Shown: piece after piece, positions 1-64,000 of the stretch
Numbering within the stretch: position 1 is the first letter of the stretch
Layout: the number at the start of each line of letters is the position of its first letter
Program-made: the position numbers and the translations under genes
Source of the DNA: Dyadobacter jejuensis
GTDB taxonomy: Bacteria > Bacteroidota > Bacteroidia > Cytophagales > Spirosomataceae
DNA: 64,000 bases
Direction: 5' to 3'
Assembly: GCF_003149085.1 (NCBI RefSeq)
Contig: NZ_QGDT01000009.1
Location: 1-64,000, forward strand
The notes under the pieces: model-generated
Seen by the model: only the letters and a program-made list of their open reading frames with translations
The model's database searches: none
Told to the model about the DNA's origin: nothing

Positions 1-74
1 TGAACTGAATTTTCTCCTTTTTGCTCTCATAGTTCCACTAATTTAAGATTAAAAATTAAATTTTAACAGTGGCC

Positions 75-230
75 CTAATTCTGGGGAGTATTATAATTTA
101 CTCTGTTGTTTGATTGTTCTCTGTCGTCTTTTAGCCTGCCGCCCATCATCTTTACAATCGCAACCATTGCATCTATATCCATAATCTGCCTGGCACGATT
201 GCTCCGTTCAACATCCATTTGGCCGTGCAT
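75..230 (-). other. Short open frame, possible gene-end remnant
   Basis: A 51-codon minus-strand frame starts at an ATG at 230 and ends at a TAG at 75. Its product is charged, with a Met/Ile-rich middle (MDIDAMVAIVKMMGG) that looks like the end of a folded protein, not random translation. A stop codon (TAG) lies in frame just upstream of the start, so it could be the surviving tail of a decayed gene or a chance frame. I do not recognise a family. No convincing ribosome binding site was seen. Confidence 0.2.
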
Positions 231-615
231 ACTTCCGGTGATATTATCGCTAGGCTAGCCTAAAATTGACACAAATGCCGAATGTACTATAATTTTTCAA
301 ATAGAATTACCGGAGGCTGAACCAAAAATTATCCAGAAGTAAAAAACTTAGTTAACGGTCAAAAACAGACCTGTGGAGTAGCTGAGAAAGTGGATTGGAA
401 GGCATTAGTTTCTGTTAAAAGATACCATTCGGCACCATTTCCATTTCTCAACAGAGGTCTGTGTCACCACAGACCCCTTAACTTTTGGCATCATAACTTC
501 GTGAAGTCCTGTGAGGACACAGAAAAGTTTTGCAGCTATTTTTTTAATATTTCAAGTGCATAGACCATTAAGCGTTCTGTGGGGCGCTATCGATGTGGCT
601 CGTTTGCCATTAGCA
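231..615. other. Intergenic region with clustered small hairpins
   Basis: No coding region is supported here. Three short inverted repeats sit close together: an 8-bp stem at 456-463/468-475 (GGTCTGTG), a 5-bp stem at 496-500/503-507 (ACTTC/GAAGT) and a 5-bp stem at 506-510/514-518 (GTCCT/AGGAC). They lie downstream of the leftward gene ending at 616, so they may act as its transcript end, although no clean T-run follows. Nothing else stands out. Confidence 0.35.
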
Positions 616-2772
616 TCATTCCCAATACCCAAAATACCTCCCCATCCAATAAGCGAAGAGATAATAGCTGCCGCTATCTTCGGATTGGCCGCCAGAACCG
701 GCGTCTAATTGCTTGGGGTTGGTGTTCCATCTTGAAATATTACTTTCTGGAGTAGGGATGGGGCGTGTCGACTGGGCTTTCCCCTGGCGGCTCACCAGCG
801 GATCCTTAGGAAGATCCCATCGGTGGCTGTTTTCCATGGTCCAACTCACCAGATCGAGCGGATACTGCTGTATTTCTTCTAAGGCTATGTCTAGATCGCA
901 GTCTTGGCTGAGCAAGGCACTGGCAAACACATTCCAAACCGGCATATGATCGCCCCGTACGCCATTCCAGCTCCGGGTCAGGCTTTTGACATACAGCTCC
1001 CGATTGGGGTCGTTCTGGGTATACCGCAATAAATTGTAATAAGGGAAAAAGTTTAGGATATCATCGGAATGGCTGGTCTCATAAGGTCCAAATTTTTTGG
1101 CCTGAACGGCATTTTGTGCATAACCATGTTGGTTGACCAGGTATTGATAATGCTTTTCATACTTCTGATCGCCAGTAAAATGGAGCGCCGTTTTCATAAA
1201 AGAAAGGATCTGTAGGGAATTCAGTCCGCGTTCATACATCCAATTGGGCGAGTCGTTGAGCGAATCGGGATGCCAGACTCCCCATCGGGTGGGCTTTCCA
1301 TCCAGATCGATCAAATAATTATTATTATCGACAATATGGTCGGCAATACGCTGTATCAACAGCTTGGTATTCTCCTTTTGTTCGGTATCCGCTACCAAAT
1401 CGAAAAAGAGGGGCAAGACGAACAGGTGGCCGGTAATCTCATCGGAACTGGTGTCGTCGAGCCAATACCACTTACCGTCGGCCGACAGATGCCATTTTTT
1501 AGGATGGGGTGATTGGGACTCGGTGATCACATCGGTAGCCGAGGCATAGGAGCGTGCCGGATATCCCGACATCCCGGTCACGGTTTCGAGCCTTTCCAGC
1601 GCCTCGAAGGTGCGGATGGCATTGGCTTTGGCCTCGCTATCCTTGGTTACCGCATACCTGAAACATTCGGCGGCCAGATAACAGGCCGTCCATAGCCCAT
1701 CATTATCTTCATTTTGAGAGTAGCTGCTCGATACATCCCCTGGCACTTTTAGTATAGACCGATTAATAAGCCCCCGCCGGTTGTGGCGCAAGGCGATTAC
1801 CTTTTCGATGCTATCGGCCTTTTGCTCCAGGGTCATAGCGCGCTGCTCTATCTGCACAACACCTGCAGGAGTCGCTATCCATACCCGCAGCGAATCGAGG
1901 ATCAGGATGTCGTTGATATGGTCGTTGGGTAGCCAGCGTTTCCCCTGATAGTAATGCCATCCTTTATCTTTTTTGATGGCCCCTTTATCCGTACCCATCC
2001 AAAGGCTGTTGGCTCCAGAACGAATCATGGTTACGGGCCCATAGGGCAGTCCGTTAGCTCCAGTGGCGACCCAATGGTCGCCGTCTTCAGCTATGCAAGC
2101 CACAGAAACCGGACTACTGAAAATTAAATCCTTATTCTGATTCGTAGTGGCTAGGGCGTAGTACTTTTCATCGTTGCCCACCGCCATGATCGTTTCATCC
2201 AGATTCACCCATTTTTGACCTTCCCGGCGCCAGAGGCCCTGGGTAGTGGCCACGTACAGCCGATTGGCCGCATCTTTAGCGAAGCTGGTCACCTGCGCTG
2301 CTTTAATACCCGGGAAGCGCTTCCAGCTACCTTCCCAAATGTATAGACCGCTGGTAGTACCCAGGAAGAGCCTTTCTGTCCCTTCCCAAAACAAGGAAGT
2401 GATGGTTTCTTTTTTTGAAATGGGCGGTTGTTCAACACCTTGCCCATCTTTTTCGGAATGTACCGACTTTGAGGTGGCCAACCATACAGTCCCCTGCATA
2501 TCCTGGGTAGCCGTAATCCAGCCTGCTCCCTGCTTACTTCTCGACCAAGCGCCATCCACCAAACGAAAAACCCCAGTAGGGGTTACCGCGGTAATGCTCC
2601 CTTTCGACACAAAGAGTTTAATTACATTTTTACCCGCTTCCACGGGTAACGGCACCTCTGATTTGATATCCTGAAAAAAAACACCCTTCGACTGGGCCAC
2701 CGAATTATTTGAGATGAAAAGCCAGGATATCGATAATAGAAAGTAACTAATAAAATAATTTATAAGGCGCAT
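616..2772 (-). CDS. Secreted beta-propeller / alpha-helical toroid fusion protein
   Basis: A 718-residue exported protein with an N-terminal hydrophobic signal ending near Ser-Val-Ala-Gln (residues 24-27). Residues about 30-310 contain repeated short blades of the kind found in two-component-regulator propellers, such as LYIWEG, LWRREGQKW and LWMGTDKG. Residues about 340-718 are helical and Trp/Tyr-rich, with DNDGLWTACYLAAE and PNWMYERGLNSLQ, which resembles (alpha/alpha)6 toroid glycan-active enzymes. No kinase, receiver or DNA-binding domain is present, so the propeller is not part of a sensor kinase here. It is the leftmost gene of the PUL and is divergent from the Gfo/Idh/MocA operon. A periplasmic or outer-membrane role in handling the glycan is inferred; catalytic residues could not be assigned. 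Domain calls rest on motif reading only. Confidence 0.72.
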   Translation of the reverse strand: MRLINYFISYFLLSISWLFISNNSVAQSKGVFFQDIKSEVPLPVEAGKNVIKLFVSKGSITAVTPTGVFRLVDGAWSRSKQGAGWITATQDMQGTVWLATSKSVHSEKDGQGVEQPPISKKETITSLFWEGTERLFLGTTSGLYIWEGSWKRFPGIKAAQVTSFAKDAANRLYVATTQGLWRREGQKWVNLDETIMAVGNDEKYYALATTNQNKDLIFSSPVSVACIAEDGDHWVATGANGLPYGPVTMIRSGANSLWMGTDKGAIKKDKGWHYYQGKRWLPNDHINDILILDSLRVWIATPAGVVQIEQRAMTLEQKADSIEKVIALRHNRRGLINRSILKVPGDVSSSYSQNEDNDGLWTACYLAAECFRYAVTKDSEAKANAIRTFEALERLETVTGMSGYPARSYASATDVITESQSPHPKKWHLSADGKWYWLDDTSSDEITGHLFVLPLFFDLVADTEQKENTKLLIQRIADHIVDNNNYLIDLDGKPTRWGVWHPDSLNDSPNWMYERGLNSLQILSFMKTALHFTGDQKYEKHYQYLVNQHGYAQNAVQAKKFGPYETSHSDDILNFFPYYNLLRYTQNDPNRELYVKSLTRSWNGVRGDHMPVWNVFASALLSQDCDLDIALEEIQQYPLDLVSWTMENSHRWDLPKDPLVSRQGKAQSTRPIPTPESNISRWNTNPKQLDAGSGGQSEDSGSYYLFAYWMGRYFGYWE

Positions 2773-3079
2773 GGTATAAGGTCCAGTATAAGTTCACAAA
2801 TGATACTGGACTCTTATCTATACGGGCTATCTCGATGGTTCAATTCGGACTCCAAATGGACGGAGATAAACTGTCTGCCTAAAGAACTCTAATAATAGGC
2901 CTTAACTGACTCTTTTCCCCTATTTTCGTCTGCACAGCATGGTTCTGCAACATACAGACCGACATTTGATTCATTTCAAATTATCCTCACTCTATTTTTT
3001 TCGGACATTTGAATCACGGAATTAAACAATTAATCAATCTACATATCCCATTTTACAAAAAGGGGTATATCTTACAACC
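2773..3079. other. Divergent promoter region between propeller-toroid gene and oxidoreductase operon
   Basis: This 307-bp gap separates two divergent PUL genes and must hold both promoters. It contains the direct-repeat element at 2944-2974 facing the rightward operon. A weaker leftward copy (ATGGTTCAAT at 2835-2844, poor partner at 2856-2865) could serve the leftward gene. A T-rich stretch at 2993-3002 lies 24 bases past the second half-site TTTG. No other gene-like structure was seen. Confidence 0.5.
2944..2974 (+). promoter_or_regulatory. Direct-repeat operator, copy A (oxidoreductase operon)
   Basis: Two 10-bp half-sites, TCTGCAACAT and TTTGATTCAT, start exactly 21 bp apart. The spacer begins ACAGAC. 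The same layout (TTTGNNNCAT, 11-bp spacer, TTTGNNNCAT, with spacer [AC][CG]AGAC) is found upstream of SusC1 and the gene at 17849. The element ends 106 bp before the start codon at 3080. A role as binding site for the AraC domain of the HTCS at 32119-36291 is inferred. Confidence 0.6.
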
Positions 3080-4459
3080 ATGAAAGATCCTAAACCAACG
3101 GTAAGCAAGGCTGCTTCACGAAGAAATTTCCTTAAAAATACGGCCGTAGCCGCCACCTCCTTCTACATCCTCCCTCGTCATGTGCTCGGCGGACCAGGCT
3201 TTGTAGCACCCAGCGACAAGCTCAATATAGCCGGTGTAGGCGTGGCCCGTATGGGGCGTTCAAATTTGAAGGCACTATCCTCCGAAAATATTGTGGCTCT
3301 TTGTGATGTAGACTTTGCCTATGCCTCGCCCACTTTCGAAGAGTATCCGAAAGCCAAACAGTTTAAAGACTACCGGGTTATGCTCGAGACGATGCATAAG
3401 GATATCGATGCTGTCATGATCGCCACGCCCGACCACACCCATGCTACCATAGCCATGGAGGCCCTTCGTTATAAAAAACATCTTTACGTACAAAAACCAC
3501 TTACCTATACCGTTCATGAAGCCCGGGAACTCGCCAAAGCCGCTAAGAAAGCCAAGGTAGTCACCTCTATGGGTAACCAAGGACATTCTAGCGACGACGC
3601 TCGAAAGATTAACGAATGGATATGGGATGGAGCCATTGGAGACGTGCATACCGTTTACGCCTGGACCAACCGCCCAAGCTGGCCTCAGGGAATGCCACGG
3701 CCTACTGAAGCCATGGCGATTCCTACTACATTGGACTGGGATTTATTCTCGGGTCCAGCCCCTCTACGAGCCTACCACTCGGCCTACCACCCTTGGAACT
3801 GGCGGGGCTTCAGCGATTATGGGATAGGTGCCTTAGGCGATATGGGAGCACATTTACTCGATCACCCCAACTGGGCACTGGACCTAGGGGCACCCATTAG
3901 TGTAGAAGCCTCCTGCACGCCCTGGGGCGGTACCAAGGAAGACCCAAATGTTACGTATCCCCTGGCCACCCAAGTAACCTATCAGTTTGCTGCCCGTGGC
4001 AAAAGACCCCCCGTAACATTGATTTGGTGCGACGGAGGCATCCTCCCCGCCCACCCCGACGAGCTCCCAGCCGAGGAACTCATGAACCGTGGTGGGGGCG
4101 TGATGATGGTAGGCGATAAGGGCAAGCTCATTCATGGCACTTATGGCTCCAAGCCTCGCCTACTGCCCGATACTCGCATGGCCGAATACAAGCAACCCAC
4201 CCCTACCATCCCCAGAATAGCCACCTCCCACGAAATGGACTGGGTACGGTGCTGCAAAGATGGCAAGGAGCAGCCTCTGTCTAACTTCGACTACTCCGGC
4301 CCACTTACCGAAATGATGCTGCTGGGGGTTTTGGCATCACGGTTTATCGGAAAAAAACTCTTTTGGAACTCCCAAGAAATGAAATTTACCAATGCTCCAG
4401 AGGCCAACCAATTTGTAACCAGAGAGTATCGTCGGGGATGGGAATTAGGTACCGTTTAA
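3080..4459 (+). CDS. Tat-exported Gfo/Idh/MocA family oxidoreductase
   Basis: A 459-residue NAD(P)-dependent sugar or polyol dehydrogenase family member. A twin-arginine signal (SRRNFLKN, Arg14-Arg15) precedes a hydrophobic stretch, so it should act in the periplasm with its cofactor already bound. A Rossmann motif (GVGVARMG) starts near residue 52. The family's EKP motif is present as Gln138-Lys139-Pro140, and the catalytic-region GDMGAHLLDH has His258. Length is normal for the exported subfamily. It leads a rightward operon; the sialate O-acetylesterase-like gene follows after 17 bp and a DUF1080 lipoprotein is third. In Bacteroidota, Gfo/Idh/MocA enzymes and DUF1080 proteins cooperate in a route that oxidises glycosides to 3-keto forms before cleavage. 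That role is plausible here but inferred. The operon is preceded by regulatory element A. Confidence 0.88.
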   Translation: MKDPKPTVSKAASRRNFLKNTAVAATSFYILPRHVLGGPGFVAPSDKLNIAGVGVARMGRSNLKALSSENIVALCDVDFAYASPTFEEYPKAKQFKDYRVMLETMHKDIDAVMIATPDHTHATIAMEALRYKKHLYVQKPLTYTVHEARELAKAAKKAKVVTSMGNQGHSSDDARKINEWIWDGAIGDVHTVYAWTNRPSWPQGMPRPTEAMAIPTTLDWDLFSGPAPLRAYHSAYHPWNWRGFSDYGIGALGDMGAHLLDHPNWALDLGAPISVEASCTPWGGTKEDPNVTYPLATQVTYQFAARGKRPPVTLIWCDGGILPAHPDELPAEELMNRGGGVMMVGDKGKLIHGTYGSKPRLLPDTRMAEYKQPTPTIPRIATSHEMDWVRCCKDGKEQPLSNFDYSGPLTEMMLLGVLASRFIGKKLFWNSQEMKFTNAPEANQFVTREYRRGWELGTV

Positions 4460-4476
4460 AGTAAGTCTGTAATAAA

Positions 4477-6420
4477 ATGATAAAATTGAAAATATTGATA
4501 GTAACGATATGCGCTGCGATGCTGCGCATACAAGTGGCACAGGCCGATATACGCTTACCCAAAATCCTAGGTTCCAATATGGTCCTACAACAGGGCCGTG
4601 AAAACTTGCTCTGGGGATGGGCTGATGCCCAAGAGCCGATAACGGTACGTTTTGCTGGCAAAACGCTACAAACCAAAACAGACAAACAGGGAAAATGGAA
4701 AATATCCCTTCCATCGATGGAGTACGGAGGACCCTACACGATTCAAATCCAAGGGAAAAATGCCATAGAGCTCACTAATATCCTCATTGGGGAAGTATGG
4801 GTATGCTCTGGCCAGTCGAATATGGGTATGTCGGTACGTTCCTCTTTAAACGCACCTCAGGAGATCGCCGAGGCAAACTACCCAAAAATACGACTCTTTG
4901 TAGTCCATGGCAAGGCGTCCACTACCCCGGCTGAGGACCTAGAAAATGGGGAATGGGTGGAGTGTTCGCCCACCACCGTAGGAGGTTTTTCGGGAGTCGG
5001 CTATTACTTTGGCCGAGAGCTTCATAAAAAGCTTTCAGGCATTCCGATAGGGCTTATTAACAGCTCGGTGGGAGGCACCAATGCCGAAACCTGGATGAAT
5101 GCCGAAGCCGTAAAGGAAAGTCCGGACCTACAGGAATCGTATAAAAAACTCTCGGCCTTCGACCCTCAAAAAGACCGACAAGAGAAATATGACCGTATCA
5201 AGGATTATCTGGGCGAGTTCCCCACCAACGATGCGGGCATGCGCAACGGCAAGGCCCTATACGCAGCCACCGACCTTCAAGATGACGACTGGCCATTGGT
5301 ACAAGCTCCTACCCCGTGGAATACCCTCATCGATGGAGTAGGCTGGTATCGGAAGGAATTCACCCTCACTGCCGAAGAGGCCAAAGGAGGCATTGCCCTG
5401 CACCTCTCCAAACTCGACGACAATGATATCACCTGGCTGAATGGCGTTCAGGTAGGAGCCACCAATTCCAGCGTAGAGGACAGAATCTATGTGGTAGACG
5501 CCCCAGGACTAAAGGTAGGCAAAAACCTATTGGCCATCCGAATCGTAGACACTGGCGGTAGCGGCGGAATGAAGGGAAAACCCGAAGAAATGTTCGTCCA
5601 AACCGATGCGCAACGGATCGCTTTAGGCGGGAAGTGGAAACATAAAATCACGGAGATACCCGCCAAACTTCTGGAACTCAATGCCAATGAATTCCCTACC
5701 CTGCTCTACAATAGCATGATCAACCCATTAACCCCTTATGGTATTCAGGGCGTGGTGTGGTACCAGGGAGAATCCAATACGGCCAACGCAGAGGAATATA
5801 GCCGCACCTTTCCCGCCCTTATTAAGGGTTGGCGCCAGCGATGGGGGCAAGGCGACTTCCCCTTTCTGTTCGTCTCATTGGCCAATGTGGGCATCCCTAA
5901 ACAGGAACCCTCAGAAAGTAACTTTGCAGAACTCCGCGAATCGCAAACCAAAACGCTAAGCCTCCCTAATACAGGGATGGCTCTGGCCATAGATCTGGGG
6001 ATTCCCCACGACATCCACCCCCCAAACAAGCAGGATGTTGGGAAGCGATTGGCGCTGAATGCTTTGAATAAAACCTACCAAAAAGAGGTCGTTTACTCGG
6101 GCCCTATGTACCAGTCCATGAAAATACAGGATAAGAAGGTAAAAATCACCTTCAATATCATGAACAGCGAACTGGTTGTAAAAGACCGATATGGCTATAT
6201 CCATGGCTTTACCATGGCCGGCAGCGACAAAAAGTTTTATTGGGCACAGGCAAGGCTGATCGATGAGCGTACCGTAGAGGTTACCTGCGACCGGGTGGCC
6301 ACTCCGGTGGCGGTACGCTACGGCTGGGCCGACAACCCCGACGATGTGAACTTATACAACCAGGCCGGGCTACCTGCCAATCCTTTTAGAACCGACAACT
6401 GGGCTAAGACTACTCCCTAA
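4477..6420 (+). CDS. Sialate O-acetylesterase-like SGNH esterase
   Basis: A 647-residue exported esterase of the sialate O-acetylesterase (SASA) type. The signal peptide spans about residues 1-23. The nucleophile block CSGQSNM places Ser114, a second block VVWYQGESNT lies near residues 425-435, and the acid-base block HDIHPP gives Asp512 and His514. Between the two SGNH halves, residues about 265-370 form an inserted jelly-roll-like segment (WYRKEFTL, ITWLNGVQVG) similar to the galactose-binding-like insert of this family. It would remove O-acetyl groups from sugars in the periplasm, but the true substrate need not be sialic acid because no sialidase or nan gene is nearby. The preceding oxidoreductase ends 17 bp upstream, which indicates co-transcription. 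A hairpin follows the stop. Confidence 0.88.
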   Translation: MIKLKILIVTICAAMLRIQVAQADIRLPKILGSNMVLQQGRENLLWGWADAQEPITVRFAGKTLQTKTDKQGKWKISLPSMEYGGPYTIQIQGKNAIELTNILIGEVWVCSGQSNMGMSVRSSLNAPQEIAEANYPKIRLFVVHGKASTTPAEDLENGEWVECSPTTVGGFSGVGYYFGRELHKKLSGIPIGLINSSVGGTNAETWMNAEAVKESPDLQESYKKLSAFDPQKDRQEKYDRIKDYLGEFPTNDAGMRNGKALYAATDLQDDDWPLVQAPTPWNTLIDGVGWYRKEFTLTAEEAKGGIALHLSKLDDNDITWLNGVQVGATNSSVEDRIYVVDAPGLKVGKNLLAIRIVDTGGSGGMKGKPEEMFVQTDAQRIALGGKWKHKITEIPAKLLELNANEFPTLLYNSMINPLTPYGIQGVVWYQGESNTANAEEYSRTFPALIKGWRQRWGQGDFPFLFVSLANVGIPKQEPSESNFAELRESQTKTLSLPNTGMALAIDLGIPHDIHPPNKQDVGKRLALNALNKTYQKEVVYSGPMYQSMKIQDKKVKITFNIMNSELVVKDRYGYIHGFTMAGSDKKFYWAQARLIDERTVEVTCDRVATPVAVRYGWADNPDDVNLYNQAGLPANPFRTDNWAKTTP

Positions 6421-6439
6421 GGCTACCTTTCATACCTTG

Positions 6440-6487
6440 ACCATCCACCCTAGTCCACCATTATTACTTCGGACCTTGGTGGATGGT
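6440..6487 (+). promoter_or_regulatory. Intercistronic stem-loop
   Basis: A perfect 10-bp inverted repeat (ACCATCCACC at 6440-6449 and GGTGGATGGT at 6478-6487) sits between the acetylesterase and DUF1080 genes. It is not followed by a clear T-run, so a processing or stabilising hairpin, or a weak attenuator, is more likely than a full terminator. Confidence 0.5.
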
Positions 6488-6538
6488 TAAATATGCCAGA
6501 CCTATTTTATATTAAAATTCCTGACTACTACCTTTCCT

Positions 6539-7252
6539 ATGAAAAAAAATCAGCTCCTCCCCCTCTTGCTATTCCTGGTGGCGCTTACTGCCTGCCAGAC
6601 GCAAAAGTCGTCCCGAGCCGGCTTCAATACGCTTACAAAAAAAGAAAGAGCCGCTGGATGGCAACTGCTCTTTGATGGAAAATCCATCGATCTATGGCAT
6701 GGCTTTCAGAAAAAAGAACTTCCATCGGGATGGCAGGTCGAAGACCACTGCCTCACCCGAGTAGCCAAAGGGGGTGACTTGGCTACCAACGAAACCTTTA
6801 AGAACTTTGAACTTACCTTGGAATGGAAAATCTCGGAAGCAGGCAATAGCGGTATATTTTTCCATGTTTCGGAGGATCCCAAGTACCACCGTGCCTATTC
6901 GACAGGCCCTGAAATGCAGATCCTCGACGACGACAAACACCCCGACGCCAAAGATCCTATACGTCAGGCCGGTGCTACCTATAACCTACTGGCCGTATCC
7001 CAACCGGCTGTAAACCCGGTAGGGACTTTCAACAAGGTGCGTATCAAGGTAGTAGACGGTCATGTTCAAAATTGGCTTAACGACAAAAAAGTAGGCGACT
7101 ATCAGCTGTTAAGCCCGGAATGGGAAAAGCTAGTACGAGAGGGCCGCTGGGCTTCTTCGCCAGACTATGGCCGGATCGGGTCAGGACCTATTGTTCTCCA
7201 AGATCATGACGACAAGGTATGGTTCCGTAACATCAAGATTCGCCGACTGTAA
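6539..7252 (+). CDS. DUF1080 (3-keto-disaccharide hydrolase family) lipoprotein
   Basis: A 237-residue lipoprotein with a lipobox ending LTAC (Cys19), followed by one DUF1080 domain from about residue 38 to 235. Family hallmarks include WQLLFDGKS near the start, the central NSGIFFHVSED, and the C-terminal VWFRNIKIRRL. The fold is a concanavalin-like beta-sandwich. Characterised members hydrolyse 3-keto-glycosides, which fits the Tat-exported oxidoreductase two genes upstream. Both proteins should meet in the periplasm or at a membrane. The gene lies 118 bp after the acetylesterase, separated by a hairpin. The ATG at 6539 is preferred over the in-frame-shifted ATG at 6493 because only it gives a lipoprotein signal. 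A strong bidirectional terminator follows. Confidence 0.88.
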   Translation: MKKNQLLPLLLFLVALTACQTQKSSRAGFNTLTKKERAAGWQLLFDGKSIDLWHGFQKKELPSGWQVEDHCLTRVAKGGDLATNETFKNFELTLEWKISEAGNSGIFFHVSEDPKYHRAYSTGPEMQILDDDKHPDAKDPIRQAGATYNLLAVSQPAVNPVGTFNKVRIKVVDGHVQNWLNDKKVGDYQLLSPEWEKLVREGRWASSPDYGRIGSGPIVLQDHDDKVWFRNIKIRRL

Positions 7253-7302
7253 AGGTCGTCTTCTTGGGTTCCTCGATTGGTATCGTGTATTCTTCTTTTA
7301 AT

Positions 7303-7340
7303 ATAAAGGCCTTAGAATAATGTAATTCCAAGGCCTTTAT
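7303..7340. terminator. Bidirectional rho-independent terminator
   Basis: An 11-bp perfect stem (ATAAAGGCCTT at 7303-7313 with AAGGCCTTTAT at 7330-7340) is flanked by T-rich DNA on the right and A-rich DNA on the left. It lies between convergent genes ending at 7252 (+) and 7368 (-), so it can end both transcripts. Confidence 0.8.
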
Positions 7341-7367
7341 ATTTTTAATAACAACCCATGTACCACC

Positions 7368-10300
7368 TTACTCCGGATAATACATGGCATCAGCTTCAGA
7401 AGCCCCATTGCTTGTGCGGCGAAATGGCTCCCCAGGCTTAGGATCCCATTGCAGCCAACTATCTGGATCAGTAGATACGGGAAAGCTCAAAATACTTTGT
7501 CCATTCTTATTTTGGGCAGAAACGGCATATTCGTAGAGGATACCCTCTGAGAGTTCGTCGGTATAGTGACGGTCTGAGCCGGAATACAACAGTTCGAACC
7601 GATTAGCCCCCCGTTTTCTCCGATATAGTTTATACGTATTACAACCCAACACTTGTCCCCAAGAAAGTACAACTCGGTTATTTGAAATACCTAGTTTGAG
7701 CCCATCGGGGAAATGGGGCTTTTCTTTAAGAAAATAAACCGGGTATGCCGGTGTGGATTCACTATGGTGATCGGCATTGAAAGCAATAATACGCGCATGT
7801 ACCTTACTATGGGCATCGGGAGCCGATAGGGAATAGGTCGTCTTGGCGGTTTCACCCACTGTTTGCCAGGTTTTACACCCATCAAGGCTCATTTCTATTC
7901 TGTACTTAGAAGCCCCTGCTGCCTCGGTAAACATTAATTGAACTTTTCGATGGTCGTTTTCTGAGGCCATGATTTGCGGACGTGCTGGTATGGGTAGGCC
8001 GCTAGTCAATTGCCAGCTATGGGGCCCTGCCGGGAAATCCACCGAAAAGCCATGCCCTTCTATTTTGAAGGACTCCCTTCGACCATCGATATACAGCTTT
8101 AGATTTGGAGGTATGGCTGCCGTCCACTCCAGGGTGATTGTCGCCTTGGTGGGGCTATAAAACCTGCCGTCCATTTCCTGATGGTCTTTAAGGGATACAC
8201 TGACCCCTGCATCAGGATCGCTGGTGAGGACACGGAAATCCCCATTCCCTATATATTTCCCATGAAACAGGGCCATTTCTTGTCGTCCATCTCTATGTTT
8301 TCTAATAAAACCGGCAGTCCCCAAAAATCGATACGTTTCCCCTCGGGCCTGCATCTCCTGGTCACTTCTAAAAATAAGATCCGTTTGGTTCGATGGGGTT
8401 TCGATCTGGCAGCCAAAGGTTGTGGGTACCACTTTAAATCCCTTTTTATGGGATACAAAAACCATAAAATCCCCCATCCCATCGTACCATACCCCCTTAG
8501 ACTCTGCACCTGTTAACTGCGTTTTATTGATCTTACCCTTTCCGGTCCCTACCCTGATTACTTCAATATTGGGTAGCTCCTCATCGGGATGAGTAAACCA
8601 GGAGAAGCGCCCTCCAATATTATTGTTATAAACATCGTCGTAGGTAATAAAGTAATCCTTATCGATCAGCATAACACTCCTACTCTGGTAATCGGGCCAG
8701 GCATAGGCGCTGGTTTCGGAGGAGGTAATTTCCGTAAATTGGCCCACCCCGAAGTCGTATAAAGGCCTGTGTAGGACGTTTTGTCCTATTGACTTGAAGT
8801 GACCATCTTTAAATACCCCAAAGTTGGTCATCAGGTCCGTATCTTGAAGCCTTCGATCGCCCACATCCTCGCGTCCGTTATGACTATACGATTTGCCGCC
8901 TGCATAAAAGTAGATACCTCCGGTACCCCCTTCGGCGGGTACTCCCCAGCGGTAGTTGGGACCTGGATCTATCTGGCTCAAATGCACCGACAGTTCATCT
9001 GGCGTATCTACTCCAGCGCGCAATATAGTCCCATAACCAGTCAATTTGATACTTTTAAAGTCGGGCTTGGTTCCGGTGTCATACCCTTCTTGAGGGTACA
9101 TTAGTTCCCGAAATGCTTCGGGCTTATTGGCAAATGCCTCTTGGTCATCGTCGGTAGGCTTTGAAACATATCGTAGATTTTCGCCCAATACAGGATCATA
9201 ATGATCTAAGAGGGTACCCATCATCCATAAAGAGCTGGCCGCTTTTCGGCGGGCAGAATGTGCTCCTTGAGGCGGGTGGACTCTACGACTCCCTTCGCCC
9301 TGCGTGACGATTCCCCAAAAATGATGATCCAATCCTCCATCTTTGTTTCTATAAAAATCGAGAGATTCCCCGTCATAGGGAGCCGAAAGTGAATTTAATA
9401 TCCAGTTGCCAATGGATGCCGTTTGTGAACCTGCCATCCGATTTTTGGCCGCCTCCGTCTGATTCAACAAGAATGTAGACCGAATGGTAGGACGCAAAAA
9501 GGCCCATACATACGTCCCCAAGTTTTCGGTCCATCGCCCTCCCGTGGCATTCCAGGCCTCTACGGTGGGTCGGGTATGGTAGTGGGTGTTAAGGTCCACA
9601 TACTTTTCAAACAAATCGGCCCAATTTTCAGCTTCAGGGTGTTTTGGGAATTGAAAGGCCGCTAAGGCGGGTATCGACTTAACGTCGGCCAAGAAATTTG
9701 GATGCCCACTGAGCATATGTTTCATCGGCATATACGCTTCGTCGGCCGCTACATAGGCATGAAACAGGAACATAGCCGTCACCCTCCGTCGTTCTTCAGG
9801 TGTCAAGGAAGGGTAAAACCGATTCAACCCATCTATCCACTTTTCGGTAAATTGGCGGGCAGGAACGGGCCCATAGCCGCTATTTTGCCGGGTACCACTA
9901 AAGGGTAATTCCGAAATGTAATAATTGGAAAGAAAATCCTTCACAAACGAAGCACTCGATTTGAGCTTTCCGTCTTTAAAAATGACCGGGGCCGCTACCG
10001 AAGAATCGGGATAGGTTAAGGTCCAATCTTTAATTTTGTCCAAATGAATGGTACCGAATCGGTTTTGGAGGAAGGCATTATAGGATAATTGCGAAATTTC
10101 GGCCTTATACGTAAAGCCCAATGGATGTTGCTGGGGCTTGTTTAACGCTTCCAAACCGTTCATATAATCGATATCCTGCTGGTGGGCGTAACAACTCAGC
10201 CCTAAGGACCTACTCCCTTCTGACAGGGGCAGATCCCAGGAGAGTAGCCCATTCCGATAGTAAAAACTGACGTTAAGCAACTTAGCCGAATGCCAGATGC

Positions 10301-11384
10301 TATAATCCTTATCGTCCCATCGGGAGAGGTCCTCGGCAAAAACACCCAATGATTGCCCCCCTCGGGCATCCCAAAACAGGGTGGAGGTGATGGTCCGTTC
10401 GGCGGGCCAGGGTTCGAAATTACCTATTTCGAAGGGGATTTTCCCCTCCTCCCCATCGGGCATAATGCCATGGTGGAAACTTAATTTGGTTTGATCGATC
10501 CGTTCCCAGACAAAACGACCAAAACCTGGACTCGCCCCGTAAGTCTGAGCCTGTGGGCTATCGCCTTGGCTCGTAATGGTCCCTGGCTGGCCAAATGGAT
10601 GATTGGGAGCTTGTCGATGGGTAGGATTAAATCCTTTCCATACCATCGACCATTTTACCTTTTCTTTGGGTGCTATACCCGACATCTCCTCTACTAGTTC
10701 GACGAAGTCATAATCTTGAACGCACTTGATGGTCGCCTGATAGGTAGCGCTGTCCGAAAAGGTATAGGTTACCTGGTAGGTGGTAAACACGGGTCCCGAT
10801 GCTAACCTTTCCGTTTGAATATTGATCAGTTTTTTTGTTCCAGAATTGAATTCCGAATTACCCATAGCCTCCCGTCCCGACTGAGATACCTGTATAACAG
10901 GCCCAGGAACATTTCCCTGAGCAGGTAAGGACGACGGAATTCGAACAGTCAGTTTACTAGTTTGTATTACGATAGTCTCCTGTTGCTGCTGTTCTGTAAT
11001 AGGAGTAAATGCCTGGTTACCCTTTTCTAATACAAACGTCTTGGTGGTGCCTGAGGGCAAGTCACTCAAAAAACTTAAGGTAACAAGATACCGTCCATCG
11101 GCCGTTGTTCTGGCATTAGAGAACTGAAAGGGCACTTCTTGATTCTTTTCTTGGTGTACCAGTTTAAAATCCTGTGAATTTATTGGCCCGTCAAACTGAA
11201 CCTGGTAGTTTAAAAGCGTGGTGGGCCACCAGTAAAAGGCATGGTGCAGATGATCTTGTAAGACAAAAATCGCCTGCCCGTTTTGGAAACGGACAGGCGA
11301 AGCATTGGCCCACAAGGTTGTAAAGTTCAGTACTAAAATACTGATCAGCCATCCGTATTTAAGTTTTTTTACCAATACTTTCAT
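7368..11384 (-). CDS. Very large secreted polysaccharide-lyase-like protein with C-terminal FnIII domains
   Basis: A 1338-residue protein with a signal peptide (about residues 1-28). Residues about 30-200 and 200-420 are beta-rich. Residues about 480-720 are helical, with ENLGTYVWAFLRP and YMPMKHMLSGHPN, as in an (alpha/alpha) toroid. Residues about 780-1100 form a second beta region (GGIYFYAGGKSYSHNGRED, YFITYDDVYNN) reminiscent of heparinase II/III-type or PcRGLX/YetA-type lyase C-termini. Two fibronectin-III-like repeats follow at about 1130-1310 (KYRIEMSLDGCKTWQ, TYKLYRRKRGANRFELLYSG). Family placement is uncertain; a lyase or glycoside hydrolase acting on an acidic polysaccharide is inferred. 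It is the last gene of the SusC1 operon, 34 bp after the SGNH esterase. Confidence 0.7.
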   Translation of the reverse strand: MKVLVKKLKYGWLISILVLNFTTLWANASPVRFQNGQAIFVLQDHLHHAFYWWPTTLLNYQVQFDGPINSQDFKLVHQEKNQEVPFQFSNARTTADGRYLVTLSFLSDLPSGTTKTFVLEKGNQAFTPITEQQQQETIVIQTSKLTVRIPSSLPAQGNVPGPVIQVSQSGREAMGNSEFNSGTKKLINIQTERLASGPVFTTYQVTYTFSDSATYQATIKCVQDYDFVELVEEMSGIAPKEKVKWSMVWKGFNPTHRQAPNHPFGQPGTITSQGDSPQAQTYGASPGFGRFVWERIDQTKLSFHHGIMPDGEEGKIPFEIGNFEPWPAERTITSTLFWDARGGQSLGVFAEDLSRWDDKDYSIWHSAKLLNVSFYYRNGLLSWDLPLSEGSRSLGLSCYAHQQDIDYMNGLEALNKPQQHPLGFTYKAEISQLSYNAFLQNRFGTIHLDKIKDWTLTYPDSSVAAPVIFKDGKLKSSASFVKDFLSNYYISELPFSGTRQNSGYGPVPARQFTEKWIDGLNRFYPSLTPEERRRVTAMFLFHAYVAADEAYMPMKHMLSGHPNFLADVKSIPALAAFQFPKHPEAENWADLFEKYVDLNTHYHTRPTVEAWNATGGRWTENLGTYVWAFLRPTIRSTFLLNQTEAAKNRMAGSQTASIGNWILNSLSAPYDGESLDFYRNKDGGLDHHFWGIVTQGEGSRRVHPPQGAHSARRKAASSLWMMGTLLDHYDPVLGENLRYVSKPTDDDQEAFANKPEAFRELMYPQEGYDTGTKPDFKSIKLTGYGTILRAGVDTPDELSVHLSQIDPGPNYRWGVPAEGGTGGIYFYAGGKSYSHNGREDVGDRRLQDTDLMTNFGVFKDGHFKSIGQNVLHRPLYDFGVGQFTEITSSETSAYAWPDYQSRSVMLIDKDYFITYDDVYNNNIGGRFSWFTHPDEELPNIEVIRVGTGKGKINKTQLTGAESKGVWYDGMGDFMVFVSHKKGFKVVPTTFGCQIETPSNQTDLIFRSDQEMQARGETYRFLGTAGFIRKHRDGRQEMALFHGKYIGNGDFRVLTSDPDAGVSVSLKDHQEMDGRFYSPTKATITLEWTAAIPPNLKLYIDGRRESFKIEGHGFSVDFPAGPHSWQLTSGLPIPARPQIMASENDHRKVQLMFTEAAGASKYRIEMSLDGCKTWQTVGETAKTTYSLSAPDAHSKVHARIIAFNADHHSESTPAYPVYFLKEKPHFPDGLKLGISNNRVVLSWGQVLGCNTYKLYRRKRGANRFELLYSGSDRHYTDELSEGILYEYAVSAQNKNGQSILSFPVSTDPDSWLQWDPKPGEPFRRTSNGASEADAMYYPE

Positions 11385-11418
11385 TTATTTATGTTTAGGA
11401 ATAGTCGATTGTTGTACA

Positions 11419-12681
11419 TTATTTCATGAGTTCACCTACTAGCAGAACGGAGTTCAGATATAAGCCCCAACCGGCATAGTCGGCGGGATCGGTGATGGTA
11501 ATATTCTTTTTCTTTAAAATCTCTGCCTTATCAAACTCCTTTCCGGTAGCTCGGAAAGTCACCTCATGCACTCCATCGGAAAGGTCCTGAACGAAAAAGG
11601 TACTCTTCCGATAAGACTTACAATATTGGTCGAAACGAAATATTTCGGAAGGTTTCTGCCCGTCGGCCGTCACCTCTATTAGGCCCGTTTTGGGACCTAC
11701 TACATCATAAATCCCCAATATACTCCCTTTAAACTTGACAGTAAAGCTGGCACCGGGTGGATTGGCATGGAACAAATCGGGCATAAACTTGACAAATTTC
11801 TGTCTCAGTTCATTTTCGCTAGACAACTTCTCCCATCCATCGCTCAGCTGGAACTCAGATAAGGGGATCATCTGCGCCAATTCCCAATTGTCTTTTTCTA
11901 CCGGCAATGGTAGCGTGTGGGCCTTAGAGGCCGCATGACCCTCCATTTTTTGCATAAACTTAATCACCGAGTTCGCATAGATCGGATGCCCCGTCAGCGA
12001 CAAAGGGTGGGTTCTATCTTGGGTAAACACCACTTTCCCGGGATGCTCCTCTGGGTTACCAGTAAATATAAGTTTACCAGCCTCGAGCAATCGAACGACC
12101 TCTACCCCCATATGGATGGAAGGAATCTGATAATGCTCGGCAATTCGCTCCATCGCAATCGCCGAATGCTGATAGGCTCCTTTCTGCATCGTTTCCACCA
12201 CATTTTGAGCTATGGTGTACGTAAAACAAATGTCGGCAGCAGGAAACTGTTTCCAAGTTTTGCGGACAATGCCCTCCATTGTTTTACGGATTTCTTGCTC
12301 CGTTCGCCCGTAATCATTGACCGCGAATTCCACAAAAACGAGGTCGGGCTGCTGACTTAATACGTCCTTGTCCATTCTAAAAACCCCCAGATCGGAGCCA
12401 GTGCCTCCTATAGTGGCATCTATCTGCACGAAAGGGGTAAGCGGGTACTGCGACCGAAACCAGTTAAAAGTTAAGTCTCTCCAGCCGTCTCGGGCTTCGG
12501 TAATACTACCTCCGATATACGCAATCCGAACTTCCTTCCCAGTACCGATTTTTTTAAAGAAATTGGGTAGGCCTCCCCGAATATGGAATTCCTCTAGGCC
12601 ATCCAGGGTATTGGAAGCTGCAAAGGTAGGAGTCGATGCGCCAAATAGAAGGACAGCCAGAGCAATAAATATGTTTTTCAT
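11419..12681 (-). CDS. Secreted SGNH/GDSL-type esterase
   Basis: A 420-residue exported hydrolase. After the signal peptide (about 1-22) the SGNH blocks are readable: nucleophile Ser59 in IGGSIT (GDS replaced by GGS), the glycine block GGTGSDLG near 92-99, Asn122 in VEFAVND, and a DRTHPLSLTGH block holding the Asp-His pair. A beta-rich segment of about 150 residues follows the catalytic domain. Members with this layout remove acetyl or other acyl groups from plant or algal polysaccharides; the substrate here is unknown. The gene lies in the SusC1 operon between SusD1 and the lyase-like gene and is preceded by an intercistronic hairpin at 12730-12773. Confidence 0.82.
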   Translation of the reverse strand: MKNIFIALAVLLFGASTPTFAASNTLDGLEEFHIRGGLPNFFKKIGTGKEVRIAYIGGSITEARDGWRDLTFNWFRSQYPLTPFVQIDATIGGTGSDLGVFRMDKDVLSQQPDLVFVEFAVNDYGRTEQEIRKTMEGIVRKTWKQFPAADICFTYTIAQNVVETMQKGAYQHSAIAMERIAEHYQIPSIHMGVEVVRLLEAGKLIFTGNPEEHPGKVVFTQDRTHPLSLTGHPIYANSVIKFMQKMEGHAASKAHTLPLPVEKDNWELAQMIPLSEFQLSDGWEKLSSENELRQKFVKFMPDLFHANPPGASFTVKFKGSILGIYDVVGPKTGLIEVTADGQKPSEIFRFDQYCKSYRKSTFFVQDLSDGVHEVTFRATGKEFDKAEILKKKNITITDPADYAGWGLYLNSVLLVGELMK

Positions 12682-12729
12682 AAATATATTTAACGATAAT
12701 TAAGACCGCTTTTAAGTTTCATTCCGAAC

Positions 12730-12773
12730 CGATTCTACCCACCTTGACCAGTGAGCCAAGATCGGTAGAATCG
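12730..12773 (-). promoter_or_regulatory. Intercistronic stem-loop after SusD1
   Basis: A perfect 10-bp inverted repeat (CGATTCTACC at 12730-12739 and GGTAGAATCG at 12764-12773) encloses a smaller CTTG/CAAG stem. It lies between SusD1 and the SGNH esterase. No T-run follows, so it may set the ratio of SusCD to downstream enzymes by partial termination or mRNA stabilisation. Confidence 0.5.
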
Positions 12774-12784
12774 TATCGATATCC

Positions 12785-14179
12785 TTAATAGCCTGGATTT
12801 TGTTTTAGCACCCCCTGCATTTTATCAATCTCGGTTTGTGGCAAGGGAAACAACAACCAGTTTTCATTGGCATCATGACCTATGGCTTTTAAGGCATCCA
12901 CAGCCATTTCCGTTCTAACAAGGTCGAACCAACGTACACATTCGAACATCAGCTCACTGCGTCGTTCTTTTTGCATGGCCACTCTGAATTGGCTCAAGTC
13001 GGTAATGGCCAACTCCTCGAGCCCAGCCCGTGTCCTAACCTGATTCAATATCTCCAGGGATTTTGCAGGAACGGCCCCATCGACTTCGGCCAATACTTCG
13101 GCATACATTAACAGTACATCCGTATAGCGTTGTACAGGAAAATCCATTCCCGATTCGGTCGATGCACGGTCATAGCCATAGTCGAACTTGGTATTATTAA
13201 GGGCCTCAATGGTAGCACCTACGAGGGTAGTATATTCCTGGGCAATATTGAAATCTCTTCGAATATCTCCTGATTCAAAAGATTCATATACCCCATTTTC
13301 AAATAGCGGATTACCTCCATAAGTCGGATTAAACTGACGCTGATATTGGGTACTTTCTCCTACTCCTCCAATTTTGAATTTTGCCCCAAGGATTATTTCT
13401 GCTCCCCCTTCATTCTCTAAGGTAAAGATTTCTTCATAGGTGGGCGAGAATATAAATTGACCACTGTTAATCACGTCTTCCAATAGTGGCTTGGCATCCG
13501 CCCAATGATTTTCTTTCAACGGATAGCCGCTCATAGTCATATATGCCCTGGAGAGCTCCACTTCAGCGGCATATTTGGTAAGCCGTCCTTGCTCTGCACT
13601 CGTAAGAGAGGTAGGCAATGAGGCGATTGCTGCGGTCAAATCCATCGTTATTTGCGCATATACCTCTTTGGTCGGCGTTCTTCCAATTTCCAAGGCTTCA
13701 CTAGTCGATACTTCCTTGGTAATCAACGGAACATCACCATAAATACGGACCAAGGCAAAATACGCATAAGCCCTGAAAAATTGTGCCTCACCCTTAATTC
13801 TGGCCTTCACTCCTTCATCCATTTCTACGGCATCTATCCGATCCAATATGATGTTGGAATAGGTAATCATCCGATACATGGTATTCCACATGGTAGCGGT
13901 AGTATTGGACTGAAACGTGTTATTACTAATTTCGGCATAGGAGTACTGAATATGCGTATAGGTATCTCCTCGGAACTCGTTATACTCCGTCCACATGGTA
14001 GAGTGTACGGACTGAAAGACATTATAAACCCCCACGATGGCCGTTTCAAAGTCCTTTTCTGACTGATAAAACGAGTTGATATTGGCTGAAGATATGGGGC
14101 TTAAGTCAATAAAATCTTCTTTACAAGCCGTCTGGCTTAGTCCCATTGCCACCGCAATGAGCAGGATATATTTTTTCAT
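12785..14179 (-). CDS. SusD/RagB-family glycan-binding lipoprotein (SusD1)
   Basis: A 464-residue outer-membrane lipoprotein of the SusD/RagB family. The signal ends at a lipobox-like TAC (Cys19). The N-terminal part carries the family's TPR-like helices (AQFFRAYAYFALVRIYGDVPLI at about 135-156). The C-terminal part has the typical RYTDVLLMYAEVLAE, ERRSELMFECVRWFDLVR and the terminal LKQNPGY. It forms the lid of the SusC1 pore and captures oligosaccharide. The gap to SusC1 upstream is only 18 bp. The length is slightly short for the family but all end-to-end motifs are present. Confidence 0.95.
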   Translation of the reverse strand: MKKYILLIAVAMGLSQTACKEDFIDLSPISSANINSFYQSEKDFETAIVGVYNVFQSVHSTMWTEYNEFRGDTYTHIQYSYAEISNNTFQSNTTATMWNTMYRMITYSNIILDRIDAVEMDEGVKARIKGEAQFFRAYAYFALVRIYGDVPLITKEVSTSEALEIGRTPTKEVYAQITMDLTAAIASLPTSLTSAEQGRLTKYAAEVELSRAYMTMSGYPLKENHWADAKPLLEDVINSGQFIFSPTYEEIFTLENEGGAEIILGAKFKIGGVGESTQYQRQFNPTYGGNPLFENGVYESFESGDIRRDFNIAQEYTTLVGATIEALNNTKFDYGYDRASTESGMDFPVQRYTDVLLMYAEVLAEVDGAVPAKSLEILNQVRTRAGLEELAITDLSQFRVAMQKERRSELMFECVRWFDLVRTEMAVDALKAIGHDANENWLLFPLPQTEIDKMQGVLKQNPGY

Positions 14180-14197
14180 AATAATTTCGGATTTAGA

Positions 14198-17100
14198 TTA
14201 AAAACTGAGATTCAAGCCCAAAATAAACGTACGGGCCAAAGGATACGATCCATAGTCACCACCAGGTGCTAGTGGATTTCCACTTCGGGCATTTACTTCT
14301 GGATTGTAGCCTACGTCATAATGATCCTTCGTCAGCAGGTTTTCCCCGGTAAGGTAGATCCTGATGCCGCCAGATTTTATTTTCTGAGCCACCGCTTTTG
14401 GCACGTTATAACCCAGTGAAACATTTTTGATCCTCCAGAAGCCTCCATCGTACAGATGCCGGGTAGTATACTGAGAGCTAGCTCCAGTTACCAGTTCAGA
14501 GGCCGCGGGTGTGGTACCGTCGCCGGGCTCTTCAGGAGATCTCCAACGATTCACCCAATTTTTATAATGGTTTTTCTGGCTATCCGATGGACCGTTAAAC
14601 TCCCTTCCAATATCATTGAAGATTTTATTTCCTCCAAGGCCGTAGATCAACACGCTCAAGTCGAATCCGGCATAAGAGAACCGGTTGGTAACCCCAAAAT
14701 AATACTTAGGCTGATTCTGACCTACTATGGCCCGGTCGTCGATATTAACAACCCCATCCTCATTGGTATCCTTAATGATCACATCGCCCGGCTGGGATCC
14801 TGCCCAACTCGGATTATCGGCAATTTCCTGGGCAGTATTGAAAATACCATCCTGAACCAACATATAATAGGCTCCGATCGGGTTACCTACTTGGGTGATA
14901 TTTACCTGTCCCCACCAGTCACCACCTATGATTGGAGCGTTTCCAGGACCCAGCTCGAGTACTTTGTTTTTATTAAAAGACAAATTGACATTCGTACTCC
15001 AGTTAAATTTACCGACAATATTCTTGGTAGCCAATTCAAACTCCCAACCTTTATTTTCTACCCGACCAAGGTTTCTCAGTTCAGAGGTATAACCTGTCGT
15101 GCTAGGTACCGGTACATTCAGTAGCATGTCCTTGGTTTGATTGTTATAATAATCTACAGAGGCATAAATTCTGTTTTGTAATAGACCAAAATCGATACCA
15201 ATATCGGTACTGGTGGTTGTTTCCCAACTCAGGTTACGGTTGGAAATAGAGGAAGGATACATCCCCACCGTCAGGGTTTCATCGGTTCCAAACAAATAAG
15301 ACGATTGCCCCAATAATCCAATGGATCCATAATTAGGAATATTATTGTTCCCGGTAGTTCCGCGGCTGGCTCGCAATTTAAGGTCGCTGATAACGGCTAT
15401 CGATTTCATAAACTCTTCTTCAGACACCCTCCAACCGGCAGAAACAGCAGGGAACCAGCCCCATTTGTTATCGGACCCAAAACGGGAACTCCCATCGCGG
15501 CGTAGACTCGCACTCAACAAATACTTATTATTGAAGGAGTAGTTGACACGCCCTAGGAAGGACATCAGCGACCAATCGCTCTCTTGGGTATACCCTTGAG
15601 TAATGGCTCCAGCGGCATTCAGCGTAGGTACTAGGTCGTTGGCGTAGTTCTCCCCTTTCAAATAGCCCGATTGGTCATTTTGATACTGGGTCGTAAACCC
15701 AGCCAGGGCATTAATGGAATGTTTGGTGGCGATGGTGGTAGAGTAGTTAAGAATATTCTCATTCAGCCAGTTCACACTAGTCGTATTCCAGCTATAGCCA
15801 ACCGGAGCCCGGGTACGAGAAATAATTTGATTTTCGAAACGATCACGTTTGGTGCTGATGTAATTAGCACCGAAACTGGTTTTAAAGCTCAAGCCTTTGG
15901 CTAGTTTTACGTTAGCAAACACATTCGCTAACATCTGCCCTCTGGTCTCTTTATCGATCAGATTTTCTATTCGCGAGACCACATTGGATCCACCATCCCA
16001 AGACACTGCATAATCGGTGTACTCCGGAGACTCGCCCCATACCCCAGTTCGGATGGGTAAAAATGGATTAGCATAGAGGATGGTGTGAAGTACTCCTCCT
16101 TTGCCTTCCGTATCGCGGTCGTTACCGATCGAATAGGAAGGAGTAAGGTTCAGTCCTATATTTAAAAAATCGTTGACATCTACCGACACATTGGTTCTAA
16201 AAGAATAGCGGGTATAATCGGTATTTTTAACAATCCCATCTTGTTTAAAATAATCGGCCGAAACCAAATATTTGGCCTTTTCACTTCCCCCCGAGGCGGT
16301 AATCTGGAAGTCGGTCATAGGAGCCGCTTGAAACGGCCATTCCTGATGGTTGTAATAAGGCATACTTCCTGGATCGGTTTTCCAAATGGGGTCGTACTGA
16401 TAGTTTCTTGGGCGATCGGCCATGGGAGCATTGGGGTCCCCACCGGTTTTGGCCCAAGCACGATCGCGCCCATCCACCAACATCGATAGCCATTCGGAGG
16501 TGTTCATCATAGGGATTAATCGTTCCACATTCTGAATACCGGCATAGGTTTTCACTTCCAATTTCAGGTCGCCCGATTTACCTTGTTTGGTGGTGATTAT
16601 AACCACCCCATTGGAGCCTCGCGATCCATAAATGGAAGCGGAGGCAGCATCTTTTAATACCTCGATAGATTCTATATCGCTCAAATTCATATTTGAAAAT
16701 GTGGTCGCATCTATCGGATACCCGTCTACTACATATAAGGGATTCGACCCTGCCGATATGGATCCAATTCCACGTACTTTAATTTCAGCACCTTTACCCG
16801 GTCGGCCGCTAGGCTGCTGCACTTGTACCCCAGCTAGCTGCCCTTGCAGGGCTTGGTCTACCCGGGCCACGGGGCGTACTTCGAGGTCTTCACCACCGAT
16901 TTTGGCGATGGCACTGGTCACGTCGCTTTTGCGCTGGGTACCGTATCCCACCACCACTACCTCTTCAAGAGACTTGATGTCTACTTCAAGATTCACATCG
17001 ATTACCGACTTCCCCCCGACGGTAATCTCTTGGCTTTTGAAGCCAATATAAGAGAATACCAAAATGCTGTTTTCATTAGGAACATTTATGGTATAGGCTC

Positions 17101-17320
17101 CTTCTACATCGGTAACCGATGCCTCAACCGATCCTTTTACGAGCACCGTCACTCCAGGCAAGGAGGTCCCATCTGCCTTCGAAATCACGGTCCCCCTTAC
17201 CGCCCCTTGTCCATAGGCCATATAGCAGCCGAAAAGCATCATCATTATTACCTGAAATACCTGCCAGGACTGGCGATACCAGAACCGTTTTTTCTGAATT
17301 AAGTATAGTTTATTTGTCAT
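14198..17320 (-). CDS. SusC/RagA-family TonB-dependent transporter (SusC1)
   Basis: A 1040-residue outer-membrane transporter. A long signal sequence ends near AYGQ (residue 38). A carboxypeptidase-regulatory-like domain (about 40-115, GTVISKADGTSLPGVTVLV) is followed by a TonB-box-like EEVVVVGYGTQ, the plug (ALQGQLAGVQV, NPLYVVDGYPID, IESIEVLKDAASASIYGSRGSNGV) and a beta-barrel ending in Phe (ILGLNLSF). It imports glycan oligosaccharide with SusD1 using TonB energy. It is the first gene of a leftward operon of SusC1, SusD1, SGNH esterase and lyase-like protein. A direct-repeat regulatory element (copy B) lies 87 bp upstream of the start. Confidence 0.97.
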   Translation of the reverse strand: MTNKLYLIQKKRFWYRQSWQVFQVIMMMLFGCYMAYGQGAVRGTVISKADGTSLPGVTVLVKGSVEASVTDVEGAYTINVPNENSILVFSYIGFKSQEITVGGKSVIDVNLEVDIKSLEEVVVVGYGTQRKSDVTSAIAKIGGEDLEVRPVARVDQALQGQLAGVQVQQPSGRPGKGAEIKVRGIGSISAGSNPLYVVDGYPIDATTFSNMNLSDIESIEVLKDAASASIYGSRGSNGVVIITTKQGKSGDLKLEVKTYAGIQNVERLIPMMNTSEWLSMLVDGRDRAWAKTGGDPNAPMADRPRNYQYDPIWKTDPGSMPYYNHQEWPFQAAPMTDFQITASGGSEKAKYLVSADYFKQDGIVKNTDYTRYSFRTNVSVDVNDFLNIGLNLTPSYSIGNDRDTEGKGGVLHTILYANPFLPIRTGVWGESPEYTDYAVSWDGGSNVVSRIENLIDKETRGQMLANVFANVKLAKGLSFKTSFGANYISTKRDRFENQIISRTRAPVGYSWNTTSVNWLNENILNYSTTIATKHSINALAGFTTQYQNDQSGYLKGENYANDLVPTLNAAGAITQGYTQESDWSLMSFLGRVNYSFNNKYLLSASLRRDGSSRFGSDNKWGWFPAVSAGWRVSEEEFMKSIAVISDLKLRASRGTTGNNNIPNYGSIGLLGQSSYLFGTDETLTVGMYPSSISNRNLSWETTTSTDIGIDFGLLQNRIYASVDYYNNQTKDMLLNVPVPSTTGYTSELRNLGRVENKGWEFELATKNIVGKFNWSTNVNLSFNKNKVLELGPGNAPIIGGDWWGQVNITQVGNPIGAYYMLVQDGIFNTAQEIADNPSWAGSQPGDVIIKDTNEDGVVNIDDRAIVGQNQPKYYFGVTNRFSYAGFDLSVLIYGLGGNKIFNDIGREFNGPSDSQKNHYKNWVNRWRSPEEPGDGTTPAASELVTGASSQYTTRHLYDGGFWRIKNVSLGYNVPKAVAQKIKSGGIRIYLTGENLLTKDHYDVGYNPEVNARSGNPLAPGGDYGSYPLARTFILGLNLSF

Positions 17321-17406
17321 AATCTAGAGTAGTTTAATACCTGTTAAATGTTCATTCTCTTCGATCATGCAAATATGACTCTAGATAGAAATTATAGCAA
17401 TCCATT

Positions 17407-17437
17407 ATGTTGCAAATGGATGTCTCTATGTTGCAAA
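17407..17437 (-). promoter_or_regulatory. Direct-repeat operator, copy B (SusC1 operon)
   Basis: This is the best copy. Read leftward, two identical half-sites TTTGCAACAT start 21 bp apart, with spacer AGAGACATCCA. It ends 87 bp before the SusC1 start. The second half-site TTTG may double as the -33 promoter element, which would suit an activator that contacts RNA polymerase. Binding by the HTCS AraC domain is inferred. Confidence 0.7.
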
Positions 17438-17670
17438 AGCTTAAAAATGTGAGAATACAAGGAGTTTTTAAGGTTTTTCGAAACCAAAACGCTCCACAAA
17501 TGATATGTCACCTTACGCCTACATTCATTCTAAAAAAAGCAATAAACCACGGAATTAATACCTATTTGAGCAGCTAGCCTAATTCAAAAATACTGAGGCC
17601 AGTTTCTAGAAAAGACAGCCCTTGTACGACTCCGCATCCATGGCTCTTTATTACGGACTCGCAAAGGAGC

Positions 17671-17701
17671 ATTGCAACAACCAGACACGTGTTTGGCTCA
17701 T
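17671..17701 (+). promoter_or_regulatory. Direct-repeat operator, copy C (639-residue gene)
   Basis: Half-sites ATTGCAACAA and TTTGGCTCAT start 21 bp apart, with spacer CCAGACACGTG. It shares the AGAC spacer core with copies A and B. It ends 148 bp before the start at 17849, a longer leader than the other copies. This links the gene to the same regulon although it stands alone. Confidence 0.55.
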
Positions 17702-17848
17702 CTCCTTAATCCAATTTAATAATTCCATAATACATTTACCTGTTCGATTTTTAGTAAGAAATACGTTTAAAATGCTTGTTCCTAATAACGCCTGAGCACA
17801 GATGAGACCATCTCTATAAAATGATTTTCAACCAACCTAATTGAAGAA

Positions 17849-19768
17849 ATGCTCAAAAAAACAACCCTATTCCTATCCTTAAGTTTTTTTTGTTTCCTTG
17901 GGGGTTACGCCCAAGATCTATCCAGTTTTGAAAATCGAAGGCAGTGGCTCTTGAAAGGACTGGATGGTACGGAACTGTCGACGGGTGGTACCACCAAAGG
18001 CAAGCATGTACTGCCCAAGGCCATCGCCCGGCTGTATAATAACCCCAATGACCCCGAAGCATTGGACTACATAGCGAATATTCTGCATCAGCCCACACAG
18101 AATATGTTCGATTTCCCCGGAGTAGCCTTGGCCTTGGGAAAATACAGGGATCTGTTTTCACCCGCCCAAATCGCCACCCTAAAGAAAGACCTAGAGCGCC
18201 TTGCCAAGTCCGACAAAAAGGACGGGGAGGGATTCCTAGGGCATGGAACCGAAAACCATGCTACGATGATGTGGACCAGTGCCTACCTTTTTGCTCAATA
18301 TTTCCCCGACGCCCAATGGGTCAACGGAATGACCAGCGCCGAACTAATGGCCGATATGAAGGAACGACTACGTAAGACCTTCAAAAATGTATATACCAAA
18401 GGGTATACCGAATACCTTTCCACTACTTACGAAGTGGTGATGAACTTCCCAGTAGCCATATTATATGAATTCGCCGAAGATCCGGAAACGAAAGCGATTG
18501 CAGAGGCTTTTCTGCTCTACAAATGGTCCTTGCAATCGACCAACCACTTCGAAGGGCTGACCATGGCTCCATATAGCCGGATGAACACCCAAGAGGACTA
18601 CCTACCCACCGACTCCTATGTTTCGGCCACCCTTTACCAAAACTGGCTCTATTGGGGCTGGGGGCCTCACACGCAGTCGGTCAAGCTAGAACATTTCGAA
18701 CAATATCCCGAGACCAGCTATACCATTTATGTAGCTCTATCCAATGTCTTTCCGGATCCCATCTTTTTCAGATTGGGGGGCAGCCAGAGTGAGCCCTCTA
18801 CCATGAGGTCGTCGGCCTCTACTTTCGGGCACTTTGCCGGGGAACGCGCCAGACCCCATATGATGATGCGGAATGTATATCGCGACAAGCTGTTTGCGAT
18901 TGGTACCGGGAACTTCAGATGGTATCCCGGTGGCGACTATGCCGATCATGATACTAACGGTTTCAATATCGTGTGGCACAGCACCGATCGGTTCAATTAT
19001 ATCAATTGCTATCATCCGTATTGGAACAGTGATGGGGACGTCGAAAACCGAGCTCCCGACATCTGGAACCATGGTAGTATATCCCCTTTTCAGCAGACCG
19101 CTCATTACCAAAGTACCGTCATCACCCTTTTCAATATTCCTGAGAAAGATCCGTGGGTCAATACCCCCAGCAAGGACAAATGGCTTTGGAGAGATGCCCA
19201 TGCCGATAATTTATTAAAAAGAGGCATGCTACGCTACCCGAAGTCGGTGGATGAAAAACAGGAAACCAAAGGTTGGATCTTCTTGAGAGAAGGTGATGTA
19301 TTCATTGGCATTAAGCCCCTGAAGCCCTATTATATACAGACCGACTTAAAAGGCCCTAGCGTGGATGGCTTTAATATCGTAAAAAGCGACGCAGCTAAAA
19401 CAGGATTTATATTTGAACTGGGCTCGGCCGAGGAGTCGGGCAGCTTCAAAAACTTCCAAAAGAAGCTCACCTCGAAGAAAATATCGGTAGACTGGGAAGA
19501 AATGACCGTAGCGTATAAGAATTTAACGGATCATAATATACGAATAAAATTCAACCCAGGACTGGCGGTGGATGCGGACGGTCTGGCTCGCTCGGTGCCT
19601 ACCGTATGGGTAAACGGCAAAGAGGACATTCCTTATAGCGAATGGCCCATGATAAAAAGCCCCCACATCGACATGGACAATAGCTTACTGAAGATCGACG
19701 GCGAGAAGTCGACGATCCGAGTAGACTGGAATGGCGATTTACCCAAAATCACAAGAAAAGATTCCTGA
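17849..19768 (+). CDS. Secreted (alpha/alpha)-toroid protein, putative lyase or hydrolase
   Basis: A 639-residue exported protein that I cannot assign to a named family. The signal peptide ends near GGYAQ (residue 22). The first half (about 25-290) is helical, with GHGTENHATMMWTSAYLF near residue 132 and a Trp-rich YQNWLYWGWGPHTQS near 265. The Glu-Asn-His cluster resembles active-site motifs of toroid-fold polysaccharide lyases. The second half (about 300-639) is beta-rich (KLFAIGTGNFRWYPGGDY, GWIFLREGDVFIGIKPL), as in the C-terminal sheets of such lyases. It stands between the two SusCD operons, carries operator copy C and ends in its own terminator. Action on the PUL substrate outside the cytoplasm is inferred from context. 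Confidence 0.7.
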   Translation: MLKKTTLFLSLSFFCFLGGYAQDLSSFENRRQWLLKGLDGTELSTGGTTKGKHVLPKAIARLYNNPNDPEALDYIANILHQPTQNMFDFPGVALALGKYRDLFSPAQIATLKKDLERLAKSDKKDGEGFLGHGTENHATMMWTSAYLFAQYFPDAQWVNGMTSAELMADMKERLRKTFKNVYTKGYTEYLSTTYEVVMNFPVAILYEFAEDPETKAIAEAFLLYKWSLQSTNHFEGLTMAPYSRMNTQEDYLPTDSYVSATLYQNWLYWGWGPHTQSVKLEHFEQYPETSYTIYVALSNVFPDPIFFRLGGSQSEPSTMRSSASTFGHFAGERARPHMMMRNVYRDKLFAIGTGNFRWYPGGDYADHDTNGFNIVWHSTDRFNYINCYHPYWNSDGDVENRAPDIWNHGSISPFQQTAHYQSTVITLFNIPEKDPWVNTPSKDKWLWRDAHADNLLKRGMLRYPKSVDEKQETKGWIFLREGDVFIGIKPLKPYYIQTDLKGPSVDGFNIVKSDAAKTGFIFELGSAEESGSFKNFQKKLTSKKISVDWEEMTVAYKNLTDHNIRIKFNPGLAVDADGLARSVPTVWVNGKEDIPYSEWPMIKSPHIDMDNSLLKIDGEKSTIRVDWNGDLPKITRKDS

Positions 19769-19848
19769 GAAACCCGAAGTTCTAAATAAGCCCAGACATT
19801 GAAATGGCTAGGCTCACTAGTCAAGAAATTTATTCCTAAACCTACCCT

Positions 19849-19882
19849 TGCCTCATCCATGTATTTGGATGGGGCATTTTTT
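19849..19882 (+). terminator. Rho-independent terminator of the 639-residue gene
   Basis: An 11-bp stem with one G-T wobble (TGCCTCATCCA at 19849-19859 with TGGATGGGGCA at 19866-19876) is followed directly by six T residues. It lies 80 bp after the stop at 19768. Confidence 0.85.
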
Positions 19883-20021
19883 ATTGCTGACCCACACGGG
19901 GCTACCATTAGGATTTTCTATAGATTCGTTATCAAATATCGATAAGTCCCTTCCACCAAATCAGAAACCATAATGCTGGTTATGCTGGCTCCAGCTACCA
20001 ACAGGCCCGTGGACTCAAGGG

Positions 20022-20071
20022 CAAAAAGGAAGGATAATACATGTTTAAAGATGTATGGTCCTTCCTTTTGC
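20022..20071 (-). terminator. Rho-independent terminator of the T9SS cargo gene
   Basis: An 11-bp stem (AAAAGGAAGGA at 20024-20034 with TCCTTCCTTTT at 20059-20069) is extended inward by an AATACAT/ATGTAT stem. Read leftward it ends in five T residues. It lies just past the stop at 20091. Confidence 0.8.
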
Positions 20072-20090
20072 TTTCACCCAGCTAGCCTGA

Positions 20091-22643
20091 TTATTTAGCT
20101 ATCAGAATCTTTTTAGCAAAGTGGATGTGATTTTGACTCCTTACCTGAAGGACATAGATCCCCTCGCCAAGGCTCCTCAAATCGAGGGTCATTTCATCAT
20201 TATCAACCTGTAATGTTTTTAGCTTCTGGCCAGCTGCATTGCTAATAACAATTTGCTCATCGCCATATAATCCAGATATGGATACCCTGTCATTTGCAGG
20301 ATTAGGGAAGACCTTCACCTCCAACGCGCTCTGTATTTCGACAGAGGAGACCCTGCTGTAAGCATAGCTATCATCAAAGTCCACTTGTTTCAGACGATAA
20401 TAATTCATACCAGAGTAGGGACGCTTATCGGTGTACTCATAGTTTGTCTGTACAAAACTATTTCCTCTTTCATCGACACTGCTAACGAAGGCGATAGTCT
20501 CCCAATGCTTGGCATCGGTGCTCCGTTCTACGGAAAAGCCCTTGCTGTTTTGTTCTGAAGCCGTGCTCCATTCTAGGATACTCGCATTCTCCCCATTGTT
20601 TTTGGCCTCGAACGATATAAGTCTCACCGGTAAGGCACAGGTTCTGGTCACCTGCACAATGTCTGAACTCGTACAACCTCCTTCCGGCGTGGTGATCTGC
20701 CAAGCAAACTCATAGTTCCCCTCCTCACTAAGTCCTGAAACGGTGGTGGAATTACTGTTTGAGTTAGCAAATACAGGGGTGGCCCCTGATGGAGCGGAAG
20801 ATACCGTCCACTGCCCGGTGCCTACGCCAGGCGAATTCCCGATCAGGGATACAGACTCGGGACATAGGATCGACTGATCGCTTCCCGCATTGGCGTTAAT
20901 TAGGTTTTCGACCGTTATCGTAAACTCTGAAGTCAAGGAAGTACCGGAATCTGCATATTCCAATTCAAGATAGGGGCCAACATTAGAATTTAGAGGTACC
21001 GCAGTGATCCTAAACCGATAGTCTCCAGCCTTATTAAAATTCCCAATGACGGTAGAAGTACTCGTTAAGGAGCGTAAGTTGTTCGTAGAATAAGTCGGAG
21101 TAGCCGCTCCGGCCGGGGAAGAAATTAGTGTAAAATCATAACGGCCAACAAAATCCTGAAAATAAGAACTATTCACGACTCCTTGATAAACCGCTGGTAG
21201 CGGAACCGTTGCCGAAATGGCCCCAGTTCCTGGATAGCAAATACTCAAGTCGTCGACGGTTACATCTGGTCTGTTTCCATCAGAAACATGAATATAATAT
21301 CGCTGAGGTCTTATACAAGATGTGCCGTTGTGGGAGGTCTCGACCGAGAATTCGTAAGTCCCTACCTGCCACCCTCCTGCTGGAGGAGTCACCACCGCTT
21401 CCCGTTGGTAAGTGCCCGCTCCTAAGACACTAACACTCGTCGCCCCACCAGGAGGTATCATACCCGACTGATGCACATTGGACACTGTCGAGCTTGGCTC
21501 TTGTGGATCTATTTCAAAATAAAAGCTTTCGGGTGCCGTACTCCCTATCTTCGCACTACTATGAAACTCTCCGCCAGTATTTGAGCCGGTATATATTACC
21601 AGTTGATCGGGATGTGCCGCCAAGGCAAAATTGACAGGCAGTGGGGTGAAACCCGAAACGTCATAAGTGATAGGGGGAGTGGTATAAGTTCCACAGGCAT
21701 TACTGACGGTCAAGGTAAAACTATATGGCCCCGTAACATCGATACCGTCAAAATAAATTCGATCCTCGCCAGTCCCTTTCAATGAAATATTCCCTCCCGC
21801 TGGCTGACTAATGGTTGTTAATGTTACTGTAGTCCCATAGGCTGGATTACCTGCGGTCTCGTTTTCAAGAGTAACAAAACGAGGCCCAGTAGACCCAAAA
21901 AACACGTAATAACTATTGGCCCCAACTGGGGTGGAAACACAATGACTGGTATTCAACCTTGGTTCGATCATCGGGTTAGGGATGAACCTAACGACCTTGC
22001 TATCTTCATAACTACATACTCCATCGTTAGAAGTGATTTTTAAAGTCACATAATAGGCGGGATCTATATCGTGATCGGCCTTCTTGATCAACGAAAATAC
22101 GGGATCGGCAATGGTGGGATCACTAAAAGTAGAATTGGTAGACACCGTAGTGTTATACCGCTGTTTACTATAGATATTAACCGCCGTCCATACACCGGTA
22201 TATCCAGGTGGAATTACCCCTCCCAAATTCGTAGAACCTACGGTAGCGCATACATTGGTAATATCGGGCCCAGCCGTGAAGCTGGCCGGCCGAGGGTGGG
22301 CGGTAATGGTCACTTGAGAGGAAACCACTTCACCCCCTACACAAGTTTGGCTAATCTCGAATACATAGTCTCCATCCGTAGTCATCCCGGTGATATCGGT
22401 GACGAAAGTATTAGGAGACACGATGGTGGGTGTTACAGGTCCCGACACAAAGGTCCAGGTAGGGTTTCCTGTACGTTCTCCCACAGTGGCACCCGTCAAG
22501 GTAGTGGTAGAACCACAAACAATGGCATTTCCCCCGGCATTTATGGAACAGGAAGTCTGTGCCATTGCCGTACCATATAATAGCGTCGTTAACAAGAGCA
22601 ATAAATAAAAATATTGCCTTTTCAAATTGGTAAATGTGTTCAT
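20091..22643 (-). CDS. Large Ig/PKD-like repeat protein with T9SS type A sorting domain
   Basis: An 850-residue surface or secreted protein. The signal peptide ends near AMAQ (residue 29). The body is a chain of Ser/Thr/Gly-rich beta-sandwich repeats, several with the pattern NAGGNAIVCG, TAGPDITNVCA or NAGSDQSILCPESVSL, as in PKD-like modules of Bacteroidota adhesins. Near residue 680 a module starts with ALPVRLISFEAKN. The end (about 775-850) is a type A T9SS sorting domain: VKVFPNPANDRVSISG, then GEGIYVLQV, ending KKILIAK. The protein should cross the outer membrane through the type IX system and be anchored or released. It sits between the two PUL halves but shows no link to glycan use. 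Paired Cys residues suggest disulfides. Confidence 0.85.
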   Translation of the reverse strand: MNTFTNLKRQYFYLLLLLTTLLYGTAMAQTSCSINAGGNAIVCGSTTTLTGATVGERTGNPTWTFVSGPVTPTIVSPNTFVTDITGMTTDGDYVFEISQTCVGGEVVSSQVTITAHPRPASFTAGPDITNVCATVGSTNLGGVIPPGYTGVWTAVNIYSKQRYNTTVSTNSTFSDPTIADPVFSLIKKADHDIDPAYYVTLKITSNDGVCSYEDSKVVRFIPNPMIEPRLNTSHCVSTPVGANSYYVFFGSTGPRFVTLENETAGNPAYGTTVTLTTISQPAGGNISLKGTGEDRIYFDGIDVTGPYSFTLTVSNACGTYTTPPITYDVSGFTPLPVNFALAAHPDQLVIYTGSNTGGEFHSSAKIGSTAPESFYFEIDPQEPSSTVSNVHQSGMIPPGGATSVSVLGAGTYQREAVVTPPAGGWQVGTYEFSVETSHNGTSCIRPQRYYIHVSDGNRPDVTVDDLSICYPGTGAISATVPLPAVYQGVVNSSYFQDFVGRYDFTLISSPAGAATPTYSTNNLRSLTSTSTVIGNFNKAGDYRFRITAVPLNSNVGPYLELEYADSGTSLTSEFTITVENLINANAGSDQSILCPESVSLIGNSPGVGTGQWTVSSAPSGATPVFANSNSNSTTVSGLSEEGNYEFAWQITTPEGGCTSSDIVQVTRTCALPVRLISFEAKNNGENASILEWSTASEQNSKGFSVERSTDAKHWETIAFVSSVDERGNSFVQTNYEYTDKRPYSGMNYYRLKQVDFDDSYAYSRVSSVEIQSALEVKVFPNPANDRVSISGLYGDEQIVISNAAGQKLKTLQVDNDEMTLDLRSLGEGIYVLQVRSQNHIHFAKKILIAK

Positions 22644-22811
22644 AGAATTTGCGTTTAGAAGGATTTCAGAAAATTACCGATGCGTAATGGTATGATTGGG
22701 GCCAGCAAGGCTTACCCTAGCGGGTTGGACGAAGGTGCTATCCCAGCCCTGGGGAGGCCCATTGAGTAGTAATAAGGAACAGTCCTTTGCTTCAATAGGA
22801 AGGAAATGGGA

Positions 22812-23141
22812 TTAGGACGGAAGCTTTTGCACTTGACCGATGTCTAACCGATCGAACTTGCCCTCTACATTCTCGTGAAACTTAAAGTACACTTTAAAAG
22901 TCCCCCAGCTTCCGGCATTAAAATCACCATAGATATCCTTGCCATCATTTTCTACTTTATCGATATGGAGGAACTTTTCGTGGCCCAATGCATTGGAGAA
23001 AAAGGCTTTAAAGTCCTTCTGATTTCCGTCATCCGTCATAACAGGCTTTTCGGTAAAGTAGGAGTACCAAGCTTCGTCGCCGGACTGCAAGGCTGCGATG
23101 GCCTTGGCTACATTTTTATTACTGATCAATGAGAGATTCAT
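22812..23141 (-). CDS. NTF2-like (SnoaL-type) small protein
   Basis: A 109-residue soluble protein without a signal peptide. Its composition and pattern (NKNVAKAIAALQSGDEAWYSYF early, KFHENVEGKFDRLDIGQV late) fit the NTF2/SnoaL cone fold, whose members act as small enzymes or ligand-binding proteins. No catalytic residues can be assigned. It is the last of three leftward genes, following the four-helix membrane protein by 78 bp and an SDR dehydrogenase, and may be co-expressed with them. Confidence 0.65.
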   Translation of the reverse strand: MNLSLISNKNVAKAIAALQSGDEAWYSYFTEKPVMTDDGNQKDFKAFFSNALGHEKFLHIDKVENDGKDIYGDFNAGSWGTFKVYFKFHENVEGKFDRLDIGQVQKLPS

Positions 23142-23219
23142 AGAGTTGTTGTCGATATTAAAAAAGAATTTAATGGATTTAGAAGGCCCTTAAAACCTGA
23201 TGACCGAATTGACGAGCGG

Positions 23220-23567
23220 TCAACGTTTTAAGGGGTACTGAAAATAGATAATCACCATATTGAGTAGTAAAAATGGCAGTTCTATAGCTATCCCCTTTAA
23301 ATTTTGATCCAGGGCATGGTAGCAGATGATCAAAAGAATTCCTGCCGCCATCAAAAAATTACCCCAAACAAAAGTCCTAGGAAACAGGATCAGCACGGAG
23401 GCGATCAGCGTCACGAGACCCAATAGAGCCACATCCGTCTTGGTAAACCCCCATTTAGAGAACATTTCTAACATTTCAAGTTTACCACTGAACATGGCAT
23501 AGCCTTGTTTGAGCCCCATTAGTACGGCACCAAACATGAGCACTGCATTCACTATTTTTAGAGTCAT
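23220..23567 (-). CDS. Small four-helix membrane protein (DoxX-like)
   Basis: A 115-residue integral membrane protein with about four hydrophobic segments, near residues 5-25, 45-62, 68-86 and 93-110. Its size and topology match DoxX/DUF417-like proteins that are often found with oxidoreductases. The function is unknown. It lies between the SDR gene (82 bp upstream) and the NTF2-like gene on the same strand. Confidence 0.7.
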   Translation of the reverse strand: MTLKIVNAVLMFGAVLMGLKQGYAMFSGKLEMLEMFSKWGFTKTDVALLGLVTLIASVLILFPRTFVWGNFLMAAGILLIICYHALDQNLKGIAIELPFLLLNMVIIYFQYPLKR

Positions 23568-23649
23568 ATCAAATGGGATTATACCAAAGGCCGACCTACC
23601 TTGGCCCGCCTTTGGTAGGGTTCTACAAGTTAGTTTGCGAGCTCAGTCA

Positions 23650-24405
23650 TTATCTAGTCGTGTAGCCACCGTTAGCAAAGATAGTTTGCCCTGTCACCCA
23701 CCAGCCGTCGGTCACCAGGAACTCCACCAAGGGGGCTATATCCTTGATATCGGTGAGGCCACCCAAAGCCGACGCCGACTTATGATAGGCCACGGCATCG
23801 TCACTTTCCTGTCCATAAAAGAATGGGGTGTCCATGGGGCCTGGGGCCACTGCTGTGACGGATATACCTCTGCTGCCAAACTCCTTCGAAGCGGCCCTGG
23901 TAAAATGCTCCACAGGCGCTTTTGCCCCTGCATAAGTAGAATACAAACCGGTATAAGCCGCCAAGAGCGAAGTCACGATCGTGCATATTTTTCCGTTATC
24001 ATTGAGTTTCTTACCGGCTTCCTGCAAAAAGAAATAGGCCGCTTTGGAGTTGACCCCAAACATCGTATCATACTCAGCCTCTGTGGTTTCCGAGAAAGGC
24101 TTTTTAAGTACCATTCCTACGGTATTGATGGCGATATCGACCCCTCCAAATTTGGCTATGGTCTCATCGAAAAACTGGGTAACACGGCTAATCTGGGTCA
24201 GATCGCCCTGAAACAAAAAGGCCTCAGCTCCCAACGACTGTACCATAGCCAAAGTAGCCTCGCTTTCTGCTTTAGAACTATCGCTGTTGAAATGTATGGC
24301 AAGCTTGGCCCCTTTTACGGCAAAGTTTTTGCTCAGTAATGCTCCCAAGTTCTTGCCTCCACCGGCAATCAGTACGACTTTGTCTTTTAAGTTTGTTGTT
24401 GACAT
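23650..24405 (-). CDS. Short-chain dehydrogenase/reductase (SDR)
   Basis: A 251-residue classical SDR with the cofactor motif in IAGGGKNLGALL (residues about 13-24) and the catalytic set Ser146, Tyr158 and Lys162 (YAGAK). The structural Asn-Xaa-Xaa-Gly equivalent is INTVGM, and the C-terminal NGGYTTR is typical. The acidic residue that would mark NAD preference is not clear; a Asn-Ser-Asp after the second strand (HFNSDSS) suggests NADP is possible. It acts in the cytoplasm and the substrate is unknown. It leads a leftward set with the DoxX-like and NTF2-like genes. It is not obviously tied to the PUL. Confidence 0.9.
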   Translation of the reverse strand: MSTTNLKDKVVLIAGGGKNLGALLSKNFAVKGAKLAIHFNSDSSKAESEATLAMVQSLGAEAFLFQGDLTQISRVTQFFDETIAKFGGVDIAINTVGMVLKKPFSETTEAEYDTMFGVNSKAAYFFLQEAGKKLNDNGKICTIVTSLLAAYTGLYSTYAGAKAPVEHFTRAASKEFGSRGISVTAVAPGPMDTPFFYGQESDDAVAYHKSASALGGLTDIKDIAPLVEFLVTDGWWVTGQTIFANGGYTTR

Positions 24406-24650
24406 CTTAGTTGTATTTAGTTATTGATTGATTAATGCGTAGTTGGCTGAGACTTGCCTCCGATTCATAGGAAACCTTTCGGAATTTTCGATCCTCCTAC
24501 TTTCCCTCCTTCTATACTAGCCCGCTGTATCTAAGCGATGCTTTGTAAAAATTAAATGGCTCAAAGGTCAACTCCTTGACGGAGGAGGCCATATTCAGGA
24601 TGGGCTGCCGGAGTTAGCCCCGAGTATGATCCAAGCTCGTCTCTTAGGAA

Positions 24651-25310
24651 TCAGGCGAATACTTTATTCCTCTTCATTTGTCTGACACAATCGCGCAATT
24701 CGAGGGCATTCGAAACAGACAGTTTATGATATATAGAGCCTTTTATGGTGCTGATAGTCGAAGGTTTTCGATCGAGTTTACGAGCGATCCAGGTGGTCCC
24801 CTTTCCATCTGCTAAATAATCGGCAATCTCCGTTTCGCGGTTCGACAACCTCACGGTACCCTTGGCCCTCGATATTTTCCTATTCTTCGAGCGTGGCTTG
24901 TCAAACATCCATGAAAGCAAATCGGTACTGCTAATATATTTTCCACCGTTTGCTATTATCCTGACACATTCCCCCAGTTCGGTGGAGCTTGCTTCTTTAG
25001 AGATATAGCCGCTTATCCCAATCCTTAAGTAATTCGAGATTGTTTGAACGTCCATTTCTCCCTCATCGTAGAGAATCACCCTACAGTCGGGAAATCTCTT
25101 TTTCCACTGTTTCATATTTTCAAGGCTTTCACTCCTATGCTGTTCATTGAGGCCTAGGATGAGTATATTGGGTCTCTGACCCGTCTCATCATGAGGCAAA
25201 TAGCTTAAACTCTCCGATTCTAACGTTAAAATATTTTTAAACTCTGCTTCCAGAAAATACTTTAAGCCAGCCCTTAGGATAGGGTATTGCTCTATTAACA
25301 GAATGGTCAT
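24651..25310 (-). CDS. LuxR-family regulator with degenerate, Asp-less receiver domain (copy 1)
   Basis: A 219-residue protein with a receiver fold (about 1-120) and a LuxR/NarL helix-turn-helix (about 150-212). The start at 25310 (MTILLIEQ) is chosen over the longer frame from 25361 because the receiver begins there. The receiver lacks phosphorylation chemistry: the phospho-acceptor position reads LILG (Gly53) and the acidic pair is Glu7-Gln8, while the switch-region Lys in SKEAS remains. The recognition part RKPSTISTIK is shared exactly with the regulator at 46002-46637. Control by phosphorylation is therefore unlikely; protein contact, ligand or abundance may set activity. No cognate kinase is adjacent. 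It probably binds DNA, with targets unknown. Confidence 0.85.
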   Translation of the reverse strand: MTILLIEQYPILRAGLKYFLEAEFKNILTLESESLSYLPHDETGQRPNILILGLNEQHRSESLENMKQWKKRFPDCRVILYDEGEMDVQTISNYLRIGISGYISKEASSTELGECVRIIANGGKYISSTDLLSWMFDKPRSKNRKISRAKGTVRLSNRETEIADYLADGKGTTWIARKLDRKPSTISTIKGSIYHKLSVSNALELRDCVRQMKRNKVFA

Positions 25311-26019
25311 AGTATTTAGGTTTATTGTTAATGAAATTGCTGATGATGTGATTCCCTGCATCCATATATCTAGACAGTTATAAAGGACTAGGTATAGTAT
25401 GCTTTCTAAAAAAGTGAGATTGATAAAATGCTAGATGAGGGCAACATCATCCAAAGCTTCCTATTGACTATTAGAAGGAAAATAGATGAGCTATCAAATA
25501 CTTCCTATAACAAAAGTATAGCATTCTTAATGGACCGTAGGGGGATTTTCTTATTTAATACCTATGAATATCTTATAGTTGGCTATAAAAAAATAAATAC
25601 CAGTGTTAGAATTTCTGTTATTTCTAACTCACGCTTCCTTCTGGTCATACTCGAATAAAAATCAATAAATTAAATAGTATATTTTTTATACTATACAAAC
25701 ATTATCCTATTGTAAATACAAATCATAATGTATGGCTATAGGGATTAAACAAGTATTAAATTAAAATTTATCCGGTTTCACCTTACCAAAAATAATTGAA
25801 TAATAAATAGTACATTTTCACTTTTAGGTAAGATAACAGCTTCAAGCCATTAGGAATTTAAGGTGTGATTATCTATTCAATAAAGGTGGACTATTTGGTC
25901 ATCACCTGTCGTACTATACGTTGGTAACAAACGAGTCGATTCCGCTACCAGTATATAGAAACAGAAAGGCCTGAATCTATAAATAGACTCAGGCCTTACT
26001 TTCTGGTGTACTTTCTATT
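25311..26019. other. Long AT-rich intergenic region
   Basis: About 700 bp separate the Asp-less regulator from the DUF5017 gene. A 76-codon plus-strand frame at 25428-25658 has no signal, domain or neighbour support and is not called. A perfect palindrome lies at 25674-25694 (ATAGTATA, five T, TATACTAT), which could be a protein-binding site or a transcript end. The terminator for the SusC2 operon is at the right side. Confidence 0.5.
25966..25997 (-). terminator. Rho-independent terminator of the SusC2 operon
   Basis: A 9-bp perfect stem (AAGGCCTGA at 25966-25974 with TCAGGCCTT at 25989-25997), extended inward by TCT/AGA, is followed leftward by a T-rich stretch. It lies 23 bp past the stop of the DUF5017 gene. 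Confidence 0.82.
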
Positions 26020-26961
26020 TTACTCCGTGACGGTAATAGTCACCGTTTTGACCACCTGCTTCTCTTCCCCCAACAAGTTGTTTGCAGCCACGAAACTAGC
26101 CTGATACGTACCGGGCGTATTGTACTGGTAGGTGTAACCGGTTTCCTTGGTCGTCATCCCTTTTAGGAAAGTCCCTAGATCGGGACTGACTCTGGTGAGG
26201 TCAATAGGCCCAGTAATCGCCCAGGCTTCGGCAGGAACGGTTGCGGCGGCATCGGAAGTCGCACCGGTGATCACCAGAGAAGTAGTAGAAACCGACCAGT
26301 TATAGCTAGCAGATCCTAGGTAGGTTCTCCATCCTGGGCTCATCCCATAATTCACTCCGTAGTTGGTGATGGCCGTCGAAGTATGATTGGCAAGGGTATA
26401 GCTAGTACCATCGGGTAACTCATTGCTGACTTTTAGATTAGAGATGGTCCATTTGTTTTGTTTTGATCCCACCTCACCCACATATTTAAAGGCGATATAG
26501 GTGGATTTGTCGACGACCATCGCACTAGACAGGTCGATAGCCCCCGAACTCGTTGACGACCCTGTGGAAAGCTTAGCTTGCGAAGTAAGATCGATCCAAG
26601 TGGCATTTCTCACGTTTTGCCAAGATTCATCAGTCGTAGCTCCAAAACCTACAAAATCGTTTGAGGCCAGTATTATCAAGGAGTTGGGCTGCGAACCATT
26701 CGCTCTGGCGGAAGTAAATTGTAGCGTCGGGGTGCCTTCCGCCGACAGACGTTTTACATAGGCCTGGCGTTTACCTACCTCTCCGGAATAAAAGGTTATA
26801 AAGTCGGGGTTTCCAGAAAAGCTGAATTCGACGGGCTCCCCTACCTGATAGGTTGTTTTGGGGGTAGTGACCTCCAAGGAAGGGCTGGTTAGTTGGGGTT
26901 GGTTACAGGCGTTTAAAGCCAATAAACCCACCAGTAGGATATGAAAAATATTCTTTTGCAT
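26020..26961 (-). CDS. DUF5017-type surface glycan-binding lipoprotein
   Basis: A 313-residue lipoprotein with lipobox LNAC (Cys19). An N-terminal Ig-like segment (about 25-90, TYQVGEPVEFSFSG, DFITFYSGEVGKR) matches the start of DUF5017 proteins, followed by a jelly-roll-like body and a C-terminal PKD-like strand set (YNTPGTYQASFVAANN). Genes of this type follow SusD in many PULs and occupy the SusE/SusF position, so a surface glycan-binding role is inferred. It lies 28 bp after SusD2 and is the last gene of the SusC2 operon. Confidence 0.8.
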   Translation of the reverse strand: MQKNIFHILLVGLLALNACNQPQLTSPSLEVTTPKTTYQVGEPVEFSFSGNPDFITFYSGEVGKRQAYVKRLSAEGTPTLQFTSARANGSQPNSLIILASNDFVGFGATTDESWQNVRNATWIDLTSQAKLSTGSSTSSGAIDLSSAMVVDKSTYIAFKYVGEVGSKQNKWTISNLKVSNELPDGTSYTLANHTSTAITNYGVNYGMSPGWRTYLGSASYNWSVSTTSLVITGATSDAAATVPAEAWAITGPIDLTRVSPDLGTFLKGMTTKETGYTYQYNTPGTYQASFVAANNLLGEEKQVVKTVTITVTE

Positions 26962-26989
26962 AATTTAATTGTTCAGTAATTAAGGAAGT

Positions 26990-28534
26990 CTACCATTCTG
27001 GATTTTGAGTAAGCATTTTGTTTAAGGAGAGTTCCCGTAAAGGAATGGGCTGCAACAAATGCTTCTGGGTAATGTTATTGGCAGCAACGGTCGCCGGCCC
27101 TCTAAAACTTCCTCCCATTAAATACGCCTCCTCGGCCAATGTTTTCATGGTAGGAATCAGGATATTCCAACGAATCAAGTCTAGCTTCCTCCAGCTTTCA
27201 AAACAAAGCTCGCGGGAGCGTTCATCCTTAATCAGTTTTCTAAATTCCCCTTGGGAGCTTACCATTTCAGCATCCGTATAAAGGGTTGTCTGAGCACGTT
27301 CTCGTACCTGGTTCAGCCACTGATAGGCCAGAATAGTGGGACCATTCACCTCATTTTCGGCCTCTGCCGCCATGAGCAACACATCGGCATAGCGCAGTAA
27401 GGGGAAATTGGTCCCATTGTAGTTTTTGATTTTATTCGCTGTTAATTCATATTCGCGGCGCCATTTACCAATATTGCGGTTATAGATTTGGGTAGGAAGC
27501 CAGTACACTTTTTCAGGCCCAAAATTTTTGGAATAGGCAAAGGGAGCTATGGCCCAGTCGCGGCGGGTGTCCGTAGAGTCATAAAGATCATATAAATGCT
27601 TCTGCACCCTATATTGGGCCCCCGAAAACCCTAAATCAAGATCCTGCTGGCTGATCCCGTTATTATTTCCTAATCCTCCGGTTTCTCCATAGGGTTCGCC
27701 GGCTCCAGTAGTAAAAAATTCCAATTCCCATATCGACTCTTTGGTGTCATACTTGTTCTGTATCAGGTTGATAAAAAACTGCTCGTAGCTTGGATTCAGT
27801 TCATGGTAACCCAAGTCGATCACCTGCTTACTCCATTTGAGGGCATCGGCATACCGTGCTACATCGTTAACTGGGAAACCGGCTTTGTAAAGGTTTACCC
27901 TAGCCAGAACCCCCCAAACCGCCGACTTAGAAATCCTACCGGCCATATTTTGATCCAAAATACTAGGCACAAGTTTTTCTGCCGCTTCCATTTCCTGAAT
28001 AATAAAATCGTACACCTCATCGGCAGGAACCCGCGGATAGGCAATATCGTTAACAGATGCCGTGGGTAATGTTCTAAGGGGAACTGCCCCATAGTTTTGC
28101 ACCAACACAAAGTAATAATAAGCCCTTAAAAATCTAGCCTGCCCTTCAATATTGTCTCTGGCTTCCTCAGACATTTCGGGCTTCTCCAGGTTATCGAGCA
28201 GCACATTGGCTCTTTCAATCCCGGTGTACATATATCTCCAAATCAGATTCACGACATTATCACCCGCATCATATACATACACTTGCGCTCCTCGGGAAGC
28301 AGTAGTAAACATCTCGTCGGCGACGTCCCAGGTGGTAGTAAGGCCATCTCCCCCGTTGTACATTCCTGTTTTGCCAAGCATGTCATATACTCCATTTAAG
28401 GCATAACTGAGCTCGGTTTCATTATTATAATAATACTGAGGCGAAAGGAAATCGGATGGCTGGGTGTTCAGCGCTTCTTCACAAGAGAACAACCCCGTTG
28501 CAAATAGCAGCGTAAGGATTACTATTTTTTTCAT
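26990..28534 (-). CDS. SusD/RagB-family glycan-binding lipoprotein (SusD2)
   Basis: A 514-residue SusD-type lipoprotein. The start is set at 28534 (MKKIVILTLL), because it gives a signal and lipobox LFSC; the open frame extends upstream to 28705 but would overlap the end of SusC2 and destroy the signal. TPR-like helices include GQARFLRAYYYFVLVQNYGAVPL at about 143-165. The C-terminal part has LLRYADVLLMAAEAENEVNG, ERSRELCFESWRKLDLIRW and the final LTQNPEW. It caps the SusC2 pore and binds oligosaccharide at the cell surface. The gap after SusC2 is 19 bp. Confidence 0.95.
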   Translation of the reverse strand: MKKIVILTLLFATGLFSCEEALNTQPSDFLSPQYYYNNETELSYALNGVYDMLGKTGMYNGGDGLTTTWDVADEMFTTASRGAQVYVYDAGDNVVNLIWRYMYTGIERANVLLDNLEKPEMSEEARDNIEGQARFLRAYYYFVLVQNYGAVPLRTLPTASVNDIAYPRVPADEVYDFIIQEMEAAEKLVPSILDQNMAGRISKSAVWGVLARVNLYKAGFPVNDVARYADALKWSKQVIDLGYHELNPSYEQFFINLIQNKYDTKESIWELEFFTTGAGEPYGETGGLGNNNGISQQDLDLGFSGAQYRVQKHLYDLYDSTDTRRDWAIAPFAYSKNFGPEKVYWLPTQIYNRNIGKWRREYELTANKIKNYNGTNFPLLRYADVLLMAAEAENEVNGPTILAYQWLNQVRERAQTTLYTDAEMVSSQGEFRKLIKDERSRELCFESWRKLDLIRWNILIPTMKTLAEEAYLMGGSFRGPATVAANNITQKHLLQPIPLRELSLNKMLTQNPEW

Positions 28535-28553
28535 ATTCTTGTAGGATAAAATT

Positions 28554-31500
28554 TTAGAATGAGGCGTTAAGTCCAAAAACAATGGTTCGGGCCCTAGGAT
28601 AGGGCGAAAAATCAAATCCGGGAGTAAGCGCAGAGTGCCGGGTCGACACCTCTGGATCGATTCCCGAATATTTGGTCCAGGTATAAAGGTTCTGTGCAGA
28701 AACATAAATACGAGCCGACTTCATTTTAATAGGCTGTAAGATTCTAGATGCAATATTATATCCCAACGAAACGGTTTTCAAACGTAAGAAAGAGGCATCC
28801 TCTACCAGACGACTGGTATACAGATTTTGCCCATATCCATTATAACGAGGGATATTACTGCTTGTATTTTCAGGCGACCAACGATCTAAATAGGTAGCGT
28901 ATTGATTGGTATTCGACGAAGCTGATGTGGCATTTTCGAAGGCTACCCGATTGGCATTTAGGGCGTCGTTACCGTATGAAAACTGGAAAAAGACGTTTAA
29001 ATCAAATCCTTTGTACTCAAAATTATTATTTAATCCCCCTATAAAATCTGGATTAGGATTACCTATGGTAGTATAATCGTTTAGATTGATAATCCCATCG
29101 TTGTCCAAATCGCGGTATTTGGCATCTCCAGGCTGAATACTAGCTCGGTTGGCTCCATTTCCAGCTATGTTGGGTTTTAAGGCATAGGCCCCGCTGGCGA
29201 GACGGTCAAAATCTTCGTACTGATATACCCCATCAAATATCACCCCGTACATCATCGCTATGGGTTGCCCAATTTTGGCAATATACACCGGATTAGAGTT
29301 GTAAATGGCCCAGGTAGTAGAGGTAAGGGCTTCTTGGCCTTCAGTCAAGGCCAATACCTTATTCTTGTTAAAGGTGATGTTAAAACTGCTATTCCATTTA
29401 AAATCGGGCCGGGTAATGTTAAAAGAATTAAAGGATAGTTCTATACCACTGTTAGATACAGCGCCAATGTTCTTAAAGGCTTGCGTGTAACCCGTAGCAT
29501 AGGGCAGCTGGGCATTCAAGAGCAAATCATTGGTCCGTTTATAATAGTAATCCCCCGTAAACGTCAATCGATTATTGAAAAAAGCGAGATCAATTCCAGC
29601 GTTTATGGTGTTGGTCAACTCCCATTGCAGATCAGGATTCGCCAAGGCGGTAATGACGGCCCCTTTGTCGGGAACAGCATTGTCGAATGAATAGCCATTA
29701 TGAGAGGCAAAGTTCAACGAAGACAGATAGGCGAAGTCACTCACCCGGTTATTACCTGCTACTCCATATCCTAATCGTACCTTCGCATCGGTTACGAAGT
29801 TTAGGTCTTTCATAAATTCCTCTTCTACCAGCTTATAAGCCACCGCTGCCGAAGGGAAATAGCCCCAACGGTTCCCTTTAGCGAATTTGGAAGATCCATC
29901 CCCCCTAATAGTAAAGTCTAACAAATATTTAGATTTGAAATCGTAGTGTAAACGAGTAAACAAGGACTGTAAAGCCCATTGAGAGCTATATGATTGGATA
30001 GTTTGCGGGGTTCCTTCGTCGATTCCGCTTAATCCGAGCGCTTCGTTGGGCAGCTGTGTTCCTACGGCCCCAAACCGAGCAGAATTGGTAGCTTGTTGGC
30101 TATAACCGCCCAGAATAGAGAAGTTATGAAACTTGCCTATTTTTTTGCGATAGGTGAGTGTATTTTCATTACTAAAGTTGTTAGACTTAGTAAAATATTC
30201 ACTTCCATTTACCCCTAATGATTGCGGATAGGCAGGGTTCCCAGTTCGAGTCAGGGAATTATTGAAAGTTGCATCCTGATAGAATCCGCGGTTGATATTT
30301 CCCGTAATTCTCAATTTTAGGTCCTTGGTGATAGCATATTCCGCATAAGCGCTGGCATTTATTGAGGTATTGAATTTTTCGCGCTGCTCGTTTTGAACCT
30401 GAATGAGCGGGTTGGTTCTGTAGTCGGTGAGTGGATTTATAGCGGGGTCGGTCAAGGACTCTTCAAACGGCAAAGTTTGATCCGTATTAAATGGCCGATA
30501 ACTCCAGATACTGTACATCAAACTAGCCGAAGTTGAGCCCCCATTGGCCGTGGCAATGGTTCCATATTCCTTGGTATCGCTATAATTGACGTTGATCCCT
30601 ACCTTAAACTTTGGGTTAATGGTTTGATCCAGCTTAAACCGGCCCTGATACCTTCTAAAACCCGTATTTACAAATATCCCATCCTGATCGAGTACGGAGC
30701 CCGAAAAAGAATATTTAGTGGTATTACTACCACCACTTACCGAGATACTATGGTTGTGCATATGTGCTCGTTGCAACACCTTTTCGTACCAATCTATGCC
30801 CTCCACACTCTTATAATCCTCCAGAGTTTTTTCGGGAAAGGTCAAATACCGATTGATAATATCGGGGTTATTGGATTCTAACTGTAACTTAACAAACTCA
30901 TATGGACTGAGCACCTCCAGGCGATTGATGTCATCCAAGAACCCGTAAGAGCCGTTATAATTAATAGAGGGTGCTCCCGTTTTCCCACTTTTGGTGGTGA
31001 TCATAATCACCCCATTCGCTCCTCTTGAGCCATAGATAGCGGTGGCACTGGCATCCTTTAGGATATCAATAGATTCGATATCGGCAGGATTTAGCGCATT
31101 ATTATCATTACTTTCTATAGGAAAGCCATCGATCACATATAAAGGCGAATTGTCTTGGGTTAGCGAGTTGGCTCCACGGATTACGATATTGGGCAAGGAC
31201 CCAGGCTGGCCGTCATTAGAAGTCACCTGCACACCCGCTACCCTACCGGCTAGGGCTTCATCGAAGGACTTTACCGGAGCCAGGTTCATATCGGTAACAT
31301 TTACGGTGCCCACAGAGCCCGTTAAGTCCTTTTTATTGGCCGTTCCATAGCCTATCACCACCACCTCATTCAGGTTATCTTCACTAGCGGCCAGACGGAT
31401 ATTATGGACGGTTTTGGATCCAATACTCACCTCCTGAGTGACAAAGCCAACAAAACTAAATACCAACACGGCATTGTCGGCCACCCGATCGAGGGCGTAT

Positions 31501-31745
31501 TTCCCTTCTACATTGGTAGTAGTACCAGTTTTGGTGTTTTTCACGACGATACTTACACCGGGTAAAGGACTCCCTTTTTCGTCTGTTACAATACCAACGA
31601 CGTTTTTATCCAAAACGACCTCAGTAGCATGAGCCATAGACAGGCTTATGCCAAGGCCGATTATCAATGCGTTCAGGAAGGATGATAACCTACTAAGGTA
31701 GCGGTTCTTATTCCTGAAATAGAGAATAGCAGAATTTTTTCTCAT
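28554..31745 (-). CDS. SusC/RagA-family TonB-dependent transporter (SusC2)
   Basis: A 1063-residue outer-membrane transporter. The long signal region ends near MAHA (residue 40). A carboxypeptidase-like domain follows (VGIVTDEKGSPLPGVSIVV), then the TonB-box-like LNEVVVIGYGTA, the plug (ALAGRVAGVQVT, PLYVIDGFPIE, DILKDASATAIYGSRGANGV) and the barrel with terminal Phe (VFGLNASF). It is first in the leftward operon SusC2-SusD2-DUF5017 and divergent from the HTCS gene, which is the classic arrangement for regulator and target. A weaker copy of the direct-repeat operator lies 80 bp upstream. Confidence 0.97.
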   Translation of the reverse strand: MRKNSAILYFRNKNRYLSRLSSFLNALIIGLGISLSMAHATEVVLDKNVVGIVTDEKGSPLPGVSIVVKNTKTGTTTNVEGKYALDRVADNAVLVFSFVGFVTQEVSIGSKTVHNIRLAASEDNLNEVVVIGYGTANKKDLTGSVGTVNVTDMNLAPVKSFDEALAGRVAGVQVTSNDGQPGSLPNIVIRGANSLTQDNSPLYVIDGFPIESNDNNALNPADIESIDILKDASATAIYGSRGANGVIMITTKSGKTGAPSINYNGSYGFLDDINRLEVLSPYEFVKLQLESNNPDIINRYLTFPEKTLEDYKSVEGIDWYEKVLQRAHMHNHSISVSGGSNTTKYSFSGSVLDQDGIFVNTGFRRYQGRFKLDQTINPKFKVGINVNYSDTKEYGTIATANGGSTSASLMYSIWSYRPFNTDQTLPFEESLTDPAINPLTDYRTNPLIQVQNEQREKFNTSINASAYAEYAITKDLKLRITGNINRGFYQDATFNNSLTRTGNPAYPQSLGVNGSEYFTKSNNFSNENTLTYRKKIGKFHNFSILGGYSQQATNSARFGAVGTQLPNEALGLSGIDEGTPQTIQSYSSQWALQSLFTRLHYDFKSKYLLDFTIRGDGSSKFAKGNRWGYFPSAAVAYKLVEEEFMKDLNFVTDAKVRLGYGVAGNNRVSDFAYLSSLNFASHNGYSFDNAVPDKGAVITALANPDLQWELTNTINAGIDLAFFNNRLTFTGDYYYKRTNDLLLNAQLPYATGYTQAFKNIGAVSNSGIELSFNSFNITRPDFKWNSSFNITFNKNKVLALTEGQEALTSTTWAIYNSNPVYIAKIGQPIAMMYGVIFDGVYQYEDFDRLASGAYALKPNIAGNGANRASIQPGDAKYRDLDNDGIINLNDYTTIGNPNPDFIGGLNNNFEYKGFDLNVFFQFSYGNDALNANRVAFENATSASSNTNQYATYLDRWSPENTSSNIPRYNGYGQNLYTSRLVEDASFLRLKTVSLGYNIASRILQPIKMKSARIYVSAQNLYTWTKYSGIDPEVSTRHSALTPGFDFSPYPRARTIVFGLNASF

Positions 31746-32118
31746 ACAGTTACTGGGTTTAAAAATGGTGAACTAAAATGATGCTGTAAAAGTAACTTGG
31801 TTCGAGTCAAGGGAGCTTGGCAGGATGTTGCAAATGCTATTTGAAATTGATCAAATCGAAGAAAATATTACATTTATCGACCCTAAAGAGCCTTTTTTAG
31901 TAATACTTAATGGAAATAATGGATATTTATAATGCTTTAAGTCTCCTTATGTTAACAAGGGTATCCCTATTATAGAATCGAAAGGAGCGGGCAGTAGCCT
32001 TACGGCTAAAAGTAATTATTGAAACATTTTTTTGCATTCGATTCCGTTACTCCGGGGTCCACCATAAAAGCATCGAATCGGAAGGGGGAGTTCCGAAAAA
32101 CTAACCTGACAAAGTATT
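31746..32118. other. Divergent promoter region between SusC2 and the HTCS
   Basis: This 373-bp gap holds operator copy D for SusC2 (31825-31855). Near the HTCS start, GCATTCGATTCCG (about 32034-32046) and GCATCGAATCGGA (about 32070-32082) form an imperfect repeat in the probable leader. No TTTGNNNCAT pair faces the HTCS gene, so the regulator may not use this element on its own promoter. No coding frame is supported. Confidence 0.5.
31825..31855 (-). promoter_or_regulatory. Direct-repeat operator, copy D (SusC2 operon), weaker
   Basis: Read leftward, TTTGATCAAT and TTTGCAACAT start 21 bp apart. The promoter-proximal half is identical to those of copy B. The distal half keeps TTTG and the final AT only, and the spacer lacks the AGAC core. 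It ends 80 bp upstream of the SusC2 start, matching the position of copy B. Confidence 0.5.
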
Positions 32119-35100
32119 ATGAGATTTTTACTAAGTATCCTTTTGATCACCGTTAGCGTCACACCGCTCTTAGCTCAAGATAGTTTTGCTGTAAGACAAG
32201 AGGATAATATTTCGCCAGAACTCATTTTCAGAAGATATACCAGTGAAGAAGGATTGCCGGATAATCGAATCAGATCTATTTTTCAGGATAGCAAAGGCTA
32301 TCTATGGCTATGTACCATGAACGGACTAGCCCGCTATGATGGATATACCTTTAAAAAGTTTGACGCCAACGAAAACGAAAGGAGCATTGCAGGCAATTGG
32401 ACCCATGCTATCTGCGAAGATGCTTCCCAAAATCTTTGGATGGGGACTGGGGATGGTCTAAACTTTTACGATGTCAAAACAGACCAATTTACCCGTTTCG
32501 TTCATGATCCGAATGACAAAAACTCTCTATTTAGCAACCGAATAACCAGCCTAGTAGCCGACAAGCAGGGTAAAATATGGATTGGGACCGAGGACGGTCT
32601 GGCCAATTTTCAGCCAGCCACCGGCCAATTTAAGACCCTAACACAAGCTCCCTTTAATACCAATATCTGTACGATCATCGAATCTTACGACGATTATATC
32701 TGGATAGCCACCAGGAACGGACTGGTACATTATAACGTAAAAACCGACACCTATAAGTATTATCCCTCCACAATCGCCCCCAATATCCATGGGGACACCT
32801 TTTGGTCCTTATACGAAGACGATCGAAACCTGTATATAGGAACCACTAGCCGAGGGTTGGTAAGGTTACCTTATCAAAAACAAACTCAGGACTACGGAAA
32901 TTTTGAATACTTAAATAAATTTTCGAATACAAAAGATCATCTAGAAAACGACGAGATATTCGATATTTGCAAATCTTCTACTGGCGATTTCTGGCTGGCA
33001 ACTGCAAGAGGCCTGGCAAAAATAGAAAACTTAAAGTCCCCTAATTCGAAACTAAGCTTTCAAAGAAATAACCCAATCAATAACAAGAGTCTGAGTGATA
33101 ACACCGTATACCAGGTCTTTATCGACAAAAACAAAATCCTCTGGTGCGGAACCGAGTTAGGCCTCAACAAACTGGATCTGGATCTGCTCCCATTCCGCTA
33201 TTACACCTTCAAAGACTCCAAGAGTCTGGATCAAGTCCGAAGTGTTTTTACCAGAGATGGCGTGAATATTTGGGTTGGATCATCCCTCAATGGAGTATAT
33301 CGCTACAACCTGAATACCAATGCTACGGTATCCTATCAATTTCGACACGATATATCCAGGTTCAACTTCAACCGAAACCGCTCCATTTTTATTGAAGACA
33401 CCGGAAAAGCCTGGTTTGGTACCTTGGGAGGGGCTATTAGCTTCGATATTGCTGAGCCCAGTCGTCTCTCTCAAAAATTTGACAACAAAGGTATTTATAC
33501 TTATTTGAAGGATTCTAGTAATAATTTATGGCTGGGGACCAATAAAGGTCTGATCAAGATCGATAAAAACGGCACTGAAAAAATATATACCGCTCAAACC
33601 AAAGCGCCTCACCGACTCAGTGGAAACCTACTGCGCCACTTGTACGAAGACCGAAGTGGGCGGGTATGGATAGGCCTCGAGACTGCCGGATTAAACATCT
33701 ACCTTCCTGAAAAGGATGCTTTTTTGAACTTCAACGAGCTCAATAGCCAAGGAAAGCTATTGGGAAATACCGTCAGCTCGATTACGGAATACCCCAAAAA
33801 TGTATTCTGGGTAGGTACGGACGCCGGACTCAACAAAATACAGGTAAATAGAAACCAGCAAGGTGAATTCCAATTGAAGATAAAAAACTATTCGGAAGCC
33901 AGCGGCCTGCCCGACAAGGCAGTAAGTGGGGTGATGGCCGATGACCTAGGCTATATCTGGGTGAGCACCATTAAAGGCCTATTGAGGTTCGATACGACCA
34001 AGGAGCAATTCCACAACTTCTTACCAAACCTAAACTTCAATTTTAGCTGTGCCTACAAATACAGCAGCCATCAATTTATTTTTGGCACCTCCGATGGCTT
34101 CGTGGTGTTCGACCCTCATAATGTTTCTACCGACGACCTCCCTCCTCAAGTAGTCATATCGGACCTTAAACTTTTTAACCAACCGGTTCAAATCGACAGC
34201 CTTTATCATGGCCAAGTACTGCTGAAACAATCCTTATCGCATACCAAAGAAGTACACTTCAGTCATAAAAACAACGTCTTTACCATAGGCTTTACAGGAC
34301 TCCATTTTTCGAACCCTGAGAATAATATTTACGCCTATAAAATGGAAGGATTCGATACGGATTGGATTTACACCAAAGCGTCTAACCGATCGGCTACTTA
34401 CACCAATCTAGATCCTGGCACCTATTATTTTCAGGTCCGAGCCTCCAGTGGACTAGGGGTGTGGAATAAAGATCCATCAGTAATTAAAGTAGTAATCCAA
34501 ACTCCACCATGGCGTACCTGGTGGGCCGTACTCCTTTATTTTATATTGGCCCTATCCGTGCTTCTCATTATCATCCGACACTTGTTGATTCAAGCCCAAC
34601 AAAAGCAACAAATAGAGTTTGATGAAAAAGAAATTGCACAATTAAAGAATCTTCATCATATGAAGATGGAGTTTTTTACCGATATCTCCCATGAGTTTAG
34701 AACCCCCTTATCGCTTATCGTAGGACCGGTGGAAGACATGTTAAGGACTACGGACCCGATGTCGGGGACTGTGAAGAAGAAGCTTCAACTCGTATACCGC
34801 AATTGTAAAAGCCTATTATTCCTGATCGACGAGCTGGTGACGTTTCAAAAATTCGATCAGGGAATGCTGAAACTGGCCTTAAAGAAAATGGACCCAGTAG
34901 AGTTCACAGAGGATATCTGCACCAATTTCGAATTATTGGCTCAAAAGAATGCGATTGATTTTGAGTTTTCCTCTCAGGTAGCCAAGCATACCATGTGGTT
35001 CGACCCTGGCAAATTGGAGATGGTACTCAACAACCTCATTTTTAATGCCTTTAAATTCTCCAATCCTGGTGGACAGGTTAAGGTGCAGATGTACACCGTA

Positions 35101-36291
35101 AAGCAGGAGAGCCCCGCCGACAAGCCCTGGTTATGCATCAGCATAGAGGATAATGGAAAAGGAATTCCTAAGGATGAGATTACGCATATTTTTGACCGAT
35201 TTTACCAAGGTAACACCAACAAAAGAGGTTCGGGAGTAGGCCTATCCCTCTCCAAAAGCCTGATAGAACTACATAAAGGCGTGATCACCGTAGAGAGCCA
35301 ACCTAACATCCGTACCCGTTTTACGGTGTTTCTACCCCTATCGACGGCCCTTACACAGACTCCCCAGGAAGTAAAAGTAAGCAAAGGTTCCATGCCCCTT
35401 TTTGTGGATGGCGCATCCCTTGCCGAAGTGCTTGGAGGAGAAATAGCTGAAGAGGATAAAGGAGATTTGCTGATCGTCGATGATAATGAAGAGGTACTGG
35501 CCTTTCTCGAATTGTTGTTTCAGAAAAACTATAAAGTCAGAAAAGCCCTCAATGGGTTGGAAGCCATAGCCTGCATTCGAGAGCTCGAACCCGACCTAGT
35601 GATAAGTGATGTGATGATGCCCAAGATGGATGGCATCGAACTATGTAGCCGCATTAAAAGCCAACTGGCCACCTGCCATATCCCGGTAATATTGTTGACC
35701 GCCAAAACGGCCATGGACCATGCCATAGAAGGGATAGGTACCGGGGCAGACGACTATATCCCCAAGCCCTTCAATGCGCATTTCCTACAACTCCGAGTGG
35801 AGAAACTAATAGAATCTCAAAAAAGACTCCTAGAAAAGTTTCGGTTTACGCCGAATGGTTCACTGACCGTACAGCCCCATGTCACCCACGAAAACCTATT
35901 ACTCAACCCTAGGGAAGACCTCTTCATCGAAAAAATAACTCAGTGCATCAAGGAACAAATCAACAATGAATCGTTTAGCGTAGTGGAGCTGGGTGCTACC
36001 TTAGGAATGAGCCGTAGCAACTTGTTTCGCAAGCTAAAGGCCATTACCGGGCAAACTCCCATCGAGTTTATTTATTACATTCGACTTAATTATTCCGTGG
36101 AACTACTATTAGAACGGAAACTAAACATTTCGGAAATAGCCTACGAAGTCGGATTTAAAAACCCTTCTTCCTTTAGCAAGTCCTTCCGAAAGCAATTCGG
36201 AAAATCGCCCTCTGTTTATTTGAATGATAGGCTCGAAGAAAGCAAACAGGCCTCAAACATACAGGAAGAGCGGGGAGCTTCTAATGAATAG
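32119..36291 (+). CDS. Hybrid two-component system regulator (HTCS)
   Basis: A 1390-residue one-piece sensor and activator. The signal peptide (1-19) is followed by about 14 two-component propeller repeats (LWLCTMNGLARYDG, IWIGTEDGLANF) and a Y_Y_Y domain to about 790, all periplasmic. One membrane helix spans about 799-822. The kinase has His858 (ISHEFRTPL) and ATP-binding N-box NNLIFNAFKFSN (971 onward), with DNGKGIP and SGVGLSLS. The receiver carries Asp1164 (VISDVMMPKMDG). An AraC-type HTH domain ends the protein (about 1285-1380, LGMSRSNLFRKLKAITGQTP; SEIAYEVGFKNPSSFSKSF). All catalytic residues are intact. The family senses an oligosaccharide and activates PUL transcription. It is divergent from SusC2 and is the likely regulator of both PUL halves. 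Confidence 0.96.
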   Translation: MRFLLSILLITVSVTPLLAQDSFAVRQEDNISPELIFRRYTSEEGLPDNRIRSIFQDSKGYLWLCTMNGLARYDGYTFKKFDANENERSIAGNWTHAICEDASQNLWMGTGDGLNFYDVKTDQFTRFVHDPNDKNSLFSNRITSLVADKQGKIWIGTEDGLANFQPATGQFKTLTQAPFNTNICTIIESYDDYIWIATRNGLVHYNVKTDTYKYYPSTIAPNIHGDTFWSLYEDDRNLYIGTTSRGLVRLPYQKQTQDYGNFEYLNKFSNTKDHLENDEIFDICKSSTGDFWLATARGLAKIENLKSPNSKLSFQRNNPINNKSLSDNTVYQVFIDKNKILWCGTELGLNKLDLDLLPFRYYTFKDSKSLDQVRSVFTRDGVNIWVGSSLNGVYRYNLNTNATVSYQFRHDISRFNFNRNRSIFIEDTGKAWFGTLGGAISFDIAEPSRLSQKFDNKGIYTYLKDSSNNLWLGTNKGLIKIDKNGTEKIYTAQTKAPHRLSGNLLRHLYEDRSGRVWIGLETAGLNIYLPEKDAFLNFNELNSQGKLLGNTVSSITEYPKNVFWVGTDAGLNKIQVNRNQQGEFQLKIKNYSEASGLPDKAVSGVMADDLGYIWVSTIKGLLRFDTTKEQFHNFLPNLNFNFSCAYKYSSHQFIFGTSDGFVVFDPHNVSTDDLPPQVVISDLKLFNQPVQIDSLYHGQVLLKQSLSHTKEVHFSHKNNVFTIGFTGLHFSNPENNIYAYKMEGFDTDWIYTKASNRSATYTNLDPGTYYFQVRASSGLGVWNKDPSVIKVVIQTPPWRTWWAVLLYFILALSVLLIIIRHLLIQAQQKQQIEFDEKEIAQLKNLHHMKMEFFTDISHEFRTPLSLIVGPVEDMLRTTDPMSGTVKKKLQLVYRNCKSLLFLIDELVTFQKFDQGMLKLALKKMDPVEFTEDICTNFELLAQKNAIDFEFSSQVAKHTMWFDPGKLEMVLNNLIFNAFKFSNPGGQVKVQMYTVKQESPADKPWLCISIEDNGKGIPKDEITHIFDRFYQGNTNKRGSGVGLSLSKSLIELHKGVITVESQPNIRTRFTVFLPLSTALTQTPQEVKVSKGSMPLFVDGASLAEVLGGEIAEEDKGDLLIVDDNEEVLAFLELLFQKNYKVRKALNGLEAIACIRELEPDLVISDVMMPKMDGIELCSRIKSQLATCHIPVILLTAKTAMDHAIEGIGTGADDYIPKPFNAHFLQLRVEKLIESQKRLLEKFRFTPNGSLTVQPHVTHENLLLNPREDLFIEKITQCIKEQINNESFSVVELGATLGMSRSNLFRKLKAITGQTPIEFIYYIRLNYSVELLLERKLNISEIAYEVGFKNPSSFSKSFRKQFGKSPSVYLNDRLEESKQASNIQEERGASNE

Positions 36292-36368
36292 CCATTAAAA
36301 ATAATAGATAACAACTTAGTATCACCGATTGAAATAGCTATCTTGACAGGTAGGCATCGGAACGATCA

Positions 36369-36409
36369 GGAGAACGTTCGAGCCGGCATAACGCCCGAAC
36401 GGCTCCTTT
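36369..36409 (+). terminator. Possible terminator or leader hairpin
   Basis: A GGAG...CTCC stem continues into CGTTCGAGC (36375-36383) pairing with GCCCGAACG (36393-36401) with one mismatch, followed by a short CTTTCC tract. It lies between the HTCS and the 761-residue gene, only 28 bp before the latter's start, so it could end the HTCS transcript or tune read-through. Confidence 0.45.
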
Positions 36410-36437
36410 CCGATCCCATTCTAACCAAAACCAAAAT

Positions 36438-38723
36438 ATGCATTTCAAAATCCTTGCACTAAACCTACTAATAGTTTTCATCATTCCTAAAAGCTACGCC
36501 CAGCAAGACTTTAGCACCCAGTATTTCAGAATACATATCGATTCGAAAGGATGGATTACAAGCATGAAAAACATTTCGACGGGAGGGCAGCACCACGAAT
36601 TCAGCCCTACCGACAAGCCGTCGCCGTTACTTTCGCTTTATGATAGCCGCAAGCAACAGTACCATTATCCCAGCAAAGCCGAATATAACCAGGCAGAAAA
36701 GTCCTTCGACCTTCAATTTCCGAATGGCTCCATGGCCACGGTTAGGGTAATAGCTCAAGAAAAATACCTGAAGTTCACCCTACAATCGCTCCATCCACGC
36801 AAGGGCATCGAGCAGATACAATGGGGAGCCTATCATACCAATATTACTAACCTATTTGGAGAGATTATTGGCGTGGCCCGCGATACTACGGAGGCCGTCA
36901 ACTACGCCATCGGCATGCTGGCCCTGGACGACAACACCTTGGGAGGGACGTCCGAAACTATAGCAGACGCCGCTCCCTTTCAGTATATGATCCATAGCCC
37001 CGACAAGCGTCGCTTCCCCCTTCCCGAGCATCTACACGAAGGACAAATATTCCCGATAGGAGGCGATGGAATCAACGACGTAGCATTTTATGCGCACAAG
37101 GAACCTTATTATCGGATTTTGTATGGTAATGCCGCTCAGATCGATCCCCAGGGAAGGGTGTCTATCGTGTATCATTCCCGAGACCGTGCCCCCCAACGAG
37201 AGGTTTATTTTTCGTTGATTCCGAATATGGCCGTCAACTCACCCAACCATCTGGAAGTTCAGCCGCTCCCAGGAATCGACTTTACGGGCTCGTCGGTGGC
37301 CCTTTGGGGTAGCCCCGACAGTACCGCCCTGCTGGATGTCATACAGCAAATTGTACGCTCCGAAGGCTTGCCCTACCCTACCATCAATGGAAAGTGGGTA
37401 AAGGATCCTACCGCCTTCGTGCCCGATGCCATGACCTATGGGGGAGTTTACGACAGCATCGTTCCCTATACGCATCGTTTAGGTTTTAAGGCCATCAGCC
37501 TCTATGATCAAGGATTTATCAAGGCCGACCGGGCCAATAAAGGGTATATTGATGGAAAAAACTTTGAAAGGAAACCCATAAAAATGGCTTCCGGCGATCT
37601 ATCGCATAAGGAGTTATCGGACCTGGCCGCTCCATACGGTATCATGATAGGCCGGACTCCCATTACCACCTCCTTGGCACCAGGCACCAAAGATGCCAGT
37701 CCCATTCCCAGTGACAGCCTCTGTTATCAACAAAAAAGATTGTTGGCTCGCGCTATCTCCTCGAGCGATACGATAATCCTGGTCGACAACCCACAATATT
37801 TGGATGAAATAGCCAGCTGGGAGGGCCATAGTAAAGACCTGAATATGATTAAGATAGGAAAGGAGCTCATCTATTATATGGGAGTTTCGAAAGAGGCTCC
37901 TTTCAGGCTTCTTAATGTCAAGAGAGGCTACTGGAATACACCCGTTGCTAGCCATGCAGCTGGCGATACGCTTTATAAATTGCAAGTAACGATTAACTTC
38001 GGTTATGACGGACTGATTCCTAACATCCAGTTGCAAGATGAGATAGCGGCCTATTATGCCACCTTGTGCAAGGTGAATGGCCTGGGCTATTACGACTTCG
38101 ATGGGCAAGAATTTTTGTTTAATAATGGCCATGGCTATTATTCTGTAAAACGATTTTTCCACAAAATGTTTGACAAGGCTCAAGACCTCGGTATCCCTGA
38201 TATCCGCTTCACTGGTTCCACCCTTTCCGAAGGCTCCTGGCACTACCAGAGTATCTGGAATGTGGGTGGGGGTAAAAACCTATACGATATCGAGACCCGC
38301 GAATGGGGAAGTGCTACCAGCCAGGGAAAAGACCTGCGAGACGTATCCTATGCCAATTTCTTCCCGATTGGCATGGGTGCTAACTTTCCCATTACTGCCG
38401 AATCTACCATGGCTCAATATGAACATATCCAAGCTATTTCAGTGGGTCTCGGCACTACCTATAGCCTTAAGCTCAACCTAAAAGATGTTGAAAGCTGCCC
38501 CGAAAAGGAATCGATCTTCAAGGCGATAAGGACTTGGGAGGACGCCCGTGCCGCCAATGCCTTTCCTCGGTGGATCAAAAAACAACTCGCCAATCCCGAG
38601 TACCAGTTTCATTTGGAAGCATTGGACGGCCACACCTGGCGGCTCTATAAAACGGACCTTCAGGGCAAGAACCCTCAACTATTTCAAACCCTCCATAGTA
38701 CTCCGGTCCGCTCTACGAAATAA
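36438..38723 (+). CDS. Secreted glycoside-hydrolase-like protein of unknown family
   Basis: A 761-residue exported protein (signal about 1-22, SYAQ). Residues about 23-280 are beta-rich and similar in layout to the super-sandwich domains that precede catalytic barrels in alpha-galactosidase-like enzymes. Residues about 310-680 have alternating strands and helices with FKAISLYDQGFI, YDGLIPNIQLQDEIAAYYA and GLGYYDFDGQEF. The last places an Asp-Phe-Asp at a strand end, as catalytic acids in TIM-barrel clans often are. A C-terminal beta segment closes the protein. I do not recognise a named CAZy family. It follows the HTCS by 146 bp on the same strand, so a role on the PUL substrate is likely, but no copy of the direct-repeat element was found upstream. 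Confidence 0.65.
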   Translation: MHFKILALNLLIVFIIPKSYAQQDFSTQYFRIHIDSKGWITSMKNISTGGQHHEFSPTDKPSPLLSLYDSRKQQYHYPSKAEYNQAEKSFDLQFPNGSMATVRVIAQEKYLKFTLQSLHPRKGIEQIQWGAYHTNITNLFGEIIGVARDTTEAVNYAIGMLALDDNTLGGTSETIADAAPFQYMIHSPDKRRFPLPEHLHEGQIFPIGGDGINDVAFYAHKEPYYRILYGNAAQIDPQGRVSIVYHSRDRAPQREVYFSLIPNMAVNSPNHLEVQPLPGIDFTGSSVALWGSPDSTALLDVIQQIVRSEGLPYPTINGKWVKDPTAFVPDAMTYGGVYDSIVPYTHRLGFKAISLYDQGFIKADRANKGYIDGKNFERKPIKMASGDLSHKELSDLAAPYGIMIGRTPITTSLAPGTKDASPIPSDSLCYQQKRLLARAISSSDTIILVDNPQYLDEIASWEGHSKDLNMIKIGKELIYYMGVSKEAPFRLLNVKRGYWNTPVASHAAGDTLYKLQVTINFGYDGLIPNIQLQDEIAAYYATLCKVNGLGYYDFDGQEFLFNNGHGYYSVKRFFHKMFDKAQDLGIPDIRFTGSTLSEGSWHYQSIWNVGGGKNLYDIETREWGSATSQGKDLRDVSYANFFPIGMGANFPITAESTMAQYEHIQAISVGLGTTYSLKLNLKDVESCPEKESIFKAIRTWEDARAANAFPRWIKKQLANPEYQFHLEALDGHTWRLYKTDLQGKNPQLFQTLHSTPVRSTK

Positions 38724-38911
38724 AAACAGCCCCAGCTACGACTCCTTTTAATCCTACCTCATGGAAAATCGAGTCTGTATTGCTTTATAGCTAAAACTTT
38801 TGCCTGTTCTGGAGAGAATAACATCAGGTACACCTCCCCAATTATTCCATTCTGTAAGGAATATGTGACCCGTTACGTCTAAATGAAATTAGAAACAAAA
38901 CCAATTGCAAG

Positions 38912-39367
38912 ATGTATCGATTCATTCTCATCACACTACTGGCCCTGTCCATGCAGGCCCAGGCTCAAACCAAACAGGCTCACCAGGGAAATATCTCAAG
39001 ATCGGGCTTAGCCATAGAAGGATATGACCCTGTGGCCTATTTTACGTCCAAAAAGGCGGTAGAAGGAAAAAAGGAGCTTGCTGCTAAAATTAACGGAACA
39101 GTTTATTATTTCTCTAATGCCAAAAATTTAGCGCTCTTTAAGGCTAACCCCAATCGGTACCAGCCACAATATGGAGGCTGGTGTGCCTATGCCATGGGAA
39201 ATAGTGGAGAAAAAGTAGAGGTGGACCCTGAAACCTTTAAAATTGTAGATGGGAAGCTTTATTTATTCTACAATAAATTCTTTACCAATACCCTGACAGA
39301 TTGGAACAAGGATGAAGCCAACCTAAAGAACCGAGCCGACAAGAACTGGCAAAAATTTATCAACTAA
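38912..39367 (+). CDS. Exported YHS-domain protein
   Basis: A 151-residue protein with a signal peptide (about 1-18, QAQA) and one YHS-like domain. The hallmark AIEGYDPVAYFTSKKAVEGK occurs near 33-52, then YYFSNAKNLALFKANPNRYQPQYGGWCAYAM. YHS domains are thought to bind metals such as copper; the Cys in GGWCAYAM may take part. The periplasmic function of such proteins is poorly defined. It is monocistronic, with no evident link to the PUL. Confidence 0.88.
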   Translation: MYRFILITLLALSMQAQAQTKQAHQGNISRSGLAIEGYDPVAYFTSKKAVEGKKELAAKINGTVYYFSNAKNLALFKANPNRYQPQYGGWCAYAMGNSGEKVEVDPETFKIVDGKLYLFYNKFFTNTLTDWNKDEANLKNRADKNWQKFIN

Positions 39368-39532
39368 AATCTGATTATTGTATGTCCAAACATAGAACCA
39401 ACCTTTAGGAGAAACAGAAGTTTCATCCTTGTAGGGTCGATTGGGATTCATTCCGTCCCACCACCCTATTAAACCGATAACTAAGAACCACAGAAAAGAA
39501 TGGTATAGCAATCCTGAGTAACGTATATTCAT
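39323..39532 (-). CDS. Possible small membrane protein overlapping the YHS gene end
   Basis: A 69-codon frame whose product starts MNIRYSGLLYHSFLWFLVIG, a plausible single membrane helix, followed by a polar aromatic tail (GWFYVWTYNNQIL). It overlaps the last 45 bp of the YHS gene in antisense. Most of the frame lies in otherwise empty DNA and the protein pattern is more natural than typical shadow frames. It has no recognised domain, and expression is uncertain. Confidence 0.35.
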   Translation of the reverse strand: MNIRYSGLLYHSFLWFLVIGLIGWWDGMNPNRPYKDETSVSPKGWFYVWTYNNQILVDKFLPVLVGSVL

Positions 39533-39596
39533 TTTTATTTGATAGGCTAGCGACAGCCTACTAGGCTTAAAAAATGAACCTGGTTAATCCAATACG

Positions 39597-40001
39597 ATGA
39601 TAACGCCTGGGACTACAACGATTCGGGTAATGATTATTGACGATCACCCCTTGTTCAACGATGGCCTGGCTACCATGCTCGCCACCAAGGACTCCATAGA
39701 GGTAGTAGGACAGGTATATCATAGCCATTCGGCCATAGAGGCCGTGAGTAAGGCTCGCCCCGACGTGGCCATCATAGATTATAGTATGCCTGGAATAGAC
39801 GGTCTGGAGTTGTCGAAGATGCTCTTAAAAGAGCACCCCAACCTAAAAATTCTTATTCTAAGCATGTATGGGGAGATCCATTTTATACAAGAGTTTCGGG
39901 AGCATGGGATCAAGGCGTATTTAGTAAAGACCGCCAATATCCCCCAAATGCTGGAGGCCATCCAGAGTATTAATCAAGGTCACACCTATTTTCGACCCTA
40001 A
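39597..40001 (+). CDS. Receiver-only response regulator (NarL-type receiver without HTH)
   Basis: A 134-residue protein consisting of one complete receiver domain: acidic pair Asp15-Asp16, phospho-acceptor Asp61 (AIIDYSMPG) and Lys111. It belongs to the NarL/FixJ receiver group (MIIDDHPLFNDGL) whose members usually continue into a LuxR HTH. Here the frame stops at the point where the linker would begin (QGHTYFRP), and no HTH is found in any frame just downstream. It could be a true stand-alone receiver acting by protein contact, or a truncated gene. There is no kinase next to it. Confidence 0.82.
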   Translation: MITPGTTTIRVMIIDDHPLFNDGLATMLATKDSIEVVGQVYHSHSAIEAVSKARPDVAIIDYSMPGIDGLELSKMLLKEHPNLKILILSMYGEIHFIQEFREHGIKAYLVKTANIPQMLEAIQSINQGHTYFRP

Positions 40002-40196
40002 ACGAATGGCTCAATAAGCCTGGGATGAGCAATCCTTAAAACGGCCATGAACTAACCTCTTCTTAAGTTAGAAAGGCATTAGAAATATATTCCTTCAAAT
40101 CGGCAAGTCAAAAGAGCCACGGAACTTTGAATAGGAATCGAACATCACCAAATTTTTTCCAAACCACCTTGGCATCCCCATGGAAATATCCACTGC

Positions 40197-42626
40197 CTAA
40201 TCTTCAACTTTAAGCACTTCCAACCTGCTATTCTGTAGATTTTGCTCCATATATCGATGTGCTTGCCGACCGAGCAACCTAGCTAAAGGAGGCTGCACCT
40301 GCTGATAAAGGTCTTGTTGATAGGCCTTCAATATCCTACGATTGCTCTGCATAACTAGGTTACTTAGCCCAGTCGTATCGACACTTCCCTTAAAGAGCCC
40401 ATCCAGATCGGGCTGGGTAACGATATAGGGTAATAAAACCTGAACATAACTTACCGAAGTGTCCTGTTCGAATTTCCGGGTCAGGTAGTTGGAGATAAAA
40501 CTAATCGACGTTACCGTTTCGAGGATTGACCCGAATTCTGGGGAATCGTGGACCTCCTTCCTAACGGAGCTGTTTTTTAATAGATCCCTAATAAATACCG
40601 ATTTGTCGTTGGCAATCTGGATAAAGACCAGCTTTTTTTTCTTCCATTTCTCCGAGGCTGGGAATACCGCCGACTCCAGATAATTGCTCAGGTCCATGAG
40701 GCTCATCAGCCCACTATTCTCGAAATACCCTCCATCCACAAAATACCCTTTGGTATTGATCTTGGCGGCGGGGCTAAATATAGGGAAACGCTCCGCTGTA
40801 GACGCCGCATACAGATAAGGCAGGGACTGTGTACCCTCAAAGTCGAGGAGGTTGTTGGAATCGATAAATATATCCTGGAACCGAAGGCTGTCACTACGCA
40901 CCGAAAAGGCTATCCCTCGTTGAGAGTGGGTTCCTGCCGAATTGGTAAGTAGCGCAGGATAAAATCGGTTCTGCTCCCGCCGTTCCCGAAAAAGGCTCGC
41001 CCATATATCCTGAAAGGTGGAGTCAAGCAGTGGGTTAGGGCCTTGCGTATAGGCGGCCTGCCCCATGGTTAGATTGGCATATTCCCGCATAGCCCTTTTG
41101 GACCGGTCCTCCTCGATGCCCAGCCTATCGAGCAAAGGCTGACCCAATAAATCGAACAGCAAGTCCCGCCCGAGAAGATAGGTAAGGTCCAGACTTACAA
41201 AGTTTTTCATACTGAGGGTCTTCGCCAATTGTCGAGAATCGCTACCTCGCCGATCCGAGGCTGCAAATAGCGACATCCCAACGGCTCCTCCCGACACCGC
41301 CGACATGGCCACCGTTTGGTCCAATATATGCGAATACTTCTCCGAGGCTAGCTCGGCCAACACCAGCTGATCCCAGATCGTCGCCTTAATCCCCCCTCCA
41401 TACAAGGCTATGAAATATAAGGTATCCTTATCTTCAAAGTGTTGGATCATTTCAGTCTGAAACTCTTTAATACCTACAGGTCCCTCTCGCTTTTCAGGAG
41501 AATAGGCCTGTTGACCTACCGTATGCAGCACATGTAGGTCGTTGCCCTTGTAATATTCGATATAGACGTAGTAACCAATAAAAAGAAAGGGGGCCAGAGG
41601 CACACCCCAACTAAAAAGGTAATAGGCTAGGTTCCGTTTCGATTCGGCCGTCGGCTCATCGTACTGGCGGTAGTACAGGTAATGTTTGAGCGGGATGATT
41701 AGGACTCCATAATACACCAGAAAATAGGCCAGTATTAACACCAAAGGATTGAACTTCAAAGGATATATATGGGCTACACCCACCACGAATACACTCATTA
41801 ACCCTCCGGAAGACAGAAAATATAAGAACTGTAAGTCGGTACGAAACAGCACCTCTCTACGGGTAATTTTAAAACAGGAATAAAAAATTGATAAGGAGAA
41901 AAGAGCGGCACAAAAGCTATAATAAGCCCAGGCAGACCAGCCATATACCGTTGTACTATAAAACAGTGCCCCAGCACAAAGTACCAATTGACCTAAGGCC
42001 ATATAAAAAAGTCGCCGATGTGGGGGCCTATTATTAAACCAGAAATTGGGCTGCTTAGTGGCTACGTACTTGAGTGCTATATAGAATAGCTGTCCACAAA
42101 CAAAAAAGACTAGGGCGAGGTATCGTACCCCAGCCATTCCATTATTGGCAAAGATTTCTTCATCGCTTCCACCCAGTAAAATTACATTTTTATAATGTAT
42201 ACGGGTAATCATATAAAACACTGCGGTGAGTAAACTAAGACCCAATGCAAAGCGAAATCGGGAGTCAAAGGTGGACTTCACCCCCTGCTGCCGATAGGTG
42301 ATCAGGCCCAAACCCCAGAGTACGGGTTTCAAAAACCACTGTACATCGACTCCCGTTTTGCGGTTGAATTGGATGAATACGGGATAGTAGGCTACTATTT
42401 GGATTAAAAAGAAAAGGAGTATGAAAAATAAGGCCAAATTGAGCGGATCTCTGTCGAGCAGGGCAATAAAAACAGTATCGGTCTGCTCCAAAAAGGTGAG
42501 CGCATACACCAGAAAAACGACTAACAGGCTGATCCAAGCGCTGACCCCAGCATCATACAGCCTAAAGACCAATGCGTAGATATCCTTAAGGAAAGAAGAG
42601 AACCTTATTGAGCGTATTCTCCACAT
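40197..42626 (-). CDS. Membrane-anchored patatin-like phospholipase
   Basis: An 809-residue protein joining a polytopic N-terminal half (about ten hydrophobic segments between residues 15 and 355, for example VSAWISLLVVFLVYALTFL and FVCGQLFYIALKYVA) to a patatin domain (about 395-740). The oxyanion block ALYGGGIKATIWDQ lies near 408, the nucleophile Ser445 is in SAVSGGAVG, where the first Gly of GXSXG is Ala, and the dyad Asp631 is in VDGGYFENSG. Patatin enzymes hydrolyse ester bonds of membrane lipids. The large membrane half is unusual and suggests action at the inner membrane on lipids or an unknown acyl ester. It is monocistronic and leftward. Confidence 0.85.
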   Translation of the reverse strand: MWRIRSIRFSSFLKDIYALVFRLYDAGVSAWISLLVVFLVYALTFLEQTDTVFIALLDRDPLNLALFFILLFFLIQIVAYYPVFIQFNRKTGVDVQWFLKPVLWGLGLITYRQQGVKSTFDSRFRFALGLSLLTAVFYMITRIHYKNVILLGGSDEEIFANNGMAGVRYLALVFFVCGQLFYIALKYVATKQPNFWFNNRPPHRRLFYMALGQLVLCAGALFYSTTVYGWSAWAYYSFCAALFSLSIFYSCFKITRREVLFRTDLQFLYFLSSGGLMSVFVVGVAHIYPLKFNPLVLILAYFLVYYGVLIIPLKHYLYYRQYDEPTAESKRNLAYYLFSWGVPLAPFLFIGYYVYIEYYKGNDLHVLHTVGQQAYSPEKREGPVGIKEFQTEMIQHFEDKDTLYFIALYGGGIKATIWDQLVLAELASEKYSHILDQTVAMSAVSGGAVGMSLFAASDRRGSDSRQLAKTLSMKNFVSLDLTYLLGRDLLFDLLGQPLLDRLGIEEDRSKRAMREYANLTMGQAAYTQGPNPLLDSTFQDIWASLFRERREQNRFYPALLTNSAGTHSQRGIAFSVRSDSLRFQDIFIDSNNLLDFEGTQSLPYLYAASTAERFPIFSPAAKINTKGYFVDGGYFENSGLMSLMDLSNYLESAVFPASEKWKKKKLVFIQIANDKSVFIRDLLKNSSVRKEVHDSPEFGSILETVTSISFISNYLTRKFEQDTSVSYVQVLLPYIVTQPDLDGLFKGSVDTTGLSNLVMQSNRRILKAYQQDLYQQVQPPLARLLGRQAHRYMEQNLQNSRLEVLKVED

Positions 42627-42856
42627 ACATTTGAGGCGTTATAAATATTGGAGTTCGACTTTTCTCCAATTTAAACACTTCAACAGATAAAAAGGCCTTT
42701 TAGAATGATGAATTAAGAATATAGTTATTCAATGGTTATTTTCCGAACATATAAGGGCTAAGGCATAGATTTTATAATGGAGAACCTCGCCGTCCCCCGC
42801 TCTAGGATAAGATCCAGGGCGAGGGACGGGAGATGATTTTTGTTGGGTACTACCAA

Positions 42857-43657
42857 CTAGTCCAACAATGTGGCAACTAGATATCCACCAGAGACAGTAA
42901 TCGTAAAACTACTATTCGAATTAAAAATAATCGACTGGTTTGGATGCCCTACCTTGTCATTGGTACCCCGAATTTTAAGCGTTTGTGCCGTGTTAGTTTT
43001 TAGAATACAGCTTAATTCTTGTTCTGCGCCCATACTGGTCACTGTGTATTGTCCATTATCATTATACCCGCCTAAACTTTCTTTATTAACCGTCGCATGA
43101 TTTAAGGTGTTGCCACCATCTGCTTCGGCAGCATCGGTATAAGCGAATGAAAGTAGTCCATTAATATAGGCTATATCGGTAGTATTATTCCCATAGGAAA
43201 TGTAGATAGACAAAATAGTTGATCCTTTCCGAAAACCCCTATATTCTATTTTATAGGTTTTATTAGCCAGTAAAGGAAGACTTAAACCCGGAATATCAGA
43301 AAGTGACTGAGTGGTATAGACTACAGGGGCTGTCTGAATGGCAATTTGGGTAGAACTAGCGGCGGGTAGCGGTTGCCACGATGCCAGTCCATTGGCGTCG
43401 GAAGTCAAGACTTTTCCAGCCCCTTGATTACCGTCGACGATTTTAACATCACCGACGACATGAAGACTTGCATCAGGTGCAGTGGTTCCTATCCCTACCT
43501 TTCCGTCGTCCTTCTTAATTACTACTTTCGACCCGTTTGTAGCCTCCACTTCTAGGTTAACATTTGGGGTAATCATTGTTGGATTACTTCCAATTTTTAC
43601 TTGGGCAAAGCTTAGAGTGCCGCATAATAATAAAATGAATAATAATAGAGTTTTCAT
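42857..43657 (-). CDS. Secreted tail-fibre-like surface protein
   Basis: A 266-residue exported protein (signal about 1-18). The N-terminal region contains KVGIGTTAPDASLHVVGDV and GAGKVLTSDANGLASW, sequences typical of Bacteroidota surface proteins that resemble phage tail-fibre collar regions. The C-terminal half (about 110-266) is a beta-rich module of unknown fold. No sorting domain is seen. It follows the T9SS cargo gene upstream by 77 bp on the same strand, so the two may form an operon. No enzyme signature is present; a structural or adhesive role is inferred. Confidence 0.72.
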   Translation of the reverse strand: MKTLLLFILLLCGTLSFAQVKIGSNPTMITPNVNLEVEATNGSKVVIKKDDGKVGIGTTAPDASLHVVGDVKIVDGNQGAGKVLTSDANGLASWQPLPAASSTQIAIQTAPVVYTTQSLSDIPGLSLPLLANKTYKIEYRGFRKGSTILSIYISYGNNTTDIAYINGLLSFAYTDAAEADGGNTLNHATVNKESLGGYNDNGQYTVTSMGAEQELSCILKTNTAQTLKIRGTNDKVGHPNQSIIFNSNSSFTITVSGGYLVATLLD

Positions 43658-43734
43658 AGATATAATATTTAGAATATTGTTGAAATGATGGTGTAATTTA
43701 TTGGAAGGTTATCTCCTTATGCGTTAAAGAATCA

Positions 43735-44973
43735 TTATTCTTTAACGAACTTCCGAATCTCAGTGATGATTTTCCCTTGGCTGTCTTGCAGGCGAACCAA
43801 ATATAAACCACTACTCAAGGCAGAGGAGCCAAAGCTGGTGGTTCCAGATCCATCGACCAATATATTTTGGCTTATTAGCCGCTGGCCGAGTAGATTACTC
43901 ACGGAAAGCGCAGCAATTCCTTTATAGTTGGTCACAAAATCGACTGTTACATGCTGGTGCTCGGCAGTAATTGGATTTGGGTAAACCTCTAAACTTCTTT
44001 CGGACTTGCTACAGGAGGTCGTGAGGCTTTGTATATGGCTATATGCAAAGCTGTAATCCTGATCGACCATCTTCAACCTGTAATAACTAGTACCCGGTGG
44101 CTGGGTGGTACTGAAATGATAAGTATTTCCGCTTCCTTCGATCTGTGAGGAACGAACCTGCCCTAGTTTAGTAAAAACCACAGCATCTTGGCTTTGCTCT
44201 ACTTCAAAATGATGCAATTGAATTTCAGCGGTCGTTACCCATTTCAGGTCCGCTTTACAGGACAGCTCTGAAGCGGTAAAGCTGATTAATTCCACAGGGA
44301 GTGGGACTTCTATCGAGCCTATCCCAAGTGCTGAAATCCCAGCAACTAAAGTCCCCATCAGTTCACTGTCTACAACGTTCCCAGTCGCATTAGGCCCACC
44401 GCTCAAATCGATCCAGGCAACACCATTCCATCCGACCAAACGTAAATTGGCGGCCGTAGCAAAAGTACTTACGTCTGGAATCGAAACTGTGACTACCACC
44501 CCGGCCCCAGTCCCTGTAATATTTTGCCAGTCCCATTGTCCTACAGGGCTAATAGCCATAATAGGACCTACCACACTATTAACATCATGGCTGGCTCCCA
44601 TTCCATCTGTAGGATCCAGGGGGCCACTAGGGTCGCCCACTATCCAGGCTGTAGCATAAGTACCCATACCTGTGGGGTTGCTTATGGAAAGTCCCCTAAG
44701 ATCTGTACCTGACCCAACAGGAAAGTCGAAAAACATCTGGTCGTATGCCTTTACGTAACCGTCTATATTGTGAGCATCGATAGCTCCTGTATAGGTCCCC
44801 GTACCAACAGCGCTAAAATATCCTGGACTAGACGAGCGATCTGTAGACCAAGTCCCCGAACCTAGGTCTAGTGTTCCGAAAGTAACAAACTCTCCTCCCG
44901 AAAATACATGCGTCTGAGCCGAGGCTTGGAGAGCCAGTAAAACTGACAGCAAAAAGTAAAATGTAATTTTCAT
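43735..44973 (-). CDS. T9SS cargo protein with type A C-terminal sorting domain
   Basis: A 412-residue protein with signal (about 1-19, ASAQ). Residues about 20-225 form a Gly/Thr-rich beta domain (FVTFGTLDLGSGTW). A module starting PLPVELISFTAS near 232 resembles the one in the 850-residue cargo at 20091-22643. The final 80 residues form a type A sorting domain (LEVYPNPITAEH, ALSSGLYLVRLQD, ending IRKFVKE). It should be exported across the outer membrane by T9SS. It leads a probable two-gene operon with the tail-fibre-like protein. No catalytic motif is seen. Confidence 0.82.
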   Translation of the reverse strand: MKITFYFLLSVLLALQASAQTHVFSGGEFVTFGTLDLGSGTWSTDRSSSPGYFSAVGTGTYTGAIDAHNIDGYVKAYDQMFFDFPVGSGTDLRGLSISNPTGMGTYATAWIVGDPSGPLDPTDGMGASHDVNSVVGPIMAISPVGQWDWQNITGTGAGVVVTVSIPDVSTFATAANLRLVGWNGVAWIDLSGGPNATGNVVDSELMGTLVAGISALGIGSIEVPLPVELISFTASELSCKADLKWVTTAEIQLHHFEVEQSQDAVVFTKLGQVRSSQIEGSGNTYHFSTTQPPGTSYYRLKMVDQDYSFAYSHIQSLTTSCSKSERSLEVYPNPITAEHQHVTVDFVTNYKGIAALSVSNLLGQRLISQNILVDGSGTTSFGSSALSSGLYLVRLQDSQGKIITEIRKFVKE

Positions 44974-46001
44974 TATTTAGATTGTTTAAATGACCAAATA
45001 ACTTAATTAGCGAGAGGGATATACTATTATAACATAACCAAAGTTATGTTAATTACAGCATTTTAGATATCATTTATTGGTATTTTATTTCCTAATATTT
45101 AAATAAATATTATTTACTATTTAAAGCTAGAGCAAGTTAATTATAATATAGTATATTTATTGTGCCAATAACTAAATTTAACTGTATTTAGATACCGAAT
45201 TTTTTTGGCATTCCTACAAGTGTCATATAGGACAAACGACCATTCCACATCCCCCAAGCCCCACTCTTGCGGCCAAGTATTCTGGATTAACGTCCTGATT
45301 GAATAGAACTTTCAAGTAATAAAAACGATACGGATCATGCCATATTCAAGAAATGGTTTCTATACGGCTATTCTGGAACGGCATCATATATACGATCTAA
45401 ACTGATTAATAATTTTATTTAAACCAGTATTTATACTATTCATTCCACGGATATATTGGCCATGATCCTATTCAAGGTTTCGGTCTGCCTATTTTTATGG
45501 TACACATTTAGCAAGAATAGTTAGCAGATTAGTAGCCAGACTCTCCAAAAAGGGGGAGAAAATAGGGTCAGGCCAACCAAGATAAGGAAACATAAAATTT
45601 ATACCCCTCTGAAAAGCTAACTCATTACCTTAAACGCGTTTTAGAATTACCACTATTCACAAAATAAAGTTCGATCCATATCACATCGTCTTACTACTAT
45701 TTACGACCCTAGATGAAAGCAAAAAACAATACATTATAAGGTAACCGAGCCCAAGCAGCGTTTACTTTTAACTGCTCCACTCCTGCAGAAATCAAACCAG
45801 GCACTCCATATATGCGGGCGAGACAATTTTCCATGTATTGAAGAGGAGGAGTTAGACCATGCAACCTGGATACGAGCTATCCTAGCCATACAATAACGTT
45901 AAAAAACGAAACGAGCTGGATATACAGAGGATACCTACCCCATGCACACTCAGCTCGCTATCATTACCCTAAAAAATTGAAAAATCTAAAATATACCCAC
46001 T
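44974..46001. other. Long AT-rich region without a supported gene
   Basis: This 1028-bp gap has only very short frames in all six readings. It presumably contains the promoter of the T9SS cargo operon on its left. The terminator of the leftward regulator lies on its right (45904-45957). The middle shows no repeats, RNA-like structure or domain fragments that I can recognise; it may be a decayed gene region. Confidence 0.45.
45904..45957 (-). terminator. Terminator of Asp-less regulator copy 2
   Basis: Read leftward, CGAGCTG (45957-45951) pairs with CAGCTCG (45918-45912) around a 32-base loop and is followed by TTTCGTTTTTT. The T-run is good but the loop is long, so strength is uncertain. Confidence 0.55.
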
Positions 46002-46637
46002 TTATATAGTCAACTCCTCCAAATAAACCTTCTTTAGTTCTACTATATTTTCAACCTTCATTTTCACAAAGATATTATGTTTAATAGTACTAATGGTCGA
46101 AGGCTTTCTGCCCAAGGCTTTGGCAATCCAAGAGGTTTTCATTCCTTGTGTCAAGTATTTGGCTATTTCCGACTCCCTAGGAGTGAGCAAGGCGGGGTTT
46201 GTAAGATGGTGTTGCTTTTTGGCGATAAAGCCCAATAGGTTTTCCACTAAAGTGGGGCAAAGAAAAGGCCTGTCTTGCTGAACAGAATTTACAGCATTGA
46301 CCATTTCATCGGCAATATTTTGTTTTAAAATGTAGCCCTTTACCCCAAGTTCGAAATAAGGAATCACCATATTCTGTTTGCTATGCTCATCATAGACAAT
46401 AATAGGGGTATTTGGATAATGCTCACGAAATGCGGCCACTGTGGCAAAGCACTCCTGCCGGCTACTGGCATTATTCCCCAAAATGAAAACATCGGGTGTT
46501 TTCTGCGACTGAAGTTTTTCAAAGCTCTCCAAATCCTCTGCCTCCAGAAGCTCCATGTCCTGAAACTTTTGATTCAAGATAAGCGCCAATCCTAATCGAA
46601 TGATAATAAAATTATCGATTAATCCAATAGTTGTCAT
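46002..46637 (-). CDS. LuxR-family regulator with degenerate, Asp-less receiver domain (copy 2)
   Basis: A 211-residue protein with receiver-like fold (about 1-125) and LuxR HTH (about 145-205). The start at 46637 (MTTIGLID) matches the receiver start; the frame continues upstream to 46682. As in the regulator at 24651-25310, the phospho-acceptor position is Gly (Gly54 in FILGNN) and the acidic pair is incomplete (Asp8-Asn9), while a Lys remains in ILKQN. The HTH contains SWIAKALGRKPSTISTIK, matching copy 1 in the recognition helix. The two are paralogs about 21 kb apart. No kinase is adjacent. Phosphorylation-independent control and overlapping DNA targets are inferred. Confidence 0.85.
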   Translation of the reverse strand: MTTIGLIDNFIIIRLGLALILNQKFQDMELLEAEDLESFEKLQSQKTPDVFILGNNASSRQECFATVAAFREHYPNTPIIVYDEHSKQNMVIPYFELGVKGYILKQNIADEMVNAVNSVQQDRPFLCPTLVENLLGFIAKKQHHLTNPALLTPRESEIAKYLTQGMKTSWIAKALGRKPSTISTIKHNIFVKMKVENIVELKKVYLEELTI

Positions 46638-47005
46638 AATGTTGATGGTTTGATTGATGAAAAATAAAATACCCAGGTTCAAATAGATAAGTAACCATAT
46701 GCCTAATACTAAAATTCAGGACTCAATAATTCCAGTAAATGGCCATTTTTCGAGGGAGGGGATTCTAGTTAGCGTCAATTAACCGCAATAATATTTATAT
46801 AATAACGAAGTCAATTTAACTTATAACATAGAACTATACATGTTTTGATGTAAATCTAAGCAATAATACCAATAAAACAATCTATATTAAAATAAAGATC
46901 AATTTATTAGGTTAGTAAAACTACTATAGAACAGTGTAGATGATTTGTAGACCCATGCCTGTGCTGGGCCTACAAATTGATATATGAATCAGCATCAGGG
47001 TAATT
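46638..47005. other. AT-rich intergenic region
   Basis: It contains the promoter side of regulator copy 2 and the 3-prime end of the aquaporin transcript. A hairpin at 46944-46978 is the only structure seen. Confidence 0.45.
46944..46978 (-). terminator. Probable terminator of aqpZ
   Basis: ATTTGTAG (46944-46951) pairs with CTACAAAT (46971-46978), and CCCA with TGGG inside. It lies 28 bp past the aqpZ stop. No strong T-run follows leftward, so it may work as a 3-prime stabiliser. Confidence 0.5.
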
Positions 47006-47686
47006 TCAATCTTGCTCTAACAAAGTTTTATAGACTATTCCCGCTACGGCGGCACCTGCAATTGGAGCAGCTATAAAGAGCCATAATTGTTCCATGGCCC
47101 ATCCACCCACGAAGATAGCTTGGCTAATACTCCGGGCAGGATTCACAGAGGTATTGGTCACAGGAATACTTATGAGGTGAATCAAGGTCAGGGCCAGCCC
47201 AATGGCCAAGCCAGCAAATCCGGCAGATGCCTTAGGCCCTGTTGCGCCCAGAATAATGATCAAAAACATAAAAGTCATCACAAACTCTGTCACCAAGGCC
47301 GTAGTCATGCTGTATTTTCCTGGCGAGTGCTCGCCATACCCATTCGCGGCAAAGTCTCCTATGGCACTACCATTCCCCGTAACAATGGTATAGAGCAATA
47401 AGGCAGCGACAACGCCTCCCAACACTTGAGCGATGATATAAGGGACTAAATCCTTACTCGAAAACCTTCCTCCCAGCCATAGGCCAACCGATACTGCAGG
47501 GTTCAGATGGGCTCCGGAGATGGGCCCTAATGAGTAGGCAATGGTAAGGACGGTCAGTCCAAAGGCTAGTGAAACCCCCAATAGTCCGATTCCAACCTCG
47601 GGAAAGGCTGCAGATAAGACTGCGCTACCACAACCTCCCAATACCAACCAAAAGGTTCCTAAAAATTCAGCGGTGTACTTTTTCAT
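47006..47686 (-). CDS. aqpZ: Aquaporin Z, water channel
   Basis: A 226-residue inner-membrane channel with six helices and both half-helix motifs: Asn62-Pro63-Ala64 and Asn182-Pro183-Ala184-Arg185. The selectivity filter reads Phe42, His170, Thr179, Arg185, with the same spacing as Phe43, His174, Thr183, Arg189 of E. coli AqpZ, which identifies a water-specific aquaporin and not a glycerol facilitator. It is monocistronic with a long AT-rich upstream region. It helps the cell adjust to osmotic change. Confidence 0.95.
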
Positions 47687-48510
47687 AATGGTTAAAAATA
47701 ATTATGGATAAAAAAATGAAAATTCTAATAAAGTCTTTAGCGCATCATTCTCGCTTGCTTAGGCACTATGGATCTTCGATAAACCTAACAATACCAGGTC
47801 GTAAACACAGTACTCTGACTTGGACGAACTATCCAATCGATTATAACATTCGAGAATTATGTAGTGTAACATTCATATAGAATAATCAACTAGCAACAAA
47901 TACTTAATATTTCCCACCCTTTCTATACGACAGTTTTTAAAAAAGTAACACAATATATTATATAATATATCGAAAATATTTGGCTACTTATAGCATGATA
48001 ATATATATAAATGATCCTATATAAGACACTTAACAACGATTAAGTCACTATAAAATACGTATGAAAAAATAATTATTAATATCAATCAATTTATTCGCAG
48101 ATATCATTGAACTTTCGATCCATATTATACTATCAACAGGACCTAGAAAATATTCTATACTTTTAATACAATAACCCCCAATCGCCTATTTTTTCATAAC
48201 AAAAATTAAATGATAATCAAGCCATATCCGCAGAATACAATCACAATATAGTCTATTCAATACCATATCACAATACAAAAAATTAGGTTTTTATTATAGT
48301 AAATATAATAACGACAACTATCATAAACATTATTCTAATACTAATAGTATTATTACTAAATCTTTTTATAGAAAAATATTACTGATTTGCACATAACCGT
48401 CTATCTCGGCCCTAAAAAAAGCGAACTCGAAACATTCGAATTCGCTTTTTTAGGGCCGAGAAAATTGGAAATCAGCCCATACCATGGGTTGTTCACCTGA
48501 TGATGTGATA
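47687..48510. other. Very AT-rich intergenic region
   Basis: The 824-bp gap holds the aqpZ promoter on its left and a strong hairpin terminator on its right. The middle is dominated by TA/AT runs with only very short frames. No RNA gene or repeat family was recognised. Confidence 0.45.
48404..48461 (-). terminator. Strong, nearly perfect terminator hairpin
   Basis: A stem of about 27 bp joins 48404-48431 with 48435-48461, with one mismatch and one bulge. Within it GCGAATTCGAA pairs with TTCGAGTTCGC and is followed by seven T in the leftward direction; the T and A tracts then pair and a GGCCCT clamp closes the outer end. It can act in both directions and isolates the kinase gene from aqpZ. 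Confidence 0.85.
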
Positions 48511-51500
48511 TTATAGGGAAGTTTTTTTGATGGGAGCAAAAAGCAGCCCTATTAAGGCCCCATTATCATTTTTTGCCTGAATCGTTATTGAGAGTAATTT
48601 GCACATCTCTACAACGATCATCAAACCGAGTCCGCGCTTTTGATCCATACTATTCTGAGATTCAGAATCTATAGTTTGAGCAGAATTGAGCCAATTTAGA
48701 AGATCCAAGGGCAGGCCCGGACCATTATCGGCCACGGTCACCATTAGTTGACCTTGAGTCTCTTCAGAAAAAATCCTGATGATGGTACCTTGGTTGTGTT
48801 TATTGGCATTATCAACTAGGTTTTGTAGAATTACCACCAATAGGATACGACTGGTATTAGCGAAAAGTCCAGGATCAAGTTCATTTTTAATAGAATTGCC
48901 AAGTTGTTGAGCGGTATGTGCGTACATTAATACCACTTCTTCGGCTATATCTCTTAGTTTAACCCTTTCGATCACCATCTCCTCGTAGGATTGTGAGCGG
49001 ATAAAAAGCACCATATTATCTAGCTGCCTTTTCATATGTTTTGACGAGCCAACGATGGTACTGAGTAGTTCTTGGGCTTCTACCAGTTTATGACTATCAA
49101 TAAGCCGCCCCACGCGTTCGGCCCCCGAAGCCTGATAGCGCATTGGCGTTCTGATATCATGGCTTAAAGAAGCCACAAGCCGTGTTTGCATATAAATCCG
49201 ATGCTTAAGCTCGGATTCAGAGGACTGTAAAGCCTTAAGCGTGTCGGATAGGTCTTTGGTAACCTTCACGACCTGATCTTCCAATCGTTTGTTTAGGGAT
49301 TTCAGATAACGTGTTCGTAGCCAAATGATCAGCAAGACCATGAGACAACAGAATAATAAAGTGATGAGTCTAAACCACCATGTTTCATACCAATGCAATG
49401 GCACTACGAAATCAATGGCTCGGTATAGGAAATTATTTTCTCCAAAACCATTCGATTTCCTTACGATTAAGGTATGATCACCCGATGGTATGGAAGAAAA
49501 ACGAATCATGGTTTCTCCTTCGGGTAAATAAATCCAATCCGGCTCCTGTTGAGCGATAGCCGAGGGTATTAGGGCATAGGAAATCCGTATATTATTCCCA
49601 TTTCCAAAATAAGGGGTGGCCACATGGACATTTACCCTAGTGGAGTCGAGTGGAAGAATTATTTTGTCCTGATCATTGAGTCGCACCACGCTATTAACAC
49701 TAACTCGATCTAGATACAAGGACCCTGATGGTACGTTCTTGGCCATCACCGTATTTGCCTGAAAATGCAACAGGCCTTTCATTGATGGGAAGAAGAAGGT
49801 ACCATTTTGTAAAGTTGCAGCACAGGGCTGACAGCCCCCGTTAAACTCGTTGGTGGCCAGCCCCTCTTTCCTAGAATAATATAAATAAAAAGGTCTATTC
49901 GGGTTACTCTCACCCTGAATCCTTCGAGACAAATAGGAAGCTATATCTTTTTTTGCGAATTGAAACAGTCCTGTATTGGTTGTGATCCATATATAGCCCC
50001 TTTGATCTTCAACCGCACAATGCGATGCAGAGAGATAACCATGCCCGTCCAATGGAAGTTTTAGAAGTCTATTTCCATTATAATAATAGATCCCATCTGT
50101 ATAGGTCATAATTAACAGTCCTTCGACAGGGGTGTTCTTTCCAAACATATGCAGGCTTCTGACCAGTAACTTCTCAGTTCCGGCAATCAACTCGTACCCC
50201 CCGGTGTGTACATCCATTGCATACAATCCATTCTTAGTCCCAACGAAAAGGGTTCCTTTTCCATCCTCCAAAAAATAATTCACCCATGGAAGTTTGCCCA
50301 AGCTAAATGGCTGAGGCTGAGCGAAGGGCTTCTTGGGATCTATTACATAGACGCCCTCTCGAGCTAACCCCACCCATACCCTTCCATCTGCCCCTTCGTA
50401 AATAGTATTGACAGGCTGCCCAAAATACCAATTATTCAACATCTTACCCTTGGATAAGCTATATCGATGCAAACATTCTAAAGCCTTATGCCAAATTTCT
50501 CCGTTTTTACTGACGAAAATACTATACAAATCCATTTCCGGATCCCATTCAATAAAAGGCAGGCGCCCTAACGTTTTCAAATGATGCTTACTTTCGGCTA
50601 CAGTGATGACTTTACCACTAGCTAACAGCACCCGATGAGAATCCAAGGGTGTCAGGGCATAATGAACCGATTCATAACCTTTTTCCTCAAACAAAACCGA
50701 CTGGAACACCCGTTTATCCACTATAAATAATCCACGAATGTTACTCCCTAGATAGAGCCTTTCCTGTCGCTTATCATAACAGATACTATAGATTCGATTT
50801 CTCTCAAAATCGAATCCTTCAAATATCAATTTCGAATGACAATAACCATCTTCTATATACTCCAATAAATAGAGTCGGTCCTTCACCTTTATAAAACCCT
50901 GACTAGTAATCGAATTCCAGTAGAGTCGGGAATCTTTTGGAGATTCCCTAAAGTCGGAATCCAAGGAAAGGCTTCCTTTAATTGACAGGTCTTGGCTCGA
51001 ATCAGCGGTGTACTGCACCAGTCGGCCATCCGGCTCCAAGGTCAGTAAGTAGCCATTGGAATAGAAATAATCATCTAAATTTGCCTTAAAAGGCACCTTT
51101 CGAGACCATTCAATCTTCCAATTCTCATAATAAGTAATTCGCTCATGCTGAACCCTGAAAAAGGTGCCCTGACGCCGAGGAACAAAAATTAGATAATTTT
51201 TAATTTTTAATTGCCCCCCTTTTCTCATCATACTTGGAAGGCCAGTAGCGACTTGGTGCGTATGATCAAAATTAAAAAGACCAGGTATGCGTCGGAGGCA
51301 TTCTGCCATATAAATAGAGTCGGGCCGAACGATGATATTCTCTATTCGCATCAAGGGGTTGTTATGAAAAAACACAAACATCCGGGATCCCTGCCCTCCA
51401 AAATCTGGCAAAAAAGCAGCAGCCCTCGTGTTTGGCATATGGGTATTGTTGTTGTTGAAGGTGTAGAAACTTTGTCCATCATACCTAACAACCCCGTTTT

Positions 51501-51687
51501 CTGTGGCTAACCAAATAAATCCATTGGCATCGTATACCACCCTATTCACACTATTCTGTGGTAGGCCATCTTCGTCCGTATAGTTTTTGACTATATACTG
51601 GTCGGAATAAACCTGGGTGTCAACCGCTGCAATGGAACTTGGGCTACATAACAGCCCAAAAACGAGTAGGTGCAAAAAAATTTTCAC
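48511..51687 (-). CDS. Propeller-type sensor histidine kinase
   Basis: A 1058-residue sensor. The signal peptide (1-21) precedes a propeller region with degenerate repeats (GFIWLATENGVVRYDG, GYIWITTNTGLFQF) and a Y_Y_Y-like domain (about 660-760), all periplasmic. One membrane helix spans about 770-793, followed by a coiled linker. The kinase has His843 (LSHDIRTPM) and an ATPase domain with NLVDNANKHN, DNGPGLPLD and RGLGLMIV. It ends after the ATPase domain, without receiver or AraC domain, so it differs from the HTCS at 32119 and must signal to a separate protein. The canonical LuxR response regulator gene at 52119-52772 lies upstream on the same strand and is the likely partner. The signal sensed is unknown. 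Confidence 0.92.
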   Translation of the reverse strand: MKIFLHLLVFGLLCSPSSIAAVDTQVYSDQYIVKNYTDEDGLPQNSVNRVVYDANGFIWLATENGVVRYDGQSFYTFNNNNTHMPNTRAAAFLPDFGGQGSRMFVFFHNNPLMRIENIIVRPDSIYMAECLRRIPGLFNFDHTHQVATGLPSMMRKGGQLKIKNYLIFVPRRQGTFFRVQHERITYYENWKIEWSRKVPFKANLDDYFYSNGYLLTLEPDGRLVQYTADSSQDLSIKGSLSLDSDFRESPKDSRLYWNSITSQGFIKVKDRLYLLEYIEDGYCHSKLIFEGFDFERNRIYSICYDKRQERLYLGSNIRGLFIVDKRVFQSVLFEEKGYESVHYALTPLDSHRVLLASGKVITVAESKHHLKTLGRLPFIEWDPEMDLYSIFVSKNGEIWHKALECLHRYSLSKGKMLNNWYFGQPVNTIYEGADGRVWVGLAREGVYVIDPKKPFAQPQPFSLGKLPWVNYFLEDGKGTLFVGTKNGLYAMDVHTGGYELIAGTEKLLVRSLHMFGKNTPVEGLLIMTYTDGIYYYNGNRLLKLPLDGHGYLSASHCAVEDQRGYIWITTNTGLFQFAKKDIASYLSRRIQGESNPNRPFYLYYSRKEGLATNEFNGGCQPCAATLQNGTFFFPSMKGLLHFQANTVMAKNVPSGSLYLDRVSVNSVVRLNDQDKIILPLDSTRVNVHVATPYFGNGNNIRISYALIPSAIAQQEPDWIYLPEGETMIRFSSIPSGDHTLIVRKSNGFGENNFLYRAIDFVVPLHWYETWWFRLITLLFCCLMVLLIIWLRTRYLKSLNKRLEDQVVKVTKDLSDTLKALQSSESELKHRIYMQTRLVASLSHDIRTPMRYQASGAERVGRLIDSHKLVEAQELLSTIVGSSKHMKRQLDNMVLFIRSQSYEEMVIERVKLRDIAEEVVLMYAHTAQQLGNSIKNELDPGLFANTSRILLVVILQNLVDNANKHNQGTIIRIFSEETQGQLMVTVADNGPGLPLDLLNWLNSAQTIDSESQNSMDQKRGLGLMIVVEMCKLLSITIQAKNDNGALIGLLFAPIKKTSL

Positions 51688-52118
51688 AGAAAACTATTAA
51701 CGATAGTAGAATCTTTTCCTATAAGTGAAGAATTGTAGCTCAATCCGAGACCTAGATTATAAATAAAAATCAATAGAATAGGTCATTGTAAATTAGTAGC
51801 CAGCGATCGAAAAATTACCCTCAATAAGAAATCTAACAGGTACTGAGCAGTTGATTCCTGTACGACTTCGCATTCCTTATAAAGCCGAGCAGCAAATGGA
51901 ATTATTTCAACTATTTTGACAACACGAACCAGTCGTGTTTTACATATGGAACCACCGATTATATTCATGGCCGCAGAGTGCCCGTAATTCAATCGAGAAG
52001 TTCCCTATTTCTCAAGTCAATTGATCATCCCTCCAAAATTTGGATACTTTAGAGGGACGATTATAATTAAGAAAAGGACCTTGCAATACCCTGCTCAATT
52101 CATTTTTAAAGCTTAGCA
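51688..52118. other. Intergenic region between kinase and response regulator
   Basis: The 431-bp gap probably contains the kinase promoter. A 69-codon leftward frame (51783-51992) with a Val/Ile-rich product has no supporting signal or domain and is not called as a gene. No terminator-like hairpin was noticed. Confidence 0.4.
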
Positions 52119-52772
52119 TCACTCCGTCTCTGTAGGATTCAATTTACGAAATAGTTCTATAACATTGGTCACTTGCATCTTTTCAAAGATCCTGCCCTTA
52201 TGGGTGCTGACCGTTGTCAGCTTAAGATCCAATTCCTGAGCGATTTGTTTCGTTTGTTTCCCCTCTAGCAGTAGCTCCATCACTTGTTGTTCTCTTCCAG
52301 AGAGTACGGTATTCTCGCCGTTGAACCTAGGGTCAATTTTATTGAAAAAGCTTTCGGCTACACTCTGTTGAATGGCCTCGGTCATATACTTACGGCCTGC
52401 CAATACTTTGGTAATGGCCAATCCAATTTCCTCTTCACTAGAGTCCTTAGTCAGGAATCCGTTGGCCCCGGCACTCAAAAACTGCAAGGCTATACGGTGG
52501 TCCTCTTGCCCAGTGAAAATCAGAATCTTAACTCCTGGCTGTATGTCTCTAAGGGCTGTCAACATGGAGATATTACCTCCTCCTGGAAGATTAACATCCA
52601 GGATGACCAGATCGACTGGCTGGCTCTTTTCTAATAACTCGAGACCCTTAGAAAAGGTATTGGACCTCAGGGTTACCGTTCCGGGCAGTTGCTCTTCCAA
52701 TAGTGCTACTACCGCTGAGGCAACAATCTCATGATCTTCTAAAATTAAAACGCGGGGGGCTGTTAGGGTCAT
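52119..52772 (-). CDS. LuxR/NarL-family response regulator
   Basis: A 217-residue response regulator. The start at 52772 (MTLTAPRVLILED) is chosen over the longer frame to 52823 because the receiver begins there. The receiver is complete: Glu12-Asp13 and phospho-acceptor Asp59 (LVILDVNLPGGG), with Lys in LTKDSS. The LuxR HTH (about 150-212) has LSGREQQVMELLLEGKQTKQ and LTTVSTHKGRIF. It is the likely phosphorylation target of the propeller kinase encoded just downstream. It differs from the two Asp-less regulators in this window, whose receivers cannot be phosphorylated in the usual way. DNA targets are unknown. Confidence 0.92.
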   Translation of the reverse strand: MTLTAPRVLILEDHEIVASAVVALLEEQLPGTVTLRSNTFSKGLELLEKSQPVDLVILDVNLPGGGNISMLTALRDIQPGVKILIFTGQEDHRIALQFLSAGANGFLTKDSSEEEIGLAITKVLAGRKYMTEAIQQSVAESFFNKIDPRFNGENTVLSGREQQVMELLLEGKQTKQIAQELDLKLTTVSTHKGRIFEKMQVTNVIELFRKLNPTETE

Positions 52773-53218
52773 AATATTTTGGTGTATAGAATAAATGATA
52801 AAATATTGAAATTTTAGTGACACAAATATAATAGTATTAACCGAAATTAATATAGATGCTACCTTTATTTATCGATTACTTTTATAAAAATAATACTATT
52901 GTAAACGTATTGATAGTAACAAAACAAAATTCAACTTCAAACAAAAAAAACGAGCTAAACTATTAATAAGTACTAAAGACTAACAATTTTACTAAATAGA
53001 TAGTATCATACTTAATACTTATAAAATAACTTCTATTTAAATAGCCATACTACCTTTCATTTCTCATAGAAATATGCTTTTTAAATTAAATACTTAAGTT
53101 ATCCAAAGTTTATTTAAAGAACAAATGGTTTTTATATTAAATTATCTCAACCTCATCTTTAAATTGTACCTCAAATTCACCTGAGCTTTAATTGGTAAAC
53201 TCTGCATTTAATTTCCGA
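52773..53218. other. AT-rich intergenic region
   Basis: This gap of 446 bp is strongly AT-rich with no frame of useful length. It should contain the response regulator promoter on its left. No clear terminator for the SGNH gene on its right was found. Confidence 0.4.
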
Positions 53219-53986
53219 TTATAAAAATGCTTTAGCTATTGCTTTTGCCCAGTACTTTCCAAGTATTTTTACACCCTGCTCATTAGGATGTAAGTAAAAG
53301 GTACCCTGCTGCCCTAATTCAGGTTTATAGTATTGAGGATGTTTTTTGAAATATAGATAGGCTTTGGTGTCCCCTAAAAACACTTTTCCCGGACTACTAC
53401 GACTATAATCGGCAACCAATGCATCAATCTGCAGGATATACCGATTGAGCCGGGCGAGTCCTTCGGCCAAATACTGAGCCGAATTATAGGTATTAGGACT
53501 GTACCAAATAGGGTGATGGACCATCACTCTACTCCCTGGGTAGGCTGCTAACAAGGCATCAATAATTTGTTTGAGATTCGCTTTATAGCTTTCAACTTCA
53601 ACGGGGGCACCATTAGGCCCTTTGATCGCGCTATCGTTCGTTCCCAGTTTAATAGAAAAAAGCAAGGAATTTCCCCCTCCTTGTAAACTCCAAAGACTGT
53701 CAGCAGCCTTTATGGCCAAAGCATAGTAGCGCCCTGTCGTTGGAAGCCAGTCTACAGTGGTACTTCCGCTCCGACCAACATTGATATACGGCAACTCTTT
53801 AATGGTTCTCTTTTTCAACAAATAATCCACAGTATGGCTCGGTGGTGGTGCCCCATTAGGCCCTCCCTTCCCTTGGGTAATACTGTTTCCAATAAAGACG
53901 ATGGCCATGGGGCCCTGTTTGTTCCCCTGGCCAAACCCCACTTCGCATAACAAAAAAAATAAAGCAAAAATGTAAACTACTCTCAT
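53219..53986 (-). CDS. Secreted SGNH/GDSL-type hydrolase
   Basis: A 255-residue exported esterase (signal about 1-19, GFGQ). The nucleophile block is FIGNSITQG with Ser35 (GDS replaced by GNS), a glycine lies in NVGRSGST, and Asn is in LGTNDS near 117. The last block reads FYLHPNEQG near 233-241, where the usual Asp three residues before His is Phe. Many SGNH enzymes tolerate this, but it may lower activity or mean that another acid serves. It is divergent from the SusC3 operon across an 800-bp gap, so a role on that PUL's substrate is possible. Confidence 0.82.
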   Translation of the reverse strand: MRVVYIFALFFLLCEVGFGQGNKQGPMAIVFIGNSITQGKGGPNGAPPPSHTVDYLLKKRTIKELPYINVGRSGSTTVDWLPTTGRYYALAIKAADSLWSLQGGGNSLLFSIKLGTNDSAIKGPNGAPVEVESYKANLKQIIDALLAAYPGSRVMVHHPIWYSPNTYNSAQYLAEGLARLNRYILQIDALVADYSRSSPGKVFLGDTKAYLYFKKHPQYYKPELGQQGTFYLHPNEQGVKILGKYWAKAIAKAFL

Positions 53987-54786
53987 CTGATTATATCTAT
54001 GGATTTTATAGACTACTGTTCATTATTACAAACAAAAGAAATTAGCCTTATAAAACACATCAACAGCCCATTTTTTTATAATTAAATACCAAAAACTTAT
54101 TGAACGGTAAATATCTTAGCAAAATTCATGCCCCCAAACTATTTCTATACCTTTCGTTGAATATCCCTGAGGGGCTCTTTGAATAATTGAGCACAGTACA
54201 TGCCAGGGTGGACCAGAAATTTAAAAGCATAGCCCCATACTTTTGCACATCCAGAAGTAGCATCCGGTAACAAATCATGCAATCTTACATACTTCTAATA
54301 GTCAAACCTGAAAAAATTTTAATTTTTTTTTAATCCCATTCATTTTTTTATTCGTTTGTATAAAAATAAGAATCCAAAAATAAGTCAAATACGTATATGC
54401 CAAAGGGTGGTATTGCCAGTTTCTAAAAAATAGGGACATCCGAGACCAAAGCCCTGTCTACACCACACCACACCTAACTATTCAAAAAATAAGGCAAAAA
54501 GCATATACTAAGCCACTCTTGTCATATCGACATTTTATAACATTATCAAGGAATTTTCAAACCGGATATCTCTAAATAACGGGTAAGAAGCCACAATATA
54601 TTTTATTGTACTTTTAAAAGAGCCAATAGGCCTAATTCATTAAAATTATAAGTAATATTATATTCATTCCATATAATATTTTATTTCTAGAGCGTGGATA
54701 TAGGCAAATTCGTCGTCATGTAAATATAAGAGTTATAAAATAGGCACGCCTTAAGTGTAACCATCTTACCCCTAAAACCTATTATA
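53987..54786. other. Long AT-rich region upstream of the SusC3 operon
   Basis: The 800-bp gap separates the leftward SGNH gene from SusC3. It must hold the SusC3 promoter and perhaps a long leader. The direct-repeat operator of the first PUL is absent, which indicates a different regulator. T-rich and A-rich tracts at about 54310-54370 are notable. No RNA gene or frame can be supported. Confidence 0.45.
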
Positions 54787-57700
54787 ATGAAAGAAAAATT
54801 TACCTGGACGGTGCTACTACTCGTAGCTACCCTAAGTATTTCCGTCGCCTTTCCTAGGCATTCTTTCCCGAGCCGACCTACGGCTTCCCTTGAAAAACCC
54901 AAGCCACCAGGCCATCCCAGATGGGATCACCCCATGCTGAATGCCGAACAGATTCGGGATACGGTATCGACCGTAAAGGGTCGGGTTATTGACGACAAAG
55001 ACGAACCGCTCATTGGAGTTACCATTATGGTGGCTGGTACTACCAAAGGAACAGTAACCGACGTGGACGGCAACTTTACCTTGGAAGGGGTAGGCCCCAA
55101 TACCACCTTAAACTTTTCATTCATCGGTTATAGTCCACAACAAATACCCGTGGCTGGACAAACCAAGTTCGAAATAACACTACAAGAAGACTACAAAATT
55201 CTTGACGAGGTAGTGGTAGTAGGATTTGGCCAGCAAAAAAAGCAAAGTGTGGTAGGTTCCATCGTTCAAATGTCTGAGGAAGTCATTCAAAGAAATGGTA
55301 ACGTAACCGACCTCAAAGAAGCCCTGTCGGGTCAGCTCCCTGGCATCGTCTCGATTACTTCTTCGGGGGAACCCGGTGGTATAACGACTGGAGAAAGCGC
55401 CACCAATATCTTTATCCGCGGACAAAACACCTGGAATGGAGGCCAGCCCCTTATTTTGGTCGACAATGTGGAGCGAAGTATGAGCAATATAGACCCTAAC
55501 GAAGTAGCCAGTATATCGGTCCTTAAAGATGCATCGGCTACGGCGGTATTCGGGGTAAAAGGAGCCAATGGGGTGATTTTGATCACCACCAAGCGGGGGG
55601 CTCAAGGAAAAACTAAACTCAATTTCAATTATACGACAACGGCCAAAACCGTATCACGACAGCCCGATAAGCTGGACTCTTATGCCGCCATGATGGCCAA
55701 AAATGAGATCATCGAAAGGGAAGGGGTTCTCAACCAACCCTCATGGAATGCCTATGTCCCATACGATATCGTGCAGCGCTACCAACTCCCACAGTCGGCC
55801 GAATATGCCGAAATATACCCGAATGTCGACTGGTCCAAGGCCATGTTTAAGGATGTTGGGTATTCCCACAGGGCTACTCTAAGTGCCAGTGGAGGAAGTA
55901 AGGCCGTTCAATACTTCGGATCTTTGGCTTACCTCAATGAAGGTGACATGTTTCGAGAACATGATAATGGGAAGGGTTATAAGCCTAATTATGACTTTAA
56001 CCGTTTCAACTTCCGGAGCAATATTGACGTTCGACTGACCAAAACCACCAAGTTAAAACTAAACTTTGCCGGATACTACAGTCAGAAAAACACGAATTAT
56101 AATAACGAAGGAAGTACCAGCCGGGCGGACCAATGGATGTGGTCGGCGGCTTACTTCTTAGCGCCCAACCTATTCTTGCCCCGCTATAGTGATGGCCTTT
56201 GGGGAGCTTACCAAGAGGGAGGAAACAACACGGTCAACCCGATCGCTGCGGTTTATAACTTAGGGGTACGGCAAACCCGAGCTACCCAGTTAAATTCAGA
56301 TTTCAGTCTTGAGCAGGATTTGAAATTTATTACCAAAGGCCTCAAGGCTACAGCCTCCTTGTTTTACGACAATAATATTCGTTCGGAAGGAGGAATTTAT
56401 GACGTATCCAATCATATACGCCCCGCAGAAGCTGGAACCAATGTAGCTTATAAGCAAATCTACCCACAGCTCTATGTAGGCGCCGACCAAGATCCTTCCG
56501 AATACACGGCCTATTTGCCCGTGAGTGACGAAGAGTACGACTGGATACTGCGTCCCTGGACCATACGCCAGGAGAACATCAGTGCGGCCAACTGGTCGTC
56601 TTCTATCCCTATTACCCGTCGGCTGATGTACCAATTCCAGCTTAACTATGCCCGTCAATTCAAAAAGCATAATGTGACGGCTATGGGATTGGTCAAAAGA
56701 GAAGAGTCGGCCTCTGGGAGCATGTTCAAAAACTACCGGGAAGACTGGGTATTCCGTGCTACCTACGATTATGACACCAAATACCTATTCGAAGTGAATG
56801 GTGCTTATAACGGCTCCGAACAGTTTGGTCCCCAATACCGTTTCGACTTTTTCCCCTCGGTAGGTCTGGGCTGGGTAGCCTCGAACGAAAAGTTCTTTAA
56901 GAACCCCATTATGGACCATTTAAAGTTCCGGTATAGCCTTGGTAAAGTCGGTGACGACAACATTAGTGGAAGTCGCTGGCTGTATGCTTCACAACTGAGC
57001 TATGGAGGAAGAAGCCGGCTGACTCAGAACACAAATGGTACTAGCCCCTACACTTTCTACAGCGAATCGGTGGTAGGAAACCCGGATATTCACTGGGAAA
57101 CAGCGGTAAAGTCGAACTTTGGAATTGAGATGGGCTTCTTTGAGAGCATGCTAAACGTAAATGTGGACATCTTCAATGAAAACCGTACCAATGTATTGAT
57201 GTCGGGAAACAGCAGGAATGTTCCGCCTACTTTTGGGACTACGCCTCCGAGTGCAAACTTAGGGCAGGTAAAATCCAAAGGCTATGAAATTGAACTGAAG
57301 CTAAACAAGAGGCTGAATCCTAATCTTACCATTTGGAGCAACATCAGTTTCTCTCACAATCAAAATACCATTATTGCTAAGGACGACGCCCCCTTACAAT
57401 ACGACTACCTAAAAGCGGCCGGTTATCCAATTGGCCAAAATAGAAGCTTGATTAGTTCTGGTTTCTATAACAACTGGGACGAAATATATGCCAGCGTACC
57501 CACCGAAACCAACGACCTGCAAAAGTTGCCGGGGTACTATAACTTGGTCGATTTTAACGCCGACGGTATCATCAAAAACAACGAAGATACCCCTCCTATA
57601 GGATATACAGGTGTCCCTCAAAATACCGGAACCTTTGGTATTGGGGGTAATTATAAAGGATTCAGCGTAATGGTCCAGTTCTACGGTGCCAATAACGTCA

Positions 57701-58086
57701 ATCGGGTGATCCCATTTAACAACTATCAAAGTGACGTGGATATCCTTTTTGGGCATGTCCGGGATTACTGGTCTGCGGACAACCAACAGGCGACCTCCTT
57801 CCTGCCTCGCTGGAAGACCCAAGCCGAAAACGTAGGCGACTACTATATGTATGACGCCTCCTTCCTAAGGCTGCGTACTGCCGAGTTGTCTTACAACTTC
57901 CAAAAATCCCCTTTATTGCAAAAACTAAAAATGAGCAATATGCGGATTTTCCTAAGTGGAACCAACCTGTTCCTATGGTCTAAATTACCTGACGACCGCG
58001 AAGGAACCTATTCGGGAGGAAGTGCCACCCAAGGCGCCTACCCTACTATGAAAAGATTTAACCTTGGTATCGACTTTTCCTTTTAG
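54787..58086 (+). CDS. SusC/RagA-family TonB-dependent transporter (SusC3)
   Basis: A 1099-residue outer-membrane transporter. The signal (about 1-22) is followed by a Pro/Arg-rich stretch of about 30 residues before the carboxypeptidase-like domain (VKGRVIDDKDEPLIGVTIMV). The TonB-box-like LDEVVVVGFGQQ, plug (ALSGQLPGIVSITSSGEPGG, LILVDNVERSM, ISVLKDASATAVFGVKGANG) and barrel with terminal Phe (LGIDFSF) are complete. It starts a rightward operon SusC3-SusD3-SusC4-SusD4, with SusD3 11 bp downstream. The substrate is unknown because the enzyme genes lie beyond the window. Confidence 0.97.
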   Translation: MKEKFTWTVLLLVATLSISVAFPRHSFPSRPTASLEKPKPPGHPRWDHPMLNAEQIRDTVSTVKGRVIDDKDEPLIGVTIMVAGTTKGTVTDVDGNFTLEGVGPNTTLNFSFIGYSPQQIPVAGQTKFEITLQEDYKILDEVVVVGFGQQKKQSVVGSIVQMSEEVIQRNGNVTDLKEALSGQLPGIVSITSSGEPGGITTGESATNIFIRGQNTWNGGQPLILVDNVERSMSNIDPNEVASISVLKDASATAVFGVKGANGVILITTKRGAQGKTKLNFNYTTTAKTVSRQPDKLDSYAAMMAKNEIIEREGVLNQPSWNAYVPYDIVQRYQLPQSAEYAEIYPNVDWSKAMFKDVGYSHRATLSASGGSKAVQYFGSLAYLNEGDMFREHDNGKGYKPNYDFNRFNFRSNIDVRLTKTTKLKLNFAGYYSQKNTNYNNEGSTSRADQWMWSAAYFLAPNLFLPRYSDGLWGAYQEGGNNTVNPIAAVYNLGVRQTRATQLNSDFSLEQDLKFITKGLKATASLFYDNNIRSEGGIYDVSNHIRPAEAGTNVAYKQIYPQLYVGADQDPSEYTAYLPVSDEEYDWILRPWTIRQENISAANWSSSIPITRRLMYQFQLNYARQFKKHNVTAMGLVKREESASGSMFKNYREDWVFRATYDYDTKYLFEVNGAYNGSEQFGPQYRFDFFPSVGLGWVASNEKFFKNPIMDHLKFRYSLGKVGDDNISGSRWLYASQLSYGGRSRLTQNTNGTSPYTFYSESVVGNPDIHWETAVKSNFGIEMGFFESMLNVNVDIFNENRTNVLMSGNSRNVPPTFGTTPPSANLGQVKSKGYEIELKLNKRLNPNLTIWSNISFSHNQNTIIAKDDAPLQYDYLKAAGYPIGQNRSLISSGFYNNWDEIYASVPTETNDLQKLPGYYNLVDFNADGIIKNNEDTPPIGYTGVPQNTGTFGIGGNYKGFSVMVQFYGANNVNRVIPFNNYQSDVDILFGHVRDYWSADNQQATSFLPRWKTQAENVGDYYMYDASFLRLRTAELSYNFQKSPLLQKLKMSNMRIFLSGTNLFLWSKLPDDREGTYSGGSATQGAYPTMKRFNLGIDFSF

Positions 58087-58097
58087 AAATATCTGAC

Positions 58098-59906
58098 ATG
58101 AAAAAATATATAAATAAATATCCTCGAACTTTCGGAGCTAAAATAATATTGGCTTGTCTCTTGCTGGTATCCTGTGAGGACTATCTCGACAAGGCACCGG
58201 AAGCCGACATCACCGAACAAGTAGCCTATGGTAACTTCATAAGTTTCCAGGGTTTTATTGAAGAGATGTACAACTGCATCATGGACCCCAACAAAGGGGG
58301 AGCTTGGAACAAGTACCTCTTTGCCGACGAAACCCTAAACAACTATCCTTATGCCTTCGACAATGGGAATTATTGGGGTAATGAAGCCTATTTTTATGGT
58401 CAAAATGTAAATACCACCGACAATAACTCCCGTACAAAGCGGATATGGGAATATGCCTGGTATGCGATCCGCAAGTCCAATTTGGCCCTAGAAAAACTCG
58501 AGGAAGAGGGCTTATTTCAAGGGACAGAAGAAGAAAAAGCTTTACTGAAGGGGCAAGCGCATTTCTTTAGAGGCTGGTTCTATTTCGAAATTTGCCGCTA
58601 CTGGGGAGGTATGCCCTATATTACACGAGCCCTTAGCCCTACAGAAGAGCTCACGACCGAGGAATTTCGCCGGTTGAACTTCCAGGAGACGGCCCTATTG
58701 ATGGCCGCCGACTTCCGTAAGGCTGCAGATTTACTACCTACCCACTGGGACAATACCCCCTCTGGCCAGGCGACCTTAGGGCATAACGACGACCGTATCA
58801 ACAAATTCCATGCATTAGGATATTTAGGAAAATCGCTCCTGTATGCAGGGAGCCCTATGATCAACGAAGAAGCCAAGGGAAGCAATTCTTTTGATGCGGC
58901 ACTTTGCCAGCAGGCAGCCGAAGCTTTTGGAGAACTCTTAACCTTATCGGAACAAACAGGCACCTATAAGCTACAATCCTGGGAATCTTGGACCGACAAC
59001 TTTTGGCGGTGGAACTACGAAAGACCCGGCGGAACGGAAGTCATCATGCGGCCCACTATTTTTGACAGGGGCAGAGTAAGATGGTCCACCATGGGCGCCA
59101 CCATGCCTTCATCTTTCTCTATGAACAGCGGATCGAACGCCGAAGTACCCGCCCATAGTTTTACCAAAAACTATGGAATGGCCAATGGCCTCCCTATCGA
59201 CGACCCCATGTCGGGCTATGACCCTAACGACCCTTGGACCGGACGGGAACCTCGCTTTTATAAAGACATCGTCGTGGACGGAGACCGTATACATAGTGCC
59301 GCGGGGTCCGATCGATTCGCCCAGCTTTATAATGGCGGCTTCCATAGGTCGCAGATCAACCCTCCTAGCGTAACAGGCTATTACTATAAGCGATACACGC
59401 CCATGGGAGAAGACTTTTCGTCCTCAAAAGCCAATGGTCTGCAGGCCTATATTCCTTACCTGCGCCTGGCCGACATTTATTTGATGTATGCCGAAGCAGT
59501 GAACTTTGCAAGCAACGGTGGTCCTAATAGCACCTCTGGCAACTTCAGTCTTACGGCGGTAGAAGCAGTTAACAAAATCAGAAACCGGGCCAATTTGCCC
59601 GATTTGGACGAAAAGTTCACAGGATCTAAAGACGAACTTTTCGAAGCCATCGTAAGGGAAAGAGCCGTAGAGCTCGCCTTTGAAGGGGCCCGTTTCTGTG
59701 ACCTCCGCAGGTGGAATCGGAATGGCGACCCACGCTACCTCGATAAAACTGCTATCGACTTCAACAGAGGGCCCGATGGCAAGCCTATCAACATAGTCGA
59801 ACGTGTGGTAGTGCGAAGAACCGTGGAAAAAAAGCATAACTGGCTACCTATCCAAATTGGCTTCACGCGACTTTACGAAGGTTTCCCACAAAACCCTGGC
59901 TGGTAA
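58098..59906 (+). CDS. SusD/RagB-family glycan-binding lipoprotein (SusD3)
   Basis: A 602-residue SusD-type lipoprotein with lipobox LLVSC. TPR-like helices include GQAHFFRGWFYFEICRYWGG near 155-174. The C-terminal domain has YLRLADIYLMYAEAVNFAS, VRERAVELAFEGARFCDLRRW and the final PQNPGW. It is longer than SusD1 and SusD2, with extra loops in the middle (NDPWTGREPRFYKDIV), which fits a larger or branched ligand. It pairs with SusC3 and is followed by SusC4 after 29 bp. Confidence 0.95.
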   Translation: MKKYINKYPRTFGAKIILACLLLVSCEDYLDKAPEADITEQVAYGNFISFQGFIEEMYNCIMDPNKGGAWNKYLFADETLNNYPYAFDNGNYWGNEAYFYGQNVNTTDNNSRTKRIWEYAWYAIRKSNLALEKLEEEGLFQGTEEEKALLKGQAHFFRGWFYFEICRYWGGMPYITRALSPTEELTTEEFRRLNFQETALLMAADFRKAADLLPTHWDNTPSGQATLGHNDDRINKFHALGYLGKSLLYAGSPMINEEAKGSNSFDAALCQQAAEAFGELLTLSEQTGTYKLQSWESWTDNFWRWNYERPGGTEVIMRPTIFDRGRVRWSTMGATMPSSFSMNSGSNAEVPAHSFTKNYGMANGLPIDDPMSGYDPNDPWTGREPRFYKDIVVDGDRIHSAAGSDRFAQLYNGGFHRSQINPPSVTGYYYKRYTPMGEDFSSSKANGLQAYIPYLRLADIYLMYAEAVNFASNGGPNSTSGNFSLTAVEAVNKIRNRANLPDLDEKFTGSKDELFEAIVRERAVELAFEGARFCDLRRWNRNGDPRYLDKTAIDFNRGPDGKPINIVERVVVRRTVEKKHNWLPIQIGFTRLYEGFPQNPGW

Positions 59907-59935
59907 TAGCCTACTCCATCATTAAAAAATATCTT

Positions 59936-62764
59936 ATGAAAAATATATTCATTTTGTTATCCTGTTTAGGATACTTCCTGACGGCTGTGCCGACGGCCTG
60001 GGCACAGTCCGATAGCACATCCCAGCAAGCCCTTACGCTATTTCAACCCAATAAGAAGGCGCAAGTCGCCTTTAGGACCGAATCCGTCGGCAACCTTACT
60101 GGTGCCGTTACCACGCTTGATCCTAAATCTATCAACGAGTACGACTATAATGTATGGGCGAGCTCAGCCATTGCCGGCCGTACGCTGGGCATGTTGGGCG
60201 GAAGCAGCATCCGAGGGGTTGGAATTGGAATCGACGTTGGCGATCTCACAGGCAGTGGGTTATTCTCTGGAAATGCCCTTTTCGTAGTCGATGGGCTTCC
60301 TAGAGACATCGAAGGCTTGCGTTTTTCAGAAATCGAGTCCATTTCCATACTGAAAGACATTAACGCCTCTATACTTTACGGTAGTGCGGCCGTCAACGGG
60401 GTCGTTCTGATTACCACCAAAAGAGGTAAAGTCAATAAACCCACCAGCGAAATAACAATTAATTATGGTTTATCGACGCCCCGGGAGTTGCCTCGGTATA
60501 TGAATTCGGCCGACTACATGACCACCTTCAATCAGGCCCGTGAAAATGACGGTCTGGCTCCTCAGTATACTGACGCTACCATCGAAAACTATAGATCGGG
60601 AAACCCATATCGCTTTCCTAGCACCGATTATTATGCTGACGAATTCCTAAAACCCTTTAAAACTTACCATGATGTGTCGGCCGCCTTTTCGGGGGGCGAC
60701 GAAAACGCTCGCTTCTATTCCAACATTGGTTGGAATTCGAGCGGCGGCATCATGGATTTCGGGGAAGGTAAAAACGAACGCAACGACGTCATTAATATCA
60801 GAGGAAACGTCGACCTTAAGGTTACCAATCGAATAAAAACGGCCATAGATGCAGTAGCACTCTTTGGCAGTGACCAAGGTCCTAGAGGTAATTACTGGTG
60901 GCAAGCCAGCACCATTCGACCCCATGAGTACACCCCATTATTACCCTTCGATTTGATAGACTCTGAAAACAGTCTGTTACAGGGTAGAAAAAACGATGTG
61001 AATGGGCAGTATTTATTGGGTGGAAACAACTCCTACTTAACCAACCCTTTTGGCGATGGATATGCCGCGGGTTCGGTACAGGACATTTACCGTAAGTTTA
61101 CCTTTAACAATCGCATCGACTTCGACCTGTCTGACGTGACTCCGGGCCTATCTGCCCATAGTAATATCAGCTTCGATTTCTTTACGGCTTATAATCAAAC
61201 GATAGCCAACGAATACTCGGTGTATGAACCGGTATGGTCGGATACGGACGACAAAATCGTGGAATTGAAGCAGCATGGCCGCGACACTAGGCCTGGGACC
61301 CAAGTAGTGGGTAACTCTCGCTTTCGGAGACGTGTCGGCTTTTACGGTCAGCTAAAATACGACCGTACCTTCCGAGACGACCACCGGTTTACGGCCAACC
61401 TCCTCGCATTTGGAAGTAGCTACAAGGAAAACGGAGACTTTCAGGGGGTAAAAAATGCGCATATAGGACTTCAAATGGCCTATCTATTCCGCAACAAATA
61501 TAGCCTGGACTTTAGCAGCAACCTGGCCAACTCTGTGAAGCTCCCTGAAAACAACCGTACCGGTTTCTCACCATCCATAGGTTTATCTTGGGCCTTACAT
61601 GAGGAATCGTTCTTGTCGTCGGTCAAGGCCATCGACTACCTAAAACTTAGGGTATCCGCTGGTATTCTTAAAACCGACCTCCCCATCGGTGGATTCTTCT
61701 ATTATGACAATCGGTATGGTGGATCGGGCTCCTATAACTGGTACGAGGGTACACGTAACCGTAGTGGTGTGGCTTCCAGCTGGAGTGCCAACAGTAGCCT
61801 GGGCTTCGCCCGACGCAACGAGCTTAACCTAGGGCTCGACGGACTGTTCTTTAACAAAACGATAGGCATACAAGGTAATGTGTTTTATAACCTTTACGAC
61901 CGCCTAGTCACAAGACCTGGCTCTCAGTATCCTGGCTATTATAGCGACTTTATTGCCTATCAAAATTTCGAATCGGACCGTTATGTAGGTGCAGAATTGG
62001 GCTTGAACTTTAACAAGCAATGGGGTGACTGGAATGTGTTCCTAGGTACCAACTTGCTATATATTACCTCCAAGAGGGTTCAAGTGGATGAAATATATGA
62101 CAATGAGTATCAAAATAGATCAGGACAACCTCGCGATGCAACCTTTGGCCTAGAAGCCTTGGGATTGTTTAAGGACCAGGCCGACATCGACAATAGCCCC
62201 ATACAGTCGTTTGGAACCGTACAGCCTGGCGATATAAAATACAAGGACCAGAACAACGATGGTATTATCAACACCAACGATGAGGTATACCTCCGCCGCT
62301 GGCAAGCACCATTTTCTGCCGGTCTACAGGTCAGAGTTTCCTACAAAAACTGGAGCTTATATCTGCTAGGAGAAGGCCAGAACGGGGCCAAAAACTTTAG
62401 GGAATCCAGTTATTTCTGGATCGACGGGAATGATAAATACAGCGAATCGGTGAGCAACAGCTGGACCCCAGCCACCCACGAGACCGCCACTTATCCCCGC
62501 CTCAGCACCCAAACTAGCAGCAACAACCTGCGTAGATCTAGCTATTGGCTCTATAAGAACGACTATTTCCAGTTACGTAAGGCACAGATTAATTACTCCT
62601 TACCATCGGCCGTGTGTCAGACCTTACGTATGCGCCAACTTAACCTATTTGCCAACACCAGCGATCTGTTTCAAATTTCTAAAAACAGGAAAATCAGAGA
62701 TCTACGGGTAGGTAGCGAGCCATCCTATCGTAGTTTCTCCCTTGGAGTCCGTGCCAATTTTTAA
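59936..62764 (+). CDS. SusC-like TonB-dependent transporter lacking the N-terminal domain (SusC4)
   Basis: A 942-residue transporter. After the signal (about 1-24, AWAQ) only about 45 residues precede the plug (SSAIAGRTLGMLGGSSIRG, NALFVVDGLPRDI, ISILKDINASILYGSAAVNGV). The carboxypeptidase-like domain and the usual EVVVVGYG TonB-box region seen in SusC1-3 are absent. The barrel is complete and ends in Phe (GVRANF). A DQNNDGIINTNDE segment resembles a calcium-binding loop. Either energy coupling uses a different N-terminal segment, or the protein works with SusC3. Second SusC copies without the N-terminal domain in tandem SusCD operons are known in Bacteroidota. SusD4 follows after 12 bp. Confidence 0.9.
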   Translation: MKNIFILLSCLGYFLTAVPTAWAQSDSTSQQALTLFQPNKKAQVAFRTESVGNLTGAVTTLDPKSINEYDYNVWASSAIAGRTLGMLGGSSIRGVGIGIDVGDLTGSGLFSGNALFVVDGLPRDIEGLRFSEIESISILKDINASILYGSAAVNGVVLITTKRGKVNKPTSEITINYGLSTPRELPRYMNSADYMTTFNQARENDGLAPQYTDATIENYRSGNPYRFPSTDYYADEFLKPFKTYHDVSAAFSGGDENARFYSNIGWNSSGGIMDFGEGKNERNDVINIRGNVDLKVTNRIKTAIDAVALFGSDQGPRGNYWWQASTIRPHEYTPLLPFDLIDSENSLLQGRKNDVNGQYLLGGNNSYLTNPFGDGYAAGSVQDIYRKFTFNNRIDFDLSDVTPGLSAHSNISFDFFTAYNQTIANEYSVYEPVWSDTDDKIVELKQHGRDTRPGTQVVGNSRFRRRVGFYGQLKYDRTFRDDHRFTANLLAFGSSYKENGDFQGVKNAHIGLQMAYLFRNKYSLDFSSNLANSVKLPENNRTGFSPSIGLSWALHEESFLSSVKAIDYLKLRVSAGILKTDLPIGGFFYYDNRYGGSGSYNWYEGTRNRSGVASSWSANSSLGFARRNELNLGLDGLFFNKTIGIQGNVFYNLYDRLVTRPGSQYPGYYSDFIAYQNFESDRYVGAELGLNFNKQWGDWNVFLGTNLLYITSKRVQVDEIYDNEYQNRSGQPRDATFGLEALGLFKDQADIDNSPIQSFGTVQPGDIKYKDQNNDGIINTNDEVYLRRWQAPFSAGLQVRVSYKNWSLYLLGEGQNGAKNFRESSYFWIDGNDKYSESVSNSWTPATHETATYPRLSTQTSSNNLRRSSYWLYKNDYFQLRKAQINYSLPSAVCQTLRMRQLNLFANTSDLFQISKNRKIRDLRVGSEPSYRSFSLGVRANF

Positions 62765-62776
62765 TTTGACCTTATT

Positions 62777-64000
62777 ATGAAATATATCAATATAGTTATC
62801 CTCATGATGTTTCTGGCCTTGGGCGCTCCATCCTGCACCATGCTGGAGCCCGAAGCCGACAACCATAATACCCTCGACCGGGTATACGACGACCCTTCTT
62901 TTGCCGAAGGCTTGCTCATAAAGGCCTATACGTATATCCCTACCAACGACTATTCCTTCGATGAAGTCGCTACCGACGATGCCGTCACCAACGACCGCCT
63001 CAGTAGCTATTTGCGCATCGCAACTGGAGAATGGTCGCCGAGACTTAATCCTCAAAGTGAATGGGACAATTGCAACAAAGGAATATTGTACCTGAACCAA
63101 TTCTTGACGGTAGTGGACCAGGTACCCTGGAAATGGACCAACCCTCAGGTCAAAGAACTCTACATACGTCGTTTCAAAGGGGAGTCCTACGCACTCCGCG
63201 CACTTTTCAAATACTTTTTGCTGCGTAGTCATGGTGGTATTGGCCCCAATGGCGACCTATTAGGCACCCCCATTTATGATTCCTTTCTGGAAAGCCAGGA
63301 AGACTTTGCTACCCCAAGGCCTACATTTGCCGAATCGGTAGCGAGTATCTATGCAGACATTACCGAGGCCCAGAAATACCTCCCCCTCGATTTTGGCAAT
63401 ATCGGAACCCTTCCCGAGGGCTTCGAAGCGAGTATCGACATCGCCGATTATAATGAGGTCTTTGGCGACTTTGCCCAGCAACGTATGAGCGGTAGGTATA
63501 CATTGGCCATCAAGGCCCGTACCGCCCTATTGGCTGCCAGCCCGGCTTTCAACCCCGCAGGTAACACCCAACTGTGGCAACAAGCCGCCGACTTCACCGC
63601 TGTGTTACTCAACGACCTAGGAGGTTTGGATCGGCTCGACCCCAATGGCCATTTGTTTTACCTGAAGCAGCAAGTCGATCAAGCCGACATTACCACTGGC
63701 GACAAAAAAGATTTGCAAGAAATATTATGGCGCCGTCCTATTTACAATAACAGCAGTAGGGAAAGCACCAACTTCCCTCCCACTTTATATGGAAATGGGC
63801 GAGTGAACCCTACCCAAAACCTGGTAGACGCCTTCCCTGCCGCCAATGGCTTCCCCATCACCGACCCTATGTCGGAATACGACCCTGCCAAGCCCTACGC
63901 CAACCGCGATCCACGGCTCTCTCATTATATCGTTTATAATGGTAGTAAGCTTAAAAATACGGTCATTGACACGGGCACCGACGGAGGCCCCAACTCCCTG
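62777..64000 (+). CDS. SusD/RagB-family lipoprotein (SusD4), cut by window end
   Basis: The first 408 codons of a SusD-type gene that remains open at the right edge. The signal ends in lipobox GAPSC. The TPR-like region has RRFKGESYALRALFKYFLLRSHGG near 136-159, and the later PITDPMSEYDPAKPYANRDPRLSHYI matches the SusD segment before the C-terminal helices. It starts 12 bp after SusC4 and is evidently its partner. Its C-terminal part lies outside the window. Confidence 0.93.
   Translation, partial: MKYINIVILMMFLALGAPSCTMLEPEADNHNTLDRVYDDPSFAEGLLIKAYTYIPTNDYSFDEVATDDAVTNDRLSSYLRIATGEWSPRLNPQSEWDNCNKGILYLNQFLTVVDQVPWKWTNPQVKELYIRRFKGESYALRALFKYFLLRSHGGIGPNGDLLGTPIYDSFLESQEDFATPRPTFAESVASIYADITEAQKYLPLDFGNIGTLPEGFEASIDIADYNEVFGDFAQQRMSGRYTLAIKARTALLAASPAFNPAGNTQLWQQAADFTAVLLNDLGGLDRLDPNGHLFYLKQQVDQADITTGDKKDLQEILWRRPIYNNSSRESTNFPPTLYGNGRVNPTQNLVDAFPAANGFPITDPMSEYDPAKPYANRDPRLSHYIVYNGSKLKNTVIDTGTDGGPNSL

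Follow-up and report, generated by a model that had tools for sequence, protein, structure and literature searches.

Described HTCS operators and AraC-type promoters

In Bacteroides, HTCS operators are described as pairs of conserved sites in direct repeat, with a mean spacing of 21 bp, that precede PUL operons, and the HTCS regulons may include distant operons (Ravcheev et al., 2013; PMC3878776). The 64-kb stretch of Dyadobacter jejuensis DNA analysed here (the window) shares with those operators a direct repeat of about 21 bp and its conservation upstream of PUL operons; this is a likeness of layout, and the fixed distance to a -7 box that is found here is not described in the available part of it (PMC3878776). 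The receiver-DNA-binding-domain proteins BT4124 and BT4663 were used for EMSA on susCD promoters, according to the portion available of that work, and the HTCS of the window is of the same protein class, with other glycans and other operators; by reading, it contains the CHIP part of the BT4124/BT4663 inhibitory motif (PMC11253607).

AraC acts at araBAD through the neighbouring half-sites araI1-araI2 by the polymerase site, which are jointly occupied to recruit RNA polymerase, as stated in the section available (PMC4760080). The window likewise has two adjacent half-sites beside the polymerase site with 21 bp between their starts; unlike AraC, the regulator here would be a membrane hybrid kinase, and the promoter is of the TANNTTTG type. 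The araI1-araI2 half-sites are 17 bp long and separated by a 4-bp gap, with 21 bp between their starts, and they overlap with the -35 element.

Four direct repeats in a split PUL

The first-pass annotation reported four direct repeats in the window, and each is present as described, with the half-site starts exactly 21 bp apart and the pair oriented to a PUL gene in 4/4 cases. The motif, TTGCAACAT-N11-TTTGCAACAT, is a new motif with a known kind of layout. The first predicted operator (2944-2974, plus strand), read directly as TCTGCAACAT-acagaccgaca-TTTGATTCAT, ends 106 bp before a putative operon at 3080-7252 (plus) for a glycoside 3-dehydrogenase-like protein, a SASA esterase and a 3-keto-disaccharide hydrolase domain. 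The second (17407-17437, minus), a perfect TTTGCAACAT repeat read as TTTGCAACAT-agagacatcca-TTTGCAACAT, stands 87 bp before the putative SusC1 operon at 7368-17320 (minus), which encodes SusC1, SusD1, a GDSL esterase and a 1338-aa protein without family match, and it is kept in the corresponding promoters of the relatives G082 and G071. The third (17671-17701, plus), with the letters ATTGCAACAA-ccagacacgtg-TTTGGCTCAT, precedes by 148 bp the gene of a 639-aa protein (17849-19768, plus) that has no Pfam or NCBIfam match and is linked to SusC1/D1 in G082 and G071. The fourth and weakest (31825-31855, minus), TTTGATCAAT-ttcaaatagca-TTTGCAACAT, combines a poor distal half-site TTTGATCAAT with a perfect proximal one, 80 bp before the putative operon of SusC2, SusD2 and a DUF5017 protein at 26020-31745 (minus). 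All three multigene operons are proposed from gene spacing. The spacer core [AC][CG]AGAC is present in 2944, 17407 and 17671, and the genes between both PUL halves are without the site.

The candidate regulator is the HTCS at 32119-36291 (plus), which joins in one protein a periplasmic propeller sensor (Reg_prop, PF07494), Y_Y_Y (PF07495), HisKA (PF00512), HATPase (PF02518), a receiver (PF00072) and an AraC-type DNA-binding domain (PF12833), and is linked to SusC/SusD genes. As the annotation had it, this is the only AraC-domain protein of the window, among 30 ORFs scanned with Pfam out of 47 listed at 120 aa or more, the remainder of which mostly overlap larger ORFs. Another regulator might bind the repeats, namely the NarL/LuxR-type response regulator encoded at 24651-25361, which is located between the PUL halves, or another HTCS of the genome, where there are six further HTCS matches (one partial) and where the ends of five HTCS-like proteins besides this one align with the AraC-type domain. 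However, no ORF in 11 regions (10 ortholog genomes and the non-ortholog G136) has the LuxR-type protein as its best match, the sites track this HTCS clade, and the five aligned paralogues differ, by reading, in the last recognition helix. Binding by one of these other proteins is quite improbable, and the HTCS at 32119-36291 is the preferred regulator.

Conservation with the HTCS in relatives

All 14 other family genomes in which the HTCS ortholog was found have similar sites close to it; in 12 these are clear (at least 15/20), and in two, G039 and G208, they are weaker and were picked out by eye once the rule was known. The site thus accompanies the HTCS in 15/15 genomes, the own genome and the two weak cases included. 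Most of the sites precede SusC or PUL-enzyme genes. Orthologs outside the family were looked for in a sample of 341 genomes of the order, and the seven matches listed all come from within the family. The strict consensus matches 58/222 family genomes, with the reversed control also matching many; it also matches 45/207 genomes without the ortholog, and in nine of the other 14 ortholog genomes a match lies no more than about 20 kb from the HTCS.

The scan covered 16 regions (14 ortholog regions, G136 and the window) and gave 34 rows of at least 15/20, none of them in G136, G039 or G208. Of these, 22 were used (18 ortholog sites and the four of the window) and 12 dropped: six in ORFs and six noncoding, five of which overlap a used site, the other being G038 25731, dropped without further reason. 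The G038 site that was used sits within its downstream ORF where the latter is taken in its long form. In the DNA before 19 SusC genes of 13 ortholog genomes, the leading 7-mers are ACATCTC and GCAACAT, and 8 of 10 GCAACAT-like pairs there are spaced 21 bp. With leave-group-out matrices a site comes first in 11/14 regions, second in G071 and G039, and third in G208. The alignment of the SusC1 promoters from the window and from G082 and G071 is best at the operator and at ATATTTG. In G082 and G071 the HTCS stands in one cluster with orthologs of the first half; the identity of the window's HTCS to theirs is about 50%, against 83-84% for SusC1, and hence operon and regulator have different histories.

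Specificity and the coupled -7 box

Single half-sites number 5, where 5.13 would be expected by chance. The degenerate pair has 104 matches genome-wide at up to two mismatches, against 53 in the reversed control, and eight in 5.76 Mb at up to one mismatch, half of which lie in the window, at 17407, 2944 and 31825 and, within coding sequence, at 12615; 17671 matches only at two mismatches. The exact consensus was also tried in the own genome at up to three mismatches and was too strict, as it found only 17407 (reversed control, 4). Genome-wide, the repeat would lack specificity if the -7 box were left out. The four sites are set apart from chance by the relatives' matrix and by a -7 box at a fixed offset. 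The matrix was made from the 18 ortholog sites with the window data left out, and is not fully independent because those sites were first chosen by the window consensus; it places 17407, 2944, 17671 and 31825 at ranks 1 to 4 in the window, with scores of 26.4, 26.1, 23.1 and 16.2. The next score, 13.3, belongs to a place without a -7 box, and the best score of shuffled windows exceeds the 16.2 of 31825 in 2/20. When TTTR of the -7 box is added to the pattern, up to two mismatches give seven matches in the own genome, including the four sites, one in the GDSL gene (12578) and two inside long open frames (C1:409653 and C18:12076); up to three mismatches give 33, against 23 in the reversed control.

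In all 22 used sites, which were selected before the coupling was known, a TTT like that of the -7 box follows the first base at 64 or 65 bp, and the same holds for the two weak sites of G039 and G208 found later. The coupling does not appear in the first-pass annotation. At the offset derived from the relatives, 0.021 of intergenic positions have a box of 5/6, and the presence of one at all four window sites has P ~2e-7. Over the 24 sites the box matches at 5/6 or 6/6 in 17 and at 4/6 in seven, and a better box is found elsewhere downstream in 3/22 (G126 24256, G184 32558 and G092). By comparison, 0/12 dropped rows have a 5/6 box at this offset, and the two that have TTT at column 64 or 65 are second registers of triple repeats in G020 and G072. 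The boxes of the window, each with 5/6 to TANNTTTG, are GACATTTG at 3004-3011 (plus), CATATTTG at 17370-17377 (minus) and TACATTTA at 17731-17738 (plus), all at column 60, and TACTTTTA at 31787-31794 (minus), at column 61; the predicted transcript starts lie near 3015, 17366, 17742 and 31783, respectively.

The distance from the proximal half-site to the promoter core is fixed, as for a promoter with an AraC-type activator: the half-site ends 29-30 bp short of the -7 box and directly before the -33 region, which is poorly conserved. By their placement, at about -46 and -67, the sites resemble activator operators. The araI1/araI2 operators are placed likewise. The AraC-type two-turn geometry that had been suggested for the repeats, as operators of the HTCS common to both PUL halves, is favoured by the comparative data. 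Housekeeping promoters of Bacteroidota have TAnnTTTG at -7 and TTTG near -33. Here a TTTG at -33 is not conserved, since columns 34-41 of the 18 ortholog sites carry at most 0.6 bit; in Flavobacterium johnsoniae, too, the -33 motif escaped identification, according to the part available of that study (PMC7366714). As the half-sites start with TTTG, like a -33 element, and most genome matches of the pair pattern look like chance, the repeats could be no more than -33 elements of promoters, or TTTG-rich DNA that matches by chance. This is extremely improbable, because the -7 box is separate, at column 60-61, where its distance from either TTTG is too great for a -33/-7 pair, and the best-conserved core is GCAACAT.

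A proposed regulon of one sensor

The four repeats are most probably operators of the HTCS at 32119-36291, which would turn on four operons. In the scheme that we infer for binding, phosphorylation dependence, activation, operon structure and substrate, an oligosaccharide would be sensed in the periplasm and the kinase would phosphorylate its own receiver. Two AraC-type DNA-binding domains would then occupy, as a head-to-tail dimer, the half-sites two helical turns apart, and, once bound, the activator would keep RNA polymerase at a promoter without a good -33 element. The operons activated would be those of the 3-keto-glycoside enzymes, of SusC1/D1 with the esterase, of the 639-aa protein, and of SusC2/D2 with DUF5017.

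The annotation assigned both PUL halves to one regulator, which agrees with the co-occurrence of site and HTCS in 15/15 genomes and with the linkage of the HTCS to homologues of the first or the second half, depending on the genome; second-half homologues adjoin it in G002 and G038, and both types do in G126. The sites might still be real HTCS operators of a regulon that comprises one half only, with the weak 31825 leaving SusC2 outside. The poor distal half-site and the lowest matrix score of the four would fit this, as would the SusC2-type genes of G126, G002 and G038, none of which has a site of at least 15/20 directly before it; the site there precedes a PUL-enzyme gene upstream of SusC2. 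However, 31825 has its -7 box at the right offset and its perfect proximal half-site close to SusC2, and the SusC2-type operons adjoin the HTCS in these same three genomes, so that a one-half regulon is unlikely. The tag shared by the four promoters and by the relatives with the same HTCS makes it very probable that a single sensor switches on the two parts of the cluster.

Other HTCSs

For comparison with other HTCSs, 80 loci were kept of 590 from a scan of genome contigs with the HTCS, the matches having at most 33% identity over full length and up to 44% in shorter partial ones. These loci gave 25 SusC promoters, some of them near-copies (L008 and L010). The relatives' matrix scores at most -0.6 on them. 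A lag of 21 is the best, with 14/25 promoters at 9/12 or better, against 1-11 of 25 for the other lags from 13 to 39 (the 11 at lag 33). Of the 14 repeats, five have a -7 box (at least 5/6) at 26-34 bp, counted from where the proximal block starts, and three of these are the look-alikes L008, L010 and L014; four have a box only elsewhere and five have none. Near the HTCS paralogues of the own genome, only C5 of three SusC promoters has a clear 21-bp repeat (10/12), together with a 6/6 box. These data are suggestive of generality, not proof. A 21-bp repeat with a -7 box at a fixed distance and without a -33 element may tentatively be regarded as a general grammar of HTCS promoters across Bacteroidota, with letters and offset specific to each clade; the odds are lowered, to somewhat less than even, because only 5/14 of the repeats near other HTCSs have the box at 26-34 bp.

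Significance

In the literature looked into, no motif was found for this HTCS clade. The analysis yields for it an operator open to testing, predicts four transcript starts and outlines a probable regulon, in which a 3-keto-glycoside operon and two SusC/SusD systems would be linked to one sensor. If the general grammar is true, the operators of many unassigned HTCSs would be readable from sequence alone; likewise, should the coupling to the -7 box at a fixed distance prove general, one could propose regulons for many HTCSs without recourse to expression data.

Direct repeats in the window

Four direct repeats, with half-sites starting exactly 21 bp apart, were confirmed at 2944 (+), 17407 (-), 17671 (+) and 31825 (-). 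As claimed in the first-pass annotation, each faces its PUL gene from 80-148 bp upstream, the repeat ending 106 bp before the 3080 operon, 87 bp before SusC1 (17320), 148 bp before the gene of a 639-aa protein (17849) and 80 bp before SusC2 (31745). The observation therefore stands, and sequence comparison supports their reading as putative operators of the hybrid two-component regulator (HTCS; 32119-36291, +). Only the repeat at 17407 is perfect; in the remaining three, one or both half-sites are imperfect. Half-sites taken singly are no commoner in the window than chance predicts (5 seen, 5.13 expected). In the 5.76-Mb genome, the degenerate pair with up to two mismatches gives 104 matches vs 53 for a reversed control, and with up to one mismatch eight, four of them in the 64-kb window (17407, 2944, 31825 and the coding position 12615). 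The bare pair pattern is enriched in the window but not specific; matching random coding DNA as often as PUL promoters had been named as a ground for refutation, and on this point the pattern alone would partly fail. In the window, no high-scoring site precedes the genes at 20-25 kb or the HTCS gene itself.

HTCS orthologs and their sites in relatives

Among 222 genomes of the family Spirosomataceae, the HTCS has matches above 1000 bits (44-52% identity) in 13 besides its own, and a broken or partial match in G092 brings the other ortholog genomes to 14; G136 and G005 (34-35%) were left out. A 341-genome sample of the order gave seven matches, all in the same family. HTCS neighbourhoods in the 14 genomes were scanned, with the starts of the longest ORFs taken as gene starts, and the expected conservation was borne out: 12 of 14 carry at least one used site matching the half-site pair consensus at 15/20 or better. 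All but three of the 18 used sites lie 35-153 bp before SusC or another gene; two are farther off, 228 and 237 bp upstream of the HTCS gene, and the G038 site is inside the long form of the downstream ORF. The near-copies G039 and G208 have a weaker site, CCTGCAACAT-N11-TTTGGCACCC or -GC, before the gene that precedes SusC/SusD. A Pfam scan of six such genes found a right-handed beta-helix in G126, G184, G092 and G083, a GH88-family protein in G002 and a GH43-like protein in G039.

The strict consensus (up to two mismatches) was listed at 72 places in 58 of the 222 genomes, namely 13 of 15 ortholog-bearing genomes (own included) vs 45 of 207 others; its reversed control also matches many genomes. 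Of the 14 ortholog genomes other than that of the window, nine have a match no more than about 20 kb from the HTCS; the matches of G071, G203 and G208 are located elsewhere, and G060 and G039 have none at this strictness. In some relatives the HTCS gene itself is preceded by a site, at loci L153 (G184) and L148 (G203) and, more weakly, L121 (G126) and L127 (G020), which suggests possible autoregulation.

A -7 box at a fixed offset

A feature absent from the first-pass annotation is the fixed distance from the repeat to a -7 box (-7/-33 consensus as cited in the text of PMC7366714). With columns numbered from 0 at the start of the repeat, TTT stands at column 64 or 65 in 22 of 22 sites (18 from relatives, four from the window) picked before the downstream sequence was inspected, as part of a TANNTTTG-like box beginning at column 60 or 61. 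The weak G039/G208 sites, recognised afterwards, have it too. Over the 24 sites the box matches at 5/6 or 6/6 in 17 and at 4/6 in seven, and a better box occurs elsewhere downstream in 3 of 22. Twelve rows scoring 15/20 or better were left unused; a 5/6 box at this offset is missing from all of them, and the two with TTT are second registers of triple repeats. These triples, three tandem half-sites in 21-bp steps upstream of SusC in L128 (G020) and L138 (G072), form two overlapping operator registers, each with TTT at the fixed offset. With only the relatives used to set the offset (columns 60 and 61 were best), a 5-of-6 box is found at 2.1% of intergenic window positions vs all four window sites (P ~2e-7 if independent); a rotation test of the four alone, at any column, gave 0.00025. 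The -33 region is little conserved. If the box is centred at -7, the half-sites would lie at about -46 and -67, the placing of an AraC-type activator next to polymerase, with distances like those of araI1/araI2.

A matrix trained on the 18 sites from ortholog genomes, with an effective number of 12.7 and excluding the window, G039 and G208, ranks the four window sites first to fourth (26.4, 26.1, 23.1 and 16.2), although its training sites were originally located via the window consensus, so that the test is not wholly independent. The next score in the window is 13.3, without a -7 box; in 20 shuffled windows the best score reached 18.9 (two above 16.2) and the fourth-best at most 9.7. With leave-group-out matrices a site scored highest in 11 of 14 regions; G071 and G039 had theirs in second place and G208 in third. 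Free of any consensus, 7-mer enrichment in 19 SusC upstream regions from 13 ortholog genomes was strongest for ACATCTC, present in 9 (0.16 expected), and GCAACAT, present in 10 (0.36 expected). GCAACAT-like pairs with a spacing of 8-60 bp numbered ten, and in eight of these the spacing was 21 bp. The matrix scores at most -0.6 on 25 SusC promoters beside other HTCSs and -10.9 on the promoter of a third SusC in the window (54787). When the SusC1 promoter of the window is aligned with its G082 and G071 counterparts, the similarity lies mainly in the operator and ATATTTG.

A probable single regulator for both PUL halves

Among 30 window ORFs scanned, the HTCS is indeed the only AraC-domain protein, and the sites go with its orthologs across relatives. 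The LuxR-type regulator between the halves is an unlikely binder; in the 11 regions compared, none of the ORFs had it as best match. The proposal that one HTCS serves both halves is supported best by its linkage in relatives, where it adjoins half 1, half 2 or both. In G082/G071 it forms part of one cluster with genes closely related to half 1 (SusC1 83-84%, SusD1 81%, 639-aa protein 66%, 1338-aa protein 67-68%, GDSL 69% in G071), in G002/G038 it adjoins half-2 homologues (SusC2 43-44%, SusD2 38-39%, DUF5017 29-31%), and in G126 homologues of both types. In its DNA-binding domain the window HTCS shares 66-81% identity with 13 orthologs; in five aligned own-genome paralogues the last recognition helix differs.

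In G082/G071, SusC1 (14198-17320) keeps 83-84% identity vs about 50% for the HTCS, which points to separate histories of operon and regulator. There is also a difference in the proximal half-site, TTTGGAACAT in G082 vs TTTGCAACAT in the window, and in the DNA-binding helix.

Neighbouring genes

The 3080-7252 operon encodes a protein with a 3-keto-disaccharide hydrolase domain and a glycoside 3-dehydrogenase-like protein of the BT_2158 family, whose 560 bits fall short of the NCBI cut-off (750); going by these domains, it is likely a 3-keto-glycoside route under the same HTCS as the other sites. At E 0.001, neither Pfam nor NCBIfam gave a match to the proteins of 7368-11384 (1338 aa), 17849-19768 (639 aa) and 36438-38723 (761 aa), and no PDB sequence matched any of them below E 0.36. 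The G082/G071 cluster retains the 1338-aa and 639-aa proteins at 66-68% identity; in G082 the homologue of the latter lies within an ORF of 1037 aa. The gene at 616-2772, which diverges from the 3080 operon, encodes a protein of 718 aa, in which Pfam showed a propeller (Reg_prop) match but no DNA-binding domain. A third SusC/SusD pair (48511-59906) lies near a Reg_prop histidine kinase, in which no receiver or AraC domain was detected, and a separate LuxR-type response regulator; the HTCS site is absent upstream of this SusC.

Relation to known systems

According to the text consulted, direct repeats averaging 21 bp between sites were predicted for 16 Bacteroides HTCSs, with regulons spanning several operons (Ravcheev et al. 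2013, PMC3878776). EMSA was performed on susCD promoters with receiver-DNA-binding-domain proteins of BT4124 and BT4663 (text of PMC11253607), and a meeting notice states that DNA-binding profiles of BT4124 and BT1734 were mapped (PMC13037399). A fixed operator-to-box distance found no mention in the open-licence literature text consulted, including that of PMC10994844. The window motif is a new motif of an already known operator kind, plus the fixed -7 distance.

A lag of 21 bp also scores best in the 25 SusC promoters next to other HTCSs; a -7 box lies 26-34 bp after the start of the proximal block in only 5 of 14 clear repeats, three of the five being look-alikes. The own-genome paralogue promoter C5 has the same plan in different letters. 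That this plan of repeat and -7 box is general to HTCS promoters is possible but less likely than not. For the four window sites, the fixed -7 distance strengthens the case for HTCS operators and predicts where their transcripts would start.
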